From Bradyrhizobium sp. 195 (GTDB lineage: Bacteria; Pseudomonadota; Alphaproteobacteria; Rhizobiales; Xanthobacteraceae), in assembly GCF_023101665.1 (NCBI RefSeq), contig NZ_CP082161.1, forward strand, positions 3,844,001-3,908,000: a stretch of 64,000 nt of DNA, written 5' to 3'. This document shows, in pieces, positions 1 through 64,000 of this stretch. The number at the start of each line of letters is the position of its first letter. The stretch's first letter is position 1. Both the position numbers and the translations under genes were made by a program. Below the pieces are notes generated by a model. That model saw nothing but the letters and a program-made list of their open reading frames with translations, searched no databases and was not told the DNA's origin.

Positions 1-223
1 TCTCGGGGAAGGCGGCGGTGAGATTGGCGCGACCGATGCGGTGCTCGCGTAGGCGCGGACCGATCGTCTTGGTGACGCGCGCGAAAAAGTCCGAGGTCTT
101 GACCGGATCGAAATAGCGCGTGGTCCGCAGCATGCCGACGGTGGCGGCGCCGATCAGGCCTCCGCTGACCGACTTGGCTGCATTCCGGGCGCGAATCTTC
201 GTGCTGATGGGAATCAGCGCCAT
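1..223 (-). CDS. lpxXL: Lipid A very-long-chain acyltransferase LpxXL, N-terminal part only
   Basis: The first 74 residues read from an ATG at 223 and run off the left edge of the window. The sequence HRIGRANLTAAFPE resembles the N-terminal region of the LpxL/HtrB late acyltransferases, membrane enzymes that move an acyl chain from acyl carrier protein to lipid A. The start lies 8 nt after the upstream ketosynthase stop, so it is the last visible gene of the acpXL operon. In rhizobia, LpxXL transfers the very-long-chain hydroxy fatty acid, and the neighbours make that assignment likely. The catalytic HX4D motif lies outside the window, so the identification rests on the N-terminus and context. 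Confidence 0.72.
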   Translation of the reverse strand, partial: MALIPISTKIRARNAAKSVSGGLIGAATVGMLRTTRYFDPVKTSDFFARVTKTIGPRLREHRIGRANLTAAFPE

Positions 224-231
224 GCGTCCGG

Positions 232-1509
232 TCAGGCCGGTTCGCGGGTCAGGATCAGCGAGGCGTTCTGGCCGCCGAAGCCGAACGAATTTGACATCAC
301 CGCGGTGACGCGGGCGTCGCGCGCCGTGTTGCCGACCACGTTGAACAGGATCGTGGGATCCGGGGTCTCGTAGTTGATCGTCGGCGGGATGCGCTGATGC
401 TCGAGCGTGAGTAGCGAGAAGATCGCCTCGACTGCACCGGCCGCCGAGATGGTGTGGCCGACCATCGACTTGTTGGAGGTGACCGGAATCTTCTGCGCGA
501 GCTCGCCGAACACGGCCGAGGTCGTGTTGAACTCCATCTTGTCGTTCTCAGGCGTCGCAGTGCCGTGCGCGTTGATGTGGTCGATCTGATCCGGCGTCAT
601 GCCGGCATCGGCCAGAGTCTTGTTCATGCAGCCGATGATCGGCTTGCCGTCGGGCGAGGAGCGGGTGCGATGGAAGGAATCGGTGAGCTCACCGCAGCCA
701 GCGATCACGCCGAGGATTTTTGCGCCGCGCGCGACAGCGGCCTCATAGCTCTCCAGCACGAGGGCGCCGGCGCCTTCGGCCATGACGAAGCCGTCGCGGT
801 TCTTGGAGAAGGGGCGGGAGGCCGCCTGCGGCAGATCGTTCTGGGTCGACAGCGCCGAGAGCAGCGAGAAGCGCACCAGAGCTTCCGGATTCACGGTGCC
901 GTCGGTCGCAACACACAGCGCTGCATCGGTCTCGCCGCGGCGGATCGCCTCGACGCCGAGCTGGATCGAGGTCGCGCCCGAGGCGCAGGCCGTCGACAGC
1001 GAGATCGGCGAGCCCTTGGTGCCGAAGGTCTCGGCGAGGTGTGCGGCCACCGAGCCGAACATGAAGCGGTGGTGATAGGCGCTGTATTTGCCGCCGCCGG
1101 AGATGCGCAGCAGATCGTCGTAATTGAAATCGGGCGCACCGACGGCGCGGCCGAGTTCGCGGCGCTGCGGCCATTCCACCTCGACCGGTGCGACCGCGAG
1201 GAAGAGGGGACCCGGGAAGTCGGCCTTGGCACCGATGCCGGCCTGCGCGAGCGCTTCCTCGGTCACCAGCTCAGCCATCCGCTCGGACAGGCCGGTGGAG
1301 GAGAACGGATCGACGCTGACGAAATCGACAGTGCCGGCCATCGTGGTCTTCAGCCCGTCGACCGGAAAGCGCGTGATGGTGCGGATGCCGGATTCTCCGG
1401 CGACGAGTTTCGCCCAATTGTCGGCCTTGCCGGCGCCGAGCGAGGTCATGATGCCCATGCCGGTGACGACGACGACGGGGCGCCCGAGTTTGTCGCGTGG
1501 TGCAGTCAT
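232..1509 (-). CDS. fabF1XL: Beta-ketoacyl-ACP synthase, catalytic partner (FabF1XL)
   Basis: This 425-residue thiolase-fold condensing enzyme extends the acyl chain on AcpXL toward the C26-C28 chains found in rhizobial lipid A. The catalytic triad is complete: Cys175 in STACASGATS, a first His near 315 in NAHGTATPEND, and a second His near 352 in NKSMVGHTISAAG. Length is normal for FabF. It lies 18 nt downstream of a second ketosynthase gene that has lost its cysteine, so this protein is probably the active half of a heterodimer. The closing VMSNSFGFGGQNASLIL is the usual FabF C-terminal signature. The family call is secure; the XL role comes from the operon. Confidence 0.93.
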   Translation of the reverse strand: MTAPRDKLGRPVVVVTGMGIMTSLGAGKADNWAKLVAGESGIRTITRFPVDGLKTTMAGTVDFVSVDPFSSTGLSERMAELVTEEALAQAGIGAKADFPGPLFLAVAPVEVEWPQRRELGRAVGAPDFNYDDLLRISGGGKYSAYHHRFMFGSVAAHLAETFGTKGSPISLSTACASGATSIQLGVEAIRRGETDAALCVATDGTVNPEALVRFSLLSALSTQNDLPQAASRPFSKNRDGFVMAEGAGALVLESYEAAVARGAKILGVIAGCGELTDSFHRTRSSPDGKPIIGCMNKTLADAGMTPDQIDHINAHGTATPENDKMEFNTTSAVFGELAQKIPVTSNKSMVGHTISAAGAVEAIFSLLTLEHQRIPPTINYETPDPTILFNVVGNTARDARVTAVMSNSFGFGGQNASLILTREPA

Positions 1510-1527
1510 GTCGATCCCCCGAGTGAG

Positions 1528-2736
1528 CTAGCTAACTGCCTCGACCAGCGCCATGCCTTCGCCGCGCCAGTGTCCGGCTCCCACCACCACAATCTGGGTG
1601 GGCGCTCCCTGCATTTCAATCTCGGTCCCGGTGGAATCGTTCGGCGGGAACAGCGCACCGCGCGAGATCGACATCGCGGCGAGCGCGATGCCGAGCGGGA
1701 ATTGCGTCTCCATGGTGTGGCCGAACATCGTACCGGTGGAGCGCACCGGGAGATCCGCATGGTTCTTCAGGAAACCGCGCTCCTCGCTCGTGGCCGGCTC
1801 AGCACCGGTTGCCCCCGTGATGATCGCGCCCTTACCCTCGCGCTTCGGCAACTTGGCCCAAAGCTTCTCCAGCGTCGCGGTCATGTCGCCACCTTGCTTG
1901 CGCCGGGCGAGATCGGCAACGACGCTCGACAGCTTCGCGTACGGCTTTGCACCGCGCGCTTCCGCATGTGCCCGCGACTCCAGCACCAGGAACGCGCCGG
2001 CCGAACCAAGCGCGAAGCCGGGATGATCCTTGCGCGCCCACACGGGGGCGAACTTGTCCTTCAGGTTGAAGTCGCCGAATTCGTAGAGGACGAGCAAGTC
2101 CTTGCGCTCGCCATTGTGCGAGCCGCCGATCAGCGCGATGTCGCTCTCGCCCGAGGCGATGCGCGACAGCGCGATACGGGCGGCATCGGCGCCGGCAACC
2201 TCTTCGCCCATGAAGGTGCGCGAGGTGCCGCCAAGTCCATGCACGATGGCGATGTTGCCGGCGAGCAGGTTGGAGAGCTGCGCCAGGAACAAAGTGGGGC
2301 GCAAATCGCTCATCAGCCGTTCGTTGAGGAAGCCGGGCGCGTTCGCCCCCTTGGCCTCGGCGGTAAGCACGCCGGTGTCGACATTGAGATCGCGCTCGCC
2401 GCCGCCGGCGGCCACCACCATGTCGATCTTCGACAGGATATCCTTGTTGCCCTTGATCCCGGCGGAATCGAGCGCAAGGCCAGCGGCATAGGTGCCGATG
2501 CGCTGCCAGGCTTCCATCTGGCGCTGGTCGCCCTTCTTCGGGATCTGGCTGTCGAAGGTAACAGGCATCAAGGGATGCACGACGTAGGGTGCAAAACCCT
2601 TCTCGTCGACATTGATGCGCTTCTCCTGAAGCGCGGCCCAATTGGCGTCCAGGCCCTCGCCGAGCGAGGTGGCCAGTCCAATGCCGGTGATCCAGACCTC
2701 GGTCTGGCCTGGCTTCGTCGCGGAAGTGTCAGTCAT
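1528..2736 (-). CDS. fabF2XL: Ketosynthase-like protein without catalytic cysteine (FabF2XL)
   Basis: This 402-residue protein has the ketosynthase fold from VWITGIGLATSLGEGLDANW to VVVGAGHWRGEGMALVEAVS. The region that normally holds the nucleophile elbow reads HGLGGTSRTFMGEEVAGADA, and there is no cysteine anywhere in the protein. The usual NAHGT histidine is also replaced (ATGAEPATSEERG), while the second histidine survives in GTMFGHTMETQ. It therefore cannot act as an ordinary condensing enzyme and looks like a chain-length-factor or KS-beta subunit for FabF1XL. Its ATG overlaps the fabZ stop by 4 nt (ATGA), which suggests translational coupling. The name follows the rhizobial locus order. 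Confidence 0.9.
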   Translation of the reverse strand: MTDTSATKPGQTEVWITGIGLATSLGEGLDANWAALQEKRINVDEKGFAPYVVHPLMPVTFDSQIPKKGDQRQMEAWQRIGTYAAGLALDSAGIKGNKDILSKIDMVVAAGGGERDLNVDTGVLTAEAKGANAPGFLNERLMSDLRPTLFLAQLSNLLAGNIAIVHGLGGTSRTFMGEEVAGADAARIALSRIASGESDIALIGGSHNGERKDLLVLYEFGDFNLKDKFAPVWARKDHPGFALGSAGAFLVLESRAHAEARGAKPYAKLSSVVADLARRKQGGDMTATLEKLWAKLPKREGKGAIITGATGAEPATSEERGFLKNHADLPVRSTGTMFGHTMETQFPLGIALAAMSISRGALFPPNDSTGTEIEMQGAPTQIVVVGAGHWRGEGMALVEAVS

Positions 2737-3203
2737 GGCGATAGGGCCTGTTGCGGAAAGCCGACGCGCTCGGCGACCTTCGCCATGTACCCGCGCATAT
2801 CCGCATTGGGGAAGGGAATCAGCGTGAAGGTCAGCGCCGAGTTGGCGCGCAGCTTGCCGCCGACCCTGATCTTGGCTTCGGTCATGGCGTAGCCGGAGCC
2901 TTCATGCGTGAGGCTCGCCTCGATGCTCATGAGATCGCCCGGATAGACCGAGCCGCGGACCTTGGCCTCCTTCACGGCGGCAAGGATCGGCATGCGCTCG
3001 AACTTGAACACGCCGAGCTGAAGCCAGCCCGAGGCCTGCGCCATCGATTCGATCAGGAGCACGCCGGGCATCAAGGGGTAGCCCGGGAAGTGCCCCTCGA
3101 AGATGGTGCTCTCCTTCGGGACCAGGGCTTCGACGACGATCGTCTTCTCGTCGACCTTGAGGTCGACGATGCGATCGATCATGTGGAAGTATTCGAGTTG
3201 CAT
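2733..3203 (-). CDS. fabZXL: 3-hydroxyacyl-ACP dehydratase, FabZ type (FabZXL)
   Basis: This 156-residue single hot-dog protein dehydrates 3-hydroxyacyl-ACP during elongation of the lipid A very-long-chain acid. The FabZ signature is clear: EGHFPGYPLMPGVLLIESMA, with the catalytic histidine in GHFPG. I start it at the ATG at 3203 (MQLEYFHMIDRI) rather than the longer reading from 3239, because the longer form would overlap the acpXL coding sequence. The start lies 10 nt after the acpXL stop. The C-terminal extension after the hot-dog core (NADMRGYMAKVAERVGF) is a little longer than in housekeeping FabZ. Confidence 0.92.
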   Translation of the reverse strand: MQLEYFHMIDRIVDLKVDEKTIVVEALVPKESTIFEGHFPGYPLMPGVLLIESMAQASGWLQLGVFKFERMPILAAVKEAKVRGSVYPGDLMSIEASLTHEGSGYAMTEAKIRVGGKLRANSALTFTLIPFPNADMRGYMAKVAERVGFPQQALSP

Positions 3204-3213
3204 GACCGCGCGC

Positions 3214-3504
3214 TTAGGCGCTCGCGCCCTTGGCCGCAACCAGTTCGTCGATGCGGGCGCACAGGTTTTTCAGCACGAAATACTGCTCGGTGGTCGCTTT
3301 GCCGTCGTTGACCTCCTGGGTCCACTTTTCCAGCGGCAGCTTGATGCCGAACTGCTTGTCGATCGCGAACGCGATGTCCAGGAAATCGAGGCTGTCGATG
3401 CCGAGATCATCGATGGCATGACTATCCGGCGTGATCGTGTCGCGCGGGATGTCGCAGGTTTCAGCGATGATCGTGGCGACCTGATCGAATGTGGAAGACA
3501 TCAC
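3214..3504 (-). CDS. acpXL: Specialised acyl carrier protein AcpXL
   Basis: This 96-residue acidic carrier protein holds the growing very-long-chain acyl group on a phosphopantetheine arm. The attachment serine is Ser38 in the motif [10 protein letters not shown]. It is longer than housekeeping ACP (about 78 residues) and has the C-terminal helix extension expected of AcpXL. It is the first gene of the minus-strand operon acpXL-fabZ-fabF2-fabF1-lpxXL, so the operon promoter should lie in the roughly 220-nt gap to its right. The alternative start Met2, 3 nt downstream, cannot be excluded. Confidence 0.93.
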
Positions 3505-3722
3505 TAAGCCTTTGATATATTGCGGATATTTGTCAGGTTATCCAGAGTGGCACGGTGGGTGGGCATCGCGCCCCTGATGACGCCTCAAACCCCCCTCTGG
3601 CCGGGTCGAAAGCCCGTATATCGGAGCGCCGCCCTGAGTTCAATGGAGCCGGGCAGGCGAGGAGACGGGGCTGGGGATGCCCGCCGGAGCCCTTTTCGCC
3701 GGGGGCCGGCGGCAGACCGGGC

Positions 3723-4058
3723 CTAGATATGAGGCGTCGTGATCTTGACGCAGTCGCGACGGCCCATCAGCACGCAATCCTGAGTCCGGCGCAGGTCGGC
3801 GATGCTGACCGCGAGCCAAATTCCGATTGCGGTCAGCGCGATGGTAAAGGCCAGCGCCGCGATGTTGGCGAGCATGCGATGGCGGAAGTCGTCGGCGCGG
3901 GGCTGCTCGTAGCGTGACAGGTCCAGCGGTTCCGGCGCGACGCGCAACGGCTGCACGGTGCCGCTGCCGCGGTGGGCCGTCGGGGAAGGGGAGTTGCGCG
4001 GCCTGAACTGGAGCACCCGGTGCTCGTCGTCAGAGCTTATGGGCCGCTGGCTATTCAT
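3723..4058 (-). CDS. Small single-pass membrane protein, unknown function
   Basis: This 111-residue protein has a polar, proline-rich N-terminal half (about residues 1-60) and one hydrophobic helix (about 66-86, ANIAALAFTIALTAIGIWLA). A short tail follows with two cysteines (TQDCVLMGRRDCV). I do not recognise a family. The tail cysteines would lie in the periplasm if the N-terminus is cytoplasmic and could form a disulfide. It stands alone between the lipid A operon and a ParB-like gene, and nothing in the context points to a job. Coding reality is supported by the well-formed membrane helix. Confidence 0.6.
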   Translation of the reverse strand: MNSQRPISSDDEHRVLQFRPRNSPSPTAHRGSGTVQPLRVAPEPLDLSRYEQPRADDFRHRMLANIAALAFTIALTAIGIWLAVSIADLRRTQDCVLMGRRDCVKITTPHI

Positions 4059-4395
4059 GGGGCGGGGATCACTCCGAAGCAGCGGTTTTAGATAGCATAG
4101 GTGGTGAACGCGTGGCAGAAAATCTTCTCAATGCCTGCGTGCATTCGTGCGCTCGCACTATTTGTGCATGGCCGGTATGGAGCGACCGCGGAACCAGCCG
4201 TCATGCCGACGGCAAAACCCAAGGCTTGCGTTGCAATAACGGGCATCGCGAGGCCGAGGGCTTCCCGCCTTCGTTCCCGTCTACATCGGCTTGTGATCTC
4301 CGCGTCGTTCCGAGCACGTGTTGTCGCCGCAACGCCCGTGTCATAGTCGAGGGAACCTGGACCGCCAGTTGCAACCATGCGAGGGGCCTTCGACC
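4059..4395. other. Intergenic region, no gene supported
   Basis: These 337 nt separate the divergent small membrane gene and the ParB-like gene. Short open frames occur on both strands, but none has a ribosome site, a plausible start or protein-like composition. Promoters for both neighbours must lie here, but I see no clear -35/-10 pair or operator. Confidence 0.5.
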
Positions 4396-5025
4396 ATGAC
4401 CACGACGAACGCGCGCGAGCCGAGAGTGCATCCGGTCCCGATCCTGTTGCTCCGGCCGACGCAGATGACGGTCGGCATGCGCGAGGTCAAGGAGAAGCGC
4501 AAGCGCTGGCGCGGGCATGACAAGAAGAAGCAGGCCGATCTGCTCGGCAAGCACATGATCCCCGTCGTCTACGGTCCGGACGAGCGCTACTACGTGATCG
4601 ACCATCATCATCTCGGCCGCGCGCTGCATGATGAAGGCGTCAAGGAGGTGCTGGTGACCGTCGTCGGCGACCTCCGCATGGTCGAGCGCGAGGCGTTCTG
4701 GGGCGTCATGGACAACAAGCGCTGGGTCTACCCTTACGACGCCAAGGGCGAGCGGCGGGGGTTCCGCGACCTGCCGAAATCGATCGCCGATCTCAAGGAC
4801 GATCCGTTCCGCAGCCTTGCCGGGGAACTGCGCCGCATGGGCGGCTTCGCCAAGGACACCACGCCGTTCTCCGAATTTCTGTGGGCCGACTTCCTGCGCC
4901 GGAAGCTCTCGCGGAAGGTGGTGGACGCCGATTTCGACAAGGCCATCGAGAAGGGGATGTCCGCGGCCAAGAGCAAGGATGCGATCTATCTGCCCGGCTG
5001 GTGCGGTCCGGCGGACGAGGATTAG
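4396..5025 (+). CDS. ParB/Srx-fold protein of unknown role
   Basis: This 209-residue protein has the look of a ParB-like nuclease or sulfiredoxin-fold domain in its N-terminal half: PVPILLLRPTQMTVGMREV, then YYVIDHHHLGRALHDEG, where the D-HH-L pattern matches the ParB motif that normally reads G-HR. The C-terminal half (ERRGFRDLPKSIADLKDDPF onward) is not recognised. Start chosen at the ATG at 4396, preceded by a GAGG run; a longer frame reaches 4318 without a ribosome site. No parA or plasmid genes lie nearby, so a chromosome-partition role is not supported. Enzymes with this fold include nucleases and CTP-binding switches. Confidence 0.72.
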   Translation: MTTTNAREPRVHPVPILLLRPTQMTVGMREVKEKRKRWRGHDKKKQADLLGKHMIPVVYGPDERYYVIDHHHLGRALHDEGVKEVLVTVVGDLRMVEREAFWGVMDNKRWVYPYDAKGERRGFRDLPKSIADLKDDPFRSLAGELRRMGGFAKDTTPFSEFLWADFLRRKLSRKVVDADFDKAIEKGMSAAKSKDAIYLPGWCGPADED

Positions 5026-5096
5026 AGGTATCAGGAATAGCGTTGTGCTTCACCCCGCGCCTCTGGTGAGCTGACCATCATGCGCGGCCGCTCGCG

Positions 5097-5252
5097 TCAG
5101 TCGCGCTGGAAGATCCTGGCGCCGGGGTAGGCGCGGCGGGCGTAGGTGATCACCAGCGCGCGGTCCTGGGTGTCCAGGAAGGGCGTTCGGATCTGGCACG
5201 ACCCGACGATGAGGTGCCACAGGCCATTGAGCTTCTGGATCACGACTTTCAT
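5097..5252 (-). CDS. Small basic protein, 51 residues, unknown
   Basis: The frame begins at an ATG at 5252 with an AAGGA ribosome site 9 nt ahead, and reads MKVVIQKLNGLWHLIVGSC. A longer open frame extends to 5456, but its extra N-terminus looks non-coding and lacks a ribosome site. The protein has alternating hydrophobic residues suited to a short beta-sheet fold with an aromatic C-terminal part (ALVITYARRAYPGARIFQRD). I recognise no family. The good start signal is the main evidence that it is real. Confidence 0.5.
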   Translation of the reverse strand: MKVVIQKLNGLWHLIVGSCQIRTPFLDTQDRALVITYARRAYPGARIFQRD

Positions 5253-5521
5253 TTGAGTATTCCTTGATAACTCCCGTTCCAGCGAACGCTGCTTGTCGCC
5301 GCTGCGCTTTAGGATTGGGGCCGCGGCGGTAGAATTCACGACATGGCCGGCGATCCGCTGCAAAATACGTCGACCATTGTTAGTTGGTTGCGGCACGTGC
5401 CCAGATAAGCCGAATCCCATCACAGCCGCTTGAGTGAAATCAAATTCCGCGTCCACGAAACCGTCCTGAAACAGAGCCGTCCCATCTCTATCGGGTAGTC
5501 GAGCTCACACAGGAGGCGAAT

Positions 5522-5665
5522 ATGCGCCGTCTGGTTTTCGTAATTGCCTTGCTCGCGGTTGCTTCGGCGGGAATCTCGGCATCGTTTGCCGCCGTTCACC
5601 ACGCCAAGTCGTTGACGTTCGCGGATCGCTTTGCTCCGGCACTCGAGTTGCTGGCGAAGCGCTAG
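5522..5665 (+). CDS. Tiny exported or membrane peptide, 47 residues
   Basis: An almost perfect ribosome site (AGGAGG) stands 6 nt before the ATG at 5522. The frame reads MRRLVFVIALLAVASAGISA and then a polar stretch ending in a TAG at 5663-5665. The N-terminus has two arginines and a hydrophobic core of about 14 residues with an A-S-A-type end, which fits a signal peptide; the remaining 25 or so residues would be the mature peptide. It lies divergent from the 5097-5252 gene. The family is unknown. Confidence 0.55.
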   Translation: MRRLVFVIALLAVASAGISASFAAVHHAKSLTFADRFAPALELLAKR

Positions 5666-5758
5666 CGGCAAAGCGCCTCTCAGGTGCGGTCCGGCGGACG
5701 ATGATTAGAGCGTTCGCCGCCGCGCGGCGATTGCATTGCTCCGCGCGAGCCTATGGCT

Positions 5759-6703
5759 TCAACCGGCCTGTTCTCGATCGATGGTCCGCAGTCGCACGAA
5801 GGCTGCCCAGGCCTGCGGATACTCCTTGTCGGCGGGATCGATCGCAAGCAGCGCGCAGCGTGCTTGCTTGATCTCTTCCGATGACACACGCTTCGTCGCA
5901 GCCTGCAATTTTCTCGACTGCTCCCAGCGGGCCTCGATATCCTTCGCAAGCGCCAAGGCTTCAGCGGCCGTTCGCTCCTGCGCCGATTTCACCGGGCATT
6001 GGCCCGAGGCGAGCGCCGGCCATGCGACCGGGGGCCGATCGGCCTGCCAGGTGAGTTCGCTCTCCGGTGCGGCCTTCACCTCCGCGCCTGAAGGCCGCCC
6101 TGCCAGCGTCAGTGCCGGTCCCGTCCCGGCCGGGCCCGACGAGAGTCCCGATCCCGGCGCGACAGCCGCTGTCTGCGCGGCGAGCTGGCCAAGCTGTTGC
6201 TCCATTGTCCCGCCGCTGGATTGGGGGATGACCTTTCCGACGACCTTGGCCACCGCCAGCGCGCCGGGTGCTATCGGCAATTGTTGTTCGGCAGTCCTGA
6301 CGTCGGTCGCGCTTGGGCATGATGTGTAGGGAGAGTGCTGGGACGTAATCCGGCCATTGTCGTCGACCCGGGCGAAATCGCTGGCGACGGTGTAAACGAA
6401 CGCGGCATCGATGGCGTGGCCGGCCTTGTCCTTCGCTTTCACGGCGCCGCATACGTATCGCGCAGCGTCTGCCTCGACCGTTCGCAGGCTGCTGAAGTGA
6501 GCCGAACCCGGCTCGATTAGCATGCGAGAGACCGCAGCTCGGGCCTTGCGATGCTCGGATTGAAACATGCTCCATACTTCATCGGGATTGATGACGTCGG
6601 GCTGAAAGTTCCAGGCGTAGCCAATCCCGAAGAATGCTGTGCCGATGCACGTCGCGATGATGGATGCACGCAGGTTCACGAGATGGCGCCCTCTAGCAGG
6701 CAC
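5759..6703 (-). CDS. Membrane-anchored hypothetical protein
   Basis: This 314-residue protein has an N-terminal hydrophobic segment (about residues 11-30, ASIIATCIGTAFFGIGYAW) that is probably a membrane anchor or uncleaved signal. The region at about 45-140 (VSRMLIEPGSAHFSSLRTV, then YVCGAVKAKDKAG) resembles a small domain common in alphaproteobacterial periplasmic proteins, but I cannot name it. A low-complexity Gly/Ala/Pro linker follows (about 165-225), then a helical C-terminal part with a QCPVKSAQER segment. No operon partners are evident. Existence is well supported by composition and length; function is unknown. Confidence 0.65.
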   Translation of the reverse strand: MPARGRHLVNLRASIIATCIGTAFFGIGYAWNFQPDVINPDEVWSMFQSEHRKARAAVSRMLIEPGSAHFSSLRTVEADAARYVCGAVKAKDKAGHAIDAAFVYTVASDFARVDDNGRITSQHSPYTSCPSATDVRTAEQQLPIAPGALAVAKVVGKVIPQSSGGTMEQQLGQLAAQTAAVAPGSGLSSGPAGTGPALTLAGRPSGAEVKAAPESELTWQADRPPVAWPALASGQCPVKSAQERTAAEALALAKDIEARWEQSRKLQAATKRVSSEEIKQARCALLAIDPADKEYPQAWAAFVRLRTIDREQAG

Positions 6704-7101
6704 GACTCGTCCGTGCCCCCGTTCGTGGATGCGACGGAGGTCATGGAGGTTGTGCCGAAGTGTTTGCGCCAGTAGGGGGTGAGACTCTTAATAAATCGTG
6801 TTCGATTGTGAAATCGTCCAGGTTCCCGTCTAACGGGAACCTTATTTCTCCGCCGGCGTCATGTTCACAGATGAGTCACTCGCCGGATATCTTCGGTCGT
6901 GCTGTGCGCAGACATGTCTCGAAGCACGCAAGGGCGGCGGAATTTTCGGGCCAGCGACATCGCGTCCCAGGCGCGCCTTGACCTGCCGCAAATGCGTGTA
7001 GGCGCCGGCCGGTACTGTCCGCCTGCATGAATGCCGAAGAGCGTTGCGCCCGGGTGTCGAGGGTGAGGTGGGCTTCAGGTCATGCTGATCGGAGAATGAC
7101 C
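6704..7101. other. Intergenic region with a strong hairpin
   Basis: I find no convincing gene in these 398 nt. The one clear structure is a perfect 10-bp inverted repeat at 6820-6829 and 6833-6842 (AGGTTCCCGT, loop CTA, ACGGGAACCT). It is followed by a short run rich in T but not by a real oligo-T tract, so I do not call it a terminator. The core CCCGTctaACGGG recurs at 13726-13738. Promoters for the gene to the left (minus) and the ATPase pair to the right (plus) should lie here. Confidence 0.5.
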
Positions 7102-7269
7102 ATGAGCATCCTCTTTCGCATCGTCTTTATCATCGCCGGCGCGGTCACCGCGCTGTTCGTCGCGCGTGATGCCCTGAACTTCACCATCATCCAGACCTTC
7201 GTCGCCGTCCTGCTCGTGACGGCCATCGTGGGGGCTGGAAGTCTCTGGAGCCTACGGCGGAAGACGTGA
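7102..7269 (+). CDS. Small two-helix membrane protein coupled to P-type ATPase
   Basis: The 55-residue protein MSILFRIVFIIAGAVTALFV... has two hydrophobic helices (about residues 3-20 and 27-47) and a basic C-terminus (SLRRKT). I place the start at the ATG at 7102, since a GGAG site lies 7 nt upstream; an ATG at 7096 is too close to that site and the longer frame to 7027 looks non-coding. Its TGA overlaps the GTG start of the ATPase (GTGA), so the two are probably translated together. It may be a small subunit or stabiliser of the pump; this is inferred from coupling alone. Confidence 0.65.
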   Translation: MSILFRIVFIIAGAVTALFVARDALNFTIIQTFVAVLLVTAIVGAGSLWSLRRKT

Positions 7270-9827
7270 GCAAGATAGAACGCGCCGGTTCGGCCGGGCT
7301 GAGCGAAACCGAGGCTCGGCTGAGGCTGCAACAGGAAGGCTACAACGAACTGCCTCGGCCCGAACGGCGCACGCCGCTGCGTATCGTTCTAGAAGTGGTG
7401 CGCGAGCCGATGCTCGCGCTGCTCCTGTGCGGCGGGCTGGTCTATCTCCTGCTCGGCGACCTCCGCGAGGCCCTGCTCCTCCTGGCATTCGGCGCCATCT
7501 CCGTCGTGATCACGATCGTGCAGGAAACCCGCACCGAACGTGTGCTGGAAGCGTTGCGAGAGCTGACCAGTCCGCGCGCGCTCGTGGTCAGGGACGGGGA
7601 GCGGCGGCGGATCGCGGGCCGGGACGTCGTTCGCGGCGATCTCCTCGTCCTGGCCGAAGGCGATCGGATTCCGGCCGATGCGCTGCTCGTCAGCGCGCAT
7701 GATCTGGCGGTCGACGAGTCGCTGCTGACCGGAGAATCCGTCCCGGTTCGCAAGCAGGCCGTCAAGACGCCAGCCACCGACACCGTCTTGGCTGAGCATC
7801 GCCCGGGCGGCGATGATCTGCCCTTCGTGTATTCCGGTTCGCTGGTGGTGCGAGGCGAGGGCCTGGCCGAGGTCGAAGCCACCGGCCCTCGCAGCGAGAT
7901 CGGCAAGATCGGATTGTCGCTGCATGGCTTGCAGACAGAGCCGCCGCGGCTGCAACAGCAGACCGCACGGCTCGTGCGGCTTTGCTTTCTCGGCGGCGCG
8001 GCGATCAGCCTGGCCGCTGTCCTGCTTTACGGAACATTGCGCGGGGATTGGCTGCAGGCGCTGCTCGGAGGCATCGCAATCGGCATGTCCATGCTTCCCG
8101 AGGAATTTGCCGTCGTCCTCACGGTGTTCATGGCGATGGGCGCCTGGCGCATCTCGAAGGCGCGCGTGCTGACGCGGCGCGCTGCCGCGATCGAGGTGCT
8201 CGGCTCCGCCACGGTGCTGTGCACCGACAAGACCGGCACGCTGACGCAGAACCGGATGTCGGTTGCGGAACTGAGGCTGGGCGACGGGACGAGCTTGCGC
8301 CTTGCGTCGCCGCAGCCGGCTTCCGTGGGAGCAGAATTCTTTGAGCTGGCACGGTGCAGCGTTCTGGCGAGCTCGCCAGAGCCGTTCGACCCGATGGAGA
8401 AGGCGCTGCACGCGTTCGTGCTTGCGAGTGTGCCGGATGACGACACCGGAGGCGCTCGGATCTTGTTGCGCAGCTACGGCCTGCGGCCCGAGCTGCTGGC
8501 AATGACCCAGGTTTGGCAGTTGCCGCGTCGCGAGGAAGTCTTTGCCGCTGCGAAAGGTGCTCCGGAGGCTATTGCGCGCCTCTGCAAGCTGAACGGTGCG
8601 GAGCTGGCGGCGATGCAGGACTCTGTCGCGGCGATGGCGAAGGATGGTCTTCGCGTGTTGGGCGTAGCCACCGCGACTTGCGATGGCGAGAGCCTGCCGA
8701 GCTCGCAGCAAGGCTTCTCTTTTCGCTTCCTTGGTCTCGTCGGGCTCGCCGATCCGCTTCGTCCGCAGGTCCCGGAGGCGGTGGCCGAATCTCGCTCGGC
8801 CGGCATCCGCGTCGTCATGATCACGGGCGATTATCCTGCGACCGCGATGGCGATCGCCGGGCAGGCGGGGCTTGACGTCAACGAGGTCGTGACCGGTGAG
8901 CAGATCAAGCTCGCGGACGACAGCGAGCTGGAAGCCCTCGTCAGGAATGTGAACGTCTTCGCGCGGGTCCTGCCGGAGCAGAAGCTGCGGATCGTTCAGG
9001 CGATGAAGCGCAACGGCGAGATCGTCGCGATGACCGGCGACGGCGTCAACGACGCGCCGTCCCTGAAGGCTGCCCATATCGGGATCGCGATGGGTGGCCG
9101 TGGCACCGATGTCGCCCGCGAGGCCTCCTCGATCGTCCTGCTCGACGACGATTTCGGCTCCATCGTTGCGTCGATCCGGCTGGGGCGCCGGATCTACGAC
9201 AATCTCCGCAAGGCGATGGCCTTCATTTTCGCCGTCCATGTTCCGATCGCGGGGCTTGCCCTACTTCCCCTGCTTTTCGGGCTGCCGCTGGTTCTTGGTC
9301 CGGTTCACATCGCGTTTCTGGAGCTGATCATCGACCCCGTCTGCTCGCTCGTGTTCGAAGCCGAGCGGGAGGAGCGCGATATCATGACGCGCCCGCCGCG
9401 GCGCGCCGATGCGGAGCTGTTCTCGTGGGCGTTGATCGGCTGGAGCATCCTCCAGGGTGCCATGGCATTTGCGTTGATTGCCGCGATCTTCGTCCTCGCG
9501 CTTCGTTCCGGCATTCCGCCCGATGAGGCGCGCACGCTCGCCTTCATTGCGCTCGTCGTCTGCGTCGTCGCGCTGGTGCTGGTCAACCGGTCCTTCAGCG
9601 CCTCCTTCATGTCGGCCTTCTTCCGCCCAAACCCGGCATTGCTCTGGATATTCCTCTCGATTGCGCTCGTTCTCGCGGCGGCTCTGTTCTGGCCGCCGGC
9701 GTCCAGCCTGTTTCGTTTTGGTCCTCTGCACCTCGACGATCTCATGGTCACGCTCGGCGCGGGATTGCTGGTGCTCACGGTGCTGGAGCTGCTGAAGCCG
9801 ATATGGGCGCGGCGGTTGCGATTCTGA
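7266..9827 (+). CDS. Cation-transporting P-type ATPase
   Basis: This 853-residue P-type ATPase has all core motifs: actuator TGES at 155-158, phosphorylation site DKTGTLT with Asp321, nucleotide-binding KGAPEA, and hinge GDGVNDAP near 592-599. The membrane helix 4 motif is PEEF (278-281) in place of the PEGL of Ca2+ pumps, with no heavy-metal CPC motif or N-terminal metal-binding domain. This places it in the broad P2/P3 group transporting Ca2+, Mg2+ or Mn2+ like ions; the ion cannot be set from sequence alone. About ten membrane helices are visible. The start is GTG at 7266, overlapping the stop of the small membrane protein. Confidence 0.93.
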   Translation: MSKIERAGSAGLSETEARLRLQQEGYNELPRPERRTPLRIVLEVVREPMLALLLCGGLVYLLLGDLREALLLLAFGAISVVITIVQETRTERVLEALRELTSPRALVVRDGERRRIAGRDVVRGDLLVLAEGDRIPADALLVSAHDLAVDESLLTGESVPVRKQAVKTPATDTVLAEHRPGGDDLPFVYSGSLVVRGEGLAEVEATGPRSEIGKIGLSLHGLQTEPPRLQQQTARLVRLCFLGGAAISLAAVLLYGTLRGDWLQALLGGIAIGMSMLPEEFAVVLTVFMAMGAWRISKARVLTRRAAAIEVLGSATVLCTDKTGTLTQNRMSVAELRLGDGTSLRLASPQPASVGAEFFELARCSVLASSPEPFDPMEKALHAFVLASVPDDDTGGARILLRSYGLRPELLAMTQVWQLPRREEVFAAAKGAPEAIARLCKLNGAELAAMQDSVAAMAKDGLRVLGVATATCDGESLPSSQQGFSFRFLGLVGLADPLRPQVPEAVAESRSAGIRVVMITGDYPATAMAIAGQAGLDVNEVVTGEQIKLADDSELEALVRNVNVFARVLPEQKLRIVQAMKRNGEIVAMTGDGVNDAPSLKAAHIGIAMGGRGTDVAREASSIVLLDDDFGSIVASIRLGRRIYDNLRKAMAFIFAVHVPIAGLALLPLLFGLPLVLGPVHIAFLELIIDPVCSLVFEAEREERDIMTRPPRRADAELFSWALIGWSILQGAMAFALIAAIFVLALRSGIPPDEARTLAFIALVVCVVALVLVNRSFSASFMSAFFRPNPALLWIFLSIALVLAAALFWPPASSLFRFGPLHLDDLMVTLGAGLLVLTVLELLKPIWARRLRF

Positions 9828-9918
9828 TGTGTGACGCGCAGATCATCATCATGGTGGGGCCGAGAGAGAGACTCGGGAATTCGTGCAGCCAGGGGAAGGC
9901 GTGCGCGAGACGCTGGCA

Positions 9919-9935
9919 CCGTTCTATTAGAACGG
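9919..9935. promoter_or_regulatory. Perfect 17-nt palindrome upstream of siderophore receptor
   Basis: The site reads CCGTTCTATTAGAACGG: two 8-nt arms around a single central T. It lies 100 nt before the receptor start and 92 nt after the ATPase stop. A one-base loop excludes a useful hairpin, so a dimeric repressor operator is the better reading. The arms run TTCTA..TAGAA, the reverse order of the Irr iron control element consensus (arms AGAA..TTCT), so I do not assign it to Irr. An iron-responsive regulator is plausible because of the downstream gene. Confidence 0.5.
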
Positions 9936-10034
9936 ATCTAGTCTACATAGATTCTACGACACGAATGTCCAAAACACTTTGATTGTGCGTTCGGAGTCTC
10001 TGCATGGTCGCCCCCGTAAATCCGGGGACTGGGA

Positions 10035-12338
10035 ATGCTGGAATTTGTGTCTAACGCACGCGCAACGAAGCGCGGGCGCGTCTCGATGTTGTGCGGTCTT
10101 CTCGCGCTTCCCCCTGCCATCGTCTTCGGCGGCAACGCGCAAGCGCAGAGCGCAAGCGGAGCATCGGATCTTCCGCCCGTCGTGGTCGAGCAAAGTCGTC
10201 AGAGCAAACGCCAGGTCACGGCGCCGCGCAATTCGCGATCGGCACGCTCTCGACATGCGCCTTCGCGCGCTTCAGGACAGGCGCCTGAGGCAGCTTCTCA
10301 ATCGGCCATCGCTGCGACGGAACGCGGTACTGATCCGGTGAGGGGCTTTGTGCCTGTCGTCAGCTCGGCGGCGATGAAGTCCGACGTGCCCATTCTCGAA
10401 ACACCTCAATCCGTTTCGGTGGTCAGCCGCGATCAGCTCGACGCACGCTCGGTCACGACGCTGGTCGAGGGATTGCAGTACGTGGCGGGCCTCGCCATCC
10501 AACCAGGCGGCAAGGACCCGCGCTTCGACAACGTCTTCATCCGTGGCTTCGACATCAATGGCTACGGCGCCTATCGCGACGGACTGCGCGAGGTCGGCGA
10601 TCCCGCTTTCTTGTCGCTGTTCCGCAACGAGCCCTACGGCTTCGAACGCATCGACGTCATCAAGGGACCGAGCTCCGTCATGTACGGGCAGGGCGCACCG
10701 GGCGGCCTCGTCGACGTCATCAGCAAGCGGCCGCCGGAAAAAGCCTTCGGCGAGATCGTCGGCCAGTTCGGCAATTACGACCGGTTTCAGGGTGCATTCG
10801 ACGTCGGTGGTCCCGCGACCAAGGACGGCACGCTGCTCTACCGGTTGACCGGCGTATTCCGCGATTCCGACGCGCAGATCGCCAATTTCTCGAACTTCGT
10901 GAAGGACAACCGGACCTATATCGCGCCCGCCGTGACCTGGAAGCCGACCAACGATACGACGCTGACCATTCTCGCCGACTACACCCACGATCTGACCGGC
11001 AATGCCTTTCCACTGTCGATGGCTCACGTGACTGGTGGCAAGGTCACCGGGATCACTGCGTTGCCGCTGTTTCTCGGTGACCCCAGCTACAACAAGTTCG
11101 ATCAGGAGCAGGAACGCGTCGGCTACCAGTTCGAGCATCGCTTCAGCAACAATCTGATCTTCGAATCGAAGGCCCGCTACGGCCACACCCAGCTCGACTA
11201 TCGCTATCTGACGTTCATCGGAACTCCGCTCGATACGACCACGGTCTTTCCGCGGCGCGCAATGCGCATACAGGAGCAGATCGACACCCTGTCGACCGAC
11301 AACCACCTCATCAGCAAGTTCAGCACGGGGCCGCTTCAGCATACGGTGGTCTCCGGCGTCGACTATCTGACGTTCAACATGACGGACCGGACCCATTCCG
11401 GAAATGCGCCGTCGCTCAGCAAAATCAACCCGGTCTACAACCAGGCCATCGCCGATCCGACTGTGCTCACCACTCCCTCGGCGAACCAGACGATCGACCA
11501 GGTCGGCGTCTATGTGCAGGATCAGATGAAGATCCAGAACTGGATCTTCACGCTGGGTGGACGGTACGACGCCTCGGAACAGAACACCTACGCCTTGGCG
11601 GCCAACAAGACCACCGATACGAAGGACACGGCCTTCACCAAGCGCGGGGCGGTCTCCTACGTGTTCGATTCCGGTGTTGCGCCTTATTACAGCTACTCGG
11701 AGTCCTTCCTGCCGACACCTAACACGGACTTTGCGGGGAACCCTTTCAAGCCAACCAGGGCGCAGCAGCACGAGGTTGGCGTCAAGTATCAACCATCGCG
11801 CACCTTGTTGATGACGGTGGCGCTGTATGATTTGACGCGGCAAAATTCGCTCACGGCCGATCCATCACATCTTGGCTTCTCGGTCCAGCTCGGCGAGGTC
11901 AATTCGCGCGGCATCGAGTTCGAGACGCTGGCGCAGATCGTGCCCGGACTGAACCTCGTGGCGACCTACACCAATCAGGATGTCAAGGTGACTCAGAGCA
12001 CCGGGGCCGACCTCGGCAAGGTGCCGACGCTCGTGGCCCGCCAGATGGCATCGGCCTATCTCGACTACACGGTCCAGGGCGGCACCTGGGACGGCTGGGG
12101 TCTTGGCGGCGGCGTCCGTTACAACGGGCCGACCTTCGCCGACACCACCAACACCATCGTCAACGAGGGCTACGTCGTGTTCGACGCCGGCCTGCATTAT
12201 CGCCAGCCGAAGGGCGTGAACCTGGCGCTGAACGTGAAGAACATCGCCGACCGCGTCACTCTCGCTTGCACGACGGGGGGCGGCTGCCAGTACACCAGCC
12301 CGCGCACCGTCACCGGCACGCTCAGCTATCGCTGGTAG
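10035..12338 (+). CDS. TonB-dependent siderophore receptor
   Basis: This 767-residue outer membrane receptor imports a ferric siderophore, probably of hydroxamate type, using energy from TonB-ExbB-ExbD. After a signal sequence (hydrophobic core near MLCGLLALPPAIVFGGNAQA, residues 18-37) comes a Gly/Ser/Arg-rich linker. The plug domain follows with SVVSRDQLDARSVTTLVEGL and the RIDVIKGPSSVMYGQGAPGG signature, then the 22-strand barrel. The C-terminus has the paired cysteines CTTGGGC and ends in the usual aromatic residue (LSYRW). The start at 10035 has a GGGGA site; Met18 is an alternative that would give a normal-length signal peptide. A PepSY membrane protein and a small membrane protein follow directly. 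Confidence 0.93.
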   Translation: MLEFVSNARATKRGRVSMLCGLLALPPAIVFGGNAQAQSASGASDLPPVVVEQSRQSKRQVTAPRNSRSARSRHAPSRASGQAPEAASQSAIAATERGTDPVRGFVPVVSSAAMKSDVPILETPQSVSVVSRDQLDARSVTTLVEGLQYVAGLAIQPGGKDPRFDNVFIRGFDINGYGAYRDGLREVGDPAFLSLFRNEPYGFERIDVIKGPSSVMYGQGAPGGLVDVISKRPPEKAFGEIVGQFGNYDRFQGAFDVGGPATKDGTLLYRLTGVFRDSDAQIANFSNFVKDNRTYIAPAVTWKPTNDTTLTILADYTHDLTGNAFPLSMAHVTGGKVTGITALPLFLGDPSYNKFDQEQERVGYQFEHRFSNNLIFESKARYGHTQLDYRYLTFIGTPLDTTTVFPRRAMRIQEQIDTLSTDNHLISKFSTGPLQHTVVSGVDYLTFNMTDRTHSGNAPSLSKINPVYNQAIADPTVLTTPSANQTIDQVGVYVQDQMKIQNWIFTLGGRYDASEQNTYALAANKTTDTKDTAFTKRGAVSYVFDSGVAPYYSYSESFLPTPNTDFAGNPFKPTRAQQHEVGVKYQPSRTLLMTVALYDLTRQNSLTADPSHLGFSVQLGEVNSRGIEFETLAQIVPGLNLVATYTNQDVKVTQSTGADLGKVPTLVARQMASAYLDYTVQGGTWDGWGLGGGVRYNGPTFADTTNTIVNEGYVVFDAGLHYRQPKGVNLALNVKNIADRVTLACTTGGGCQYTSPRTVTGTLSYRW

Positions 12339-12343
12339 ACGCC

Positions 12344-13489
12344 ATGGTTCACGCACGCACGATCCGCCTGTGGTCCCGCATTCACACCTGGACCTCGCTG
12401 GTATGCATGCTGTTCCTGCTGATGCTGTGCGTGACAGGCCTTCCGCTGGTCTTTCACGACGAGATCGACGATCTGCTCGAGGACGAGATCGCAGCTCCCG
12501 CCATGCCGGAGGGAACGCCGCGCCTCTCGCTCGACCGGATGATCGCGGCGGCGCAGGCGCGGTTTCCCGGGCAATACGTTCTGCTTCTCAACCTGAAGCA
12601 GACGGAGCCGCTGGTGACGGCTGCGGTCTCTCCGACCGCTGTCCCGGCGCCGGGCAACTTCCATCGTCTGACTCTCGATGCGCGTACGGCGACGGTGCTT
12701 GGAGAGGAGGCACCGCATCAAGGCGTCATGGATGTCGTGTTGCGGATCCACAAGGATATGTTCGCAGGCCTGCCCGGCGAGCTGTTTCTCGGGGCAATGG
12801 GGCTCGTGTTCGCTGTGTCGATCGTATCCGGTGTCGTGGTCTATTGGCCGTTCATGCGCCGGCTCGATTTTGGTACGATCCGCCGGCGATCGTCGCCCCG
12901 CGTCAAATGGCTCGACACCCACAATCTCCTCGGCATCGTCACCGTGACCTGGACGATGGTGGTGGGCCTCACCGGCATGATCAACACGCTGGCGACGCCG
13001 CTGTTCGACCTGTGGCGGGCGCAACTCATTCCCGTGTTGCTGGCGCCGCATCTGGGCAAGCCCGTGGCTCCGATCCCTTCAGTTCAGGCCGCTGTCGAGC
13101 TCGTCCGTGCAAGATTCCCGGATCGCCTGGTCACCTCGGTGACGATGCCGACGTCGGCGCGCTTCGGCAGCCCGCAGCACCTCGTCGTCTGGACCAAGGG
13201 CGCCACGCCCTTCACGGCGCGCATGCTCCAGCCCATGCTGGTCGACGCCAACGACGGCAAGACGATCGTTGCGCCTGAAGTGCCGTGGTATCTGAAGACG
13301 CTTCAGGTCTCGCGCCCGCTGCATTTCGGCGACTACGGCGGGCTTCCGCTGAAGATCGTCTGGGCGCTGCTGGACGTGATTGCGATCATCGTCCTCGTCA
13401 GTGGGATCTACCTCTGGGCGGCAAGAAGAAGGTCGTCGGTCCGCCGCAAGCCGCTCGGCGCAGGCCCGACCGCAACAGTCGGTGTCTAG
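12344..13489 (+). CDS. PepSY-associated membrane protein, probable siderophore-iron reductase
   Basis: This 381-residue inner membrane protein of the PepSY_TM (PiuB-like) family starts at the ATG 6 nt after the receptor stop (MVHARTIRLWSRIHTWTSLV). Four hydrophobic helices are visible: about 14-36, 147-165, 195-215 and 340-362. Conserved membrane-edge histidines (RIHTW near the N-terminus, RIHKDMFAG, KWLDTHNLLG, PLHFGDYGG) could bind heme. Proteins of this family accompany siderophore receptors, and several are thought to reduce or release the imported iron in the periplasm. The cotranscribed receptor supports that role, but direct evidence for this protein is not visible. Confidence 0.85.
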   Translation: MVHARTIRLWSRIHTWTSLVCMLFLLMLCVTGLPLVFHDEIDDLLEDEIAAPAMPEGTPRLSLDRMIAAAQARFPGQYVLLLNLKQTEPLVTAAVSPTAVPAPGNFHRLTLDARTATVLGEEAPHQGVMDVVLRIHKDMFAGLPGELFLGAMGLVFAVSIVSGVVVYWPFMRRLDFGTIRRRSSPRVKWLDTHNLLGIVTVTWTMVVGLTGMINTLATPLFDLWRAQLIPVLLAPHLGKPVAPIPSVQAAVELVRARFPDRLVTSVTMPTSARFGSPQHLVVWTKGATPFTARMLQPMLVDANDGKTIVAPEVPWYLKTLQVSRPLHFGDYGGLPLKIVWALLDVIAIIVLVSGIYLWAARRRSSVRRKPLGAGPTATVGV

Positions 13490-13492
13490 TCC

Positions 13493-13717
13493 ATGCTCTC
13501 TTCCGTTTCGAAGGCGGACGTTCCGAACCGGGCCCGGAATCACAGACGTGCCTGGGACGTGTTCCGGATTCCGCTCCTCGTCGGCTTGGTCTGCGCCGCG
13601 GGACTCGGTCTGGCACTCGTTGGAGATGGAATCTGGGATGGGCTGTCGTGGCTGGCACTTTCGTTGCCGGTCGCGCTTGCAGTCTTCTACTGGCATCGCT
13701 CAGGTCGCTCGCACTGA
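13493..13717 (+). CDS. Small two-helix membrane protein of the iron-uptake operon
   Basis: The 74-residue product begins 3 nt after the PepSY gene stop (ATG at 13493). A basic N-terminal stretch (NRARNHRRAWDVFR) precedes two hydrophobic helices (about 27-45 and 50-66) and a short basic tail. It has no motif that I recognise. Position at the end of a receptor-PepSY operon suggests an accessory subunit of the membrane reductase or transporter. Confidence 0.65.
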   Translation: MLSSVSKADVPNRARNHRRAWDVFRIPLLVGLVCAAGLGLALVGDGIWDGLSWLALSLPVALAVFYWHRSGRSH

Positions 13718-13725
13718 CGGCGCAA

Positions 13726-13738
13726 CCCGTCTAACGGG
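13726..13738. other. Short hairpin between convergent genes
   Basis: The palindrome CCCGTctaACGGG lies in the 24-nt gap between the convergent small iron-operon gene and the MgtC-like gene. The stem is only 5 bp and no T-tract follows on either strand, so its role as a terminator is weak. The same 13 nt form the core of the larger hairpin at 6820-6842. Confidence 0.35.
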
Positions 13739-13741
13739 CTG

Positions 13742-14236
13742 CTATGGGTGCTGCTCTTTCGGGCCGCTTTCGACGTCGTGCGCCTCGTCCTTGCCGCCAA
13801 GCATCCGATGCAGCCGGCGCTCGAGGCGGCGGCCGATGGTCAGCAGGATGAATGCCAGCGCCAAGGCGACGATGACGATCTTCCATTGTCCGGCGCCGCA
13901 AACGATGCCGAGGCAGGCGGCGAGGAAGGTGCAGGCGGCGCTGGTCAGGCCCCGAACGCGAAACCCCGTGCTTTGGTGCACGATGACGCCAGCGCCGAGA
14001 AAGCCGATCCCGGTGAGGATGCCCTGGATGACACGGCTGGCGGCGTCGGCGACCTTGGTCGGTTCGGCAAGCTGCAGTGCGAGCAGAACCACGGTCGCGG
14101 TGGAGAGCCCGACGATGCCGAGCGTCTTCAGCCCGATCGGCTTGCCGTGCAGGTCGCGGTTCAGGCCGATCGCGCCGCCGGCGAGCGTCGCGGCTCCCAG
14201 GCGCAGCAGAATTTCGGGCCAGTCCAGCTCGGTCAT
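13742..14236 (-). CDS. MgtC/SapB-family inner membrane protein
   Basis: The 164-residue protein contains the MgtC family core: LRLGAATLAGGAIGLNRDLH, KTLGIVGLSTATVVL, GILTGIGFLGAGVIVH and VRGLTSAACTFLAACLGIVCG, spread over four to five membrane helices. MgtC proteins modulate ion homeostasis and F-ATPase or acid and Mg2+ stress responses rather than acting as transporters. It lacks the longer soluble C-terminal domain of Salmonella MgtC, ending in a short basic helix. Start taken at the ATG at 14236 (MTELDWPEILLRL); a longer frame starts at 14278 with a polar stretch unlike the family. Confidence 0.88.
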   Translation of the reverse strand: MTELDWPEILLRLGAATLAGGAIGLNRDLHGKPIGLKTLGIVGLSTATVVLLALQLAEPTKVADAASRVIQGILTGIGFLGAGVIVHQSTGFRVRGLTSAACTFLAACLGIVCGAGQWKIVIVALALAFILLTIGRRLERRLHRMLGGKDEAHDVESGPKEQHP

Positions 14237-14362
14237 GTCTTGCCTGTCACTTCTTCGGCACTTGTCCCATGTGATCATGCGAGGGTTCGGCTTGGAGCCG
14301 GCAAAACATAGTCTATGCGGGCTGTGGCCTCAATGTGCCGAGGTGCCCGCCACGCACTCGCA

Positions 14363-14465
14363 GTCATCGCCCGACTTGATCGGGCGATCCAGTATTCCAG
14401 AGACAGAACTGATTGAATCGAGAAGCCACGGTGTACTGGATGCCCCAGTCAAGCCGGGGCATGAC
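14363..14465. repeat. Intergenic inverted-repeat element
   Basis: Two hairpins face each other. The left one is CGCCCGActtgaTCGGGCG, the right one TGCCCCagtcaagccGGGGCA. The outer flanks GTCAT..ATCCAGTA and TACTGGAT..ATGAC are inverted copies, so the whole 103-nt unit is a large imperfect palindrome. It sits between the MgtC-like gene and the HerA gene, both on the minus strand. Elements of this form are common between genes in Bradyrhizobium-like genomes; I know of no assigned function. Confidence 0.65.
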
Positions 14466-14495
14466 AGCGGAATCTGTGGAAGCGGTGTCCGCGCC

Positions 14496-16295
14496 TTACC
14501 GCAACGGCTTCTTCAGGAGTGAGAAGCGGTCCGGATCGAGCCCCATCGAGGGTTGCAGCATCGGGGCCTCGACGTTGGACATCGTCTTGGCGGGTGGGGC
14601 CGAGAACACCGGGTCGTTCGGCACATCGCGCTGCGAGGTGGCGCCGCGCCAGCGCTCGAGCACGGCGCTGACGAAATGCATGTCGTGGCCGGAGGTGACG
14701 GACGGTACGCTCGAGATGGTGGCTTCGCCGCGCGGCAATTGATGCGGTGGCACTTCCTTGAAGCGCAGGCGCGTCGGCAGCGCGACGCCTTCGCCGAAGG
14801 CCAGCACTTCGCGCGTGCCGAGTGAGGGTACGAAGGAGAGCAGGTTCGCGGCGGCGTCCGACACGGCGGCGCGGAGCAGCGCCTGGTCGCGCTCGTTGGC
14901 AAGCCGCATCGTGAACAGCGTGTTGCACTGGGAGATGATGGTGGCGTCGAGCTCGGCCGGACGCTGAGTGATGAGGCCGAGATAGACGCCGTATTTGCGG
15001 CCTTCCTTGGCGATGCGCGACACCGCCTTGCGGGTTGGGCCGAAGCCGATGTTGCGGTCGGCGGAGGCGTAGCGATGCGCTTCCTCGCACACGAACAGCA
15101 GCGGCGAGACGCCGTCGCTCCACAGGCCGAAGTCGAAGGCCATGCGGCAGAGCACCGAGACGACGGAGTCGATGACCTCGGCCGGGAAGCCGGCGAGCTG
15201 CATCACCGTCATCGGCTTGCCGTTCGCCGGGAGGCGGAACAGATGGCTGATGACTTCGGCCATGGTGTCGCCGCCGACATTGGCGTTGTCGAACATGAAG
15301 GCATAGCGCGGGTCGTTGCGCACGGCCTCGATGCGTGAGATCAGCTTGTGATAGATGATGCGCGAGGAACGATTTTCCAGCTTGCCCATGCGCTCGTCGA
15401 TCAACGACATCAGGTCGACCAGGCGATAGGGCACCGGCGTGTCGATGGTGTAGCCGATCTGCTTGGGATCGATGCGCTTCAGGCCGATGCGGTCGGCGTT
15501 CTGATACTGGGTATAGACGCCCTTGGCGAGCGGGATCACCTCGGCGAGGATGTCGAGCTCCTCCGGCACGCCGGCGCGGCCGCCGAACAGCACGTCGACG
15601 ATTTCCTCGAAATTGAACAGCCAGAACGGCAGCTTCAGGTTTCGCGGGTTGAGCACCAGCGCGCGGTCGCCGAAGCAGCGGCCATATTCGTTGTGCACGT
15701 CGAGCAGGAAGATGCGCAGGTTCGGGCGCGCCTTCAGGATCTCGTTGAGCAGCAGTGACACGCCGGTGGATTTGCCGACGCCGGTCGATCCCAGCACTGC
15801 AAAATGCTTGGACAGCATTTCCTCGACGTCGACATAGGCGATGACCGAGCGGTCCTGCTGGAGAAAACCGACATTGATCTGGTCCGACCCGGTCGGCGCG
15901 TAGATCGTGCGCAGCTCCTGGCTGGTAATCAGATCGACGGCATCCCCGATGGTCGGGTAGTTGGTGACGCCGCGCTGGAATTTGGGCTTGTCGGCGGCAT
16001 TGAGGATCTCGCCGAGCAGGTCGACCGAGGCGACCGCGATATAGCTGTCGCTGCTCGACAGGTTCTCGCAGGAGACCTCGGTGATCATCGCGACGATGAC
16101 CGAACTGGCGCTGCGAATACTGACGAAGCGGCCGACGGTCGCCCGAACTTCCGAGATCGGCATCTGGCTTTCAGCCAATAGCCCGACCCGGGCGAGCGAT
16201 CCGCGAACCGAAATCACGCGTCCAAAGGATGTCACGATCAATGAACCTGGCAAGAGCGAGGGATTTGCCCGGACTATGCGCGGCCGTCGCTGCAC
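14496..16295 (-). CDS. HerA-type ATPase, DUF87 family
   Basis: This 599-residue protein has an N-terminal beta-barrel region (LIVTSFGRVISVRGSLARVG to about 130), matching the HAS barrel of HerA/FtsK-like translocases. A RecA-like motor follows with Walker A GSTGVGKST (near 163-171) and Walker B LLFVCEEAHRY, plus the ITQRPAELD segment typical of HerA. In archaea HerA pumps DNA with the NurA nuclease in end resection; bacterial relatives are also found in defence or unknown repair systems. No NurA, SIR2 or other nuclease gene sits next to it here, so this looks like a solitary housekeeping form. The exact start is uncertain; the family core begins near LIVTSFG. Confidence 0.82.
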   Translation of the reverse strand: MQRRPRIVRANPSLLPGSLIVTSFGRVISVRGSLARVGLLAESQMPISEVRATVGRFVSIRSASSVIVAMITEVSCENLSSSDSYIAVASVDLLGEILNAADKPKFQRGVTNYPTIGDAVDLITSQELRTIYAPTGSDQINVGFLQQDRSVIAYVDVEEMLSKHFAVLGSTGVGKSTGVSLLLNEILKARPNLRIFLLDVHNEYGRCFGDRALVLNPRNLKLPFWLFNFEEIVDVLFGGRAGVPEELDILAEVIPLAKGVYTQYQNADRIGLKRIDPKQIGYTIDTPVPYRLVDLMSLIDERMGKLENRSSRIIYHKLISRIEAVRNDPRYAFMFDNANVGGDTMAEVISHLFRLPANGKPMTVMQLAGFPAEVIDSVVSVLCRMAFDFGLWSDGVSPLLFVCEEAHRYASADRNIGFGPTRKAVSRIAKEGRKYGVYLGLITQRPAELDATIISQCNTLFTMRLANERDQALLRAAVSDAAANLLSFVPSLGTREVLAFGEGVALPTRLRFKEVPPHQLPRGEATISSVPSVTSGHDMHFVSAVLERWRGATSQRDVPNDPVFSAPPAKTMSNVEAPMLQPSMGLDPDRFSLLKKPLR

Positions 16296-16670
16296 AAACG
16301 GTTAAGCGGCAGGCGCGGCCGCTTCGTTAAATCCGCGACAATTCGGTCAGGAGGTTTGTTCCGATTGCATCCGTCTGGGCAGAATCGGCGGGAAAATGCT
16401 GCGGTTCCAAAGACCGTTGGCCGCCAAAAGCACTTAAGCAATAATTTACCATCCGGCCAGTCGGTCCGCCGATCGGGGGATTTGGTCTTCGAGAGGGACG
16501 TCAGTCGATCAAGGTCATGTTTGATTTGTTGACGAGGCCTAATCATTTGTACATTAGTACAAATGAGACGGCGGCTCGATGCCGCCTTCGGGCAAATCGG
16601 GCGCGTTGCGGCCCCGCGCCCGATCGCGCGATCCGGTCCGACGGATCGCTAGCTGTGCCTAGAGGAAAGC
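16296..16670. other. Intergenic region carrying the dioxygenase promoter
   Basis: These 375 nt separate the divergent HerA and dioxygenase genes. The right third holds the TTGACG promoter element and the 22-nt palindrome described at 16525-16566. The leader between that promoter and the dioxygenase ATG is about 105 nt. I see no small gene in the rest. Confidence 0.6.
16525..16566 (+). promoter_or_regulatory. Promoter with TetR-type operator, dioxygenase copy
   Basis: A TTGACG -35-like element lies at 16529-16534. It is followed by the perfect palindrome CATTTGTAC-ATTA-GTACAAATG at 16544-16565, which covers the expected -10 position, so a bound protein should block transcription. The 42-nt block matches 41235-41276, in front of the tetR gene, at 37 of 42 positions and in the same orientation. 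I infer that the TetR encoded at 41278 represses both promoters. Confidence 0.7.
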
Positions 16671-17639
16671 ATGCAGCCCGAACCGATCCTCGATCTTGCT
16701 CATCTCGGCCATATGGAGCTGCTGACGCCCAAGCCGAACGAGAGCCTGGAATTCTTCGTCAACGTCATGGGCATGACCGTCAGCGGCCAAAAGGGCGAGT
16801 CGGTATACTTACGCGGCTGGGACGATTACGAGCGCTATTCGCTCAAGCTGACGGCGTCGAAGACCTCGGGCATGGAGCACATGGCGCTGCGCGCACGCAG
16901 CCAGCAGGCGCTGGAGCGCCGCGTCGCCGCGCTGAAAGGCTCCGGCTTCGACATTGGCTGGATCGACGGCGATATGGGGCAAGGGCCGACCTTCCGCTGC
17001 CGCGATCCCGACGGTCACATCGTCGAGCTTTATTACGAGACTGAATGGTATCAGGCGCCGCCCGAGCTGAAACCGGCGCTGAAGAACCAGGCCCAGCGCT
17101 TCCCCGCGCGCGGCGTCAACGTCCGCCGCCTCGATCATCTCAACTGCCTCGCCGTCGACATCAAGGCCAACCGCGAGTTCTTCGAGAATTACCTCGGTTG
17201 CCGCCTCACCGAGCAGATCGTGCTCAACGACGGAAGGGAAGCGGCGATGTGGCTGACGATGTCGAACAAGAGCTACGATTTCGCCTATTCGCTCGATCAT
17301 TCAGGCACGCCCGGCCGCTTCCACCACGTCACCTACGCGCTCGATAGCCGCGAGGAGATTCTGCGCGCCGCCGACATCTTCCTGGAGAACGGCATCCACA
17401 TCGAGACCGGCCCGCACAAGCACGCGATCCAGCAGACCTTCTTCCTCTACGTCTACGAGCCCGGCGGCAACCGCGTCGAAGTCGCCAACGCCGGCGCGCG
17501 TCTCATCCTCGCACCCGACTGGAAGCCGATCGTGTGGACCGAGGAGGAGCGCAAGAAGGGCCAGGCATGGGGGCTGAAGACGATCGAGTCTTTCCACACC
17601 CACGGCACGCCGCCGGTGGACGTGAAGAAGCACGGCTAG
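16671..17639 (+). CDS. Extradiol ring-cleavage dioxygenase, type I (VOC)
   Basis: This 322-residue two-module VOC protein is a catechol 2,3-dioxygenase relative that opens a dihydroxylated aromatic ring next to the diol using Fe(II). The metal ligands fit the family: His156 (RRLDHLNC), His218 or 219 (GRFHHVTYAL) and Glu270 (GNRVEV), all in the second module, as in XylE. The ATG at 16671 has a GAGGAAAG site just upstream. It is a single-gene unit, convergent with nicB, but its promoter is a near copy of that of the tetR operon 25 kb away. That link suggests it supplies the ring-cleavage step for that operon; the true substrate is unknown. Confidence 0.88.
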   Translation: MQPEPILDLAHLGHMELLTPKPNESLEFFVNVMGMTVSGQKGESVYLRGWDDYERYSLKLTASKTSGMEHMALRARSQQALERRVAALKGSGFDIGWIDGDMGQGPTFRCRDPDGHIVELYYETEWYQAPPELKPALKNQAQRFPARGVNVRRLDHLNCLAVDIKANREFFENYLGCRLTEQIVLNDGREAAMWLTMSNKSYDFAYSLDHSGTPGRFHHVTYALDSREEILRAADIFLENGIHIETGPHKHAIQQTFFLYVYEPGGNRVEVANAGARLILAPDWKPIVWTEEERKKGQAWGLKTIESFHTHGTPPVDVKKHG

Positions 17640-17666
17640 AGCTGTTACTCCGACGTTTCATTCAGT

Positions 17667-17767
17667 GTCATTCCGGGGCCCGAGCGTAGCGAGGAAGCCC
17701 GGAATCTATAACCACCAGCGGGGGTAATGGATTCCGGCTTCGCCGCTTCGCGTCGCCCCGGAATGAC
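17667..17767. repeat. Intergenic inverted-repeat element, GTCATTCCGGGG family
   Basis: The 101-nt unit has perfect 12-nt inverted ends, GTCATTCCGGGG at 17667-17678 and CCCCGGAATGAC at 17756-17767. Imperfect inner repeats (CCCGGAATC / GGATTCCGG) lie between them. It fills the gap between the convergent dioxygenase and nicB genes and reaches the last base of the nicB stop codon. A second copy of the same family is at 62704-62809. Confidence 0.75.
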
Positions 17768-20700
17768 TAGTGGGTTGAGCTGCGCACCCGCGCGATGGTT
17801 TCGCGCACATCGGTCCACGCCGGCTTGTCCGGCGCGAACTGCCTGCGCAGGAAGGTGACGAGCTCCTCGATTTGCGCATCGCTCATGCTGCCCTTGAAGG
17901 CGGGCATGTAGCCGAGATCGCTCGACACCGGCTCGATGACACCGTGCAGGATCACCTGCACGAGATTGCCCGACGTGGCGCTGTGCAGATTGCTGTTGAG
18001 CGCGAGCGAGGGCCGGCTGCCGAACAGCGGCAGACCGCCGACCTCGTGGCAGACGGCGCAGGCGCCCTGATAGAGGCGCGCGCCGCTGGACGGCGCGACG
18101 GTGACTTGGGTCGCGCTTTCGAGCCGTGCCGCAAGCGTGCCCGGCGTCTCGGCCGCGCTGTCGTTGAACGAGTTGAGATAGACGGCCATCGCGCGGATGT
18201 CCTGATCGGGCAGGGCTTTGAGGTCCCTGACCACAGGCGCCATCGGGCCGGCGGCAACGCCGTGATAGCGCGAATGGCCGGTGCGCAAATAAGTGAACAG
18301 TTCGTCCTCGCTCCAGGGGACCGGCGCATGCGAGAGCGAGGTCAGCGGCGGCGCTTCCCAGCCCTCGGCGAAGCCGCCGGCCAGATAGGATTCGCGCTGC
18401 TCGGCGCCGAGCGCATTGCGCGGCGAGTGGCAGCCGCTGCAATGGCCGAGGCCCTCCACGAGGTAGGCGCCGCGATTCCATTGCTCGGATCTGGCGGGGT
18501 CGGGCTTGAACTCTTCTGTCCGGTGAAACAGCGCGTTCCAGCCTGCGAGCAGCGGGCGCAGGTTGAACGGGAAGGCCAGTTCATTCGCCGGTGTCGTCGC
18601 GCGCACCGCAGGCTGCGCCATCAGGTAGGCGTACAGAGCCTGAAGGTCGGCCTCGTTGGTCTTGGCGAAATGCGTGTAGGGAAAGGCTGGGTAGAGCTGG
18701 CGGCCGTCGCGATGCAATCCATCGCGCATCGCCCGTTCGAAGGCGGGATAGGACCAGGCACCGATGCCGGTCTCGACGTCCGGCGTGATGTTGGTGCTGT
18801 GGATGATGCCGAACGGCGTTTCCAGCGCGCGGCCCCCCGCGTTGAGCACACCATTGATCGTGGTGTGGCACTCCGCGCAATTGCCGAGCGCGGCAAGCTG
18901 CTGGCCGCGCGCGATGGTCGCCGCAGAATAAACTGATGCATCGGGGCGTGCGATCGGCGCCATCGCGCGCCCGGGCAGAAGCGCGGCGCCGATACCGATC
19001 GCGGCGGTGCAAACGGCCGCAATCGTCGTGAAGATGCTGGCGCGTTTGGCGAAGGGATTTTCCCAGATGCGGGACGGCTGCGGCGCGGCTGGCGCGGGCA
19101 ACGCTTGCGGTGTCGCCGGCATCCCGCCGTGCAGCCCCTTCAGGATGCGCTCGGGTGTGAACGGTGGCTCGCGAAAGCGCACGCCGGTGGCATCAAAAAT
19201 CGCGTTCGCAATCGCCGCTGCGCTCGGGACGGACGCGGATTCGCCGACGCCGAGCGGCGGCTGGTGCTGACGCGGCAGCAACAGCACGTCGATCTTGGGC
19301 ACATCAGGGAAGGGGATGATCGGATAGGCGCCCCATTCGCGTGCCGCCACCGCGCCGCGCTCGAACGAGACCTCCTCCATCAGCGCGCGGCTCGTGGACT
19401 GGATGACGTTGCCGTGGATCTGGTGGCGCACGCCGTCCGGATTGATCATCAGGCCGGAATCCTGGCCCGCAACCACGCGCGTGACGCTGACGTCGCCGGT
19501 CGACTTGTTCACGGCGACGTCGGCGACCCACGCCGACCACGCCGCGCCATAGCCGGGAAACTTGCTGTGGACGTAGAGCGCATAGGCAAAGCCGCGTCCA
19601 TGCACGACCTCGCCGTCCTTCTCCTCGCGAACAGGGCGCGGTATCCAGCCGGCGCGCTCGGCCACCGCATTGACGAGATCGACCGCGCGTTGGTCTTTCA
19701 GGTAACGCAGGCGATATTCGATCGGGTCGACGCCGGCCTCGGTTGCGGCCTCGTCGATGTAGGATTCATGCGCAAAGGTGTTCGGCAGCGCCGAGACGCC
19801 GCGAAACCAGGACGCGCGCACGATCGGCGCCATGTCGTGGGCGACGACGCGCATGTGGTCGTAGTCATAGGGCGGGATCGCGGTGCGGTCGCCCATCTGA
19901 AGCACGGCCGGTTCGGGCGAGATCCGGCCGGTGAGCAGCAGCGCCAGCGTCGGTGCGGCATTCGAGGGATAGCGCGTGGCGAGATCGTAAGCAGCGATGC
20001 CGCCGTGGGCATCGAGCCCGCCATTGACGTCGATGAGCTGCGCAGTGCCCTTGGGCTCCCAGGCATGCTCCTGCTCGCGCGTCAGCTGCACGCGCACGGG
20101 TCGGCCGACCGCGCGCGACAGCAGCAGCGCATCCGCGGTAACGTCATCGGCGCAGTTGCGGCCGTAGCAGCCCGCCGCCTCCAGGCGGATGACCTCGATC
20201 TCGCTCTCAGGACGCTCGATCAGCAGCGCAAGGTCGCTGCGCAGCACATGCGGGTTCTGCGTGCCCGACCAGACGCGGATGTTGCCGTCCTGAAAATCCG
20301 CGACCGCGCAGGACGGGCCGATCGAGGCGTGCATCTGATACGGCCAGACATAGGTGCGCTGCATCGGCTTGGCTGCGCCTGAGATCGCCGCATCGACATC
20401 GCCCTTGTCGATCAGCGTGCGTGGCGTCGACGGATTGGCGCGCAGCGCGGTCTCGACGTCGGCGAGATCGGTGAGGGTGGGCGTCGGTTTCCAGCCGACC
20501 TTGAGCTGTTCTGCCGCGCGGATCGCATTCTCCTCGCGCTCGGCGACGACACCGACGAAATCACCGATACGGACCACGGCGATGACGCCGGGGACGTCGC
20601 GTACCGAGGATTCATCGACCGCGATCAGACTGGTGCCGACGAACGGGCCGGCATCGACACCGGCATAGGGCGGACGCACCACACGGCCGTGCAGCATGCC

Positions 20701-21294
20701 GGGCACCCGGATATCGTGCACAAAAGTCAGCTCGCCCGTGGCCTTGGCGGGCAGGTCGACGCGCGGCATCGACTGACCGACGATGGCGTAGTCGCCGACG
20801 GGTTTGACAGCGACGTCGTCGGCAAGCTCGAGGCGGATCGTCTCGCCGCCGATCAACTCGCCATAGCTGACGCTGCGATTGTCGTGCCCGCGTACGAGGC
20901 CGTCCTCAATCCTGAGGTCGGCCTCCGGCAGCTCCAGCCGCTCGGCCGCGCGCGTGATCAAAAAGTGACGCGCTTGCGCGGCCGCTTTGCGCAGCGGCAC
21001 GGCGGTGATTTGGATCGTCTCGCTTGCGATCGTCGCACCCTGGTTCGGCACCACAGAGGTGTCGCCGAGCACCACGACGACGCGCGCAAAGGACACATTT
21101 AATTCCTCGGCGACGATCTGGCCGAGGGCGGTGCGGATGCCGGTGCCGAGATCGACATGGCCGTTATAGGCCGTGACCGATCCGTCCGCGGTGATGCGCA
21201 CGAAAGTCTCGGATGTGACCTCGTCCACGGTGCGGACGACGACGAGCGAACCGGATTGCCGCTCAGCTCCATCAGGGACAGGGGAGGTCATCAA
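17767..21294 (-). CDS. nicB: Nicotinate hydroxylase large subunit: molybdopterin domain fused to tri-heme cytochrome c
   Basis: This 1175-residue protein joins a xanthine-dehydrogenase-type molybdopterin subunit (about residues 1-725, with the GVGESASVPSAAAIANAI signature near its end), a membrane helix (about 735-765), and three cytochrome c domains with heme motifs CAECH (near 805), CSGCH (near 950) and CAVCH (near 1080). This layout and length match NicB of Pseudomonas putida, which hydroxylates nicotinate at C6 and passes electrons to the respiratory chain. Its ATG overlaps the nicA stop by 4 nt. The opposite strand carries 6-hydroxynicotinate reductase, which would use its product and strongly supports nicotinate over other N-heterocycles. 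Isoquinoline oxidoreductase relatives are the main alternative. Confidence 0.85.
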   Translation of the reverse strand: MMTSPVPDGAERQSGSLVVVRTVDEVTSETFVRITADGSVTAYNGHVDLGTGIRTALGQIVAEELNVSFARVVVVLGDTSVVPNQGATIASETIQITAVPLRKAAAQARHFLITRAAERLELPEADLRIEDGLVRGHDNRSVSYGELIGGETIRLELADDVAVKPVGDYAIVGQSMPRVDLPAKATGELTFVHDIRVPGMLHGRVVRPPYAGVDAGPFVGTSLIAVDESSVRDVPGVIAVVRIGDFVGVVAEREENAIRAAEQLKVGWKPTPTLTDLADVETALRANPSTPRTLIDKGDVDAAISGAAKPMQRTYVWPYQMHASIGPSCAVADFQDGNIRVWSGTQNPHVLRSDLALLIERPESEIEVIRLEAAGCYGRNCADDVTADALLLSRAVGRPVRVQLTREQEHAWEPKGTAQLIDVNGGLDAHGGIAAYDLATRYPSNAAPTLALLLTGRISPEPAVLQMGDRTAIPPYDYDHMRVVAHDMAPIVRASWFRGVSALPNTFAHESYIDEAATEAGVDPIEYRLRYLKDQRAVDLVNAVAERAGWIPRPVREEKDGEVVHGRGFAYALYVHSKFPGYGAAWSAWVADVAVNKSTGDVSVTRVVAGQDSGLMINPDGVRHQIHGNVIQSTSRALMEEVSFERGAVAAREWGAYPIIPFPDVPKIDVLLLPRQHQPPLGVGESASVPSAAAIANAIFDATGVRFREPPFTPERILKGLHGGMPATPQALPAPAAPQPSRIWENPFAKRASIFTTIAAVCTAAIGIGAALLPGRAMAPIARPDASVYSAATIARGQQLAALGNCAECHTTINGVLNAGGRALETPFGIIHSTNITPDVETGIGAWSYPAFERAMRDGLHRDGRQLYPAFPYTHFAKTNEADLQALYAYLMAQPAVRATTPANELAFPFNLRPLLAGWNALFHRTEEFKPDPARSEQWNRGAYLVEGLGHCSGCHSPRNALGAEQRESYLAGGFAEGWEAPPLTSLSHAPVPWSEDELFTYLRTGHSRYHGVAAGPMAPVVRDLKALPDQDIRAMAVYLNSFNDSAAETPGTLAARLESATQVTVAPSSGARLYQGACAVCHEVGGLPLFGSRPSLALNSNLHSATSGNLVQVILHGVIEPVSSDLGYMPAFKGSMSDAQIEELVTFLRRQFAPDKPAWTDVRETIARVRSSTH

Positions 21295-21773
21295 TCACCG
21301 GCCTCGGCGAGCTGGCCCGACGCGCGCATCACGGCGCGCAGGATTTCGACATGGGTGCCGCAACGGCAGAGATTGTAGCGCAGCGCCGCCTGCGCCTCCT
21401 GTTCGCTCGGTCGCGGGTTGATCGCGAGGAGCGCCTTGGTGGTCATGATCATGCCGTTGAGACAATAGCCACATTGCGCGGCCTGTTCGTCGACGAAGGC
21501 CTGCTGCACCACATCAGGCTTGTCGCGCGTGCCGAGCCCTTCGAGCGTCACGATGTCGCGGCCGGCGCAGCCGCTCAGGGGAATCACGCAGGAGCGGGCC
21601 GCGGCTCCGTCGATCAGGACAGTGCAGGTGCCGCATTCGCCGAGTCCGCAACCATATTTGGGGCCGTTGAGCGCGAGGTCGTTGCGCAGCACATAGAGCA
21701 GCGGCGTCTCTGGCGCCGCAGCGATCTCGTGGATCCTGCCGTTCACGGTGAGGCGGATCGGTGCCTGCGGCAT
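21291..21773 (-). CDS. nicA: Nicotinate hydroxylase small subunit, two [2Fe-2S] clusters
   Basis: This 160-residue protein carries the plant-type cluster motif CGLGECGTCTVLIDG followed by a cysteine in ARSC, and the second cluster motif CGYCLNGM with CRCG near the C-terminus. Such subunits carry electrons from the molybdenum site to the acceptor, here the cytochrome c domains of NicB. I start at the ATG at 21773 (MPQAPIRLTVNG); a TTG at 21797 in frame would add eight residues and is less likely. A GAGG run precedes the ATG closely. It is the first gene of the nicAB operon, facing palindromic sites at 21827 and 21978. Confidence 0.87.
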   Translation of the reverse strand: MPQAPIRLTVNGRIHEIAAAPETPLLYVLRNDLALNGPKYGCGLGECGTCTVLIDGAAARSCVIPLSGCAGRDIVTLEGLGTRDKPDVVQQAFVDEQAAQCGYCLNGMIMTTKALLAINPRPSEQEAQAALRYNLCRCGTHVEILRAVMRASGQLAEAGD

Positions 21774-21826
21774 CCTCGTTCCCAAGCTCGCGGCCAAGTG
21801 CTCGCAAATTTACGTCGCGACGATAC

Positions 21827-21842
21827 CGTTTGTACACAAACG
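21827..21842. promoter_or_regulatory. Palindromic operator, nicA side
   Basis: The site CGTTTGTACACAAACG has 7-nt inverted arms around a central AC and lies 53 nt upstream of the nicA ATG. The 11 nt CGTTTGTACAC recur exactly, in reverse orientation, at 34130-34140 between the enamidase and ferredoxin reductase genes. I read both as binding sites of one nicotinate-pathway regulator, most likely the MarR protein at 29738. Confidence 0.6.
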
Positions 21843-21977
21843 TGCAAGCCGTCCATGCCGCACTGCAGCGCGACTGCCTTCTTTGTGGACAGAGCGGATA
21901 GGCAAATGAGGTTTTATGCGCCAGCCGCATCTTTTGCGCCGCACCGCCGCTTGACAGCCATCCGGAGCGCGCGCACC

Positions 21978-21997
21978 ATCGTTCGTATACGAATGAT
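21978..21997. promoter_or_regulatory. Palindromic operator, reductase side
   Basis: A perfect 12-nt palindrome TTCGTATACGAA at 21982-21993 extends with one mismatch to a 20-nt symmetric site. It lies 14 nt before the 6-hydroxynicotinate reductase ATG, where it would block early transcription. The stretch ACGAATGAT is shared with the site at 34111-34140. Confidence 0.6.
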
Positions 21998-22011
21998 AAC
22001 CGGCTTCTCAC

Positions 22012-23469
22012 ATGGTGATGGAAACAACGAGCGCTGCCATCGACAAGATCCGCTGCGATGCATGTCCGGTGATGTGCTACATCAAGCCGGGTGCGGCGGG
22101 TGCCTGCGACCGCTACGCCAATCACGAGGGCAAGCTCGTCCGCGTCGATCCGCATGTGATCCTGGAGCGCACCGTCTCACATGGCGGCAAGCTGGTCCCG
22201 TTCAGCCGCACCGAAGATTGGGACGGCAAGATCGTCCACGAGCCCTCGACCTTCGTCACTGCGATCGGCGCGGGCACCACCTATCCCGATTACAAGCCGG
22301 CGCCCTTCATCGTCTCTGCTGAGGTCGACGGCGTCGACATGGTGACTGTCGTCACCGAGGGCATCTTCTCCTATTGCGGCATCAAGGTGAAGATCGACAC
22401 CGACCGATATCTCGGCCCCGAAACCGCGACGGTGCGCGCGCAGGGCGAGGCGGTTGGCCATGTCACCACCAGCGAATACGGCTCGCAGATGCTCTCGCTC
22501 GGCGGCGTGCATCATCTGACCGGCGGCTCCAAGAAGGAGGGCCGCGTCACCTGCGACACGCTGATGGACCTTGCCAATTGCAAGGCGGTGGAGCTGACCA
22601 TCGACGGTGGCGCGAGCGTGGTGGTGCAGGCCGGCCAGCCGCCGATCGTCAACGGCGTGAAAGAAGAGCGCATGCGCGTCGGCTGCGGCTCGGCGACGAT
22701 CGGCATGTTCGCCAAGCAATGGCACGGCAAGGTCGACGAGGTCGTCGTGGTTGACGACCACATCACCGGCGTGCTGAGCGAACACCAGGCCGGGAAGCTG
22801 CTCGATATCGCCGACACCGGCATCAAGATGAAAGGCCGGCGCTCGACGCCCGGCCGCTATTTCCAGGTTGCCGATCCCGGCACGGGGTGGGGCGGCACCA
22901 ACATCTCCGATCCGCTGGCGATCCTTGGGCCGTTCGATGCCAAGGAGGCCAAGGCCGGTCTGACCATGCTCATGGTTTCCACCACCGGCGAGCATTCGTC
23001 CTATTACGTGCTCGACGAGGCCCTGAAGCCGGTCGAGACCGAGATGCCTGCCGACTTGAAATTCTCCGTCGAGCGCATCCAGGAGAATTGCGAGCCGGCG
23101 CTATGCACGGTGCTGTTCATGGCCGGCGCTGGCGGCTCGCTGCGCGCGGGCGTGACCGACAACCCGGTGCGGCTGACGCGCTCGGTGAAGGACGCGCTGA
23201 CGCGCGTCACCAGCGGCGGCGCGCCGGTCTATGTCTGGCCGGGCGGGGGTATCACCTACATGGTCGATGTCACGCAGATGCCGGCGGGCGCGTTCGGCTA
23301 TGTGCCGACGCCGGCGCTGGTCGCGCCGATCGAGTTCACGATGAAGCTGTCGGACTACGCTGCGCTCGGCGGGCACATGGACTATGTGAAGCCGCTGTCC
23401 GAGGTGCAGGGGGGCGACGATGTCCGGCAATTGCCCTGGCAGAATCCAATTCCGGGACCCCGGGCATGA
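22012..23469 (+). CDS. hnr: 6-Hydroxynicotinate reductase
   Basis: This 485-residue iron-sulfur flavoprotein is expected to reduce 6-hydroxynicotinate to 1,4,5,6-tetrahydro-6-oxonicotinate. The N-terminus has a cluster motif with Cys15, 18, 22 and 32 (CDACPVMC...GAC); other cysteines such as C122, C181 and C189 could bind further clusters. The Eubacterium barkeri enzyme is reported to hold a covalently bound flavin and several Fe-S clusters and to use ferredoxin. LTGGS at 169-173 faintly recalls an ApbE flavinylation site. An ATG at 22018 is an alternative start. The gene lies opposite nicAB and overlaps a UPF0280 gene. I recognise the family from its clusters and context; activity is inferred. 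Confidence 0.85.
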   Translation: MVMETTSAAIDKIRCDACPVMCYIKPGAAGACDRYANHEGKLVRVDPHVILERTVSHGGKLVPFSRTEDWDGKIVHEPSTFVTAIGAGTTYPDYKPAPFIVSAEVDGVDMVTVVTEGIFSYCGIKVKIDTDRYLGPETATVRAQGEAVGHVTTSEYGSQMLSLGGVHHLTGGSKKEGRVTCDTLMDLANCKAVELTIDGGASVVVQAGQPPIVNGVKEERMRVGCGSATIGMFAKQWHGKVDEVVVVDDHITGVLSEHQAGKLLDIADTGIKMKGRRSTPGRYFQVADPGTGWGGTNISDPLAILGPFDAKEAKAGLTMLMVSTTGEHSSYYVLDEALKPVETEMPADLKFSVERIQENCEPALCTVLFMAGAGGSLRAGVTDNPVRLTRSVKDALTRVTSGGAPVYVWPGGGITYMVDVTQMPAGAFGYVPTPALVAPIEFTMKLSDYAALGGHMDYVKPLSEVQGGDDVRQLPWQNPIPGPRA

Positions 23470-24362
23470 CAAGGCTCCCGCAAATCGCATTGCTGTCTGA
23501 TGGCCGGCGGCTGCATTTGCAGGATGGACCGATCGATCTGATCGTGGGGGCGAGGGGAGAGGCAGGAGAGGTGCGCGCGGCCTATGAGGCTGCGGCGCGG
23601 CGGTTCACGGGGCTGCTCGACGAGCTCTGCGCGGAGTTGCCGGAGCTGCGCGCTGCTGCCAGGGGGCGGACTGCGCTGAGGGGCGTTGCGGCGCGCCGTA
23701 TGCACGCCGCGGTGGCGCCCTTTGCCGCTGATTGCTTCATCACGCCGATGGCCGCCGTTGCCGGCAGCGTGGCGGAGGAGATTCTCGGCGCAATGCTCGG
23801 CGCTGCGACGCTCAATCAGGCCTATGTCAACAATGGCGGCGACATCGCCCTTCATCTCGGCCGGAGCGAGCATTTTTCGATTGGCCTGATGGATCGGCCC
23901 GATCGTGATGGCGTGATGCGAGCTTTGCGGGTCGAGGCGGACGACCCGGTGCGGGGCGTCGCGACCAGCGGGCGCCATGGCCGCAGCTTTTCGCTCGGGA
24001 TTGCCGACGCGGTGACGGTGCTGGCCGCAACGGCATCGCAAGCCGATGCGGCGGCGACGGTCATCGCCAATGCCGTTGATCTGCCGGGACATCCTGCCAT
24101 CATCCGTCAGCCGGCCAGCGAGCTTCAGCCCGACAGCGATCTCGGTCCACGCCTCGTCACCCGCGACGTCGGCCCGTTGTCGCACGACGAGATCGCCACA
24201 GCACTCGAATCTGGCGCGGAATGTGCACGCCAATTGTTCGATCGCGGCTTGATCGAGGGTGCGGTGTTGCAGCTTTGTGGTGATATGCTTGTCATCGGAC
24301 CGAAAGATATTGAACGGCAAGAAGCGCGCCCACGTAAGCTGGAGAACGCGGTTCATGCCTGA
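23466..24362 (+). CDS. UPF0280 protein, ApbE-like fold, candidate flavin transferase
   Basis: This 298-residue protein belongs to UPF0280, whose members share the fold of ApbE, the enzyme that attaches FMN covalently to proteins. Recognisable segments are RRLHLQDGPIDLIVGARG, PMAAVAGSVAEEILGAM, YVNNGGDIALHL and GVATSGRHGRSFSLGIADAV; the NNGGDIA and ATSGR...ADAVTV blocks correspond to conserved ApbE positions. Its ATG overlaps the stop of the 6-hydroxynicotinate reductase gene by 4 nt. Because the known reductase has a covalent flavin, I propose that this gene loads that flavin. Family membership is fairly sure; the role is a hypothesis. Confidence 0.8.
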   Translation: MTRLPQIALLSDGRRLHLQDGPIDLIVGARGEAGEVRAAYEAAARRFTGLLDELCAELPELRAAARGRTALRGVAARRMHAAVAPFAADCFITPMAAVAGSVAEEILGAMLGAATLNQAYVNNGGDIALHLGRSEHFSIGLMDRPDRDGVMRALRVEADDPVRGVATSGRHGRSFSLGIADAVTVLAATASQADAAATVIANAVDLPGHPAIIRQPASELQPDSDLGPRLVTRDVGPLSHDEIATALESGAECARQLFDRGLIEGAVLQLCGDMLVIGPKDIERQEARPRKLENAVHA

Positions 24363-24388
24363 GCAGGGAAGAGCCTGAGGACACAATC

Positions 24389-24973
24389 ATGAGCGCGATC
24401 ATCCGCAAGATCGTCACCGTCGTCGAAGAGACGCAGATGGAGATGGGCCGGCAAGTTTCACCGCCGACGCGGCGAGCCGCGGCAATCGCCGTGATCGAAA
24501 ATCCCTTCGCGGGGCAATATGTCGAAGACCTTTCGCCGCTAATCACGATCGGCGAGGAGCTGGGCGAGCTGCTGTCGAAGCGCGCGGTGGCGGCTCTCGG
24601 CATCGACGGTTCCAAGGCGCAGAGCTATGGCAAGGCCGCGGCTGTCGGCGAGAACGGCGAGCTGGAACATGCCGCTGCAATTCTTCACCCGAAGATGGGC
24701 GCGCCAGTACGCAAGGTGCTGACCAAGGGTGCCGCGCTGATTCCGTCGTCGAAGAAGCGCAGCGGGCCCGGCACCACGCTCGACATTCCCCTCGGTCACA
24801 AGGACGCAGCCTTCGTGCGTAGTCACTTCGATGGCATGGAAGTACAGATCAACGACGCGCCGCGCGCCAATGAGATCATGGTCGCGGTCGCTGTCACCGA
24901 CAGCGGCCGGCCTTTGCCGCGCGTCGGCGGGCTGACGGTTGCGGAGATCAAAGGCGAAGACGGTCTAAGATAA
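24389..24973 (+). CDS. DUF1185 'amino acid synthesis' family protein
   Basis: This 194-residue protein matches the DUF1185 family (MSAIIRKIVTVVEETQMEMG, then NPFAGQYVEDLSPL and a C-terminal VAVAVTDSGRPLPRVGGL). The family name is historical and no reaction is established. A GAGGACAC site precedes the ATG. It lies third in the operon after the reductase and UPF0280 genes, ahead of an ABC importer. Members often accompany N-heterocycle or amide catabolic genes, so a hydrolytic or isomerising step late in the nicotinate pathway is possible, but nothing in the sequence proves it. Confidence 0.78.
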   Translation: MSAIIRKIVTVVEETQMEMGRQVSPPTRRAAAIAVIENPFAGQYVEDLSPLITIGEELGELLSKRAVAALGIDGSKAQSYGKAAAVGENGELEHAAAILHPKMGAPVRKVLTKGAALIPSSKKRSGPGTTLDIPLGHKDAAFVRSHFDGMEVQINDAPRANEIMVAVAVTDSGRPLPRVGGLTVAEIKGEDGLR

Positions 24974-24993
24974 TTTTAACGGTGGAGGTTGGG

Positions 24994-26196
24994 ATGCGAG
25001 CAAAGAACTATTTCGTCGGCGCGGCGTTTGCGCTGTTGGCGGGTGGCATGGCTCATTCGGCCATGGCGCAGGATATCAAGATCGGCGAGATCAACAGCTA
25101 TTCGCTGCTGCCGGCCTTCACCGAGCCCTACCGCAAGGGATGGCAGCTCGCGGTCGAGGAGGTCAACGCGGCCGGCGGCATCAATGGTAAGAAGCTCGTC
25201 GTCATCTCCAAGGACGACGGCGGCAAGCCGGCGGATGCGCAGACCGCGGCCAACGAGCTCGTGTCGAGCGAGGGTGTTGCGATGTTGACGGGCACGTTCC
25301 TGTCGAACATCGGCCTCGCGGTCAGCGACTTCGCCAACCAGAAGAAGGTGTTCTTCCTCGCGGCCGAGCCGCTGACGGACGCCATCACCTGGTCCAAGGG
25401 CAACAAATACACATTCCGTCTGCGCCCCTCCAACTACATGCAGGCGGCGATGCTGGTGGAAGCGGCGAGCAAGCTGCCGGCCAAACGCTGGGCGACGATC
25501 GCGCCGAACTACGAATACGGCCAGTCCGCGGTCGCGGTGTTCAAGAAGCTGATGTCGGAGAAGCGCCCGGACATCCAGTGGGTCGACGAGCAATGGCCGC
25601 CGCAGGGCAAGATCGACGCAGGCCCGGTGGTGCAGGCCGTTGCCGCCGCCAACCCGGAAGCGATCCTCAACGTCACCTTCGGCGCCGACCTCGTCAAGCT
25701 CGTGCGCGAAGGCAACACCCGCGGCCTGTTCAAGGGGCGCGAGGTCGTCTCCTTCCTGACCGGCGAGCCCGAATATCTCGATCCGCTCAAGGACGAGACG
25801 CCCGAGGGCTGGATCGTCACCGGCTATCCCTGGTACTCAATCAAGACTCCCGAGCATGACGCGTTCCTGAAGGCCTACCAGGCCAAGTACAACGACTATC
25901 CGCGTCTCGGCTCGATCGTCGGCTATCAGACCATCAAGTCGGCGGCTGCGATCCTGGCGAAGGCCGGCTCGAGCGATCCGGAGAAGCTGATCGCCGCGGC
26001 AGAAGGCCTCTCCGTGCCGTCGCCGTTCGGCGAGATCACCTTCCGCAAGATCGATCACCAGTCGACACTCGGTGCCTTCGTCGGCAAGACCGCGCTGAAG
26101 GACGGCAAGGGCGTGATGGTGGACTCGTCCTACAAGAAGGGCGCGGACTATCTGCCTGGCGATGCCGAAGTCGAGAAGCTGCGGCCGAAGGATTGA
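24994..26196 (+). CDS. ABC importer substrate-binding protein, branched-chain amino acid type
   Basis: This 400-residue periplasmic receptor starts at the ATG at 24994 (site GGTGGAGG upstream) with the signal MRAKNYFVGAAFALLAGGMA...AMAQ. The mature part is of the type I periplasmic-binding family (IKIGEINSYSLLPAFTEPYRKG, EEVNAAGGINGKKLVVISKD). It precedes the matching permease and two ATPase genes. Although named for branched-chain amino acids, many such receptors bind aromatic or heterocyclic acids. Being embedded in the nicotinate operon suggests nicotinate or a derivative as ligand. Confidence 0.9.
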   Translation: MRAKNYFVGAAFALLAGGMAHSAMAQDIKIGEINSYSLLPAFTEPYRKGWQLAVEEVNAAGGINGKKLVVISKDDGGKPADAQTAANELVSSEGVAMLTGTFLSNIGLAVSDFANQKKVFFLAAEPLTDAITWSKGNKYTFRLRPSNYMQAAMLVEAASKLPAKRWATIAPNYEYGQSAVAVFKKLMSEKRPDIQWVDEQWPPQGKIDAGPVVQAVAAANPEAILNVTFGADLVKLVREGNTRGLFKGREVVSFLTGEPEYLDPLKDETPEGWIVTGYPWYSIKTPEHDAFLKAYQAKYNDYPRLGSIVGYQTIKSAAAILAKAGSSDPEKLIAAAEGLSVPSPFGEITFRKIDHQSTLGAFVGKTALKDGKGVMVDSSYKKGADYLPGDAEVEKLRPKD

Positions 26197-26207
26197 TTCT
26201 CCGCTGC

Positions 26208-26268
26208 CGTAGGGTGGGTTAGCCCGCGGCTGCGCGAAGCGCAGTCCGCTGGCGTAACCCACCCTACG
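26208..26268. repeat. Intergenic inverted repeat, CGTAGGGTGGGTTA family
   Basis: Perfect 14-nt inverted arms CGTAGGGTGGGTTA (26208-26221) and TAACCCACCCTACG (26255-26268) enclose a 33-nt core that itself contains GCGCGAAGCGC-like dyads. It lies 11 nt after the receptor gene stop and before the permease, a usual place for an mRNA-stabilising or attenuating structure. Such a hairpin could set the receptor to permease ratio. Confidence 0.65.
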
Positions 26269-26333
26269 AAGCCACGACGCCTTTCCCCGCAAGAGCGGGG
26301 AGAGCTGAAATTCAGACCCAACCCGGACCGCCG

Positions 26334-28223
26334 ATGGCCTTTTATGTCGTACAGTTTCTGACCGGTCTCGCCAGCGCAGCGTCGCTGTTTCTGGTGGCCT
26401 CGGGCCTGTCGATCATCTTCGGCGTGACGCGGATCGTGAATTTCGCGCATGGCGCCTTCTACATGATCGGCGCCTACATCGCCTTCACGCTGACGGAGCG
26501 CCTGTCGGGTGCGCTCGGTTTCTGGGGCGCGATCGTGATGGCCGCGTTTGCCGTGGCCTTGATCGGCGTGCTCGTCGAGATGGTGCTGCTCCGGCGCATC
26601 TATCATGCGCCGGAGCTGTTCCAGCTGCTCGCAACCTTCGGCCTGACCCTGATGGTCGAGGATCTCGTCGTGCTGATCTGGGGGCCTGACGATCTCGTTG
26701 GTCGCCGCGCGCCGGGCTTCAAGGGCGCCATCGATTTCTTCGGCCAGAACATCCCGAGCTACGACCTGTTCCTGATCGTGCTCGGCCCGGTCGTGCTCGG
26801 CATTCTCTGGCTGCTGTTCCAGCGCACGCGGTGGGGCGTCTTGGTGCGCGCGGCGACGCAGGACCGCGATATGGTCGCAGCGCTCGGCGTCAACCAGAAA
26901 TGGCTGTTCACGTCGGTGTTCGCGGTCGGGGTCTTCCTGGCCGCGCTCGGCGGTGCGCTCCAGATCCCGCGCGATGCCGTGCATCATGCCATGGATCTGC
27001 GGATCATCGTCGAGGTCTTCGTCGTGGTCGTGATCGGCGGCCTCGGCAGCATCGTCGGCGCCTTCGTCGCAGCCGTGCTGGTCTCCGAGCTCAACGCCTT
27101 CGGCATCCTGATCTTCCCGAAGATTTCCATCATCCTGGTCTTCCTGGTGATGGCCGTGGTGCTGATCGTGCGACCCTGGGGCCTGTTCGGCAAGCCGGAG
27201 GCGCCCGCGCGCAAGACGCCGGGTCTCACCGTCAATCCCTGGCGGCCGTTGACATCGAATGAGCGGCTCGCCGCGCTAGCGGCACTCCTGATCGCGGCGA
27301 CGCTGCCGCTGTTCGCCGGCAATTATCTGCTCACCGTCGGCTCGGAGATCGCGATTTTCGTCATCTTCGCCGTCAGCCTGCACTTCCTGATGTCGGTCGG
27401 CGGGCTCGCGTCCTTCGGCCACGCCGCTTATTTCGGCCTCGGTGCTTATGGCGTCGCTTTCCTCGCCAAGATGGCGGGGCTGCCGATGATCGTCTGCCTG
27501 CTGCTCGGCCCGCTGCTCGGCTGCATGGGCGCCGCCGTGTTCGGCTTCTTCGCCGTGCAGCTCTCCGGCGTCTATTTCGCAATGCTGACGCTCGCTTTCG
27601 CGCAGATCGTCTGGTCGATCGCGTTCCAGTGGGTGAGTGTCACTGGCGGCGACAACGGCATTCTGGGCGTTTGGCCGGAAAAATGGGCGGCAAGCCCGTC
27701 GAACTTCTACTGGCTGGCGCTCGGCGTCGCCGCGCTGGTGACCGTCGCGCTGCGGGCCATGGTGTTCTCGCCGTTCGGCTATGCGCTCAGGGCCACGCGC
27801 GACTCGCTCCTGCGCACTGAAGCGATCGGCATCAACGCCAAGCGCATCCAATGGACCGCCTTCGTGATCGCCGGCACGACAGCCGGCATCGGCGGCGCGC
27901 TGTTCGCCTATCTCAAGGGCAGCGTCTTCCCTGACAATCTTGGCATCTCGCTGTCGGTCGATGCACTGGTCATGGTGCTGCTCGGCGGCGTCGAGACGGT
28001 GTCGGGCGCGGTGATCGGCGCCATCGTCTACAAGGCGCTGAACATCTGGCTGGTCAGTCAAACCGATCTGTCGAAGCTCGTGCTTGGCGGCTTCATCATG
28101 CTGATCGTCGTCGTCTTCCCCAAGGGCATCGTCGGCATGCTGGAGATGCTGGCGCAGCGTCGCAAGAAAGCATCGCCGCCCGGGTCCCCCTTGCTTGCCA
28201 AGCCGATCGAGTCCGCCGAATGA
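26334..28223 (+). CDS. Fused LivH-LivM type permease
   Basis: One 629-residue chain contains both inner membrane permease domains of a branched-chain-type ABC importer. The first half (about 1-290) is LivH-like, with SGLSIIFGVTRIVNFAHGAF and the cytoplasmic loop ATQDRDMVAALGVN. The second half (about 310-610) is LivM-like, with SVGGLASFGHAAYFGLGAYG and RATRDSLLRTEAIGIN. These domains are usually separate genes of about 300 residues each. About 16 membrane helices result. Its stop overlaps the start of the following ATPase gene by 4 nt. Confidence 0.92.
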   Translation: MAFYVVQFLTGLASAASLFLVASGLSIIFGVTRIVNFAHGAFYMIGAYIAFTLTERLSGALGFWGAIVMAAFAVALIGVLVEMVLLRRIYHAPELFQLLATFGLTLMVEDLVVLIWGPDDLVGRRAPGFKGAIDFFGQNIPSYDLFLIVLGPVVLGILWLLFQRTRWGVLVRAATQDRDMVAALGVNQKWLFTSVFAVGVFLAALGGALQIPRDAVHHAMDLRIIVEVFVVVVIGGLGSIVGAFVAAVLVSELNAFGILIFPKISIILVFLVMAVVLIVRPWGLFGKPEAPARKTPGLTVNPWRPLTSNERLAALAALLIAATLPLFAGNYLLTVGSEIAIFVIFAVSLHFLMSVGGLASFGHAAYFGLGAYGVAFLAKMAGLPMIVCLLLGPLLGCMGAAVFGFFAVQLSGVYFAMLTLAFAQIVWSIAFQWVSVTGGDNGILGVWPEKWAASPSNFYWLALGVAALVTVALRAMVFSPFGYALRATRDSLLRTEAIGINAKRIQWTAFVIAGTTAGIGGALFAYLKGSVFPDNLGISLSVDALVMVLLGGVETVSGAVIGAIVYKALNIWLVSQTDLSKLVLGGFIMLIVVVFPKGIVGMLEMLAQRRKKASPPGSPLLAKPIESAE

Positions 28224-29011
28224 GCGATGCACCCCCACTTCTTGCGGTCGAAGGTCTGACCAAATCCTATGGCGGCATTCATGCCGTGCGCGGCGTGTCG
28301 TTCTCGCTGCGCGCCGGCGAGATCCTGGCGCTGATCGGCCCGAACGGCGCCGGCAAGAGCACCTGCTTCGACATGCTCAACGGCCAGAACAAGCCCGATA
28401 CCGGCCATGTTCGCCTGCTCGGCGAAGACATTACGGCCAGGAAGCCGCGTGAGGTCTGGCGCCTTGGCGTCGGGCGAACCTTCCAGATCACCGCGACCTT
28501 TGCCACCATGACCGTGCGCGAGAACGTCCAGGTGGCGCTGATCTCGCACGGGAAGCAGCTGTTCAACCTCCTCGGCTCGGCACCGAACTTCGATCGCGGC
28601 GAGGCCGGCCGGCTGCTCGAGCTCGTCGGCATGGGCGGCTACGCGGATCGTCCGTGCGGCGAGCTCGCCTATGGCGACCTCAAGCGGCTCGAGCTTGCGG
28701 TGGCGCTCGCCAACCAGCCGAAGCTGCTCCTGATGGACGAGCCGACCGCGGGCATGGCGCCGCGCGAGCGGGTCGATCTGATGCGGCTGACCGCGCAGAT
28801 CGCCCGCGAAAAGTCGATCGGGGTGCTCTTCACCGAGCACGACATGGATGTGGTGTTCGAGCACGCCGACCGGATCATCGTGCTCAATCGCGGCACGCTG
28901 ATCGCCGAAGGCACGCCGGCCGAGGTGCGCGGCAATCCGCAGGTGCAGGCGGTCTATCTCGGCGAAGGCCTCGTCTATGATGCCCGCCACCGCGAGGGAG
29001 CCTCGGCATGA
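28220..29011 (+). CDS. LivG-type ABC importer ATPase
   Basis: This 263-residue ATPase has Walker A GPNGAGKST, a signature loop degenerated to LAYGDLKRLELA, Walker B LLLMDEPTAG and the LivG C-terminal extension (GEGLVYDAR). It forms the ATP-hydrolysing heterodimer with the next gene and drives import by the fused permease. ATGA overlaps at both ends (28220-28223 and 29008-29011) indicate tight translational coupling of the importer genes. Confidence 0.93.
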   Translation: MSDAPPLLAVEGLTKSYGGIHAVRGVSFSLRAGEILALIGPNGAGKSTCFDMLNGQNKPDTGHVRLLGEDITARKPREVWRLGVGRTFQITATFATMTVRENVQVALISHGKQLFNLLGSAPNFDRGEAGRLLELVGMGGYADRPCGELAYGDLKRLELAVALANQPKLLLMDEPTAGMAPRERVDLMRLTAQIAREKSIGVLFTEHDMDVVFEHADRIIVLNRGTLIAEGTPAEVRGNPQVQAVYLGEGLVYDARHREGASA

Positions 29012-29712
29012 AGCTGACCGTCGAGGGGCTCAACAGTCATTACGGCCCGGCGCATATCCTGTTCGACATCGGCTTCGAGGTCGGCGAGGGCGAGGTGGTG
29101 GCGCTGCTCGGGCGCAACGGCGCCGGAAAGTCGACGACGTTCCGCTCGATCGTCGGCCTCGTCGCGCAACGAACCGGCCGCATCATGTTCGAGGGCAAGG
29201 ACGTCTCGGCAAAACCGACCCATGAGATCGTCCGCGAGGGACTGGGCTATGTGCCGGAAGAGCGGCGCATCTTCACCGACCTGACGGTGGAGGAAAACCT
29301 TGAAGTCGGCCGCCAGCCGAAGCGTCCGAACGCTCCGCACTGGACCCGTGAAAAGCTGTTCACACTGTTTCCGAATCTGGGCGAGATGCGGGGCCGTCCG
29401 GGCGGCCGCATGAGCGGTGGCGAGCAGCAGATGCTCACCATCGCCCGCACACTGATGGGCAATCCGTCGCTGGTGCTGCTCGACGAGCCGTCGGAAGGCC
29501 TGTCGCCGAAGATCGTGGAACAGATGGTCGATGCCATCCTGACCATGAAGAAGGAGGGCGTCAGCATCGTCGTCTCCGAGCAGAATCTGCATTTCGCGCG
29601 GTTGATCTCCGATCGCGCCTACATCATCGAGCGCGGCCGCGTCTGCTTCGGCGGCACCATGGCCGAGCTCGACGCGCGTCCGGATATCCGCGACGCGCAT
29701 CTATCGTTGTGA
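29008..29712 (+). CDS. LivF-type ABC importer ATPase
   Basis: This 234-residue partner ATPase has Walker A GRNGAGKST, signature MSGGEQQML (the normal LSGGE with Met for Leu), Walker B VLLDEPSEGL and a switch His in VSEQNLHFA. Length and short C-terminus are typical of LivF. It completes the receptor, permease and two-ATPase importer of the nicotinate operon. Confidence 0.93.
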   Translation: MKLTVEGLNSHYGPAHILFDIGFEVGEGEVVALLGRNGAGKSTTFRSIVGLVAQRTGRIMFEGKDVSAKPTHEIVREGLGYVPEERRIFTDLTVEENLEVGRQPKRPNAPHWTREKLFTLFPNLGEMRGRPGGRMSGGEQQMLTIARTLMGNPSLVLLDEPSEGLSPKIVEQMVDAILTMKKEGVSIVVSEQNLHFARLISDRAYIIERGRVCFGGTMAELDARPDIRDAHLSL

Positions 29713-29737
29713 CGGCAAAGGGAAGGGCTGCGAGCGG

Positions 29738-30193
29738 ATGGCGAGAAGCGTCACGGCGAAGAAGAGCATCAAGCTGGCAAAGCCGCCTTACGTGCTCGAC
29801 GAGCAGGTCGGCTTCATCCTGCGCCAGGTCTGGCAGCGTCACAGTTCGATCTTCGCCCGCGATATCGGCACCAATTTGACGCCGACGCAATGGGCGGCAC
29901 TGTCGAAACTCGCCGAGACCGGGCCGTGCTCGCAGAACCAGCTCGGCCGGCTGACTGCGATGGACGTCGCCACCATCAAGGGCGTGATCGACCGCTTGAC
30001 GGCGCGCGGCCTGACCGAGACCAGCCAGGATCCCGAGGACGGACGGCGCCTGCTGGTGAGCCTCACGCGTGCCGGTCAGCAGGTTGCGGAGAAGGTCGCG
30101 CCGAATGCGCTCGCCATCACCCGAGAGACCCTGGCGCCGCTCGACGCCAAGGAGCGCGAGACGCTGATGGCGCTGTTGAACAAGCTGCGGTGA
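29738..30193 (+). CDS. MarR-family regulator, probable nicotinate-pathway repressor
   Basis: This 151-residue winged-helix protein of the MarR family has the recognition segment NQLGRLTAMDVATIKGVIDR, wing SQDPEDGRRLLVSLT and flanking dimerisation helices. It is the last gene of the reductase-importer operon. Pseudomonas nicotinate genes are controlled by the MarR protein NicR, which fits this location. The palindromes at 21827, 21978 and 34111 are the natural candidates for its operators. Ligand and targets are inferred. Confidence 0.87.
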   Translation: MARSVTAKKSIKLAKPPYVLDEQVGFILRQVWQRHSSIFARDIGTNLTPTQWAALSKLAETGPCSQNQLGRLTAMDVATIKGVIDRLTARGLTETSQDPEDGRRLLVSLTRAGQQVAEKVAPNALAITRETLAPLDAKERETLMALLNKLR

Positions 30194-30341
30194 GCGGCCA
30201 CTCAGATGACTGCCGCGGGCGCTGCGGCGCTGCCCCTGTGGCCGAATGGCGCTATGTTTCTCCTTTCGGATGTTGCTCTGCGGTCACACATGTTTGGGTA
30301 GAGATCTGATAATAATCCGCTCAAATACGGAGCGGGGAATC

Positions 30342-31748
30342 ATGAGGGGCCTACTAATCGGCGCGGCGCTGACGATGTCTTTGGTCGGCGCGGCCAAGGC
30401 GGCTGATTTGGGGAGGATGCCTGTGAAGGCGCCGGTAACGGCGACCCTCTACAATTGGACCGGCTTCTACGTTGGCGGCAATTTCGGATACGGCGTCGGC
30501 CACAATTCGAGCGAACCATTCCTGGGAGCCCCGCCAACTGATCGTGCGACACTCGCGCCCCGCGGCGTGCTGGCCGGCGTTCAGGGAGGTTATAATTGGC
30601 AGGTCAACAGTCTCGTCGTGGGCGTTGAGGCCGACTGGCAGTGGACCGATGAGCGCGATACCTACTGCTTCAGCTGCGCGGTTGCGATCGGCCGTGGGGT
30701 TGGCCAGGAGATTCCATGGTTTGGTACCCTGCGTGGTCGCGTCGGCTATGCCGCGGGGTCGGTGCTGTTTTACGCGACGGGCGGTGTCGCCTACGGCCAG
30801 ATCAAACAGATTATCGATTGCTGTTTTGGAGCTCCAACGGCCATCGTAAACAACACGAAAACCGGTTGGGTCGCAGGCGGCGGGATTGAAGCTGCACTGG
30901 CAGGGAACTGGACCGCGAAAGCGGAGTACCTGTACACGGACTTCGGCAATGTTTCGAACGTCCAGCTTATCCCGGTCGCTTTTGGCGGACCGGCCACACA
31001 GGTGGCGTCGGGTGATGTACGGAATCATGTCGGACGCGTAGGTGTGAACTATCGCTTTGGAGGGCAGGGCTACGTCCCGTCAGGCGGAGGGGCGAGTGCG
31101 TCGGCTTACAACTGGACAGGTGTCTATCTCGGCGGAAATTTGGGCTATGGCGTCGGGCGCAATGCAACGACCCAGGCGTTCGCCGGCGTTCTCACGGACC
31201 GCCTTACCATCGGGCCTGACGGCGTGCTCGGTGGCGGCCAGATTGGTTACAATTGGCAATCGGGAGCCGCCGTGATCGGTCTGGAAGGTGACATCCAGGG
31301 GACCGACCAGCGCGACACTATCTGCCGGCTGTGTCAGCCCACGGCGGGTTTCTTGTATCAGAACTTCACCCAGGAAGTATCCTGGTTCGCCACGGTGCGT
31401 GGCCGACTTGGATACGCGTCGGGTCCAGCCTTGTTCTACGTCACAGGTGGCGCTGCTTTCGGTGAAATCAAAACCACAGTGAACCAGCAAAGTCCCCCGC
31501 TAAACGCCACCTCGCAGTTTACCAACAGGAAGGCCGGCTGGACCCTTGGTGGTGGCGTCGAGGCCGCACTCCTGGGCAATTGGAGCGTCAAGGCCGAGTA
31601 TCTCTACCTGGATCTCGGCTCGATCTCACAGACCGTCATTGCTCCAGGCTTCACCGCTAGCACGTTGGTCAGCGATGTCCGAGATCATGTCGCCCGAGTT
31701 GGATTGAACTACAGGTTTGGTAGCAGTCCAGTGGTTGCCAAGTACTGA
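30342..31748 (+). CDS. Outer membrane beta-barrel protein, internally duplicated
   Basis: The product (468 residues from the ATG at 30342, site CGGAGCGGGGA) has a signal MRGLLIGAALTMSLVGAAKA and two copies of a porin-like barrel of the Omp25/RopB type. Copy 1 (about 35-240) opens YNWTGFYVGGNFGYGVGHN and copy 2 (about 250-460) opens YNWTGVYLGGNLGYGVGRN. Both have a paired-cysteine loop (DTYCFSC and DTICRLC), a WFGTLRGRVGYA or WFATVRGRLGYA strand, and end NYRFG. Family members normally have a single 8-strand barrel of about 200-250 residues, so this is a tandem fusion. Function in the envelope is presumably structural. Confidence 0.85.
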   Translation: MRGLLIGAALTMSLVGAAKAADLGRMPVKAPVTATLYNWTGFYVGGNFGYGVGHNSSEPFLGAPPTDRATLAPRGVLAGVQGGYNWQVNSLVVGVEADWQWTDERDTYCFSCAVAIGRGVGQEIPWFGTLRGRVGYAAGSVLFYATGGVAYGQIKQIIDCCFGAPTAIVNNTKTGWVAGGGIEAALAGNWTAKAEYLYTDFGNVSNVQLIPVAFGGPATQVASGDVRNHVGRVGVNYRFGGQGYVPSGGGASASAYNWTGVYLGGNLGYGVGRNATTQAFAGVLTDRLTIGPDGVLGGGQIGYNWQSGAAVIGLEGDIQGTDQRDTICRLCQPTAGFLYQNFTQEVSWFATVRGRLGYASGPALFYVTGGAAFGEIKTTVNQQSPPLNATSQFTNRKAGWTLGGGVEAALLGNWSVKAEYLYLDLGSISQTVIAPGFTASTLVSDVRDHVARVGLNYRFGSSPVVAKY

Positions 31749-32032
31749 GCCCCGAGCAGTTTCGTGGGCGAGCGCTTAGCAATGCCAACCAGCATCAGGG
31801 CTGTGGATCACGGGCCTTGTGCTAATGGCTCGCAGTCACCCCGCGCCGTGCTCGATGCCAAAGCGCGTGAGATCGGCTCGCCTGCGAAGGCGAGGGCGAG
31901 AAGTTTCGCTCCAATCCCAGGATCTCGGTCGCTGCGGATGGCCGGCTGGTGATCGAGAACGGTCCGGTCGGACAGGCCAAGCGGCAATTCTATGTGCGTT
32001 GTGAAATCCCGAGGCGGCGCTGACCGGGTCGA

Positions 32033-32722
32033 TCAGCTTTTTCCGGGCCATTTCGCCCGATAGCGGATCTCGCTTCCATCGCTGAGGCGCCGCCACGTTC
32101 CGAATTCCGGCGTATGGGGCGCTCTGGCCGACAATCCGATCGGGTAGATCCGGCTTGGCTGTCCCTCGATGTTCACGGCGAGTTGCCGGTGCGAGGTTCG
32201 AAAGGCGAGTTCGACTTCGCCCGTGATGACCGCTTGCTCGCCATCACGACGGAAGCCGGCTGGCGCCAGCTCGGCGGGCATGGTGTTGATGTCGGTTTGC
32301 AATTCGATGGCAATGGTTTGCGGTGAGGTCGGCGCTGCAATGCCAGGCGGAAGACGAACCTCAAACACGAGAAGGGGATTAGCCGCGTTAGGGTTGAGCC
32401 AGGGCGTTGCTGTCGCATATGCGTAAACAAGATAAGTGCCGGCAGCTGCGACGCAGAGGAGGGCGACGACGCCGAGCGACTTCAGGCTGTTGCGCGCGAC
32501 GCCTCCATTGCTTGCGCTCTTGCCTGGACGCGATACCAGCCAGCTGGCGAGCACCGCGCCGCCGATCGCGCCGATCGGAGAGTACACGAACAGGGCCAAC
32601 AGGCCCGATGTGATGGGGTCCGCCCGGTTGCCGAGATCGAGGAGAGAAAACAGCAGAAAGATCGCGACATAGCCCGCCACCGCACCGGCGACGCCGGCGG
32701 CAATCCGCGATGAACTCTTCAT
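32033..32722 (-). CDS. Three-helix membrane protein with periplasmic domain, unknown
   Basis: The ATG at 32722 has a GAGGAG site; a longer reading to 32743 adds seven residues. The 229-residue product has hydrophobic helices near residues 5-27, 35-60 and 82-103. A soluble domain of about 125 residues follows (NPLLVFEVRLPPGIAAP onward) with predicted beta structure. I do not recognise the family. It lies alone, 94 nt after the enamidase gene on the same strand, and could be cotranscribed with it, but no functional link is visible. Confidence 0.65.
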   Translation of the reverse strand: MKSSSRIAAGVAGAVAGYVAIFLLFSLLDLGNRADPITSGLLALFVYSPIGAIGGAVLASWLVSRPGKSASNGGVARNSLKSLGVVALLCVAAAGTYLVYAYATATPWLNPNAANPLLVFEVRLPPGIAAPTSPQTIAIELQTDINTMPAELAPAGFRRDGEQAVITGEVELAFRTSHRQLAVNIEGQPSRIYPIGLSARAPHTPEFGTWRRLSDGSEIRYRAKWPGKS

Positions 32723-32837
32723 GTCTCCTCGACGCTCCAGCAACGCACGGCCCTTGCCGGGCTGTCCGCATTAGACGCAGCAGGCAGGAGACCAGTTCAA
32801 CGTCTTCGAGCGGCCACAGCGCGCCGCCCCGGCCGCG

Positions 32838-34034
32838 TCACTTCGCCACGACCTCCGGCACCTTGCCGGCGGGCGGGGTGTTGCGGCTGCGCTGGGTGCG
32901 CACGATGCCGTCGATGATGGTCATGCCGATGCCCGGGAGATCGCCGAGCTGGACGCTCTCCAGGATGTTCTTGCCCGGCGAGTGCTGGGCCTTGTCCATG
33001 ATGACGAAATCGGCGGAGCGGCCGACTTCGATCAGGCCGCAGTCGAGCTCGCGCATCCGCGCCGTGTTGCCGGTGGCGAGACAAAACGCGATCTCGGCCG
33101 GCAGATCGCCGAGCGAGGACAGCATCGAGACCATGCGCAAGATGCCGAGCGGCTGCACGCCGGAGCCGGCGGGCGCATCGGTGCCGAGGATGACCCGGTG
33201 AAGGTCGCCCATCTCGCGCGCGGTGCGCAGCGTGAACAGCGCCGAGCGTTCATTGCCGTTGTGCACGAGCTCGAGGCCACGCTTGCAGCCCTCGCAGATG
33301 CAGCGGATCTGGTCGTCCGGCAGCGCCGTGTGGCCGCCGTTGATGTGGCCGACGACGTCGGTGTCGGCCTCCAGCACCACGTCCTTGTCGATCAGGCCGG
33401 AGCCGGGGATCGAGGGGCCGCCGGTATGGATCGTGCTCCGGATGCCATATTTGCGCGCCCAGCCGACCATCTTTCGCGCGGTCGGGCCGTCCTTGACGCC
33501 GCCGAGGCCGACTTCGCCGAGCAGCTTGACGCCGGCGGCGGCGAGCTCCTTGAAATCTTCCTCGACCATCTCGCATTCGATCACCGGCGCGCCAGCGTGA
33601 ACCTTCACGCCGCCAGGCCGCAGATTCCAGAATGCGCGCTGGGCGAAGATCGCCATTGCCTTGAGACCGACGACGTCGCGCGGGCGGCCGGGCATGTGTA
33701 CTTCGCCGGCCGAGATCATCGTGGTGACGCCGCCATGTAAATTGCTGTCGATCCAGCCGATCTGGTTCTGCCGGGGCGTCCAGTCGCCCGCGACCGGGTG
33801 GACGTGGCTGTCGATCAGGCCGGGCGCGACCGTGGTGCCGTTCGCCTCGACGATAGTGGTCGCGCCTTCGGTGTTGAGGTCCTTGAAGCGGCCGATCGCG
33901 GTGATCTTGCCGTTCTCGGCGACAATGGTGTCGCCGTCCAGGATCGGCTTTTCCAGGGCGCCGGACAGGATCAGGCCGATATTCCGGACCACGAGCTTCG
34001 AAGGTCCGGTGGCCTGGGGTGCGTCATGCGCCAT
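32838..34034 (-). CDS. ena: Enamidase, amidohydrolase superfamily
   Basis: This 398-residue metal hydrolase is expected to open the ring of 1,4,5,6-tetrahydro-6-oxonicotinate to give ammonia and 2-formylglutarate. It has the HxH metal motif (GLIDSHVHPVAGDW) and blocks that I recognise from the E. barkeri enamidase: LHGGVTTMISAG, GGVKVHAG, GEVGLGGVKD, HTGGPSIPGS, GHINGGHT, TDAPAGSGVQPLGILR and the C-terminal SRNTPPA. These go well beyond generic amidohydrolase likeness. The ATG at 34034 has a strong AAGGAG site. It is transcribed divergently from a ferredoxin reductase gene, with a composite palindrome between. Confidence 0.87.
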   Translation of the reverse strand: MAHDAPQATGPSKLVVRNIGLILSGALEKPILDGDTIVAENGKITAIGRFKDLNTEGATTIVEANGTTVAPGLIDSHVHPVAGDWTPRQNQIGWIDSNLHGGVTTMISAGEVHMPGRPRDVVGLKAMAIFAQRAFWNLRPGGVKVHAGAPVIECEMVEEDFKELAAAGVKLLGEVGLGGVKDGPTARKMVGWARKYGIRSTIHTGGPSIPGSGLIDKDVVLEADTDVVGHINGGHTALPDDQIRCICEGCKRGLELVHNGNERSALFTLRTAREMGDLHRVILGTDAPAGSGVQPLGILRMVSMLSSLGDLPAEIAFCLATGNTARMRELDCGLIEVGRSADFVIMDKAQHSPGKNILESVQLGDLPGIGMTIIDGIVRTQRSRNTPPAGKVPEVVAK

Positions 34035-34110
34035 GGAAGGAGCTCCTTATTCCTAACTGCAACGCTTCCGATCTTGGGCAGCCTTGACCCCGGGAGCAAG
34101 CAGGATTATT

Positions 34111-34140
34111 CATTAGTACACGAATGATCGTGTACAAACG
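34111..34140. promoter_or_regulatory. Composite operator between enamidase and ferredoxin reductase genes
   Basis: Inverted arms GTACACG (34116-34122) and CGTGTAC (34129-34135) are 6 nt apart. The right part read in reverse, CGTTTGTACAC, equals 11 nt of the nicA-side site, and ACGAATGAT (34120-34128) equals part of the reductase-side site. The left flank CATTAGTACA also matches the TetR-type operator at 16553-16561. One site could serve both divergent promoters. Confidence 0.6.
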
Positions 34141-34193
34141 ACGCATAGCTGCCCGCCTCGAAAACCGCAATTGACGCGACACGGATAGGTGAG

Positions 34194-34967
34194 ATGAGCA
34201 ATTTCAATCAGGAAAGCGTTTTGAGCGTCCACCACTGGACCGACACGCTGTTCTCCTTCAAGACCACCCGCAGCCCGACCTTCCGCTTCCGCAACGGCGA
34301 ATTCACCATGATCGGGCTCAAGGTCGGCGAGAAGCCGCTGCTGCGGGCCTACAGCGTCGCCAGTGCCAATTACGAGGACACGCTCGAGTTCTTCTCGATC
34401 AAGGTGCCGGATGGCCCGCTGACCTCGCGGCTCCAGCATCTGAAGCAAGGCGACGAGATCATCGTCAGCCGCAAGGCGACCGGCACGCTGGTGATCGACA
34501 ACCTCGAGGAGGGGCGCAACCTCTACCTCATCGGCACCGGCACGGGCCTGGCGCCGTTCCTGAGCGTGATCAAGGACCCCGAGACCTACGAGCGGTTCGA
34601 GAAGGTCGTGCTGCTGCACGGTTGCCGTCACGTCAAAGAGCTTGCCTATGGCGAGATGATCAACGAGACGCTGCCGAAGGACGAGCTGATCGGCGAGTAC
34701 ATCCGCGAGCAGCTCATCTACTATCCGACCGTGACGCGCGATCCCTTCCGCAACCGCGGCCGCATCACCGATCTCATCACCTCGGGCAAGCTGTTCGCCG
34801 ACATCGGCCTGCCGGCCCTGGAAGCCGCCCACGACCGCGTTATGATCTGCGGCAGCCCGGCGCTGGTGGCGGATACCCGCGTGCTGCTGGGCGAGCGCGG
34901 CTTTATCGAGGGCAACCACGGCGAACCGGCCCAATTCGTCGTCGAAAAGGCCTTCGCCGAGCGCTAG
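34194..34967 (+). CDS. fpr: Ferredoxin/flavodoxin-NADP+ reductase
   Basis: This 257-residue FAD enzyme of the bacterial Fpr type exchanges electrons between NADPH and ferredoxin. The FAD site RAYSVAS, the NADP loop GTGTGLAPFLS, and CGSPALV with the C-terminal VEKAFAER are all present. Length is typical of subclass I Fpr. A housekeeping role is possible. However, it shares an intergenic operator with the enamidase gene, and the clostridial 6-hydroxynicotinate reductase depends on ferredoxin, so here it may feed electrons to that reductase. No ferredoxin gene is seen in the window. Confidence 0.9.
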   Translation: MSNFNQESVLSVHHWTDTLFSFKTTRSPTFRFRNGEFTMIGLKVGEKPLLRAYSVASANYEDTLEFFSIKVPDGPLTSRLQHLKQGDEIIVSRKATGTLVIDNLEEGRNLYLIGTGTGLAPFLSVIKDPETYERFEKVVLLHGCRHVKELAYGEMINETLPKDELIGEYIREQLIYYPTVTRDPFRNRGRITDLITSGKLFADIGLPALEAAHDRVMICGSPALVADTRVLLGERGFIEGNHGEPAQFVVEKAFAER

Positions 34968-35044
34968 GCGCGGAATCGTCTCGCAATAAGGCCGCATTTC
35001 CGCCACCGGGCGCCCGTTGCGGCGTCGATTCGGCACACGATACT

Positions 35045-35075
35045 ATGTGGGAACGAATCAGCGGAGTTCCCACAT
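35045..35075 (+). promoter_or_regulatory. Hairpin enclosing the ribosome site and start codon
   Basis: A perfect 10-bp stem, ATGTGGGAAC (35045-35054) with GTTCCCACAT (35066-35075), has an 11-nt loop GAATCAGCGGA. The downstream arm runs into the first two bases of the ATG at 35074 and the loop holds the AGCGGA ribosome site. In RNA this would sequester the start codon and expose or bend the ribosome site, as in thermosensors or protein-bound leaders. As DNA it could instead be a dimeric operator over the start. Confidence 0.5.
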
Positions 35076-35397
35076 GGTTGCGGACAGCGACAGCAACATC
35101 GCCTGGCACCGGGTCCAGTTGAAGAAGAACCGCGCCGAGTTGAAGGCGCTCGAGACTGCGCGCTTCACGATGGGCGAGATCGCGTCCTCGAAGCGGAACG
35201 GCCAGACCCAGAAGGCGATTGCGGAACTCAAGCGCAAGATCGCGCAGTCCGAGCGCGTGGTCGCTGATCACGACAAGCGCACGCGCAGACCACTCGGCAC
35301 CGACCTGCAAAGCCTCAGCAATGGCAGCTGGAGCCATTGGGACGCCTACACGCAGCAGCAGCGCAAGACCGGCCAGCGCTCGCCGGGACGCGGATAG
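35074..35397 (+). CDS. Small charged coiled-coil protein, unknown
   Basis: This 107-residue hydrophilic protein starts at the ATG at 35074 (MVADSDSNIAWHRVQLKKNR) inside the hairpin described above. Residues 12-65 are rich in Lys, Glu, Arg and Leu with heptad spacing (WHRVQLKKNRAELKALETAR, AIAELKRKIAQSERVVADHD), so a coiled coil is likely. The tail is polar and disordered. No family is recognised. A longer frame from 35017 would read through the hairpin and has no ribosome site. Confidence 0.62.
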   Translation: MVADSDSNIAWHRVQLKKNRAELKALETARFTMGEIASSKRNGQTQKAIAELKRKIAQSERVVADHDKRTRRPLGTDLQSLSNGSWSHWDAYTQQQRKTGQRSPGRG

Positions 35398-35487
35398 GCC
35401 GTCGTCTTCTCGCGCTAGTTCCGCCCCTTGTGCGCTGGCCCGCGTATACTATCTGGGCGCAACACCAGCAATCACTCCGGTGATCCC

Positions 35488-36756
35488 ATGACAGTGCGCC
35501 TCGATTTCACCAGCGAGGCCTTCTTTCGCGATCCACCAAAGGCGATTGAGACACTGCGCAGGTCCGGCCCCGTGGTCGCGACACGATTTCCTCTCGTCGG
35601 CGACGTCTGGATCACCACGACCCATGACGCCACCGCGCAGGTTCTGAAGGACGGCGCGAGCTTCACGCTGCGCAAGGAGGACGGCGACGTCGCCGGTCTG
35701 CGCTGGTGGATGCCGAGATATGTCAGGACCATCGCCAATAACATGCTGACGATGGACGAGCCGGATCATACGAGGCTGCGCAGCATCGTGGACGAGGCCT
35801 TTCGTCGTCGCGCGATCGTCGCGATGGAGCCTCGCATACGGGCCATCGCCGACGGTCTCGCGGGCGAGCTGTTCGCGAATGAAGATCCTGCCGATCTCGT
35901 GCAGCGCTACGCGCGCATCCTGCCGCTCGCGGTGATCTCCGAGCTCCTGGGCCTGCCCTTGGCCGATCGTCAAAAATTCATCGCCTGGGCCAACGCGATG
36001 TCCTCGCTGACCAATGTCGTCAGTTTCTTCCGCCTGCTGTTCGCGTTCCGCAAGATGCGCGCCTATCTCGAACGGCAATTGCAGATCGCGCGTGCGCAGG
36101 GCGGCGAAGGCCTGATTGCCGAGCTGGTGCAGGTCGAGCGCGAGGGCGGCCAGATTACGCCGGATGAGATGGTCTCGATGGTGTTTCTGCTGCTTGCAGC
36201 CGGCTCCGAGACGACCACGCATCTCATCAGCGGTTCCGCCTATGAGCTCCTCAGAAGTCCCGGCCTGCGCGACTGGTTGGAGCAGGACTGGAGCCGCGTT
36301 GGGCTCGCGGTGGAGGAGTTCCTGCGCTTTGTTTCGCCGGTGCAATTCTCCAAGCCGCGCTATGTGCGGCGGGATGTCGTAGTCGAAGGCGTGCGCCTGA
36401 AGAAGGGCGATCGCGTCATGGTGATGCTCGCCGCAGCAAACATGGATCCGGCGATGCATGATCGTCCGGAAATCCTCGATCTCGAACGCAAGCCGAACCG
36501 TCATCTCTCGTTCGGAACAGGAATCCATTTCTGCCTCGGCCATCAGCTGGCGCGAATGGAGGCGGCCTGCGCGCTGGAGGCGCTGTTCGCGCGATGGCCG
36601 AAACTCGGCCTCGCCGTCGATCCAGCGCAGGTCCACTGGCGCAGGCGGCCGGGCCTTCGTGCCATCGCAAAGCTTCCCGTCACGCCAGAGGCTCACGGGA
36701 CACGTACCGCGCCTGAAGGGATGATAGTTGATCGTTCCCTCGCGCGGGCGGACTGA
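35488..36756 (+). CDS. Cytochrome P450
   Basis: This 422-residue soluble P450 monooxygenase has an I-helix oxygen-binding motif LLAAGSETTTHL, a K-helix Glu-x-x-Arg in VEEFLRFVSP, and a heme-ligand loop FGTGIHFCLGHQLARMEA with the cysteine axial ligand. I start at the ATG at 35488 (MTVRLDFTSEAFFRDP), because the frame before it is unlike any P450. The enzyme needs a ferredoxin and reductase; an Fpr gene lies 0.5 kb upstream, but no ferredoxin gene is next to it. The substrate is unknown. Confidence 0.93.
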   Translation: MTVRLDFTSEAFFRDPPKAIETLRRSGPVVATRFPLVGDVWITTTHDATAQVLKDGASFTLRKEDGDVAGLRWWMPRYVRTIANNMLTMDEPDHTRLRSIVDEAFRRRAIVAMEPRIRAIADGLAGELFANEDPADLVQRYARILPLAVISELLGLPLADRQKFIAWANAMSSLTNVVSFFRLLFAFRKMRAYLERQLQIARAQGGEGLIAELVQVEREGGQITPDEMVSMVFLLLAAGSETTTHLISGSAYELLRSPGLRDWLEQDWSRVGLAVEEFLRFVSPVQFSKPRYVRRDVVVEGVRLKKGDRVMVMLAAANMDPAMHDRPEILDLERKPNRHLSFGTGIHFCLGHQLARMEAACALEALFARWPKLGLAVDPAQVHWRRRPGLRAIAKLPVTPEAHGTRTAPEGMIVDRSLARAD

Positions 36757-36896
36757 GCTTTCTGCTTCGGCAAATCGTCGCTGATTGTGTTCCGCCAGGA
36801 ACGGTGCGCAGCGCTTGCTGTTGTTCACCGGGACCGCGGGCGCGCCACCGAACAGGCTCCGTGCCCGAGGTTTCCAGATCTCACGGAGGTTGGATC

Positions 36897-37082
36897 ATGA
36901 CCAGCAGAATGCCGAATGTTCCGCCGGACAATCAGAGCCGGAAGGGAACTGGCGACCCCAAGCAAATGCCGTCTGATCAGGGCCCGCGCGGCCAACAGCG
37001 CGCGGAAAATCCGGACCAGCAGGGAGAGCAGGGCAACATCAAGCAGAACACGACCAATCAGGGATACCAGCAAGACCGCTGA
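36897..37082 (+). CDS. Tiny disordered hydrophilic protein, 61 residues
   Basis: The ATG at 36897 has a CGGAGG site 7 nt upstream. The product is almost free of hydrophobic residues and rich in Gln, Asn, Gly and Pro (RKGTGDPKQMPSDQGPRGQQ), so it should be intrinsically disordered. Together with the next two genes it forms a run of tiny proteins with good ribosome sites, ended by a strong terminator at 37625. Such proteins can be stress-protective, but I have no family evidence. Confidence 0.55.
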   Translation: MTSRMPNVPPDNQSRKGTGDPKQMPSDQGPRGQQRAENPDQQGEQGNIKQNTTNQGYQQDR

Positions 37083-37096
37083 GGAGGCGACATTCC

Positions 37097-37297
37097 ATGT
37101 CGACATCCACCAAGACACCAAACAGCATTCGCCAGGGCGGCCCCGGCGCATCACATGAGAACGCGAAGGCGCCGTTGGAGGTGAAGAAGCCGCCTGCGGA
37201 TGATTCACAGCGCAGCCACAGCCGCGTCTCGGGTGGCGGAGGCGAACACGACTCCCATCACGCGCACGATGAGGCCGGCAAGGGCGGAAGCAGGTGA
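37097..37297 (+). CDS. Tiny disordered His/Gly-rich protein, 66 residues
   Basis: The ATG at 37097 follows a GAGGAGG site and lies 14 nt after the previous stop. The chain is polar throughout, with a C-terminal His/Asp/Gly cluster (GGGGEHDSHHAHDEAGKGGS) that could bind divalent metal. It shows no fold signals. It is the middle gene of the three-gene run. Confidence 0.58.
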   Translation: MSTSTKTPNSIRQGGPGASHENAKAPLEVKKPPADDSQRSHSRVSGGGGEHDSHHAHDEAGKGGSR

Positions 37298-37361
37298 TGG
37301 AGATTTGGTGCAAGGCCCGCAACGGAAGCACTAACGAAGAACACTGTAAGAGGAGAAACCG

Positions 37362-37604
37362 ATGCCAGGTGGGCACGGCAGCAAAACGCACTTCAGATCC
37401 GGCATGCATGGCAAAGGCGACGGCACCGGCGCATTGACCAACATACCCAAGGAGATGATCGGCGACAACATGGTGCTGTCCAACCGCGACAAGAAGCAGC
37501 ATTCGGATATTCGCGGCATGGACGGCAAGTCCATCCAGACCGAGCAATATCAGGACCACGCAGCCAACCGGCTCGACGAGAAGCCGGAGGCTGACGAAAC
37601 CTGA
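37362..37604 (+). CDS. Small hydrophilic protein, 80 residues
   Basis: The ATG at 37362 has an AGAGGAG site. The protein is polar and Gly/Lys/Asp-rich (MPGGHGSKTHFRSGMHGKGD, then NIPKEMIGDNMVLSNRDKKQ), with a possible short helix in the middle. No family is recognised. A classic terminator begins 20 nt after the stop, marking the end of the run of tiny genes. Confidence 0.6.
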   Translation: MPGGHGSKTHFRSGMHGKGDGTGALTNIPKEMIGDNMVLSNRDKKQHSDIRGMDGKSIQTEQYQDHAANRLDEKPEADET

Positions 37605-37624
37605 GAGCGTTCTCCGCTGAACTT

Positions 37625-37655
37625 GCGGACCGGTGTTCAGCCGGTCCGCTTTTTT
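37625..37655 (+). terminator. Rho-independent terminator
   Basis: A perfect 9-bp stem GCGGACCGG / CCGGTCCGC (37625-37633 with 37641-37649) has a 7-nt loop, followed directly by six Ts (37650-37655). It ends transcription of the three tiny genes on the plus strand. The hairpin also covers the stop codon of the convergent DUF763 gene, but the minus strand has no T-run after it. Confidence 0.9.
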
Positions 37656-38887
37656 GTCGGCGCGAGGTCGCGCTCCCAGCCGAATACGGAGCGACCGTCG
37701 AGATCTGGCGACGCCGCGCGCTCGCCGGCGATGTAGGCCTCGACCGACGGCCCGCGCGCCGTGCGTTCCAGCCGCCGCGCCTGGTCGTCGAGGCGCTTGA
37801 TCGCCTGCATCTCCTCGTCACGTCCGAGCTTCGCGCTCTGGATTGCGCCCTTCAGCACGCGGATTGTTTCGTCATAGACCTTGATCGGGACGGGATAGGG
37901 ATGCCGGTCCTTGCCGCCATGGGCGAGCGAGAAACGCGCGGGATCCTTGAAACGATAGGGCGCGCCGTGCACGACCTCGGCGACCATCGCCAGCGAGCGC
38001 ACAGTGCGCGCGCCGACGCCCGGCGTCAGCAGCAGTTCCGGAAAATCGACCGGGCTGCGCTCGGCTGCGGCGGCCAGCGTGCCGTGCAGGCGGCGCGCGA
38101 ACACGTCCTTGGGCCTGACATCGTGATGCGCCGGCATGATCAGGTGCGGCAGCATGGCCTGTGCCGGCTCGGGCACGGTCCCCATGAGCCGCTCGAATTC
38201 GGAGACGATGCGATCGGGGCCGAGATCCCCTAGGAGATCGAGCTGCGCGCTGCGCGAGATGTCGGCGCGATGGTCGGTGAGATTGACGATCTCCCCCTGT
38301 TGCGGCCCGTCAATCGCGCAATGCGGCGTATCGACGAAGCTCTTCAGGGCCTCGGAATGCCAGTGATAGCGTCGTGCCTGCCGCTTGTCGCCATTCATGC
38401 CCTGCTGCACCACCGTCCATTTGCCGTCGGCGGTAACGAAGAAGCCGTGGAGATAGAGGTCGAAGCCGTCCTGCACGGCCGCGCTGTCGACCTTCGCCAC
38501 CAAGCGGCTGGCGCGGGTCAGCTTTGCGCCGTCGAATCCAACGCGGTCGCCGAGTTGCATCAACTCATCCGGCGTCTTGCGCGAATGCTGACCGCGGCCG
38601 CCGCAGACATAGATCCCGAGCTCGTCCTGGAGCGGCCCGAGCCCGCGCTTCAGTGCGCCGATCACGGAGGTCGTGATGCCCGAGGAGTGCCAGTCCATTC
38701 CCATGACGGCGCCGAATGACTGGAACCAGAACGGATGGGACAGCCGCTGGAGGAACGCATCGCGGCCATAATGATGCACAATCGCCTGCGTGACGATCGA
38801 CCCCAGCGAGGCCATGCGGCTTGCCAGCCACGGCGGAACCCGTCCGGTGTGCAAGGGAAGATCGGCGCTGCCGCTACGTCGAGTCAT
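37637..38887 (-). CDS. DUF763 family protein
   Basis: This 416-residue protein opens with the family signature RRSGSADLPLHTGRVPPWLA and continues with VICGG-like, GMDWHSSGITTSVIGALKRG, DLYLHGFFVTADGKWTVVQQ and HDVRPKDVFARRLHGTLAAA. DUF763 members occur in archaea and scattered bacteria. The helix-hairpin-like LLTPGVGARTVRSLAMVAEV motif near residue 285 hints at nucleic-acid binding, and the helical C-terminus is specific to longer members. No function is established. It has no operon partners here. Confidence 0.85.
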   Translation of the reverse strand: MTRRSGSADLPLHTGRVPPWLASRMASLGSIVTQAIVHHYGRDAFLQRLSHPFWFQSFGAVMGMDWHSSGITTSVIGALKRGLGPLQDELGIYVCGGRGQHSRKTPDELMQLGDRVGFDGAKLTRASRLVAKVDSAAVQDGFDLYLHGFFVTADGKWTVVQQGMNGDKRQARRYHWHSEALKSFVDTPHCAIDGPQQGEIVNLTDHRADISRSAQLDLLGDLGPDRIVSEFERLMGTVPEPAQAMLPHLIMPAHHDVRPKDVFARRLHGTLAAAAERSPVDFPELLLTPGVGARTVRSLAMVAEVVHGAPYRFKDPARFSLAHGGKDRHPYPVPIKVYDETIRVLKGAIQSAKLGRDEEMQAIKRLDDQARRLERTARGPSVEAYIAGERAASPDLDGRSVFGWERDLAPTKKRTG

Positions 38888-39014
38888 GACTGCCCCAAAC
38901 TAGTCCAGTTCGGCAACGGTTGCACCTGTGGAATGCTGCGTTGCACAGGGCGGGGGAGCGAAGCCGGCCGGGAGGCGTTGAGCCGGCTACGCGAATGCAA
39001 AGACGGGGACAGCA

Positions 39015-40160
39015 ATGAATTGGCAGGCCCTCCTGGCCGACATCGACAGGATGTTCGGCTGGATACCGTCGTGGTTTGTCGGCCTCAGCCTGGTGCTCGG
39101 CGCGGTTCTGCTGGCCCTTGCCCTCCATCGGCTTGCGGCCTGGCTTCTCAATCGCGCCTTCGGAACTCGTCTGCCGCTCCTCAGCGTGTTCATCGAGCGC
39201 ACGACGGGCCCAGCTCAGTTGGCGTTGTGTCTTGGCGCGGTCGCATTGGTGCTTCCGCTCGCGCCGCTCGACGACACGATCCGCACGCCGCTGATGCGGC
39301 TGTTCGTGGTGGCTGTCATCGCGCTGATCGGCTGGATCTCGATCCGGATCGTCGACATGAGTGCGGCGCGCTATCTGCAGAACTTTCGCGACGTCACCGA
39401 GAATTTCGTCGCCCGCAAGCACGTCACGCAGGTCCGCGTGTTCAAGCGCGTCACCGACACCATCATCGTCATCATCACGGTGTCGACCGCGCTGATGACG
39501 TTCGACTCGGTCCGGCAATACGGCGTCAGCCTGTTCGCCTCCGCCGGCGCCGCTGGTATCATCGTCGGTCTGGCCGCACGGCCGCTGCTCAGCAATCTGA
39601 TTGCGGGCTTGCAGATCGCCATCACCCAGCCGATCCGCATCGAGGACGCGGTGATCATCGAGAACGAGTGGGGATGGGTCGAGGATATCACCGCGACCTA
39701 TGTCGTGATCCGGCTGTGGGACTGGCGCCGCATGGTGGTGCCGCTGTCCTACTTCATCGAAAAACCGTTCCAGAACTGGACCCGCGACACCGCATCCTTG
39801 ATCGGCGTGATCGCGCTTCACGTCGACTATCGTGCCGACGTCCCGCGCATTCGACGCTGGCTGGAAGAGGCAGTGAAGCAGTCCAAGCTCTGGGACGGTG
39901 CGGTGGTCAATCTCCAGGTGATTGACGCGGACTCGCGCACCATAGAGCTGCGGGCACTGGTCAGCGCGAGGAACGCGCCGCAGTCGTGGGACCTGCGCTG
40001 CGAGATCAGGGAGAAGCTCGTGGCCTTCATTCGTGACGAGATGCCGGAGGCGTTGCCGCGCGAGCGGGCGATCCTGATCCCGTCGGGCGGAGGCGATGAT
40101 GCCGATTTCATGCGAGGCACTGCGCCGCCGGAGAAGATGCGCGCGCGTGCACATAGCTGA
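39015..40160 (+). CDS. MscS-type mechanosensitive channel
   Basis: This 381-residue inner membrane protein has about five hydrophobic helices in the first 190 residues. The pore-lining segment is rich in Gly/Ala (FASAGAAGIIVGLAARPLLSNLIAG), followed by the MscS beta domain (QPIRIEDAVIIENEWGWVEDITATYVVIRLWDWRRMVVPLSYF, split here only for reading). Such channels release solutes on hypo-osmotic shock. It is slightly longer than E. coli MscS (286), with two extra N-terminal helices. It is convergent with the Bug-receptor gene. Confidence 0.9.
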   Translation: MNWQALLADIDRMFGWIPSWFVGLSLVLGAVLLALALHRLAAWLLNRAFGTRLPLLSVFIERTTGPAQLALCLGAVALVLPLAPLDDTIRTPLMRLFVVAVIALIGWISIRIVDMSAARYLQNFRDVTENFVARKHVTQVRVFKRVTDTIIVIITVSTALMTFDSVRQYGVSLFASAGAAGIIVGLAARPLLSNLIAGLQIAITQPIRIEDAVIIENEWGWVEDITATYVVIRLWDWRRMVVPLSYFIEKPFQNWTRDTASLIGVIALHVDYRADVPRIRRWLEEAVKQSKLWDGAVVNLQVIDADSRTIELRALVSARNAPQSWDLRCEIREKLVAFIRDEMPEALPRERAILIPSGGGDDADFMRGTAPPEKMRARAHS

Positions 40161-40182
40161 CGCGGCTTGCTTCTGAACAGCC

Positions 40183-41160
40183 TCACTGCGCGCGGATGTT
40201 GGCAGCCTTCAGCACCGGCTCCCATTTGGTCGCCTCGGCGTGCATATAGGCGTCAAACTCCTTGGGCGTTGAGCCGACCGGCGTTGCGCCGATCTTGCCG
40301 AGCGTCGACAGCACATTCGCATCCTGCAGCGCCGCCTTGAGATCGGTCTCGAGCTTTGCCACGATCTCGGGCGGCATCTTTGCCGGGCCGAGGACGCCCC
40401 ACCAGACCGAGACGTCATAGCCGGATATGCCGGCTTCCGCGATCGTCGGAACGTTGGGCAGCGCCTTGGAGCGCTCGGCCGAAGTCACCGCGAGCGCACG
40501 CACCGGGCCGCCTTCGAGCTGGCCGATCGCTTCGGCGAGCGGATTGATGCTAAGCGGGATCTCACCGGCGATCACGGCCGTCAGCGCGGGCGCGCCGCCC
40601 TTGTAGGGGATCGCGACGATCTTGGTGCCGGACATATGCTTCAACAGTTCGCCAGCCAGATGCGCCGAGGTGCCGTTGCCTGACATGCCGTAGGAGAGCT
40701 TGTCCGGCTCCTTCTTCGCAGCAGCCAGGAGATCGCCGAGTGTCTTGTAGGGACTGTCCTTGGCCACGACGATCGCGAGCGGTGAGGAAGCGACTTCGGT
40801 GATCGCGGTAAAGTCCTTGAATGTGTCGTAAGGCACGCTCGGATAGATGAACTGGTTGAGCGGATGACCGCTCGCGACCAGGATCAGCGTGTAACCATCA
40901 GGCGCGGCCTGCGTCAGCGCCTGCGAGGCGACGATGCCGCCGGCGCCGGGACGATTGTCGACCACCGGCTGCTGGCCCCAGGTTTTTGCGAGTGCCTGTC
41001 CCAGCGTGCGCGCGAGTACATCGACCGCGCCGCCGGCCGCGTAGGGGACCAGGATGTGGACCGGCTTGCTCGGATAATTGTCGGCGGCCTGCGCGCCGCC
41101 CGCCAGCAGCAGACCGGCGCTCAGCACCAAACCGCCAATTCTCTTGTTCAAACCCAGCAT
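40183..41160 (-). CDS. Bug/TctC-family periplasmic solute receptor
   Basis: This 325-residue tripartite-tricarboxylate-type receptor starts at an ATG at 41160 with an AAGGAG site and the signal MLGLNKRIGGLVLSAGLLLA...GAQA. The mature protein begins DNYPSKPVHILVPYAAGGAV, the family hallmark, with PGAGGIVASQALTQAAPDGY and GTSAHLAGELLKHMSGT. No TctA/TctB membrane genes are adjacent, as is common for Bug proteins. It is divergent from tetR and could be controlled by the same operator, so its ligand may be the aromatic acid degraded by that operon. Confidence 0.9.
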   Translation of the reverse strand: MLGLNKRIGGLVLSAGLLLAGGAQAADNYPSKPVHILVPYAAGGAVDVLARTLGQALAKTWGQQPVVDNRPGAGGIVASQALTQAAPDGYTLILVASGHPLNQFIYPSVPYDTFKDFTAITEVASSPLAIVVAKDSPYKTLGDLLAAAKKEPDKLSYGMSGNGTSAHLAGELLKHMSGTKIVAIPYKGGAPALTAVIAGEIPLSINPLAEAIGQLEGGPVRALAVTSAERSKALPNVPTIAEAGISGYDVSVWWGVLGPAKMPPEIVAKLETDLKAALQDANVLSTLGKIGATPVGSTPKEFDAYMHAEATKWEPVLKAANIRAQ

Positions 41161-41234
41161 TTTTCCCAGCACTCCTTGCAGGCACTCGCATCCTTGCGAC
41201 GGTCTCCAAACCGTCCTGGACACTGCCCATGGTT

Positions 41235-41276
41235 TTTGTTGACGAGACCTGATCTTTTGTACGATAGTACAAATGA
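41235..41276 (+). promoter_or_regulatory. Promoter with TetR-type operator, tetR copy
   Basis: A TTGACG -35-like element at 41239-41244 is followed by TTTGTAC-GATA-GTACAAA at 41256-41273 over the expected -10 position. The block matches 16525-16566 at 37 of 42 positions. It ends one base before the tetR ATG at 41278, so no ribosome site fits between promoter and start; a leaderless message is likely. Autorepression by TetR is the natural reading. Confidence 0.7.
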
Positions 41277-41277
41277 C

Positions 41278-41988
41278 ATGGTACGCAAGCCCACCAGCAA
41301 GGAATCGGCCCGCAAGCCGAACATGCGCGAGGCGATCCTCGCCGCGGCCGAGGAGCTGTTCGCCATCAACGGCTTCAATGCCGTCTCGGTGCGCGACATC
41401 GCGGTGGCCGCCGGGGCCAATCCCGGCAGCGTGACCTACCATTTCAAGACCAAGGACGGTCTGCTGCTGGAGATCTACCGGCGCCATTGCGGTCCGATGA
41501 ACCTGCGCCGTTCCGAACTGCTCGCGGCCGCAAGGCGCGTGCGCGATCTCCAGGACCGCCTGGAGGCGATCGTGCGCGCCTATGTGGTGCCGGCCTTCAC
41601 CTCCGGCAGCGATCTCGCCGGCGGCGGGGCGCGCTTCACGCGGCTGCGCGCCGTGATGTCGGCCGAAGGCAACGAGGTCGCGCGAAAAATCATCGCGCAG
41701 ACCTTCGACGACACCAGCCACGCCTTCATCGATGCGATCCACGAGAGCCTGCCGCATATCCCCCGCACCGATATCGTCTGGCGCAGCCACTTCCTGCTCG
41801 GCGCACTCTATTATTCACTGGTGACGCCGGACCGCGTCTCGCGCCTGTCGCGCGGTGCGGCCGACGGCAGTGATCCCGCCAACGCCATCGAGCAATTGGT
41901 GCAGGCCACCGTTGCCGCGTTCCAGGCGCCGGCTCTGGATCAGGCCGCGCCGGCGCCGCGGCGGCCGGTCGTCAGCAGCAAGACTTGA
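41278..41988 (+). CDS. TetR-family repressor of aromatic-acid operon
   Basis: This 236-residue regulator has a helix-turn-helix near residues 34-55 (VSVRDIAVAAGANPGSVTYH) inside a typical TetR N-terminal domain (MREAILAAAEELFAINGFNA). A ligand-binding C-terminal domain of about 150 residues follows. The ATG at 41278 is 1 nt after the operator block; the next Met, 14 residues on, has no ribosome site at a proper distance, so I keep the first. It heads the operon with the lactonase-like, GalB-like and GalC-like genes and probably also controls the dioxygenase promoter at 16.5 kb. Confidence 0.88.
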   Translation: MVRKPTSKESARKPNMREAILAAAEELFAINGFNAVSVRDIAVAAGANPGSVTYHFKTKDGLLLEIYRRHCGPMNLRRSELLAAARRVRDLQDRLEAIVRAYVVPAFTSGSDLAGGGARFTRLRAVMSAEGNEVARKIIAQTFDDTSHAFIDAIHESLPHIPRTDIVWRSHFLLGALYYSLVTPDRVSRLSRGAADGSDPANAIEQLVQATVAAFQAPALDQAAPAPRRPVVSSKT

Positions 41989-42017
41989 ACGAGCGTCTCG
42001 CTTCGGCGGTTCACCTG

Positions 42018-42902
42018 ATGACGATGATGTACACTCCGACCATTCCGCCGCCCGACCCGAATACGCGCGCGCCGAAGTTCAAGCTGCCGAAGCTGTCGTG
42101 TGATGCGCATTGTCACATCTTCGGTCCCGGCGCGAAGTACCCTTATGCGCCCGGTCGCTCCTACACACCACCGGATGCGCCGCTGGAGGATTTCCGCACG
42201 CTGCATGCCAGGCTTGGCGTCGAGCGTGCCGTCATCGTCAATGCCAGCGTGCACGGCACCGACAACACGGTGGCCCTCGATGCCATTGCGCAGAGCAATG
42301 GCGCCTATCGGGCGGTTGCCAATATCGACGACACCATCACCGAACGCGGGCTTCGCGTGCTGCACGAGGGCGGCTTTCGCGGCTGCCGCTTCAATTTCGT
42401 CCGCCATCTCGGCGGCGTGCCCGACAAGGGTGTGTTCGATCGCGTCATCGCCATGGTCGCGCCGCTCGGCTGGCACATCGACCTGCATTTCGACGCGATC
42501 GACCTGCCTGACTATACCGACATGCTGGCGAAGCTGCCGCTGAGCTACACCATCGACCATATGGGACGGGTGAAGGCGTCCGACGGGCTCGACCAGCTCC
42601 CGTTCGAGATCCTGATCGAGCTGATGCAGCGCGACGAGAAATGCTGGGTCAAGATCTGCGGCTCGGAGCGGGTGTCCTCGAGCGGTCCGCCGTTCACGGA
42701 TGCGGTGCCGTTCGCACGAAAAATCGTCGAGACCGCTGCCGACCGCGTCATCTGGGGCACGGACTGGCCGCATCCCAACGTCAAGGTGATGCCGAACGAC
42801 GGCGATCTCGTCGACCTCATTCCGCTGTTCGCGCCGGAGCCGGAGTTGCAGCAGAAGATCTTGGTCGACAATCCCGCGCGCTTGTTCGGGTTCGACCGAT
42901 GA
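42018..42902 (+). CDS. Amidohydrolase-2 lactonase, LigI-like (2-pyrone-4,6-dicarboxylate)
   Basis: This 294-residue metal hydrolase (ATG at 42018; a TTG at 41985 is the only earlier start) has the motif LSCDAHCHIFGPGAKYPY, RFNFVRHLGG, the histidine in IDHMGR and the catalytic-aspartate region WGTDWPHPN. These are features of the 2-pyrone-4,6-dicarboxylate lactonase group, which opens the PDC ring to 4-oxalomesaconate in protocatechuate or gallate meta-cleavage. The following GalB-like and GalC-like genes handle exactly that product line, which supports the assignment. Related lactonases for other pyrones cannot be excluded. Confidence 0.82.
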   Translation: MTMMYTPTIPPPDPNTRAPKFKLPKLSCDAHCHIFGPGAKYPYAPGRSYTPPDAPLEDFRTLHARLGVERAVIVNASVHGTDNTVALDAIAQSNGAYRAVANIDDTITERGLRVLHEGGFRGCRFNFVRHLGGVPDKGVFDRVIAMVAPLGWHIDLHFDAIDLPDYTDMLAKLPLSYTIDHMGRVKASDGLDQLPFEILIELMQRDEKCWVKICGSERVSSSGPPFTDAVPFARKIVETAADRVIWGTDWPHPNVKVMPNDGDLVDLIPLFAPEPELQQKILVDNPARLFGFDR

Positions 42903-42957
42903 CGTTGCTGAAGACCGACAAGCTGCGCGGGATGCATACGAACGAAAGGAGTGTCCC

Positions 42958-43671
42958 ATGAAAACAGGTCTCGTGATCACCGCCCACCCCGGCGATTTCG
43001 TCTGGCGCGCCGGGGGCGCCATCGCGCTGCATGCGAAGAAGGGCTATCGCATGAAGATCGTCTGCATGTCCTTCGGCGAGCGCGGCGAAAGCCAGTTCGC
43101 CTGGAAGGAGAAGGGCGCGACGCTGGAATCGGTCAAGGCCGGGCGCAAGGACGAGGCGGAGCGGGCGGCGAAGCTTTTGGGCGCCGAGATCGAATTCTTC
43201 GACTGCGGCGATTATCCGCTGAAGCTCACTGAAGCGCATTTCGACCGCATGGTCGACATCTACCGCGAGCTCAACCCGAGCTTCGTGCTGACGCATGCGC
43301 TCGAAGACCCCTATAATTTCGACCATCCTAATGCGGCGCATTTCGCGCAGGAGACGCGTGTGGTCGCGCAGGCGATGGGCCACAAGCCCGGCGCGCAGTA
43401 TAAATATTCGGCGCCGCCGGTGTTCCTGTTCGAGCCGCACCAGCCCGAGCAGTGCAATTACAAGCCCGACCTGCTCCTCAAGATCGACGAGGTCTGGAAG
43501 GAGAAATACGAGGCGTTCCAGATCCTGGCCGCGCAGAAACATCTCTGGGGCTATTACGAGCGCGTCGCGCTGAATCGCGGCATTCAGGGCAGCCGCAACA
43601 CCGGCGTGCCCATGACCTATGGCGAAGCCTATCAGCGCCTGTTTCCGACCGTCGCGGAGGAGCTGGCATGA
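42958..43671 (+). CDS. galB: 4-Oxalomesaconate hydratase, GalB-like (PIG-L family)
   Basis: This 237-residue protein has the LmbE/PIG-L zinc fold: HPGDFVWRAGGAIALHAKKG at the N-terminus, FGERGESQFAWK, and HPNAAHFAQETRVV. The phrase FVWRAGGAI and overall length match GalB of Pseudomonas putida, a hydratase that turns 4-oxalomesaconate into 4-carboxy-4-hydroxy-2-oxoadipate, rather than sugar deacetylases. The start has an AAAGGAGTG site. Its stop overlaps the ATG of the next reading frame (ATGA at 43668-43671). Confidence 0.85.
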   Translation: MKTGLVITAHPGDFVWRAGGAIALHAKKGYRMKIVCMSFGERGESQFAWKEKGATLESVKAGRKDEAERAAKLLGAEIEFFDCGDYPLKLTEAHFDRMVDIYRELNPSFVLTHALEDPYNFDHPNAAHFAQETRVVAQAMGHKPGAQYKYSAPPVFLFEPHQPEQCNYKPDLLLKIDEVWKEKYEAFQILAAQKHLWGYYERVALNRGIQGSRNTGVPMTYGEAYQRLFPTVAEELA

Positions 43672-43714
43672 AGCCGGTCGTCGTTCGTAACATCAAGCGT
43701 GCTGACCGGCCGGC
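43668..43714 (+). other. Frameshifted N-terminal segment of the galC-like gene
   Basis: From the ATG at 43668 (ATGA overlap with galB), 13 residues [13 protein letters not shown] match the family N-terminus. The frame is then lost. Restoring one C in the CC at 43706-43707 would join it as ADPAG to [14 protein letters not shown] at 43715, the expected family sequence. Confidence 0.7.
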
Positions 43715-44350
43715 ATGGCGGAATACGGCGTCTCGACCGTGCACGAGGCCTATGGGCGCGTCGGCCTGATGAAGCCTTACTTGCGACCGGTCTGGTCGGG
43801 CGCGGCAATTGCGGGGCCTGCCGTCACCGTGCTGGCGCAGCCCGGCGACAATTGGATGATCCATGTCGCGGTCGAGCAATGCAGGAAGGGGGACATCCTC
43901 GTCGTGGGCTGCACCACCGACAATACCGACGGCATGTTCGGCGAGCTGCTGGCGACTTCGCTCCAGGCGAGGGGCGTGCAGGGCCTGATCATCGACGCAG
44001 GCTGCCGCGACGTCAAAGCGCTGCACGAGATGAAGTTTCCGGTATGGTCGCGCGCGGTCTCGGCCAAGGGCACGGTCAAGGCGACGCTCGGCTCGGTCAA
44101 CATTCCCGTGGTCTGCGCCGGCGTTAGCGTCGATCCCGGCGACGTCGTCGTGGCCGACGACGATGGCGTCGTCGTGGTGCCGAAGCGGTATGCCGCCGAA
44201 GTAGCTGAGAAGGCGAAGAAGCGCAACGCGGACGAAGGCGGCAAGCGCACGCGGCTCGCCTCGGGCGAGCTCGGCCTCGACATGTACAGCATGCGGGAAG
44301 CGCTGGCGAAGGCGGGTCTCGTCTACGTCGATAACCCCGAGGACGTCTGA
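43715..44350 (+). CDS. galC: 4-Carboxy-4-hydroxy-2-oxoadipate aldolase, GalC/LigK-like (RraA fold), frameshifted at N-terminus
   Basis: This 211-residue RraA-fold protein would split 4-carboxy-4-hydroxy-2-oxoadipate into pyruvate and oxaloacetate. It contains [19 protein letters not shown], the metal/substrate loop [20 protein letters not shown] with the conserved Asp-x-Gly-x-Arg-Asp type pattern (DAGCRD), and [17 protein letters not shown]. The usual N-terminal helix lies in another frame (see 43668-43714), which points to a one-base deletion or a sequence error. Translation could restart at the ATG at 43715, but no ribosome site is visible there. The gene is therefore either damaged, truncated or mis-sequenced. 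Confidence 0.78.
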
Positions 44351-44375
44351 GAGCGACGAGAGGCGGAGCGAGTAG

Positions 44376-45245
44376 ATGGATCGTCTCAAGCTGAAGGCCG
44401 TGCTCGGCAGTCACCCCCACGTCCAGGCGGTGAAGAATGGAGAGCTCCGCCCCGAGCTCTTCGATCTCGACTTCATCGAGTACACGCCGACCAACACCGC
44501 GTTCAAGCCGATGGTGCGGGAGCAGGCCTTCGACGTCTGCGAGATGGCGATCGTCACCTTTCTGATGGCGAAGGCGCATGGCAAGCCGCTTGTGCTCCTG
44601 CCGGCGACCATGCTCGGCCGTTTCCAGCATTCCTACGCGCTCTACAATCCCGCGCGGGGACCGCTCGGACCGTCCGATCTCGAAGGCAAGCGCGTCGGCA
44701 TCCGCTCGTTCACGACCACGACCGGCGCCTGGATCAGGGGGATCCTCGCCAACGACTATGGCGTGAACCTCGACAAGATCCGCTGGATCACCTTCGAGGA
44801 TCCGCACGTCGCCGAATATGTCGACACCACCGAGCGTGCCCCGAAGGACAAGAAGATCCTGCAGATGCTGCTCGACGGCGAGCTCGACGCGGTCCTCGGC
44901 GAGGCCTCGAACGATCCGAAGCTAAAGCCCTTATTTTCCGATCCCGCTGCAGAAGCTGCCAAATGGTATGCCCGGCGCAGCGTCGTGCCGGTCAACCATC
45001 TCGTGGTCGTGACTGAGCAGCTCGCGAAATCGCGCCCCGACGTGGTCGCAGGCATCTATGATCTTCTCAAGCGCAATAAAGAGCGGATGGGGCCCGCAGC
45101 CTCGCCGGATCTCCTCCCGTTCGGAGTAGAGGCGAACAGGAAGCCGCTCGAGCTGATTGTCGGCTACGCATTCCAGCAGGCGCTGATCCCGCGCCGCTAT
45201 GCGGTCGAGGAGCTGTTCGACGCGACAACGCGAGGATTGGACTGA
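44376..45245 (+). CDS. 4,5-Dihydroxyphthalate decarboxylase-like protein
   Basis: This 289-residue protein has a periplasmic-binding-like fold but no signal peptide, as in the 4,5-dihydroxyphthalate decarboxylase family: VLGSHPHVQAVKNGELRPEL, IEYTPTNTAFKPMVREQAFD, CEMAIVTFLMAKAHGKPLVL and GIRSFTTTTGAWIRGILAND. The known members convert 4,5-dihydroxyphthalate to protocatechuate. The ATG has a GAGGCGGAG site. In this operon it would make the dihydroxybenzoate that enters ring cleavage, but the family includes uncharacterised decarboxylases and the true substrate may differ. Confidence 0.8.
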   Translation: MDRLKLKAVLGSHPHVQAVKNGELRPELFDLDFIEYTPTNTAFKPMVREQAFDVCEMAIVTFLMAKAHGKPLVLLPATMLGRFQHSYALYNPARGPLGPSDLEGKRVGIRSFTTTTGAWIRGILANDYGVNLDKIRWITFEDPHVAEYVDTTERAPKDKKILQMLLDGELDAVLGEASNDPKLKPLFSDPAAEAAKWYARRSVVPVNHLVVVTEQLAKSRPDVVAGIYDLLKRNKERMGPAASPDLLPFGVEANRKPLELIVGYAFQQALIPRRYAVEELFDATTRGLD

Positions 45246-46159
45246 TGGCGGATCCGAAGCGATGGCGGATCGGGCTGGTCGGGTATGGTGAGGTCGGCAG
45301 GATTTTGGCCGAGGATTTGCGCCAGCAGGACATCAAACTCGCTGCCTATGATATCAAGCTCGGTGGCGAGCAGGGGGCACCGCTGAAAGAGCATGCGGCG
45401 AAATTCGGGGTGACGCTCGCAATCTCTCATACCGAGTTGGCCGCGAAATGCGATTTGATTATCTCCGCGGTCACCGCCAGCCAGGCTGTGCCGGTGGCGA
45501 AGGCCTGTGCGGCTGCGATCAACCAGGGCACCTGGTTCCTCGATTTCAACTCGGCCTCTCCAGGCGCCAAGCAGCGCGCGGCGGCACTGATCGATGGCGC
45601 TGCCGGCCGGTATGTCGAGGGCGCGGTGATGACCTCGGTGCCGCCTTATCGCATCAAGGTGCCGCTGCTGCTCGGCGGTCCCGGCGCGAGGGAGATCGAG
45701 CCGCTTCTGAACGCGATCGGCTTTGCCGCGAAGGTTACGAGCGACAAGCTCGGCGTGGCTTCGGCAGTGAAGATGTGCCGCAGCATCATGATCAAGGGCC
45801 TCGAGGCCATGGTCATCGAGAGCTTTACGACCGCGCGCGCCTATGGGGTCGAGGATGCGGTGCTGGCCTCGCTCGCGGAGACGTTTCCCGCCATCAATTG
45901 GGAGACGCAGGGCGCCTATTTCTTCCAGCGTGTGATCGAGCACGGCCGCCGACGTGCCGAAGAAGTGCGTGAGGTCGCCGAGACCGTGCGCGAGGCAGGG
46001 CTGACGCCATGGTCTGCGGAGGGCACCGCCGAGCGTCAGGCGTGGGTCGCCGATCTCGCCGATGAAGGGCTGTTTGGCCCCAGGGGCGCCAGGGAGTTCG
46101 CTCGCAGCGCCGATTGGCGTACCGAGGCAGATCGGATACTGGCGAAGATCAAGCGTTGA
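45245..46159 (+). CDS. NAD(P)-dependent oxidoreductase, 6PGDH-like with DUF1932 domain
   Basis: This 304-residue dehydrogenase has a Rossmann motif IGLVGYGEVGRILAEDLR at the N-terminus (GxGxxG form), SAVTASQAVPVAKACAAA, and a helical C-terminal DUF1932 domain (SAVKMCRSIMIKGLEAMVIE with the conserved Lys). It overlaps the decarboxylase gene by one base (TGATG). By position it could oxidise the semialdehyde formed by ring cleavage to PDC, a job done in Sphingobium by the unrelated LigC; this is inference only. Confidence 0.82.
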   Translation: MADPKRWRIGLVGYGEVGRILAEDLRQQDIKLAAYDIKLGGEQGAPLKEHAAKFGVTLAISHTELAAKCDLIISAVTASQAVPVAKACAAAINQGTWFLDFNSASPGAKQRAAALIDGAAGRYVEGAVMTSVPPYRIKVPLLLGGPGAREIEPLLNAIGFAAKVTSDKLGVASAVKMCRSIMIKGLEAMVIESFTTARAYGVEDAVLASLAETFPAINWETQGAYFFQRVIEHGRRRAEEVREVAETVREAGLTPWSAEGTAERQAWVADLADEGLFGPRGAREFARSADWRTEADRILAKIKR

Positions 46160-46175
46160 CGCCGAACGCGTGCGT

Positions 46176-46496
46176 TCAGCTCAAGACCGTGCAGGCGTCG
46201 CGATAGTTCGAGATTTCGTCGCGGGCGCGCTCGATCAAGTCGACCAGGCTCTTGGCCTTGCGGACGACCTGCTCCCTGGCGGGCGCGGTGCGGAACTCCG
46301 TGAGGATCATGCGGATGCACTTGTCGGCCGTATCGAGCGCCAAGAGCGCGCGGGTCATGTCGGCTTGCGTGTGGATCGCCGAGATATCGAGGCCGGATAG
46401 CACTTCGCCGATTCCAGTCAGCCGCTTGACGGCCGTTTCCGCGGGCGTGTTGGCCCGAATGGAGCGATAATCGATGCTACTGAATGCGTTGAACAT
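46176..46496 (-). CDS. Small helical protein, 106 residues, unknown
   Basis: The ATG at 46496 has a GGGAAG site; the frame before it is not protein-like. The product is mainly helical and charged (TPAETAVKRLTGIGEVLSGL, REQVVRKAKSLVDLIERARD) with one cysteine near the C-terminus. It has no membrane segment or signal. The family is not recognised. It is convergent with the dehydrogenase gene, separated by 16 nt. Confidence 0.6.
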   Translation of the reverse strand: MFNAFSSIDYRSIRANTPAETAVKRLTGIGEVLSGLDISAIHTQADMTRALLALDTADKCIRMILTEFRTAPAREQVVRKAKSLVDLIERARDEISNYRDACTVLS

Positions 46497-46704
46497 ATAT
46501 ACTTCCCGACTGAACCCAGATGGTTCAGAGCGCCCCCTTAGTATGATCCGGACGGCCTCTTGTTCAATGCGCACAGCTACGGTCCGGGATTCTACCGGAC
46601 TCGGATCTTGAGCCGGAATCGGCTGTGAAACGGGAACGAAACGGTCCGATGATCAGCTGTGTTCCCGACGATGTTACCGTTGGAAGTTCGACCCAGGAAC
46701 GCAT

Positions 46705-47946
46705 TCAGCTCCCGGGCCGGAACAGAGCGGGCCGTTGCCGCGCGAATGTCTGTCGGCCGCTCTTGAAGCCCATCACGATATCGGGCAGCTCGGCGATGGC
46801 GAAGCGGCTGTTCTTGGTATCGAGCACGACGAGATCGGCGGGATTGCCGAGCTTGATACCGTAGTCGTCGAGGTTCATCAGCCGCGCCGGCAGTTCGGTC
46901 ACGAGATCGAGGCAGGTGTCGAAATCCCTCACCGAGGCGTGCGCGACGTTGGCGTAGAAGTTTGCCATCCGCAGCAGCGAGGCGTCGCCGAACGGCGTGA
47001 AGGGATTGAGCACATTGTTGGTCGCGATCGAGCACACGACGCCGTCGCCCGCGAGCCTGTGGGCGAGTGTCAACCCGCGAGGCGCGTTGTGGGTGGCTTC
47101 GCGCCCCATCAGATACAGATCGGTCGCGGGCAGTACGGTGACGGCGATGCCGGCTGTTGCGAGTTGCGCGGTGGCAGCCTTCATCCGCTCCGGGGGCAGG
47201 GCCGAGAGTTTTGTCGCATGGCCGATCGCGACCCGTCCCTGATAGTTGCGCCGCTCGGTCTGCCGGCAGACTTCGTCGAGATGCCACCAGGAGGGATCGA
47301 GATCGAAATCCAGATGGAGGTCAACATCGACGTCGAACTCCTGCGCGAGATCGAAGATGCGCTCGAGGTGCGCATTCGGGTCGGTGTCGGTATAAGGACA
47401 GCCTCCGATCACGTCGCCGCCGTCACGCAAGGCCTGGACCAGCAGGTTCTCAGCTCCGGGATCGTTGGTCAGGCCTTCCTGCGGGAAGACGCAGAGCGAC
47501 AGGTCGATCGCCCAGGCGTAGTCGCGCCGCAGCGCCTTCACCGCCTCGAAGCTCCGCAGGCCGATCCGTGGATCGATTTCCACATGTGTGCGCATGCGCG
47601 TCGTGCCATGCACGATCGCGCGTTCAAGCACCTTGGCGCCGCGGGCGTAGACGTCCTCGATGGTGAAATCGCGTTTCATTGCCGACACGGCCCGGATGGC
47701 GTCACTGAGACTGCCGTGATTGTGCCCGCAGCGGTCGAGCAGGCAGGCCTTGTCGAGATGAATGTGGGTGTCGACGAAACCTGGCAGGGCCAGGTGCCCG
47801 CCGATATCGACCTCGACCGCTTCACAGGCGAGCTTCGGCTCGATCGCGGCGATCCGGCCGGCTTTCACGCCGATGTCGACGGGCGCGGCGGATGATCGCA
47901 ACAGTGCGTTACGAAAGATCAGGTCGAAGGCGGGCTGGGTGATCAT
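46705..47946 (-). CDS. Cytosine deaminase-like amidohydrolase
   Basis: This 413-residue metal-dependent hydrolase resembles CodA: LPGFVDTHIHLDKACLLD (metal HxH), a second site DVDLHLDFDLD, RVAIGHATKLSALPPERM, and a catalytic loop VCSIATNNVLNPFTPFGDAS where CodA proteins have the Asp of SDN. Here the residue before Asn is Thr rather than Asp (ATNN), so true deaminase chemistry is less certain. Deaminases and hydrolases of cyclic ureas or N-acyl compounds share this fold. It stands alone and its substrate is unknown. Confidence 0.8.
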   Translation of the reverse strand: MITQPAFDLIFRNALLRSSAAPVDIGVKAGRIAAIEPKLACEAVEVDIGGHLALPGFVDTHIHLDKACLLDRCGHNHGSLSDAIRAVSAMKRDFTIEDVYARGAKVLERAIVHGTTRMRTHVEIDPRIGLRSFEAVKALRRDYAWAIDLSLCVFPQEGLTNDPGAENLLVQALRDGGDVIGGCPYTDTDPNAHLERIFDLAQEFDVDVDLHLDFDLDPSWWHLDEVCRQTERRNYQGRVAIGHATKLSALPPERMKAATAQLATAGIAVTVLPATDLYLMGREATHNAPRGLTLAHRLAGDGVVCSIATNNVLNPFTPFGDASLLRMANFYANVAHASVRDFDTCLDLVTELPARLMNLDDYGIKLGNPADLVVLDTKNSRFAIAELPDIVMGFKSGRQTFARQRPALFRPGS

Positions 47947-48090
47947 GGCTCTTGCGGACAGAATTTAGAGCAATCAGCCGGGATCGGCGGCTCCAGATTG
48001 TCGGCAGTGTAGCGGGGCAGATGTTCAAAATATATGCATGGATTTTACGAGACTGGCGCTAGTATTCCGCGAATCCCGGGAGAACCAGCC

Positions 48091-48510
48091 ATGTCCGTTG
48101 CCGCAAGAGGCGAAGCCCCACCAATGTCCGACGCCGCGATTGTGGAGGCCTATCTCACGGCATCGATGATCCCGGATCCGGACGCTGCGGCGGCCTATAT
48201 GGCGCCGGGCACCGTGATCACCTTCACCGGCGGGCGCGAGTTCGATCATCCGCGCGGCCCGACCGGCTTCAACGCCAAGCGCTACCGCTGGGTCAAGAAG
48301 AAGATGGACCGGTTCGATGTCTGCCCCGGCGACGGCGAGACCGTGGTTTACAGCGTGGGCACGCTCTACGGCGAATGGATGGATGGGACACCTTTCGAGG
48401 GCAACCGTTACGTCGACCGCTTCGTGGTGCGCAATGGCAAGATCACCAAGATGGACGTCTGGAACGACAGTGCCGAGCGCATCCTGGTCCAGCGCGGCAT
48501 CGAGGCGTAG
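48091..48510 (+). CDS. SnoaL/NTF2-like protein
   Basis: This 139-residue cone-shaped alpha+beta protein starts at an ATG at 48091 with a GGGAGA site. The early helix IVEAYLTASMIPDPDAAAAY and the strands VITFTGG, ETVVYSVGTLYGEWMDGTPF and NRYVDRFVVRNGKITKMDVW fit the SnoaL subgroup. Such proteins are small isomerases, hydrolases or binding domains. No active-site assignment is safe. It may be cotranscribed with the receptor gene 175 nt downstream. Confidence 0.75.
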   Translation: MSVAARGEAPPMSDAAIVEAYLTASMIPDPDAAAAYMAPGTVITFTGGREFDHPRGPTGFNAKRYRWVKKKMDRFDVCPGDGETVVYSVGTLYGEWMDGTPFEGNRYVDRFVVRNGKITKMDVWNDSAERILVQRGIEA

Positions 48511-48684
48511 CAGCCATTGCGCTGTTCGGGCGAGACCCCTTCGGCGCAAACGAGCGGCCGCTCGTCATATCGAAAGCTGTGATAGCTGATAGGCGCAGGC
48601 ACGTCTGGCGGCTGGAGCGCGCCTGCGCTATCAAAAGCCGTGACTGCGCCCGGCATGGAGGCGCGAGCCCCTTAGGAGCAGCCG

Positions 48685-49593
48685 ATGCGTCTAGCTACCG
48701 TTATCGTGGCCCTCACATGTCTTGCCGGCGCGGCCTCAGCCGAAGATCTGTCGGGCACGCTCCAGAAGATCAAGGAGACCAAGAAGATCACGCTCGGCTA
48801 TCAGGAGGCCTCGGTCCCCTTCAGCTATCTGGATGGCAACCAGAAGGCGGTCGGCTTTGCCATGGACATCTGCCTCAAGATCGTCGATGCCGTGAAGAAA
48901 CAGCTGGGCATGCCCGACATCGCCGTCGACACGCTCGCCGTGACGTCGTCGAACCGGATTCCCCTGATGGTCAACGGCACGCTCGATCTGCATTGTTCGG
49001 CGACCACGAACAACGCCGATCGCCAGAAGCAGGTCGCCTTCACCAACACGCATTTCCTCAGTGCGACGCGATTTGCAGCCAAGAAGGCCGCAAAGATCAA
49101 CACCATCGACGATCTCAAGGGCAAGGCGGTCACGGCCGTGGCTGGCTCGGTCAACCTGACGCAACTCGCCAAGGTCAATACGGAACGCAACCTCGGCATC
49201 AATGTGATGCCGGCCAAGGACCAGGCCGAAGCCTTCCTGCTGCTGGAAACCGATCGCGCCCAGGCCTACGCACTCGATGACGTGCAGCTGGCGGTTGCGA
49301 TCGCGCGCTCCAAGGAGCCGCAAGCCTACATGATCAGCGAGGAGGCGTTCTCGAAGCCCGAGCCTTACGGCATCATGCTGCGGCGAGAGGACGCGCCGTT
49401 CAAGGCGCTCGCCGATCGCGCGACGGCGGAGCTCTATGCCAGCCCGGAGATCGAGGTGCTCTATAAGAAATGGCTGCAATCGCCGACGCCGCCGAACGGC
49501 CTCAACTACAACGTCCCGATGTCGTCGGCCCTGCGCAATGCCTTCAAGAAGCCGAGCTGGAGCGCAGATCCTGATGTGTACGTGGTGAACTGA
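48685..49593 (+). CDS. Amino-acid-type ABC receptor (GltI-like)
   Basis: This 302-residue periplasmic receptor of the glutamate/aspartate group has the signal MRLATVIVALTCLAGAASA and the opening LQKIKETKKITLGYQEASVPFSYLDG (read as two parts), with DIAVDTLAVTSSNRIPLMVN and VAGSVNLTQLAKVNTERN. The ATG follows an AGGAGC site. No permease or ATPase genes are next to it, so it is an orphan receptor that must use a complex encoded elsewhere. Ligand specificity is not readable. Confidence 0.88.
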   Translation: MRLATVIVALTCLAGAASAEDLSGTLQKIKETKKITLGYQEASVPFSYLDGNQKAVGFAMDICLKIVDAVKKQLGMPDIAVDTLAVTSSNRIPLMVNGTLDLHCSATTNNADRQKQVAFTNTHFLSATRFAAKKAAKINTIDDLKGKAVTAVAGSVNLTQLAKVNTERNLGINVMPAKDQAEAFLLLETDRAQAYALDDVQLAVAIARSKEPQAYMISEEAFSKPEPYGIMLRREDAPFKALADRATAELYASPEIEVLYKKWLQSPTPPNGLNYNVPMSSALRNAFKKPSWSADPDVYVVN

Positions 49594-49643
49594 GGCGAGG
49601 GCGGCCTGCCGCAATCGGGCGGCATGACGGTCGAGGTGCTGAA

Positions 49644-50537
49644 CTAGGGCGCGCTCGGAAGCGCACCCAGGCGACGCGCGCGTCCCAACAGCCTACATGC
49701 GTTGCGATAGGTCGGCACTTCCACCCACAGGCCATTCACCAGCGCGCGATCTTCGCCTCGGCTGCGTGCCGCGTCGAAGCCCGCGACGATTGCGTCGGCG
49801 TGCGCGATCTCGCCAGCTCCCGGCGTGAATACATCATTGAGGCACTTCGCATGCTCGGGCAGGACCAGGGATTTGCTACGGTAACCGAGGCGACGGGATA
49901 GAGTTGCCTCGCGAACGGCGCCTCCGACGTCGCTGAACGTATAGGGTGCATCGATCGGTTCGATGTTTGCTGCACGTGCTTCCACTATGAAGCGCTTTCG
50001 AGCATACTCGAGCTCGAGGCCATCCGCGCCCCGCTCGGCACATAGATCATTGGCCAGGTCCTCGGCTCCAAGGAGCGCACAACGAACGCGGGAGCTGGCT
50101 GCGGCCATCGCGCGGACCTCGATAACTCCCAACGCCGTCTCGCAGACGGGAAGGATTTCCGTACTGCCTTTGTCGAGGTCGAGCTGGTTTTCCCAATGCG
50201 AGATCGCTGCGTCCAGGGCATGCATTTGGGCCGCCCTGTCGCTCATGGGATAGGCGACGACGTCGGGACGCGCCGTCATGGCTGCCGCAAGATCCAGCAG
50301 CCCATCGGTCTCCAGGGCATTGATGCGGATGGCGGCAAGGCGTTGCCGCCGGCGACATTCTTTCACGAAACCGTCGAGCAGTCCGCGTGCCTCGCCGCGT
50401 CGTGCGGGAGGCGTAAAGTCCTCGAGATCGACGATGAGAGCATCCGCGTCGCTCTCCAGCATCTTCGCATGCGCAGCGCGATCCGCTCCGGGCCCGAAGA
50501 GCCAGGTGCGACGGATGTCGGGATCGGGAAGGGCCAT
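49644..50537 (-). CDS. HpcH/HpaI aldolase, CitE-like
   Basis: This 297-residue TIM-barrel lyase starts at an ATG at 50537 (MALPDPDIRRTWLFGPGADR), 8 nt after the acyl-CoA dehydrogenase stop. It has the CitE-like SDADALIVDLEDFTPPARRG (Mg2+-binding Glu-Asp), RINALETDGLLDLAAAMTAR, and ILPVCETALGVIEVRAMAAA. Stand-alone CitE-like enzymes cleave citramalyl-CoA, malyl-CoA or similar esters. Pairing with an acyl-CoA dehydrogenase suggests a CoA-thioester pathway. The frame stays open upstream through the dehydrogenase gene, but that part is a shadow. Confidence 0.85.
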   Translation of the reverse strand: MALPDPDIRRTWLFGPGADRAAHAKMLESDADALIVDLEDFTPPARRGEARGLLDGFVKECRRRQRLAAIRINALETDGLLDLAAAMTARPDVVAYPMSDRAAQMHALDAAISHWENQLDLDKGSTEILPVCETALGVIEVRAMAAASSRVRCALLGAEDLANDLCAERGADGLELEYARKRFIVEARAANIEPIDAPYTFSDVGGAVREATLSRRLGYRSKSLVLPEHAKCLNDVFTPGAGEIAHADAIVAGFDAARSRGEDRALVNGLWVEVPTYRNACRLLGRARRLGALPSAP

Positions 50538-50545
50538 CGAATTGC

Positions 50546-51757
50546 CTAGGCGTTCGAATATTTCTTCAGTTCGAACCGCGCGATCTGGTTCCTGTGAACC
50601 TCGTCCGGGCCGTCGGCAAGCCGCAGCAACCGCGCGGTGGCGTAGGCCTGGGTCAAACCGAAATCGTTCGAGGTGCCGCCGCCGCCATGGGCCTGGATCG
50701 CCCAGTCGATGATCTGGCAGGCCATGTTGGGTACGGCGACCTTGATCATCGCGATCTCGGCCTTCGCCACCTTGTTGCCGACCGTGTCCATCGCGTAGGC
50801 CGCGTTCAACGTCAGCAGGCGGGCCTGCTCGATCATGAGGCGGGCTTCCGCAATGCGCTCCTGCGTCACCGTCTGCTCGGAGACCGGCTTGCCGAAGGCG
50901 ACGCGGCTGCGCACGCGGCGGCACATCTTCTCCAGCGTGCGTTCGGCGAGGCCAATCAGCCGCATGCAGTGGTGGATTCGGCCGGGACCGAGGCGGCCCT
51001 GCGCGATCTCGAAACCGCGGCCCTCGCCGAGCAACATGTTTTCCCGGGGCACGCGCACATTGGTGAAGACGACCTCGGAGGCGCGGTCGGGCACGCCGTA
51101 GAAGCCGAATACGGGCAGGGCGCGCTTCACCTCGATGCCTGATGTCTCCATCGGCACCAGGATCATCGATTGCTGCTTGTGCCGGTCGGGATTGTCGGGA
51201 TCGGTCTTGCCCATGAAGATGCAGATCTTGCAGCGGGGATCTGTCGCGTTGGTCGTGTACCATTTGCGCCCGTTGATCACGTAATGGTCGCCGTCGCGCA
51301 CGATCGAGCTTTCGATGTTGGTCGCATCGGACGATGCGACCGCAGGCTCCGTCATGGCGAAGCAGGAGCGGATCTCGCCCGCGAGCAGTGGCTTCAGCCA
51401 GCGCTCCTTGTCCTTCTCGGTGCCATAGCGCTCCAGCACCTCCATGTTGCCGGTATCGGGCGCCGAGCAGTTGAACACCTCCGGCGCAAGGTGCGAGCGG
51501 CCCATCACCTCGCAGAGCGGGGCATATTCGAGATTGGTCAGGCCCGCGCCATGGCCGGATTCCGGCAGGAACAGATTCCAGAGGCCTTCCTTGCGCGCCA
51601 GCGGCTTCAACTCTTCGACGACGGGATAGACCTTCCACGGCCCGAGCTCCTCCGCCTCGCGATAGAACCGCTCCTCGTTCGGATAGATGTGCCGGTCCAT
51701 GAAGCTTTCGAGCCTACGCTTGAGCTCGACGACTTTAGGCGACATCGGGTAGAGCAT
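50546..51757 (-). CDS. Acyl-CoA dehydrogenase
   Basis: This 403-residue flavoenzyme is close in style to the ACAD10/11-like group. It shows [20 protein letters not shown] (FAD and substrate site), [58 protein letters not shown] and the C-terminal [20 protein letters not shown]. Family position of the catalytic base is not securely readable here. The ATG has an AAGGAGACC site. It is cotranscribed with the CitE-like gene, and the acyl-CoA ligase gene 1.2 kb upstream on the same strand may provide its substrate. Confidence 0.92.
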
Positions 51758-51788
51758 CTCTGGTCTCCTTGGTCGATCGGCCGCAGGT

Positions 51789-52898
51789 TCAGCCGATTTC
51801 GAGATAGTCCGGGCCGGGCAACTTGCGGAAGGGCGCGGTCGGCAGCGTCTGGTACCAGAACGCGACCGAGGCGATGTCGTCCTGCAAGGGAAGGTATTTT
51901 CCGTCCTTCGCGCCGGGCAGCCAGCCCAGCGCCTGGATCGTCACCCGCAAATCGGAGCGGAAGCGCACGGGATCGGGGATGTGCCAGCGATAGAGGCCGA
52001 AGCGCTGCTGCGATTTGTAGACGCCATCGGGGCGGATCACCTGCGGCAGGCCGGCATAGGGCGTGGTGAATTCCTGGTAGCGCGATTGTCCCTGGCCGCC
52101 ATGCGCGACATGGGGATCGAAATTGTAGGCACCGCAAAAATAGTCCTCGGTGCCGGTGCCGCAAATCGTCGGGAATTCGCCATCGCCGTCGATGAAGAAC
52201 TTGATCTCGCCTTCGCCCCACCAGCCGTTGTTGTTGACGCCCCAGGCCATGTAGGTGCCGACATAATGGCCGGCGCCGCTGATGCCGTCGAGGATGGTGT
52301 AGACCTCCTTGTAAGGCAGCGGATTGGTGCGACGGAACTGCGCATGGAAATAGCCGCAATCCTCGGGCACGTCGGTCAGGGCGTAGTTGATCTGGTAGTA
52401 GACCGTGAGCTGCTCCTCGCTGCGGTTCTCCAGCGTAAAGCGCGCACGCTTGCGAAACGGCATTTCCCAATAGCAGTTGAAGGCGCGGCCGGGGTTGACG
52501 CAAACGGCGAGCGAGGACACTTGCGCGAACTCTTCCCATCCGCAGGCGAAGAAATCGCCCGCCGGGCATTCGACGCTCGGCTGTTCCTGGTCGTCCCAGT
52601 AGATGCGCAGAATGGAGTGGCGCAGCCGTCCGCGCGCCAGCGTCATCCAGATCTGCTGGATCGCGCCCTGACCTTGGATGTCGGCGAGCGTGAAGGTCGT
52701 GCCCGGATCGATGACGACATAGGGCGAGACCTTCCAGCCCTGTCCGAGATCGCGCGCCTGGCGCGCGGCGGGGCCGTCGACGGACGTGCCGCCCTTGCCC
52801 TTCTCGCCGGTGAAGTTCTCGGGGCTGATCGAGCGCGTCTGCGCATTCGACAGGCGTGATAGATTGCCGAGATGCAGGCCCAATCCGGAAAACGCCAT
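51789..52898 (-). CDS. DUF2961 protein, glycoside hydrolase family 172
   Basis: This 369-residue cytosolic protein (no signal peptide) belongs to DUF2961, now GH172, whose characterised members act on fructofuranose or arabinofuranose linkages. Telling segments are [60 protein letters not shown] and [17 protein letters not shown], which include the two conserved glutamates (GEGE, GTEDY). Its ATG has a GAGGACACC site. It is odd among acyl-CoA genes. It lies 31 nt before the dehydrogenase ATG, so all three may be one transcript. Confidence 0.88.
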
Positions 52899-52950
52899 GG
52901 TGTCCTCGATAGGGGATTAGCGACATTTCGCTATATCGCCTCCAAATCTA

Positions 52951-52996
52951 CCAAAAGATGAAGACGATCGCGCACGGACAGGCCCGTGCGCGATCG
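52951..52996 (-). terminator. Probable terminator of the acyl-CoA ligase gene
   Basis: A perfect 13-bp stem CGATCGCGCACGG / CCGTGCGCGATCG (52965-52977 with 52984-52996) has a 6-nt loop. On the minus strand it follows the ligase stop by 7 nt and is succeeded by TCTTCATCTTTTGG, a moderately T-rich tail. The stem is strong; the tail is imperfect. Confidence 0.65.
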
Positions 52997-53003
52997 CCGA
53001 GCT

Positions 53004-54629
53004 TCACGCGACGCGGTACTCCCTGAATTTCTCGCGCAGGGCCGACTTCAGCACCTTGCCGGTCCCCGTCATCGGAAATTCGTCGAGGAATTCGACGGCG
53101 TCCGGCATCCACCAGCTCGCGATCTTCGGGCGCATGTGGTCGAGCAGGGTCTTGCCGTCGACCGTCGCGCCCTTTTTGCGGACGACGAGGAGCAGGGGGC
53201 GCTCCTGCCATTTCTCATGGTTGATCGCGACCACGGCGGCCTGCAGCACATCGGGATGGGACAAGGCAACGTCCTCGAGTTGAATCGAGGAGATCCATTC
53301 GCCGCCGGACTTGATGACGTCCTTGGAGCGGTCGGTCAGCGTGACATGGCCTTGAGGATCGATCACGGCCATATCGCCGGTGATCAGCCAGCCGTCGCGG
53401 TCGAGGCCTTCGTCGAGCTTCATGTAGCCCGACGCAACCCACGGCCCGCGGGCGCGCAGATGACCGACGGTGTTGCCGTCGCGCGGCAGCTCAACGCCGG
53501 CATCGTCGACGATGCGCAAGGCCGTGCCGAAACAGGCGCGGCCCGAGACCTGGCGCCGGTCGAACTTCTCCTTGTCGCCGAGATGCTCCGAGCCCGGCCG
53601 CAAGCCCGGCATCGAGCAGCCCAGGGCCTCGGTCATGCCCCAGGCCTGGATATAGTCGATGTCATAGTCGCGCTTCAGCTTCTCGATCATCGCGCGCGGC
53701 GGCGCCGAGCCTGACGACAATGTTGCGCGCAACGTCGAGAACTTGCTGCCGGTGCGGCCCAGCCAGTCAAGCAGGATCAGCCAGAAGCTCGGCACACCCG
53801 CCGATAGCGTCACCTTCTCTCCTTCGAGCAGTTCATAGAGCTTGTCGGGTTCGTAGTTGCGGCCGGGCAGCACCAGCTTCGAGCCGGTATAGGGCGCGGT
53901 GAATGGCATGTTCCAGCCATTGCCGTGGAAGAGAGGCGCCATCGGCATCATCACTTCGCGCACGCCTTCGACATGTCCCGGCAGGAAGTCGAAATTGCAG
54001 CAGGTCATGGTCTGCAGGATCGCGGCGCGGTGCGAATAGATCACGCCCTTGGGGTTGCCCGTGGTCCCCGAGGTGTAGCAGATCGTGGAGGCGGACTTTT
54101 CGTCGAACTCCGGCCAAGTGAAGCCGGCGTCGTCCTCCCTGTCCAGAAGCTCTTCGTAGCAATGCACGTTGGCAAGCTTGGTCTCGGGCATGCGCTCGCG
54201 CGATGACATCACGACGTAAGCCTCGATCGTCCTCAGCTGCGGCGCGATCGCCTCGACGAGCGGCAGCGTGGCGCGGTCGATGAACAGCAGGCGGTCTTCG
54301 GCGTGATTGATGATGTAGACCAGCTGTTCGGGAAACAGCCGCGGGTTCACGGTGTGCAGCACATAGCCCATGCCCGGCGCGGCGTAGAACATCTCGAAAT
54401 GACGATGGGTATTCCAGGCCAGCGTGCCGACGCGATCGCCGGGATTCATGCCGAGCCGCTTCAACGCCAGCGCCATGCGCTTGATGCGCGGATGAGCGTC
54501 CGCGTAGGTGTAGCGATGAATGTCGCCCTCGATCTCGCGCGCGACGATCTCGGCTTCGCCGTGATAGTCCGCGGCAAATTGGATCAAACCGCTGATCAGA
54601 AGCGGCATGTCCATCATCAATCCCTGCAT
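53004..54629 (-). CDS. Fatty-acid-type acyl-CoA ligase (AMP-binding)
   Basis: This 541-residue adenylate-forming enzyme activates a carboxylic acid to its CoA thioester. It has the P-loop STICYTSGTTGNPKGVIYSH, the adenylate motif YIQAWGMTEALGC, GWLITGDMAVIDPQGHVTLT and the C-terminal catalytic lysine in TGTGKVLKSALREKF. I place the start at the ATG at 54629 (MQGLMMDMPLLISGL), because AGGAGGAG stands just before it; six residues upstream is another ATG without such a site. Medium-chain ligases of this subgroup are common; the substrate is unknown. It is divergent from the monooxygenase gene. Confidence 0.92.
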   Translation of the reverse strand: MQGLMMDMPLLISGLIQFAADYHGEAEIVAREIEGDIHRYTYADAHPRIKRMALALKRLGMNPGDRVGTLAWNTHRHFEMFYAAPGMGYVLHTVNPRLFPEQLVYIINHAEDRLLFIDRATLPLVEAIAPQLRTIEAYVVMSSRERMPETKLANVHCYEELLDREDDAGFTWPEFDEKSASTICYTSGTTGNPKGVIYSHRAAILQTMTCCNFDFLPGHVEGVREVMMPMAPLFHGNGWNMPFTAPYTGSKLVLPGRNYEPDKLYELLEGEKVTLSAGVPSFWLILLDWLGRTGSKFSTLRATLSSGSAPPRAMIEKLKRDYDIDYIQAWGMTEALGCSMPGLRPGSEHLGDKEKFDRRQVSGRACFGTALRIVDDAGVELPRDGNTVGHLRARGPWVASGYMKLDEGLDRDGWLITGDMAVIDPQGHVTLTDRSKDVIKSGGEWISSIQLEDVALSHPDVLQAAVVAINHEKWQERPLLLVVRKKGATVDGKTLLDHMRPKIASWWMPDAVEFLDEFPMTGTGKVLKSALREKFREYRVA

Positions 54630-54803
54630 GGTCTCCTCCTGAGCCACGTCGTTGCGTGGCGTACGCTTGTGATTTGCGCTTGAGGTTAGCGGAACGTCGC
54701 GTGGCGTTCACGCAAAAAGATGGGACGCGATTGCATGCGTCGCTTTTTCGGGGCTAACTGATCCGAGCTGCCGGCGAAGCAGCGCTCTCCGTGGAGGAAT
54801 TGC

Positions 54804-56657
54804 ATGTCAGCGGAAAGACACAAGACCGGTGCAGCCGGCGAACCTACGGTCGATATTGCGGCTCTGCGCGCGCGCTATCGCGACGAGCGCGACCGCCGTT
54901 TGCGGGCCGAAGGCAAGGCTCAGTATGTCGAGGTAGCCGGTGATTTCGGCCACTACCTCGACGACCCCTGGGCCGATCCCGGATTTGCGCGCGCACCCAT
55001 CAGTGAAGAGACTGAAGTGCTGGTCGTCGGCGGCGGCTTCGGCGGTCTTCTCTGTGGCGCGCGCTTGCGCGAGGCCGGCGTCGATGATTTCCGCATCGTG
55101 GAAAAGGCTGCCGACTTCGGCGGCACCTGGTACTGGAATCGTTATCCTGGCGCTGCCTGCGATACCGAGAGCTACATCTACCTGCCGCTGCTGGAAGAGA
55201 CCGGCTACATGCCGGTGCGCAAATACGCCCGGGCACCGGAGATCTACGAGCACTCCCGCCGCATCGGCCGTCATTTCGGTCTCTACGAGCGCGCACTGTT
55301 TCAGACCGTCATCTCGCGGATGGTGTGGCAGGAGCAGGCGGCGCGTTGGCTGGTCGAGACCGATCGCGGCGATCGCATCCGTGCACGCTTCGTCATTCTC
55401 GCTGGAGGTCCGCTCAGCCGGCCGAAGCTGCCGGGCATACCCGGCATCGAGACCTTCAAGGGCCACAGCTTTCATACCAGCCGTTGGGATTACAGCTATA
55501 CCGGCGGCAACGCGGATGGTGATTTGGCCGGCCTTGCCGACAAGCGCGTCGGCATCATCGGCACCGGCGCCACCGCCGTGCAATGCGTGCCGCATCTCGG
55601 CCGTTCGGCGAAGGAGCTCTATGTCTTCCAGCGGACGCCGTCGGCGATCGGCGTGCGCGACGACCGGCCGACCGATCAGGGCTGGGCGCAGAGCCTTGCG
55701 CCCGGCTGGCAGCGCCAGCGCATGGACAATTTCACCTCGGTGATATCAGGCGAGCCGTTCGAACGGGACCTGGTGGAGGACGGCTGGACCGGCCTGCTCG
55801 GCGAGATCCTGCTGGCGCCGCGTCGTCAGCCGCAACCGGTGACCTCGATGGAGGAGGCGCTGAAGGTCATCGAGCAGGCCGACTACCGCAAGATGGAGGA
55901 GATCCGCGCCCGCGTCGATGCGGTCGTCAAGGACGAGGCGACCGCGGAAGCGCTCAAGCCCTGGTACAAGGCGTTCTGCAAGCGGCCCTGCTTTCACGAC
56001 GAATATCTCGACACCTTCAATCGTCCCAACGTGCATCTCGTCGACACTATGGGGCGGGGGGTCGATTGCATCACCGAGAATGCCGTCGTGGCTGGCGGCA
56101 AGGCCTACGAGCTCGACTGCCTGATCTACGCCAGCGGTTTCGAGGTCGGCACCGATTATGCCCGCCGCATGGGCTTCGAGGTCTATGGCCGTGGCGGCGT
56201 CAGCCTGTCCGAGCGCTGGCAGGATGGCGTCAAGACGATGCATGGCTTCTACAGCCGCGGCTTCCCGAACTGCTTTCTGATCGTCACGGTGCAGGCGGGC
56301 CAGAGCGCCAATTTCCCGCACATCATCGACGAGCAATCGCAGCACATCGCCTACGTGCTCACTGAAGCGCGCAAGCGCAAAGCGCGGACGCTCGAGCCGA
56401 CGCTCGTGGGCGAGAATGCCTGGGTGGACGAGGTCGTCAGGGCAGCGCTCGGCCGCCAGACCTATCTGGCCGAATGCACGCCTGGCTACTACAACAACGA
56501 AGGCGTGTTCGATCCGATCGCGGCAAGAAACAGCCAATATTGGCGCGGGCCGGTGGCATTCCTGCGGCTGCTCGACAAATGGCGGAAGGAAGGCAATCTG
56601 GAAGGCCTCGAATTGTCCTATGATCAGGCCATGGAGTCGGCGCGTTCGCCCGGGTAG
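54804..56657 (+). CDS. Flavin monooxygenase, Baeyer-Villiger type
   Basis: This 617-residue enzyme has two Rossmann sites, [20 protein letters not shown] (FAD) and [20 protein letters not shown] (NADPH). Between them stands a BVMO-like fingerprint [13 protein letters not shown] and a [20 protein letters not shown] segment typical of type I Baeyer-Villiger enzymes. An N-terminal extension of about 65 residues precedes the FAD site, as in cyclododecanone and phenylacetone relatives. GGAGG stands ahead of the ATG. It would insert oxygen next to a ketone; with the divergent ligase gene it may serve cyclic ketone or steroid-like side-chain breakdown, but this is a guess. Confidence 0.9.
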
Positions 56658-56692
56658 GATTGGCGCCGATCGGTACAGGACGGGAGACAGGT

Positions 56693-57511
56693 ATGATCAG
56701 GGGCAGGGCCGCTGCGGGAGCTATTGTTGGCGCGATGGCGCTGTTCGGTTGCCTTGCGCCCACCGCCGAGGCTGCGCAATGCGGCAGCTCGCCGGCGGGG
56801 TTCGAGACCTGGAAGCGGGAGTTCAGTGCCGAGGCGCAAGGCAAGGGCGTCGGCCAGACTGCGCTCGCGGCGCTGATGCAGACCAACTACGCCAGCGCTA
56901 CCATCGCGGCCGACCGCGGCCAGCGCAGCTTCCAGCTGACGCTCGACCAGTTCCTCGCCAAGCGCGGCGCCACCACCATCGTCGCCAAGGGGCGGCAGCT
57001 CAAGCAGTCGCAGGCTGCCTTGTTCGCTTCCATCCAGCAGCGTTATGGCGTCCCGCCCGGACCCCTGATCGCGATCTGGGGCATGGAGACCGGTTTCGGC
57101 AGCCAGCGTGGCAACCAGAACATGTTGTCGTCGATCGCAACCCTTGCCTATGACTGCCGCCGCCCCGAATTCTTCACCGACCAGCTCTACGCCGCCCTGA
57201 AGCTGATCGACCGCGGCACGCTGTCGGGCGCGACCCGCGGCTCCATGCACGGCGAGGTCGGCCAGACCCAGTTCATGCCCAAGAACATCCTGGCCTATGG
57301 CACCGGTAATCTCGAAGTTGCGGCCAATGCACTGAACTCGACGGCGAATTTCCTGAGGGCTCATGGCTGGCGCGCGGGAGCCGGGTACCAGCCGGGCGAG
57401 CCGAATTTCGCCGCGATCGAGGCCTGGAATGCCGCCGGCGTCTATCAGAAGGCCATCGCATTGATGGGCCGGCAGATCGACGAAGGCGGAGGGACCGCGG
57501 CCTCGCGTTAA
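56693..57511 (+). CDS. Lytic murein transglycosylase, MltB family
   Basis: This 272-residue periplasmic enzyme starts at the ATG at 56693 (GGGAGA site) with a signal MIRGRAAAGAIVGAMALFGC...TAEA. The cysteine in FGCLAPT is not a convincing lipobox. The catalytic Glu is in PLIAIWGMETGFGSQRGNQN, followed by TLAYDCRRPEFF and GQTQFMPKNILAYG, as in MltB. It cuts peptidoglycan with 1,6-anhydro product formation. There is no C-terminal peptidoglycan-binding domain, making it shorter than many MltB proteins. Confidence 0.92.
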   Translation: MIRGRAAAGAIVGAMALFGCLAPTAEAAQCGSSPAGFETWKREFSAEAQGKGVGQTALAALMQTNYASATIAADRGQRSFQLTLDQFLAKRGATTIVAKGRQLKQSQAALFASIQQRYGVPPGPLIAIWGMETGFGSQRGNQNMLSSIATLAYDCRRPEFFTDQLYAALKLIDRGTLSGATRGSMHGEVGQTQFMPKNILAYGTGNLEVAANALNSTANFLRAHGWRAGAGYQPGEPNFAAIEAWNAAGVYQKAIALMGRQIDEGGGTAASR

Positions 57512-57621
57512 ATCGTTCAGCAAGGCGTGATGCGCCGGCATGAGAAAGTTGTTGCCATCTGGAACTGACGGCACGACGTTTGCTTTGATGAGGTTCGGGG
57601 CTAGGCATGAGGAGACTCACG

Positions 57622-57843
57622 ATGGCAACCCAAATCGTTTTGGATCAGACGGGCGATACGCGCCACGAGTTTGATCCTGGCAATGCCGAAGCGCTGGCGC
57701 GAGCCGAACGGCGCTTTCGGGAGCTGACCGGCGCCGGCTTCACCGCCGCGCTGCGAACCGGGCCGGGCGAGGTGACCCGTATCCGATCGTTCGATCCGAC
57801 CGCGCAGGAAACACTGTTCTATCCCCGCCTGGTCGGCGGTTGA
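57622..57843 (+). CDS. Small protein with C-terminal Gly-Gly, unknown
   Basis: The 73-residue product begins at the ATG at 57622, where a GAGGAG site fits; an ATG at 57607 adds five residues. Sequence features are the FDPGNAEALARAERRFRELT helix, the strand GFTAALRTG, and the end FYPRLVGG. The last two residues are glycines on an exposed-looking tail, like ubiquitin-like modifiers and sulfur carriers, but no E1, E2 or JAB gene is nearby. The next gene begins 12 nt later. I recognise no named family. Confidence 0.6.
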   Translation: MATQIVLDQTGDTRHEFDPGNAEALARAERRFRELTGAGFTAALRTGPGEVTRIRSFDPTAQETLFYPRLVGG

Positions 57844-57855
57844 TCTGAGCTGCTC

Positions 57856-58278
57856 ATGATTGCGGCAGTTTGGCTCCGCGCCCCGGCGCGTGCGCGCCTG
57901 CATGCGCTGCGCGAACTCTATCGGCGGTTCTTCGGCGAGAACACGCCGGATGCGCGCGGCCGCCGGCTGCTCTTCGAATGGCTCTCGCCCGCACAACGCG
58001 CGCAATTCGAGGAGCACCGGTATTTCGACGTCGTCGGCGGCGGCACGGGCAAGACTTATCGCATTCACTACGGCACCGCCGCCAACGTCCACGAAATCGA
58101 TGGTGAAGGCCGGGCGACGATGGGATGGTGCTTCGTCCCGTCAGGCTTCCTGGTGCCGGGCGACGTAATGCTGGCGCAAAAGATCGCCCTCGAGACCGAC
58201 GAAAGGGGCGCGCTGGCGCTCGCCAACCGGTTTCCGCCGGCCACGCATTCGGAGCATTTTTACCGGCGGCCGTTCTAG
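57856..58278 (+). CDS. Hypothetical protein paired with the Gly-Gly protein
   Basis: This 140-residue soluble protein has an N-terminal helical stretch ending LFEWLSPAQRAQFEEHRYFD, then a beta-rich middle (VVGGGTGKTYRIHYGTAANV) and the phrase FVPSGFLVPGDVMLAQKIAL, with a last helix ETDERGALALANRFPP. Similar proteins occur widely in alphaproteobacteria and phages, but I know no function. It lies 12 nt after the Gly-Gly protein gene and is probably cotranscribed. Confidence 0.65.
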   Translation: MIAAVWLRAPARARLHALRELYRRFFGENTPDARGRRLLFEWLSPAQRAQFEEHRYFDVVGGGTGKTYRIHYGTAANVHEIDGEGRATMGWCFVPSGFLVPGDVMLAQKIALETDERGALALANRFPPATHSEHFYRRPF

Positions 58279-58298
58279 CGCCGGAAATTGCGGAGCGG

Positions 58299-58391
58299 TC
58301 AAGAGTGCGTCGTGCGGTAGGCGTCCAACGCATGCGCCGCGAAGACGCCGACGCTGCAAAGGGCGAGCAGGGCGGAGATCAGCTCGATCAT
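58299..58391 (-). CDS. 30-residue single-helix membrane peptide
   Basis: The ATG at 58391 has GGGAGG 8 nt upstream and reads MIELISALLALCSVGVFAAH, then ALDAYRTTHS and a stop. One hydrophobic helix covers residues 3-19. The ATG overlaps the stop of another tiny frame (58388-58471) as ATGA, which suggests coupled translation. It is typical of small membrane regulators or type I toxin-like peptides, but nothing proves either. Confidence 0.45.
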   Translation of the reverse strand: MIELISALLALCSVGVFAAHALDAYRTTHS

Positions 58392-58471
58392 TGCTCGTCC
58401 TCCCACGCTGGCTGGGCAACGAGGTTTTGGCAGCAGGAATATTCGTAGATCAGGTCGAGTAAGAACTGCAT
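58388..58471 (-). CDS. 27-residue leader-like peptide with Cys-Cys
   Basis: The ATG at 58471 follows an AGGGACG site and reads MQFLLDLIYEYSCCQNLVAQ, then PAWEDEQ and a TGA that overlaps the next ATG. A possible -35 TTGTCA lies about 30 nt upstream. The ribosome site of the following peptide gene lies inside this frame, so its translation could control the second peptide. Evidence is limited to start signals and the overlap. Confidence 0.42.
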   Translation of the reverse strand: MQFLLDLIYEYSCCQNLVAQPAWEDEQ

Positions 58472-58707
58472 GGTGGCCGTCCCTGTATTTATTTTGACAA
58501 CCACTTAACCGGCGATCTGTTTCAGGCGTGTTTCGTCGCATCGGGAATGCGGTTTCGCGGGGGAACCCCGGGGCGGGTTTGTGCGCTGCGGAGCCCGCCA
58601 AATGCCGCCGCGGGACAGGACTTTGCACTCTCTTGCAGCCGGCGCCGGCCCTTGCGGGTCTCCCGTAGAGGTGGTCATCTCAGCCCGGGGAACCGCTGGA
58701 GGCTGAC

Positions 58708-59205
58708 ATGAAACGATCCCTTCTTGCCGTTTTGCTCGCCGCGGGCGCCTTAGGCGCCGGGCCGGCGCTTGCGCAACAATCCAAGGTCGGCGACTGGACT
58801 ATCGAGAAGCGTACGCAGGATACGCACTGCAATGCGAGCCGCGGCTACAAGGACAAGGATGACGAGAACCGCGACTACGTCATCGTGATCACCTATTCCG
58901 AGAAGGCGATCGTGATCGTGATGATCTACGATGGCTGGGAATGGGAGAAGGTCGGCGAGATCCTTCGGGCCGATGTCGGTACTGACGATGCGGACATCAT
59001 GAAGAAGGCAAAGTGGGAGGTCATGGACAAGACTACCGTGCGCGGCATCTTCGAGTACGACCAGTCGATGATGGATCGCCTGTCGAAGGCCAAACGCCTC
59101 ACACTCGATTTCGAGGACGATGACGACGACAGTATCGAGATGCAGATGCCGCGTGCCGGCGAAGCGCTGGCGGCGTTGAAGTTCTGCGAGGAGAACCGGA
59201 AATAG
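58708..59205 (+). CDS. Exported acidic protein, unknown
   Basis: This 165-residue periplasmic protein has a clear signal MKRSLLAVLLAAGALGAGPALA and a GGAGG-type site before the ATG. The mature part has two cysteines (DTHCNASRGY and LKFCEENRK) that could form a disulfide, beta strands (YVIVITYSEKAIVIVMIYDG) and a highly acidic loop DFEDDDDDSIEMQ. The overall pattern loosely recalls alphaproteobacterial invasion-associated-locus-B-like proteins, but the match is weak. It is a single-gene unit. Confidence 0.7.
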   Translation: MKRSLLAVLLAAGALGAGPALAQQSKVGDWTIEKRTQDTHCNASRGYKDKDDENRDYVIVITYSEKAIVIVMIYDGWEWEKVGEILRADVGTDDADIMKKAKWEVMDKTTVRGIFEYDQSMMDRLSKAKRLTLDFEDDDDDSIEMQMPRAGEALAALKFCEENRK

Positions 59206-59300
59206 ATTGCCGATGCCGGCTTTGAAGCCGACAGGGCGACGGCAATGAGCGGGCTAGTGCGTGGTGCGATCAAGTTTGGTTGCTACAACGCACGTGCGCT

Positions 59301-59430
59301 CCCTCTCCCGCTTGCGGGAGAGGGTGGGGGGGAGAGGGCTGTCTCCGCGTGGGGACACTCCCCCAGAGGAAAGAACCCTCACCCGGCGCTTCGCGCCGAC
59401 CTCTCCCGCGAGCGGGAGAGGTCGGAACGA
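59301..59430. repeat. Intergenic hairpin repeats, CTCTCCCGC family
   Basis: The left hairpin CCCTCTCCCGC / GCGGGAGAGGG (59301-59324) and the right hairpin CCTCTCCCGC / GCGGGAGAGG (about 59400-59430) are two forms of the same element. An inner GGCGCTTCGCGCC dyad lies just before the right one. They lie between the exported protein gene and the convergent RND gene and may act as a bidirectional transcript end, although no T-run follows. Confidence 0.6.
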
Positions 59431-59467
59431 GCCCGCGGCCGATCGATCGACTTAAAGCTATTCCGCT

Positions 59468-62400
59468 TTAATGGCTCGCGCTCTGGACCGGCGCCGCGCT
59501 GGTGTCGCTGCCGTGATGCGTCAGCGGCTTCATGCCGGTGACGGTCCGCAGCAGCACATAGAACACCGGCGTCAGGAACAGGCCGAACACGGTGACGCCG
59601 ATCATGCCGGAGAACACGGCAACGCCCATGGCGCGCCGCATCTCCGAGCCCGCGCCAGTCGAGAGCACCAGCGGCAGCACGCCCATGATGAACGCCATCG
59701 ACGTCATCAGGATCGGGCGCAGCCTCAAGCGGCTCGCTTCGATCGCGGCCCGGATCGGCGTGCGTCCTGCGAATTCGAGCTCGCGCGCGAATTCGACGAT
59801 CAGGATCGCGTTCTTGGCCGAAAGTCCCACGAGCACGATAAGCCCGATCTGGGTGAAGACGTTGTTGTCTCCCTTCGAGATCCAGACGCCGAACATCGCA
59901 GCGAGCAGGCCCATCGGCACGATCATGATGATCGAGAGCGGCAGTGTCAGGCTCTCATAGAGCGCGGCCAGCACCAGGAACACCAGCAGGATCGCCAGCG
60001 GGAACACCCAGAGGCCGGAATTGCCGGCGATGAACTCCTGATAGGTCAGGTCGGTCCATTCGAAGGCAAAGCCGGGCGGAAGCACCTCCGCCGCAATCCG
60101 CGTCGCCGCCTCCTGCGCCTGGCCCGATGAAAAGCCAGGTGCCGCTGCCGCGTTGATGTCGGACGACAGGAACCCATTGTAGCGGATCGCGCGCTCCGGC
60201 CCCGCGCTCTGGCGGATTGTGAGCAGCGCCGACAACGGCACCATGTCGCCGGAGGACGAGCGCACCTTCAACTGCCTGATGTCGTCGGCACGGGCGCGGA
60301 ACGGTGCGTCAGCCTGGACGCGGACGGAATAGGTGCGGCCAAACTTGTTGAAGTCGTTGACGTAGTAGGACCCGAGATAAATCTGCAGCGTGTTGAACAC
60401 TTCCGGCACGGGCACCCCCAACTGCAGCGCCTTGGTGCGATCGATGTCGGCGAACAGCTGCGGTACGTTGACCTGGAAGCTCGAGAACACGCCGGCGATC
60501 TCCGGCGCCTTCTGCATCGCCGCCATGAACGCCTTGGTCGCCTCGTTCAGCGCCTCATAGCCGAGACCCGCGCGGTCCTCGATCTGCAGCTTGAAGCCGC
60601 CGATGGTGCCGAGGCCGTTGACCGGCGGCGGTGGGAACATGGCGATGAAGGCTTCCTGGATGCCGGCATATTTCTTGTTCAGATCAGCCGCGATTGCATT
60701 CCCGCTCAGGGCCGCATCCTTGCGCTCGTCGAACGGTTTCAATGTCGAGAACACGATGCCGGCATTGGAGGAGTTGGTGAAGCCGGAGATCGACAGGCCG
60801 GGGAAGGCGACCGAGCTCTCGACGCCGGGCTGGGTCAGCGCGATGTCGCTCATCTTGCGGATCACCTCTTCGCTACGGTCGAGCGTGGCACCGTCGGGCA
60901 GGCGGGCAAAGCCAACCAGATATTGCTTGTCCTGGCCCGGCACGAAGCCGCTCGGTACCTGCTGGAACAGGAGGGCGGTGAGGCCGACCAGCACCGCGTA
61001 GAGGCCCATCACCGCGGCCTTGCCGGAGATTACCCTGGTGACGCTGCCGCCGTAATTTTCCGAGGAGCGCGTAAAAGCCTTGTTGAAGCCGCGGAAGAAC
61101 CAGCCAAGGCTCTTTTCCATGATGAGCGTCAGCCTGTCCTTCGGCTCGTTGTGTCCCCTAAGTAGCAGCGCCGACAGCGCCGGCGACAGCGTCAGCGAGT
61201 TGACGGCCGAGATCACGGTCGAGATCGCGATCGTCAGCGCAAACTGCTTGTAGAACTGCCCGGTGAGGCCGGAGATGAAGGCGAGCGGCACGAACACCGC
61301 GATCAGCACCATGGCGATCGCGATGATCGGCCCCGAGACCTCGCGCATCGCCTGATAAGTGGCATCACGCGGCGACAGCCCGGCCCCGATGTTGCGCTCC
61401 ACGTTCTCGACCACGACGATGGCGTCGTCGACGACGATGCCGATCGCGAGCACGAGGCCGAACAGGCTCAGCGCATTGATGGAGAAGCCGAACACGTGCA
61501 TCACGGCAAACGTGCCGACGATCGACACCGGCACGGCCAGCAGCGGGATGATCGAGGCGCGCCAGGTCTGCAGGAACAGGATCACGACCAGCACCACCAG
61601 CGCGATCGCCTCGAGCAGCGTGTGGATCACCGCCTCGATCGAGGAGCGCACGAACTGGGTGGGATCGTAGACGATTTGGTAGGACACGCCCTCGGGCATG
61701 TTCTTCTTGATCTCCGCCATGGTGGCCCGGACATTGTCGGAGATCTGCAGCGCGTTGGAGCCGGGCGCCTGGAAGATCGGGATCGCCACCGCCTGCTTGT
61801 TGTCGAGGAGCGAGCGCAGGCCGTATTCGGAGGCGCCAAGCTCGATGCGCGCGACGTCGCGCAAGCGCACGACTTCGCCGCGTGCACCGGTCTTGACCAC
61901 GATGTCGCCGAACTGCTCCTCGTTCGCAAGCCGGCCTTCGGCGTTGACGGAGAGCTGGAGATCAATGCCCGCAACGTTCGGGGAGGAACCGACCACGCCG
62001 GCGGCGGCCTCGACGTTCTGCGCCTGGATCGCCCGCACGATGTCACTCGCGGTCAGTCCATGTTCGGCGGCCTTCTGCGGATCGACCCAGACCCGCATGG
62101 AATAGTCGCCAGCGCCATAGAGCTGCACGTCGCCGACGCCGTCGATCCGCGCCAGGCGATCCTTGACGTTGAGCACGGCGTAGTTGCGCAAATACGTCAT
62201 GTCGTAGCGGCCGTTCGGCGACAGCAGGTGAACGACCATGGTGAGATCGGGCGACGACTTCTTGGTGATGATGCCGAGCTGGCGCACCACAGCGGGCAGG
62301 CGCGGCTCGGCCTGCTGCACGCGGTTCTGCACCAGCTGCGTGGCCTTGTCGGGATCGGTGCCGAGCCGGAACGTCACCGTCAGCGTCATCGCGCCGTCAG

Positions 62401-62656
62401 TGGTCGCCTGGCTCGACATGTAGAGCATGTTCTCGACGCCGTTGATCTGCTCTTCGATCGGCGTTGCCACCGTCTCCGCGATCACCTTGGGATTGGCGCC
62501 GGGATAGGTGGCGCGGACCACGACGGACGGCGGCACCACATCGGGATATTCCGAGATCGGCATCGCGAACAGCGAGATCAGGCCGGCGAGGAAGATCAGG
62601 ACCGAGAGAACGCCTGCAAAAATCGGACGATCAATGAAGAACTTTGAGAGATTCAT
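59468..62656 (-). CDS. RND efflux pump, inner membrane transporter (HAE1)
   Basis: This 1062-residue proton-driven drug exporter starts at an ATG at 62656 (MNLSKFFIDRPIFAGVLSVL). A longer frame to 62692 runs into the repeat region. It has the HAE1 motifs: ISEYPDVVPPSVVVRATYPG, GLVLAIGIVVDDAIVVVENV with the paired Asp of helix 4, and LVGLSAKNAILIVEFARELE. Twelve helices and two large periplasmic loops are present, and length is typical of AcrB. It works with the adaptor encoded upstream; no outer membrane channel gene is in the window. Substrate range is not readable. Confidence 0.95.
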   Translation of the reverse strand: MNLSKFFIDRPIFAGVLSVLIFLAGLISLFAMPISEYPDVVPPSVVVRATYPGANPKVIAETVATPIEEQINGVENMLYMSSQATTDGAMTLTVTFRLGTDPDKATQLVQNRVQQAEPRLPAVVRQLGIITKKSSPDLTMVVHLLSPNGRYDMTYLRNYAVLNVKDRLARIDGVGDVQLYGAGDYSMRVWVDPQKAAEHGLTASDIVRAIQAQNVEAAAGVVGSSPNVAGIDLQLSVNAEGRLANEEQFGDIVVKTGARGEVVRLRDVARIELGASEYGLRSLLDNKQAVAIPIFQAPGSNALQISDNVRATMAEIKKNMPEGVSYQIVYDPTQFVRSSIEAVIHTLLEAIALVVLVVILFLQTWRASIIPLLAVPVSIVGTFAVMHVFGFSINALSLFGLVLAIGIVVDDAIVVVENVERNIGAGLSPRDATYQAMREVSGPIIAIAMVLIAVFVPLAFISGLTGQFYKQFALTIAISTVISAVNSLTLSPALSALLLRGHNEPKDRLTLIMEKSLGWFFRGFNKAFTRSSENYGGSVTRVISGKAAVMGLYAVLVGLTALLFQQVPSGFVPGQDKQYLVGFARLPDGATLDRSEEVIRKMSDIALTQPGVESSVAFPGLSISGFTNSSNAGIVFSTLKPFDERKDAALSGNAIAADLNKKYAGIQEAFIAMFPPPPVNGLGTIGGFKLQIEDRAGLGYEALNEATKAFMAAMQKAPEIAGVFSSFQVNVPQLFADIDRTKALQLGVPVPEVFNTLQIYLGSYYVNDFNKFGRTYSVRVQADAPFRARADDIRQLKVRSSSGDMVPLSALLTIRQSAGPERAIRYNGFLSSDINAAAAPGFSSGQAQEAATRIAAEVLPPGFAFEWTDLTYQEFIAGNSGLWVFPLAILLVFLVLAALYESLTLPLSIIMIVPMGLLAAMFGVWISKGDNNVFTQIGLIVLVGLSAKNAILIVEFARELEFAGRTPIRAAIEASRLRLRPILMTSMAFIMGVLPLVLSTGAGSEMRRAMGVAVFSGMIGVTVFGLFLTPVFYVLLRTVTGMKPLTHHGSDTSAAPVQSASH

Positions 62657-62703
62657 GGCTTTGCCCCTGCGCAGTATCTTGCTCGTCGCCACACAGCTCC
62701 GCC

Positions 62704-62809
62704 GTCATTCCGGGGCGCGCGAAGCGCGAACCCGGAATCCAGAGGTGATGTGGTCGGAGCATCTTAATCTCGAGATTCCGGGTTCTCGCTGTGCGAGCCC
62801 CGGAATGAC
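62704..62809. repeat. Intergenic inverted-repeat element, GTCATTCCGGGG family
   Basis: The 106-nt unit has the same perfect 12-nt ends as 17667-17767: GTCATTCCGGGG (62704-62715) and CCCCGGAATGAC (62798-62809). Inside, ACCCGGAATCcag faces GATTCCGGGT. It separates the adaptor and transporter genes within the efflux operon. Its hairpin could affect how much transporter is made relative to adaptor. Confidence 0.75.
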
Positions 62810-62817
62810 GATGGGTC

Positions 62818-64000
62818 TTAGCGTTGCACCACGTCCTGGTTGCTGTGGTTGGAAGCCGCTTGCTGCCCACGCGCACCCATTGCGGCGACCTCGGTCTTGA
62901 GCAGGGCGCCCGGACGCACACGCTGCAGGCCGTTGACGACGATGCGGTCGCCTGACTTCAGGCCGTCCGTCACGATGCGCAACCCGTCCACGGCGCCGCC
63001 GAGCGTGACCGGCCGGTAGACCGCCCGGCTGTCGTCGCCGACCGCCATCACGAACTTCTTGTCCTGGTCGGTGCCGATCGCGCGCTCGTCGATCATCACC
63101 AGCGTCTGCTGCTTCGGCTGACCCATACGCACGCGGGCGAACTGGCCGGGGATGAGACGCCCGTCCTCGTTCTGGAAGACCGCGCGGACGCGGATCGTGC
63201 CGCTCTGGCCGTTGACCTGGTTGTCGATGAGCTGGATATGGCCTTTCGCCGAGAGACCGCCGGAGGTCGTCATCTCCACCGGAATCTGGTCGAGCTTGCC
63301 GCGCTGGCCTGTGGCGTCCGCAATCGAGTTCAGCGCACGCAGCACGATCTCCTCATCCGCATCGAACGAGGCATAGATCGGATTGACCGAGACCAGCGAG
63401 GTCAACACCGGGGAGGCGGTGCCGGCAGCGACGAGATTGCCGACGGTGACCTCGATCTTGCCGACGCGGCCGTCCACGGGCGCGCGCACCTCGGTGTAGT
63501 CGAGGTTGAGCTTTGCAGTCTGGAGCGTCGCCTCGGCCGCCTTCACGTTGGCGATCGCTTCGCGGTTGGCGTTCTCGCGCTGATCGAAATCGCGGCGTGT
63601 CACGACGGCGTTGCCGACAAGCTGCGCGCCGCGTTCGACCTCGCTGGTGGTGAACACCACGCGCGCCTTCGCCGCCTCGAGCTGGGCGTTGGCCTTGTCG
63701 ACCTCTGCGGCGTAAGGCGCCGGGTCGATCTTGAACAGGACGTCGCCGGCCCTCACCAGCGCGCCTTCAGTGAACTTGGTCGCAAGGATTGCGCCGGCGA
63801 CGCGTGGGCGGAGCTCGACGCGGTTGATGGCCTCCAATCGGCCGGAGAAGTCGTCCCACAGAGCGGTTTGCCGCGGCTCGATCATGGCGACAGTGACGGG
63901 CACCGCCTGTTCAGCCGCGGCGGCTGTTGCGGTTGCCTGGGCCGGCCGAAAATAGTGGCTGGCCGCGACCGTACCGGCCACGGCAAGGACGCCAACGATG
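62818..64000 (-). CDS. RND efflux periplasmic adaptor, 5' end outside window
   Basis: At least 393 residues of a membrane-fusion adaptor are visible; the frame remains open to the right edge (IVGVLAVAGTVAASHYF), so the true start lies beyond it. Lipoyl halves flank an alpha hairpin: VELRPRVAGAILATKFTEGA, the coiled coil KANAQLEAAKARVVFTTSEV, and LDYTEVRAPVDGRVGKIEVT. The beta-barrel and membrane-proximal domains follow (RVRAVFQNEDGRLIPGQFAR; GDRIVVNGLQRVRPGALLKT). It bridges the inner membrane transporter to an outer membrane channel. It is transcribed first, followed by the HAE1 transporter. Confidence 0.93.
   Translation of the reverse strand, partial: IVGVLAVAGTVAASHYFRPAQATATAAAAEQAVPVTVAMIEPRQTALWDDFSGRLEAINRVELRPRVAGAILATKFTEGALVRAGDVLFKIDPAPYAAEVDKANAQLEAAKARVVFTTSEVERGAQLVGNAVVTRRDFDQRENANREAIANVKAAEATLQTAKLNLDYTEVRAPVDGRVGKIEVTVGNLVAAGTASPVLTSLVSVNPIYASFDADEEIVLRALNSIADATGQRGKLDQIPVEMTTSGGLSAKGHIQLIDNQVNGQSGTIRVRAVFQNEDGRLIPGQFARVRMGQPKQQTLVMIDERAIGTDQDKKFVMAVGDDSRAVYRPVTLGGAVDGLRIVTDGLKSGDRIVVNGLQRVRPGALLKTEVAAMGARGQQAASNHSNQDVVQR

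Follow-up and report, generated by a model that had tools for sequence, protein, structure and literature searches.

A probable gene cluster for nicotinate breakdown in Bradyrhizobium sp. 195, with a candidate partner of 6-hydroxynicotinate reductase and an apparently exchangeable ring-opening step

Gene content of the cluster

The window, i.e., the 64,000-nucleotide stretch of Bradyrhizobium sp. 195 DNA analyzed here, contains a cluster (Table 1) that encodes a two-subunit hydroxylase (NicAB), 6-hydroxynicotinate reductase (HNR), an enamidase, an ABC importer, a MarR regulator, a ferredoxin-NADP reductase (Fpr) and two conserved proteins, UPF0280 and DUF1185. All genes named in a preliminary description of this DNA were confirmed in place using Pfam and NCBIfam profiles, solved relatives and record names, and an outer-membrane barrel gene was added to them. 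The start of UPF0280, for which a Met is visible in frame, overlaps the stop of HNR by 4 bases. No lower-pathway genes were found within the cluster, in agreement with the earlier statement that it holds no dedicated 2-formylglutarate enzymes.

Table 1. Features of the cluster, with positions in the window
Feature	Position	Strand	Basis or remark
nicB	17767..21294	-	Pfam MoCoBD_1/2 and Cytochrom_C, the latter in three stretches
nicA	21291..21797	-	Fer2_2, Fer2; [2Fe-2S] subunit of the hydroxylase
HNR (6-hydroxynicotinate reductase)	22012..23469	+	Database names of close relatives; alignment
UPF0280	23466..24362	+	NF003322, 421 bits (cut-off 290); solved relative 2o34
DUF1185 / AA_synth	24389..24973	+	PF06684, 251 bits; 2qtp, E 4e-88
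ABC importer, periplasmic binding protein	24982..26196	+	Peripla_BP_6; 3i45, E 6e-154
ABC importer, fused permease	26334..28223	+	BPD_transp_2, two stretches
ABC importer, ATPase 1	28220..29011	+	ABC_tran, BCA_ABC_TP_C
ABC importer, ATPase 2	29008..29712	+	ABC_tran
MarR regulator	29738..30193	+	Pfam; residue alignment with BpsR
Outer-membrane barrel gene	30246..31748		Within the cluster span
Enamidase	32838..34034	-	2vun, E 9e-110, 47% identity over whole length
Fpr-type ferredoxin-NADP reductase	34194..34967	+	Divergent from enamidase; NF008178, 163 bits, below the cut-off of 390

Two counts argue against a chance grouping: HNR is also present in 57 of 59 additional genomes of the genus, and 54 of the 80 enamidase loci examined, which span many phyla, hold enamidase together with HNR, UPF0280 and DUF1185. 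A catechol 2,3-dioxygenase gene lies just outside the span and is convergent with nicB; it was rejected as a cluster member, as the 80 enamidase loci gave no match to it (E 1e-5).

Hydroxylase, importer and regulator

The earlier description of NicB as a molybdenum protein with a tri-heme cytochrome c holds. A profile search places the Mo-cofactor domains first, followed by the cytochrome c domains, and CXXCH motifs at residues 806, 952 and 1079 predict three hemes, while a hydrophobic stretch at approximately 754−772 predicts one membrane span. The architecture of a cytochrome-type NicAB is therefore present, i.e., a [2Fe-2S] subunit and a Mo subunit with three C-terminal c-type heme motifs. 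In a comparison with solved structures, the best relative of NicB was the aldehyde dehydrogenase 8gy3, and the nicotinate dehydrogenase of Eubacterium (E.) barkeri, 3hrd, was a weaker match. The genetic context favors nicotinate as the substrate of NicAB.

The closest solved relative of the importer's binding protein is 3i45, for which a literature search found no ligand; the importer presumably carries nicotinate. According to the accessible part of PMC6837509, the residues of BpsR that bind 6-hydroxynicotinate are Tyr15, His23, Arg26 and His32. In our alignment Y18, R29 and H35 of the MarR regulator correspond to Y15, R26 and H32, and F26 takes the place of BpsR H23. A MarR regulator that keeps three of the four 6-hydroxynicotinate ligands is new here, and it would presumably regulate the cluster (the count of MarR genes leaves out locus L137, where MarR was unreadable).

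6-Hydroxynicotinate reductase

At E 0.001, neither Pfam nor NCBIfam gave a family for the HNR sequence, and its profile found no relative in the PDB. The family GCV_T_C was touched weakly by 32 of 58 HNR members (best E 3e-4), which is unconvincing. Close relatives carry the name 6-hydroxynicotinate reductase in public records. Five cysteines (C15, C18, C22, C32 and C225) are invariant in a 58-row alignment. Of the 57 rows besides the Bradyrhizobium protein, 41 share 41−46% identity with it; these lie beyond the proteobacterial group and mostly in anaerobic lineages. The E. barkeri HNR reportedly contains a covalent flavin and iron-sulfur clusters. The HNR of strain SG-6C is 42% identical to that enzyme, as stated in the accessible part of PMC3511419. 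The HNR reaction is a ferredoxin-driven dearomatization, which is rare in aerobes, and neither a Pfam model nor a solved relative of the enzyme was found in these searches.

UPF0280 as a partner of HNR

HNR and UPF0280 occur in the identical 32 of 398 Pseudomonadota genomes, and in all of these UPF0280 is found 3' of HNR on the same contig and strand, with −7 to 563 bases between the matched stretches. UPF0280 is also present on each of the 26 plasmids that carry HNR, plus one stray occurrence. At 18 loci an enamidase is found with no HNR nearby; for the 16 of these whose genomes were examined (i.e., all except L096 and L131), HNR is located elsewhere in 10 genomes. Nine of these 10 have UPF0280, and in the tenth the HNR gene ends 190 bases before the contig end, while the six genomes that lack HNR all lack UPF0280. 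At three loci (L078, L138 and L089, the last with 0.7 kb left) the sequence that follows HNR is without UPF0280. From this distribution, UPF0280 is predicted to be a dedicated partner of HNR, an assignment that is new here.

As to what the partner does, a profile of UPF0280 matched that of ApbE flavin transferases distantly in hhalign (89%, E 2e-6; control 0.1%), where the ApbE profile held three rows from three of nine loci, the other six being without a fitting frame of 250 residues. In the alignment the motifs GG, TSG and ADxxxT, common to both families, are in register. Residues D194 and T198 of UPF0280 are invariant in 57 rows, and the D and T with which they align bind Mg in ApbE. UPF0280 differs from ApbE in that the alignment has a gap at the segment of the catalytic His, i.e., the base, and the ApbE target motif, D-x-x-[S/T]-G-A-[S/T], is found in none of 92 HNR sequences (a set restricted to matches of at least 400 residues and without 20 of the 28 loci L031−L058, which are near-copies or duplicates of longer loci). 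Given these two observations, the chemistry cannot be exactly that of ApbE, so UPF0280 may be said to work like ApbE rather than to be ApbE. All 92 HNR sequences contain a conserved GCGSA stretch, followed by T in 80 of them, which is a candidate site for the flavin. An ordinary ApbE was not found in the genome of Bradyrhizobium sp. 195, which is one of seven such genomes among the 13 HNR-carrying genomes of the genus. On account of this absence we propose, at about even odds, that UPF0280 attaches the covalent flavin to HNR. Cytosolic ApbEs are known from the accessible part of PMC12052999.

The absence of the His segment and of the target motif would also be expected if UPF0280 had an ApbE-like fold without its chemistry and served HNR as a structural or iron-sulfur assembly partner or as a regulatory subunit, and the strict pairing with HNR suits a subunit equally well. 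We consider this explanation a serious competitor, yet the less probable of the two, since a mere scaffold would have no need for the invariant D194 and T198 and since Bradyrhizobium sp. 195 is without an ordinary ApbE. If UPF0280 is the flavin transferase of HNR, a family of unknown function gains a role, and active HNR should be obtainable by co-expression.

In the metagenome protein P0073, one open frame joins HNR and UPF0280; this fusion was not counted, since only one contig shows it and an error in sequencing could have produced it.

DUF1185

DUF1185 is found in 31 of the 32 HNR genomes and in 28 of 366 genomes that lack HNR. The idea that it is a partner of the enamidase alone was rejected, because 14 of the 32 HNR genomes are without enamidase. 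Assignment to the RidA-family enamine deaminases was likewise rejected on sequence (hhalign 0.1% against 15 RidA rows, PF01042). A chorismate-mutase-like fold has been published for relatives of DUF1185 (PMC2954203, accessible part), and a RidA-type deaminase is retained as an idea at the level of the fold. DUF1185 might act after ring opening, a suggestion to which we give lower odds than to the role of UPF0280.

Apparent exchange of the ring-opening enzyme

The enamidase residues H66, H68, E163, H192, H219 and D275 (2vun row numbering) are identical to those of 2vun, where they bind the metals, and the enzyme is predicted to perform a metal-dependent opening of tetrahydro-6-oxonicotinate. 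The same step appears to be served differently elsewhere. Sixteen of the 32 HNR genomes have enamidase only, 14 have a close HyuA only and two have both, i.e., there is one opener in 30 of 32; the 26 HNR plasmids divide into 16 with enamidase and 10 with close HyuA, and none has both or neither. Five HyuA sequences of relatives match caprolactamase alpha at 490−509 bits and two HyuB sequences match caprolactamase beta at 318−321 bits, which is about half and one-third, respectively, of the cut-off of 1000 bits for the curated family. At these scores, HyuAB is not caprolactamase itself, and we assign it, as a prediction, only to the wider kind of ATP-dependent lactamases. The likeness to CapAB (PMC8453981) and OplAB (PMC11033972), as these are described in the accessible parts of the papers, thus concerns HyuAB of the relatives and not the Bradyrhizobium window. 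The ring-opening step is, by this sequence-based reading, exchangeable between enamidase and a caprolactamase-like ATP-dependent lactamase, which is new here.

The either-or pattern could instead mirror the kinship of the bacteria, without any replacement of a pathway step. One genus supplies 10 of the 16 enamidase-only genomes, one family (f24) supplies nine of the 16 HyuA genomes, Sulfitobacter accounts for 12 of the 16 enamidase plasmids, and close HyuA is also present on seven plasmids without HNR. Furthermore, on an HNR tree with opener labels (10 of the 92 sequences, with the ring opener unknown or unlinked, were left out) three changes of the lactamase label suffice and at least two are forced by supported branches, i.e., the independent switches are few. 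However, both opener types are found inside family f42 (G262 and G474) and family f51 (G432 versus four others), within Rhizobium and within the Roseobacteraceae plasmids; a single lactamase origin is obtained in 0% of 200 bootstrap trees; the HyuAB genes reside inside the HNR cluster itself in several relatives; and hydrolysis of delta-valerolactam by OplAB has been published (PMC11033972, accessible part). Kinship alone is therefore an unlikely explanation.

If the exchange is real, one pathway step is served by unrelated enzymes, one of which consumes ATP, a substrate is added to those of the ATP-dependent lactamases, and several genes annotated as "hydantoinase" in rhizobia and roseobacters become open to testing. 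A broader proposal, to which we give slightly less than even odds, is that UPF0280 is a second, cytosolic branch of flavin transferases, used for HNR alone and with a site unlike that of ApbE, and that HNR is a core module of aerobes, fermenters, sulfate reducers and archaea that is combined with either of two unrelated openers of the same delta-lactam, one a metal amidohydrolase and the other a lactamase driven by ATP.

Pathway and relation to known systems

We interpret the cluster as the aerobic form of the tetrahydro-oxonicotinate route of nicotinate breakdown, with a probability of roughly 0.8. Nicotinate would be taken up by the importer and hydroxylated by NicAB to 6-hydroxynicotinate, with electrons passing via the three hemes to the respiratory chain. 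HNR would dearomatize 6-hydroxynicotinate to 1,4,5,6-tetrahydro-6-oxonicotinate; we infer that its electrons arrive through ferredoxin, and propose Fpr, oxidizing NADPH, as their source. The enamidase would then convert this delta-lactam to 2-formylglutarate and ammonia, a step taken over by the ATP-dependent lactamase in other HNR bacteria. UPF0280, as a cytosolic ApbE-like enzyme, would place the covalent flavin on HNR, DUF1185 would work on the ring-opened product, and 6-hydroxynicotinate would free the MarR repressor from its site.

The combination of a respiratory NicAB with the HNR and enamidase steps of E. barkeri, as given in the preliminary description, is supported by the identities of enamidase and HNR, the MarR ligands and the physiology of SG-6C. 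The E. barkeri hydroxylase is of an FAD type that lacks hemes, and B12 chemistry leads the route of that organism to propionate, whereas the Bradyrhizobium NicAB has three heme motifs; HNR and enamidase are common to both. In Pseudomonas putida the nic cluster also has a NicAB with cytochrome c, but 6-hydroxynicotinate enters a decarboxylative maleamate route, where the Bradyrhizobium cluster has genes for HNR and enamidase. The term "fermentative-type", applied earlier to these two enzymes, is misleading because HNR, UPF0280, DUF1185 and enamidase co-occur in aerobes and anaerobes; in Acetobacterium bakii (L059), a relative of E. barkeri, all four are found in one locus. It is the cytochrome-type NicAB that sets the aerobic version apart.

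Nor is the gene set new to the literature; the preliminary description had judged a complete aerobic set to be seemingly little described. The cluster was published for B. japonicum USDA110 (blr3818−blr3830), A. caulinodans ORS571, R. palustris HaA2 and SG-6C (Shettigar et al. 2012, PMC3511419). In the accessible part of that paper, the clusters, from the same or related genera, share with Bradyrhizobium sp. 195 the first three steps, a putative importer and two conserved proteins that were left unexplained, and we saw no essential difference; a term search of this text did not return the names enamidase, formylglutarate or nicAB. There SG-6C is described as degrading nicotinate as a carbon source, with 6-hydroxynicotinate appearing transiently in the supernatant, so that degradation through this intermediate is documented for a relative and is by analogy expected here. 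The pathway reading is thus well supported and already known, for a gene set that has been little studied.

That another pyridine, e.g., a chlorinated or N-methylated nicotinate, is the main substrate and nicotinate a side substrate is improbable: SG-6C channels 6-chloronicotinate into the route and some relatives have a Rieske oxygenase alongside HNR, but 6-chloronicotinate enters via 6-hydroxynicotinate (PMC3511419, accessible part), the MarR pocket keeps three of the four BpsR ligands, and nicotinamidase genes are present at six of six scanned HNR loci of relatives, which points to nicotinate. With regard to the earlier concern that homologues might be tied to a different substrate, the HNR loci again favor nicotinate; certain enamidase-like genes that are not near HNR do seem to have another role.

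Cluster and Published Precedent

The preliminary description placed nicAB, 6-hydroxynicotinate reductase (HNR), enamidase, importer, marR and fpr genes at 17767-34967; all are there. Its pathway reading is most likely right; the same route was in print in 2012 (PMC3511419, in excerpts). The gene set, thought to be little described, had already been published: because the excerpts of Shettigar et al. 2012 (PMC3511419) report both the cluster, detected by BLAST with E. barkeri genes as queries in A. caulinodans ORS571, B. japonicum USDA110 and R. palustris HaA2, and the degradation of nicotinate by strain SG-6C, with 6-hydroxynicotinate transiently in the medium, the hybrid pathway is already known. 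Two conserved unexplained proteins, unnamed in those excerpts, are taken here as UPF0280 and DUF1185; no mention of the name UPF0280 was found in the literature searched. What is added here is a testable function of UPF0280 and an exchange between enamidase and a lactamase.

Features of the nicotinate cluster and its surroundings (window positions)
Feature	Position	Strand	Remark
Catechol 2,3-dioxygenase gene	16671-17639		converges on nicB
nicB	17767-21294	-	
nicA	21291-21797	-	
HNR gene	22012-23469	+	
Weak T-protein model match in HNR	22375-22485		HNR residues 122-158
UPF0280 gene	23466-24362	+	
DUF1185 gene	24389-24973	+	
Importer genes	24982-29712	+	
marR	29738-30193	+	
Outer-membrane barrel gene	30246-31748		between marR and enamidase gene
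Enamidase gene	32838-34034	-	
fpr	34194-34967	+	

NicB has the molybdenum part and three hemes (CXXCH at residues 806, 952 and 1079) as described, and a hydrophobic segment around residue 754. The enamidase aligns along its full length with the solved E. barkeri enzyme (2vun; E 9e-110, 47% identity), and six residues that we take to be metal ligands are identical in the two. At E 0.001 neither Pfam nor NCBIfam supplied a family for HNR, and the PDB yielded no convincing relative; the close relatives of HNR carry the database name 6-hydroxynicotinate reductase, the nearest being from Bradyrhizobium sp. CB1717 (99% identity). With the 9.1 Mb source genome included, HNR is found in 65 of 100 genomes (57 of the 59 others of the genus in the same search) and in 32 of 398 Pseudomonadota genomes. 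A glycine-cleavage T-protein barrel model weakly touches 32 of 58 HNR proteins (best E 3e-4), the only hint at the HNR fold. The catechol 2,3-dioxygenase gene (TIGR03211, 368 bits, cut-off 320) is unmatched in the 80 enamidase loci discussed below (best of at least 416). The outer-membrane barrel gene matches OMP_b-brl in two stretches and is not called at the corresponding place in the Afipia relatives L122 and L130. As had been stated, no dedicated 2-formylglutarate enzyme was recognised within the cluster.

UPF0280 as a Partner of HNR

The UPF0280 model NF003322 scores above cut-off in 32 of the 398 genomes, i.e., exactly the 32 that hold HNR (Fisher p 6e-48, kinship ignored), and gives short matches below cut-off in two more (G386, G465). 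In 32/32 the gene lies 3' of HNR on a shared contig and strand. In a set of 72,556 plasmids, 26 carry HNR, each together with UPF0280, and one further plasmid carries UPF0280 without HNR. This stray copy (L211, Hydrogenophaga sp. BPS33) is flanked by IS1071; one plasmid shows four places of this kind, and the gene resembles a remnant moved along with the insertion element. An internal TGA lies within the matched stretch of one HNR (G234; L151 / L055) and one UPF0280 (G478; L155), and the HNR of G115 (L150) is split over two pieces; decay, frame slips and sequencing errors are alternative explanations.

A scan with the enamidase pair, from which the best 80 of at least 416 related stretches were kept, returned loci from Bacillota, sulphate reducers, archaea, Actinomycetota, Pseudomonadota and others. 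At E 1e-5, HNR was matched in 62 of these best 80, UPF0280 in 58, DUF1185 in 70 and all four genes in 54; occurring in aerobes and anaerobes alike, the module as such cannot be called aerobic or fermentative, and the earlier label "fermentative-type" is misleading. UPF0280 accompanies HNR in 57 of the 62. Of the five others, L066 and L074 have HNR cut by the contig end; L089 (0.7 kb left 3' of HNR), L138 and L078 (longer 3' flanks) have no detectable UPF0280, profile search included, and so break the pairing. The converse, UPF0280 in a locus lacking HNR, was seen once among the 80 (L116), in a genome with HNR just past the fetched stretch. The genomes of 16 of the 18 loci lacking HNR were examined for HNR elsewhere: ten have it, nine of them with UPF0280, and in the tenth HNR stops 190 bases before the contig end; the six HNR-less genomes, mostly MAGs, have no UPF0280. 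Full-length cytochrome-type NicB is present in three of the best 80 loci (Azorhizobium, Aquabacter, Jiella), though the stretches kept for other loci may not reach it; Fpr is found in five. Three actinobacterial MAGs (L108, L109, L110) have enamidase, DUF1185 and a molybdenum hydroxylase together; HNR and UPF0280 were not found in these assemblies, which may be incomplete.

The E. barkeri HNR was reportedly purified by Alhapel in 2006 with covalently bound flavin and iron-sulphur clusters. UPF0280 is a candidate for the enzyme that attaches this flavin. By profile it has a solved relative (2o34, E 2e-19) and weak PDB matches to FMN transferases (best E 0.076); the names FMN transferase or ApbE belong to 9 of the 13 PDB rows listed up to E 10. 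Comparing its profile with that of ApbE, where GG, TSG and ADxxxT are in register, yields a probability of 89% (E 2e-6; indicative, with three ApbE rows only) against 0.1% for a DUF1185 control. The ApbE family PF02424 was found neither in the source genome nor in 6 of the 12 further Bradyrhizobium genomes searched; HNR is present in all 13. Two observations speak against a flavin transferase role: the ApbE catalytic His (named in excerpts of PMC12052999) stands opposite a gap in the profile alignment, and the ApbE target motif occurs in none of 92 HNR sequences. UPF0280 may thus resemble ApbE in action but not belong to that family. The flavin attachment site would then have to differ from the ApbE motif; GCGSA, shared by all 92 HNRs and with Thr next in 80, is a candidate only.

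DUF1185 and the Lower Pathway

Among the HNR genomes only G234 lacks DUF1185 (31 of 32 have it), and 28 of the 366 others have it too. DUF1185 accompanies enamidase in 13 of the 18 HNR-less loci from the best 80 of at least 416. Its fold resembles chorismate mutase (PMC2954203, in excerpts). We suggest, with low confidence, a role downstream of ring opening, with the enamine or 2-formylglutarate as a possible substrate. A second copy in the source genome (L160, G000:C1:3168967-3169503) neighbours a fumarylacetoacetate-hydrolase-family gene and a GntR regulator. On the S. pontiacus plasmid, genes for acyl-CoA dehydrogenase, enoyl-CoA hydratase, 3-hydroxyacyl-CoA dehydrogenase and an AMP-binding protein adjoin enamidase, a set that would fit the needs of a glutaryl-CoA route and is absent from the other plasmid HNR regions read.

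Probable Exchange of the Ring-Opening Enzyme

Enamidase at 64% identity or more is found in 18 of the 32 HNR genomes; in the other 14 the best match is no better than E 5e-7. Two HNR-less genomes hold a 41-42% paralogue. Within the 20 kb read around HNR in each of the 14, HyuA of an ATP-dependent, caprolactamase-like lactamase is near HNR in eight, five of them also with HyuB; the best curated models are caprolactamase alpha/beta (L142: 505 / 321 bits against a cut-off of 1000). In 16 of the 32 genomes there is a HyuA at least 61% identical; these are the 14 that lack enamidase, together with G218 and G289. Within the stretches fetched, HyuB adjoins it in 13 of the 16; the other 16 genomes, all with enamidase, have no HyuA match above 46%. 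Strictly counted, 30 of 32 have one opener without the other. G218 and G289 would be sorted with the lactamase type because their enamidase-like gene is distant from HNR, groups apart with two Aminobacter genes under good support, adjoins a RutB-like hydrolase (below the RutB cut-off) and, in G218, lies near a regulator with a changed pocket. In the window enamidase stands head to head with Fpr, as HyuAB does in the nine genomes of family f24 (L142, L146, L149, L199-L203, L206); the stretches of the remaining seven HyuA genomes showed no Fpr.

The 26 HNR plasmids divide into 16 with enamidase (at least 69%) and 10 with HyuA (at least 61%), none with both or neither. Both types occur inside Rhizobium and inside Roseobacteraceae, as in Sagittula stellata (hyuB-hyuA-hydroxylase / fpr-hnr-UPF0280-DUF1185-DUF1185-Rieske-ABC-marR) and Sulfitobacter pontiacus (enamidase / fpr-hydroxylase-hnr-UPF0280-DUF1185-DUF1185-marR-Rieske-ABC). 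Because the HNR tree needs three changes of the lactamase label, of which supported branches require at least two, and a single origin has 0% of bootstraps, the opener has switched more than once, not often; gains and losses are indistinguishable. Tetrahydro-6-oxonicotinate is a delta-lactam like delta-valerolactam, on which the published lactamase OplAB is strongly active (PMC11033972, in excerpts). Close HyuA also occurs on seven plasmids without HNR, and the HyuA genome search covered the 32 HNR genomes. In the literature searched, no paper was seen to join lactamase with the hydroxynicotinate route; the two that mention both oxoprolinase and hydroxynicotin- are, judged from title and abstract, one fungal transcriptome and one sugarcane metabolome study.

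Substrate and Regulator Pocket

The window MarR is nearest to 2nnn, then to BpsR, whose 6-hydroxynicotinate ligands are Tyr15, His23, Arg26 and His32 (PMC6837509, in excerpts); it has Tyr, Phe, Arg and His there, a pocket that appears to agree with 6-hydroxynicotinate. The last His is kept in 23 of 28 other MarR of HNR loci (one of the 23 without Tyr in the gene call); four lack it and one is unreadable. That HNR and enamidase homologues might serve another substrate, as the preliminary description allowed, is unlikely for HNR loci: all six scanned from a family of ten (L127, L141, L142, L144, L147, L149) have nicotinamidase genes above the curated cut-off, which points to nicotinate. Enamidase loci without HNR may serve another compound, since six of seven MarR there have Ala in place of the last His; against this, HNR is present at another site in six of these seven genomes, and in the enamidase tree L119, L133 and L136 group within the HNR-linked clade.

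Seven loci (L111, L119, L120, L133, L136, L157, L207) combine an enamidase-like gene, tandem DUF1185, a RutB-like isochorismatase-family hydrolase and MarR, with no HNR adjoining; several also have a different ABC importer. All six of their MarR read have Ala in the 6-hydroxynicotinate pocket; another N-heterocycle pathway is possible. A Rieske oxygenase gene lies near DUF1185 and the importer in L124 (VanA_C type, scanned there alone), L128, L156, L208, L210 and L215, where we would guess at a putative N-demethylation of trigonelline to nicotinate.
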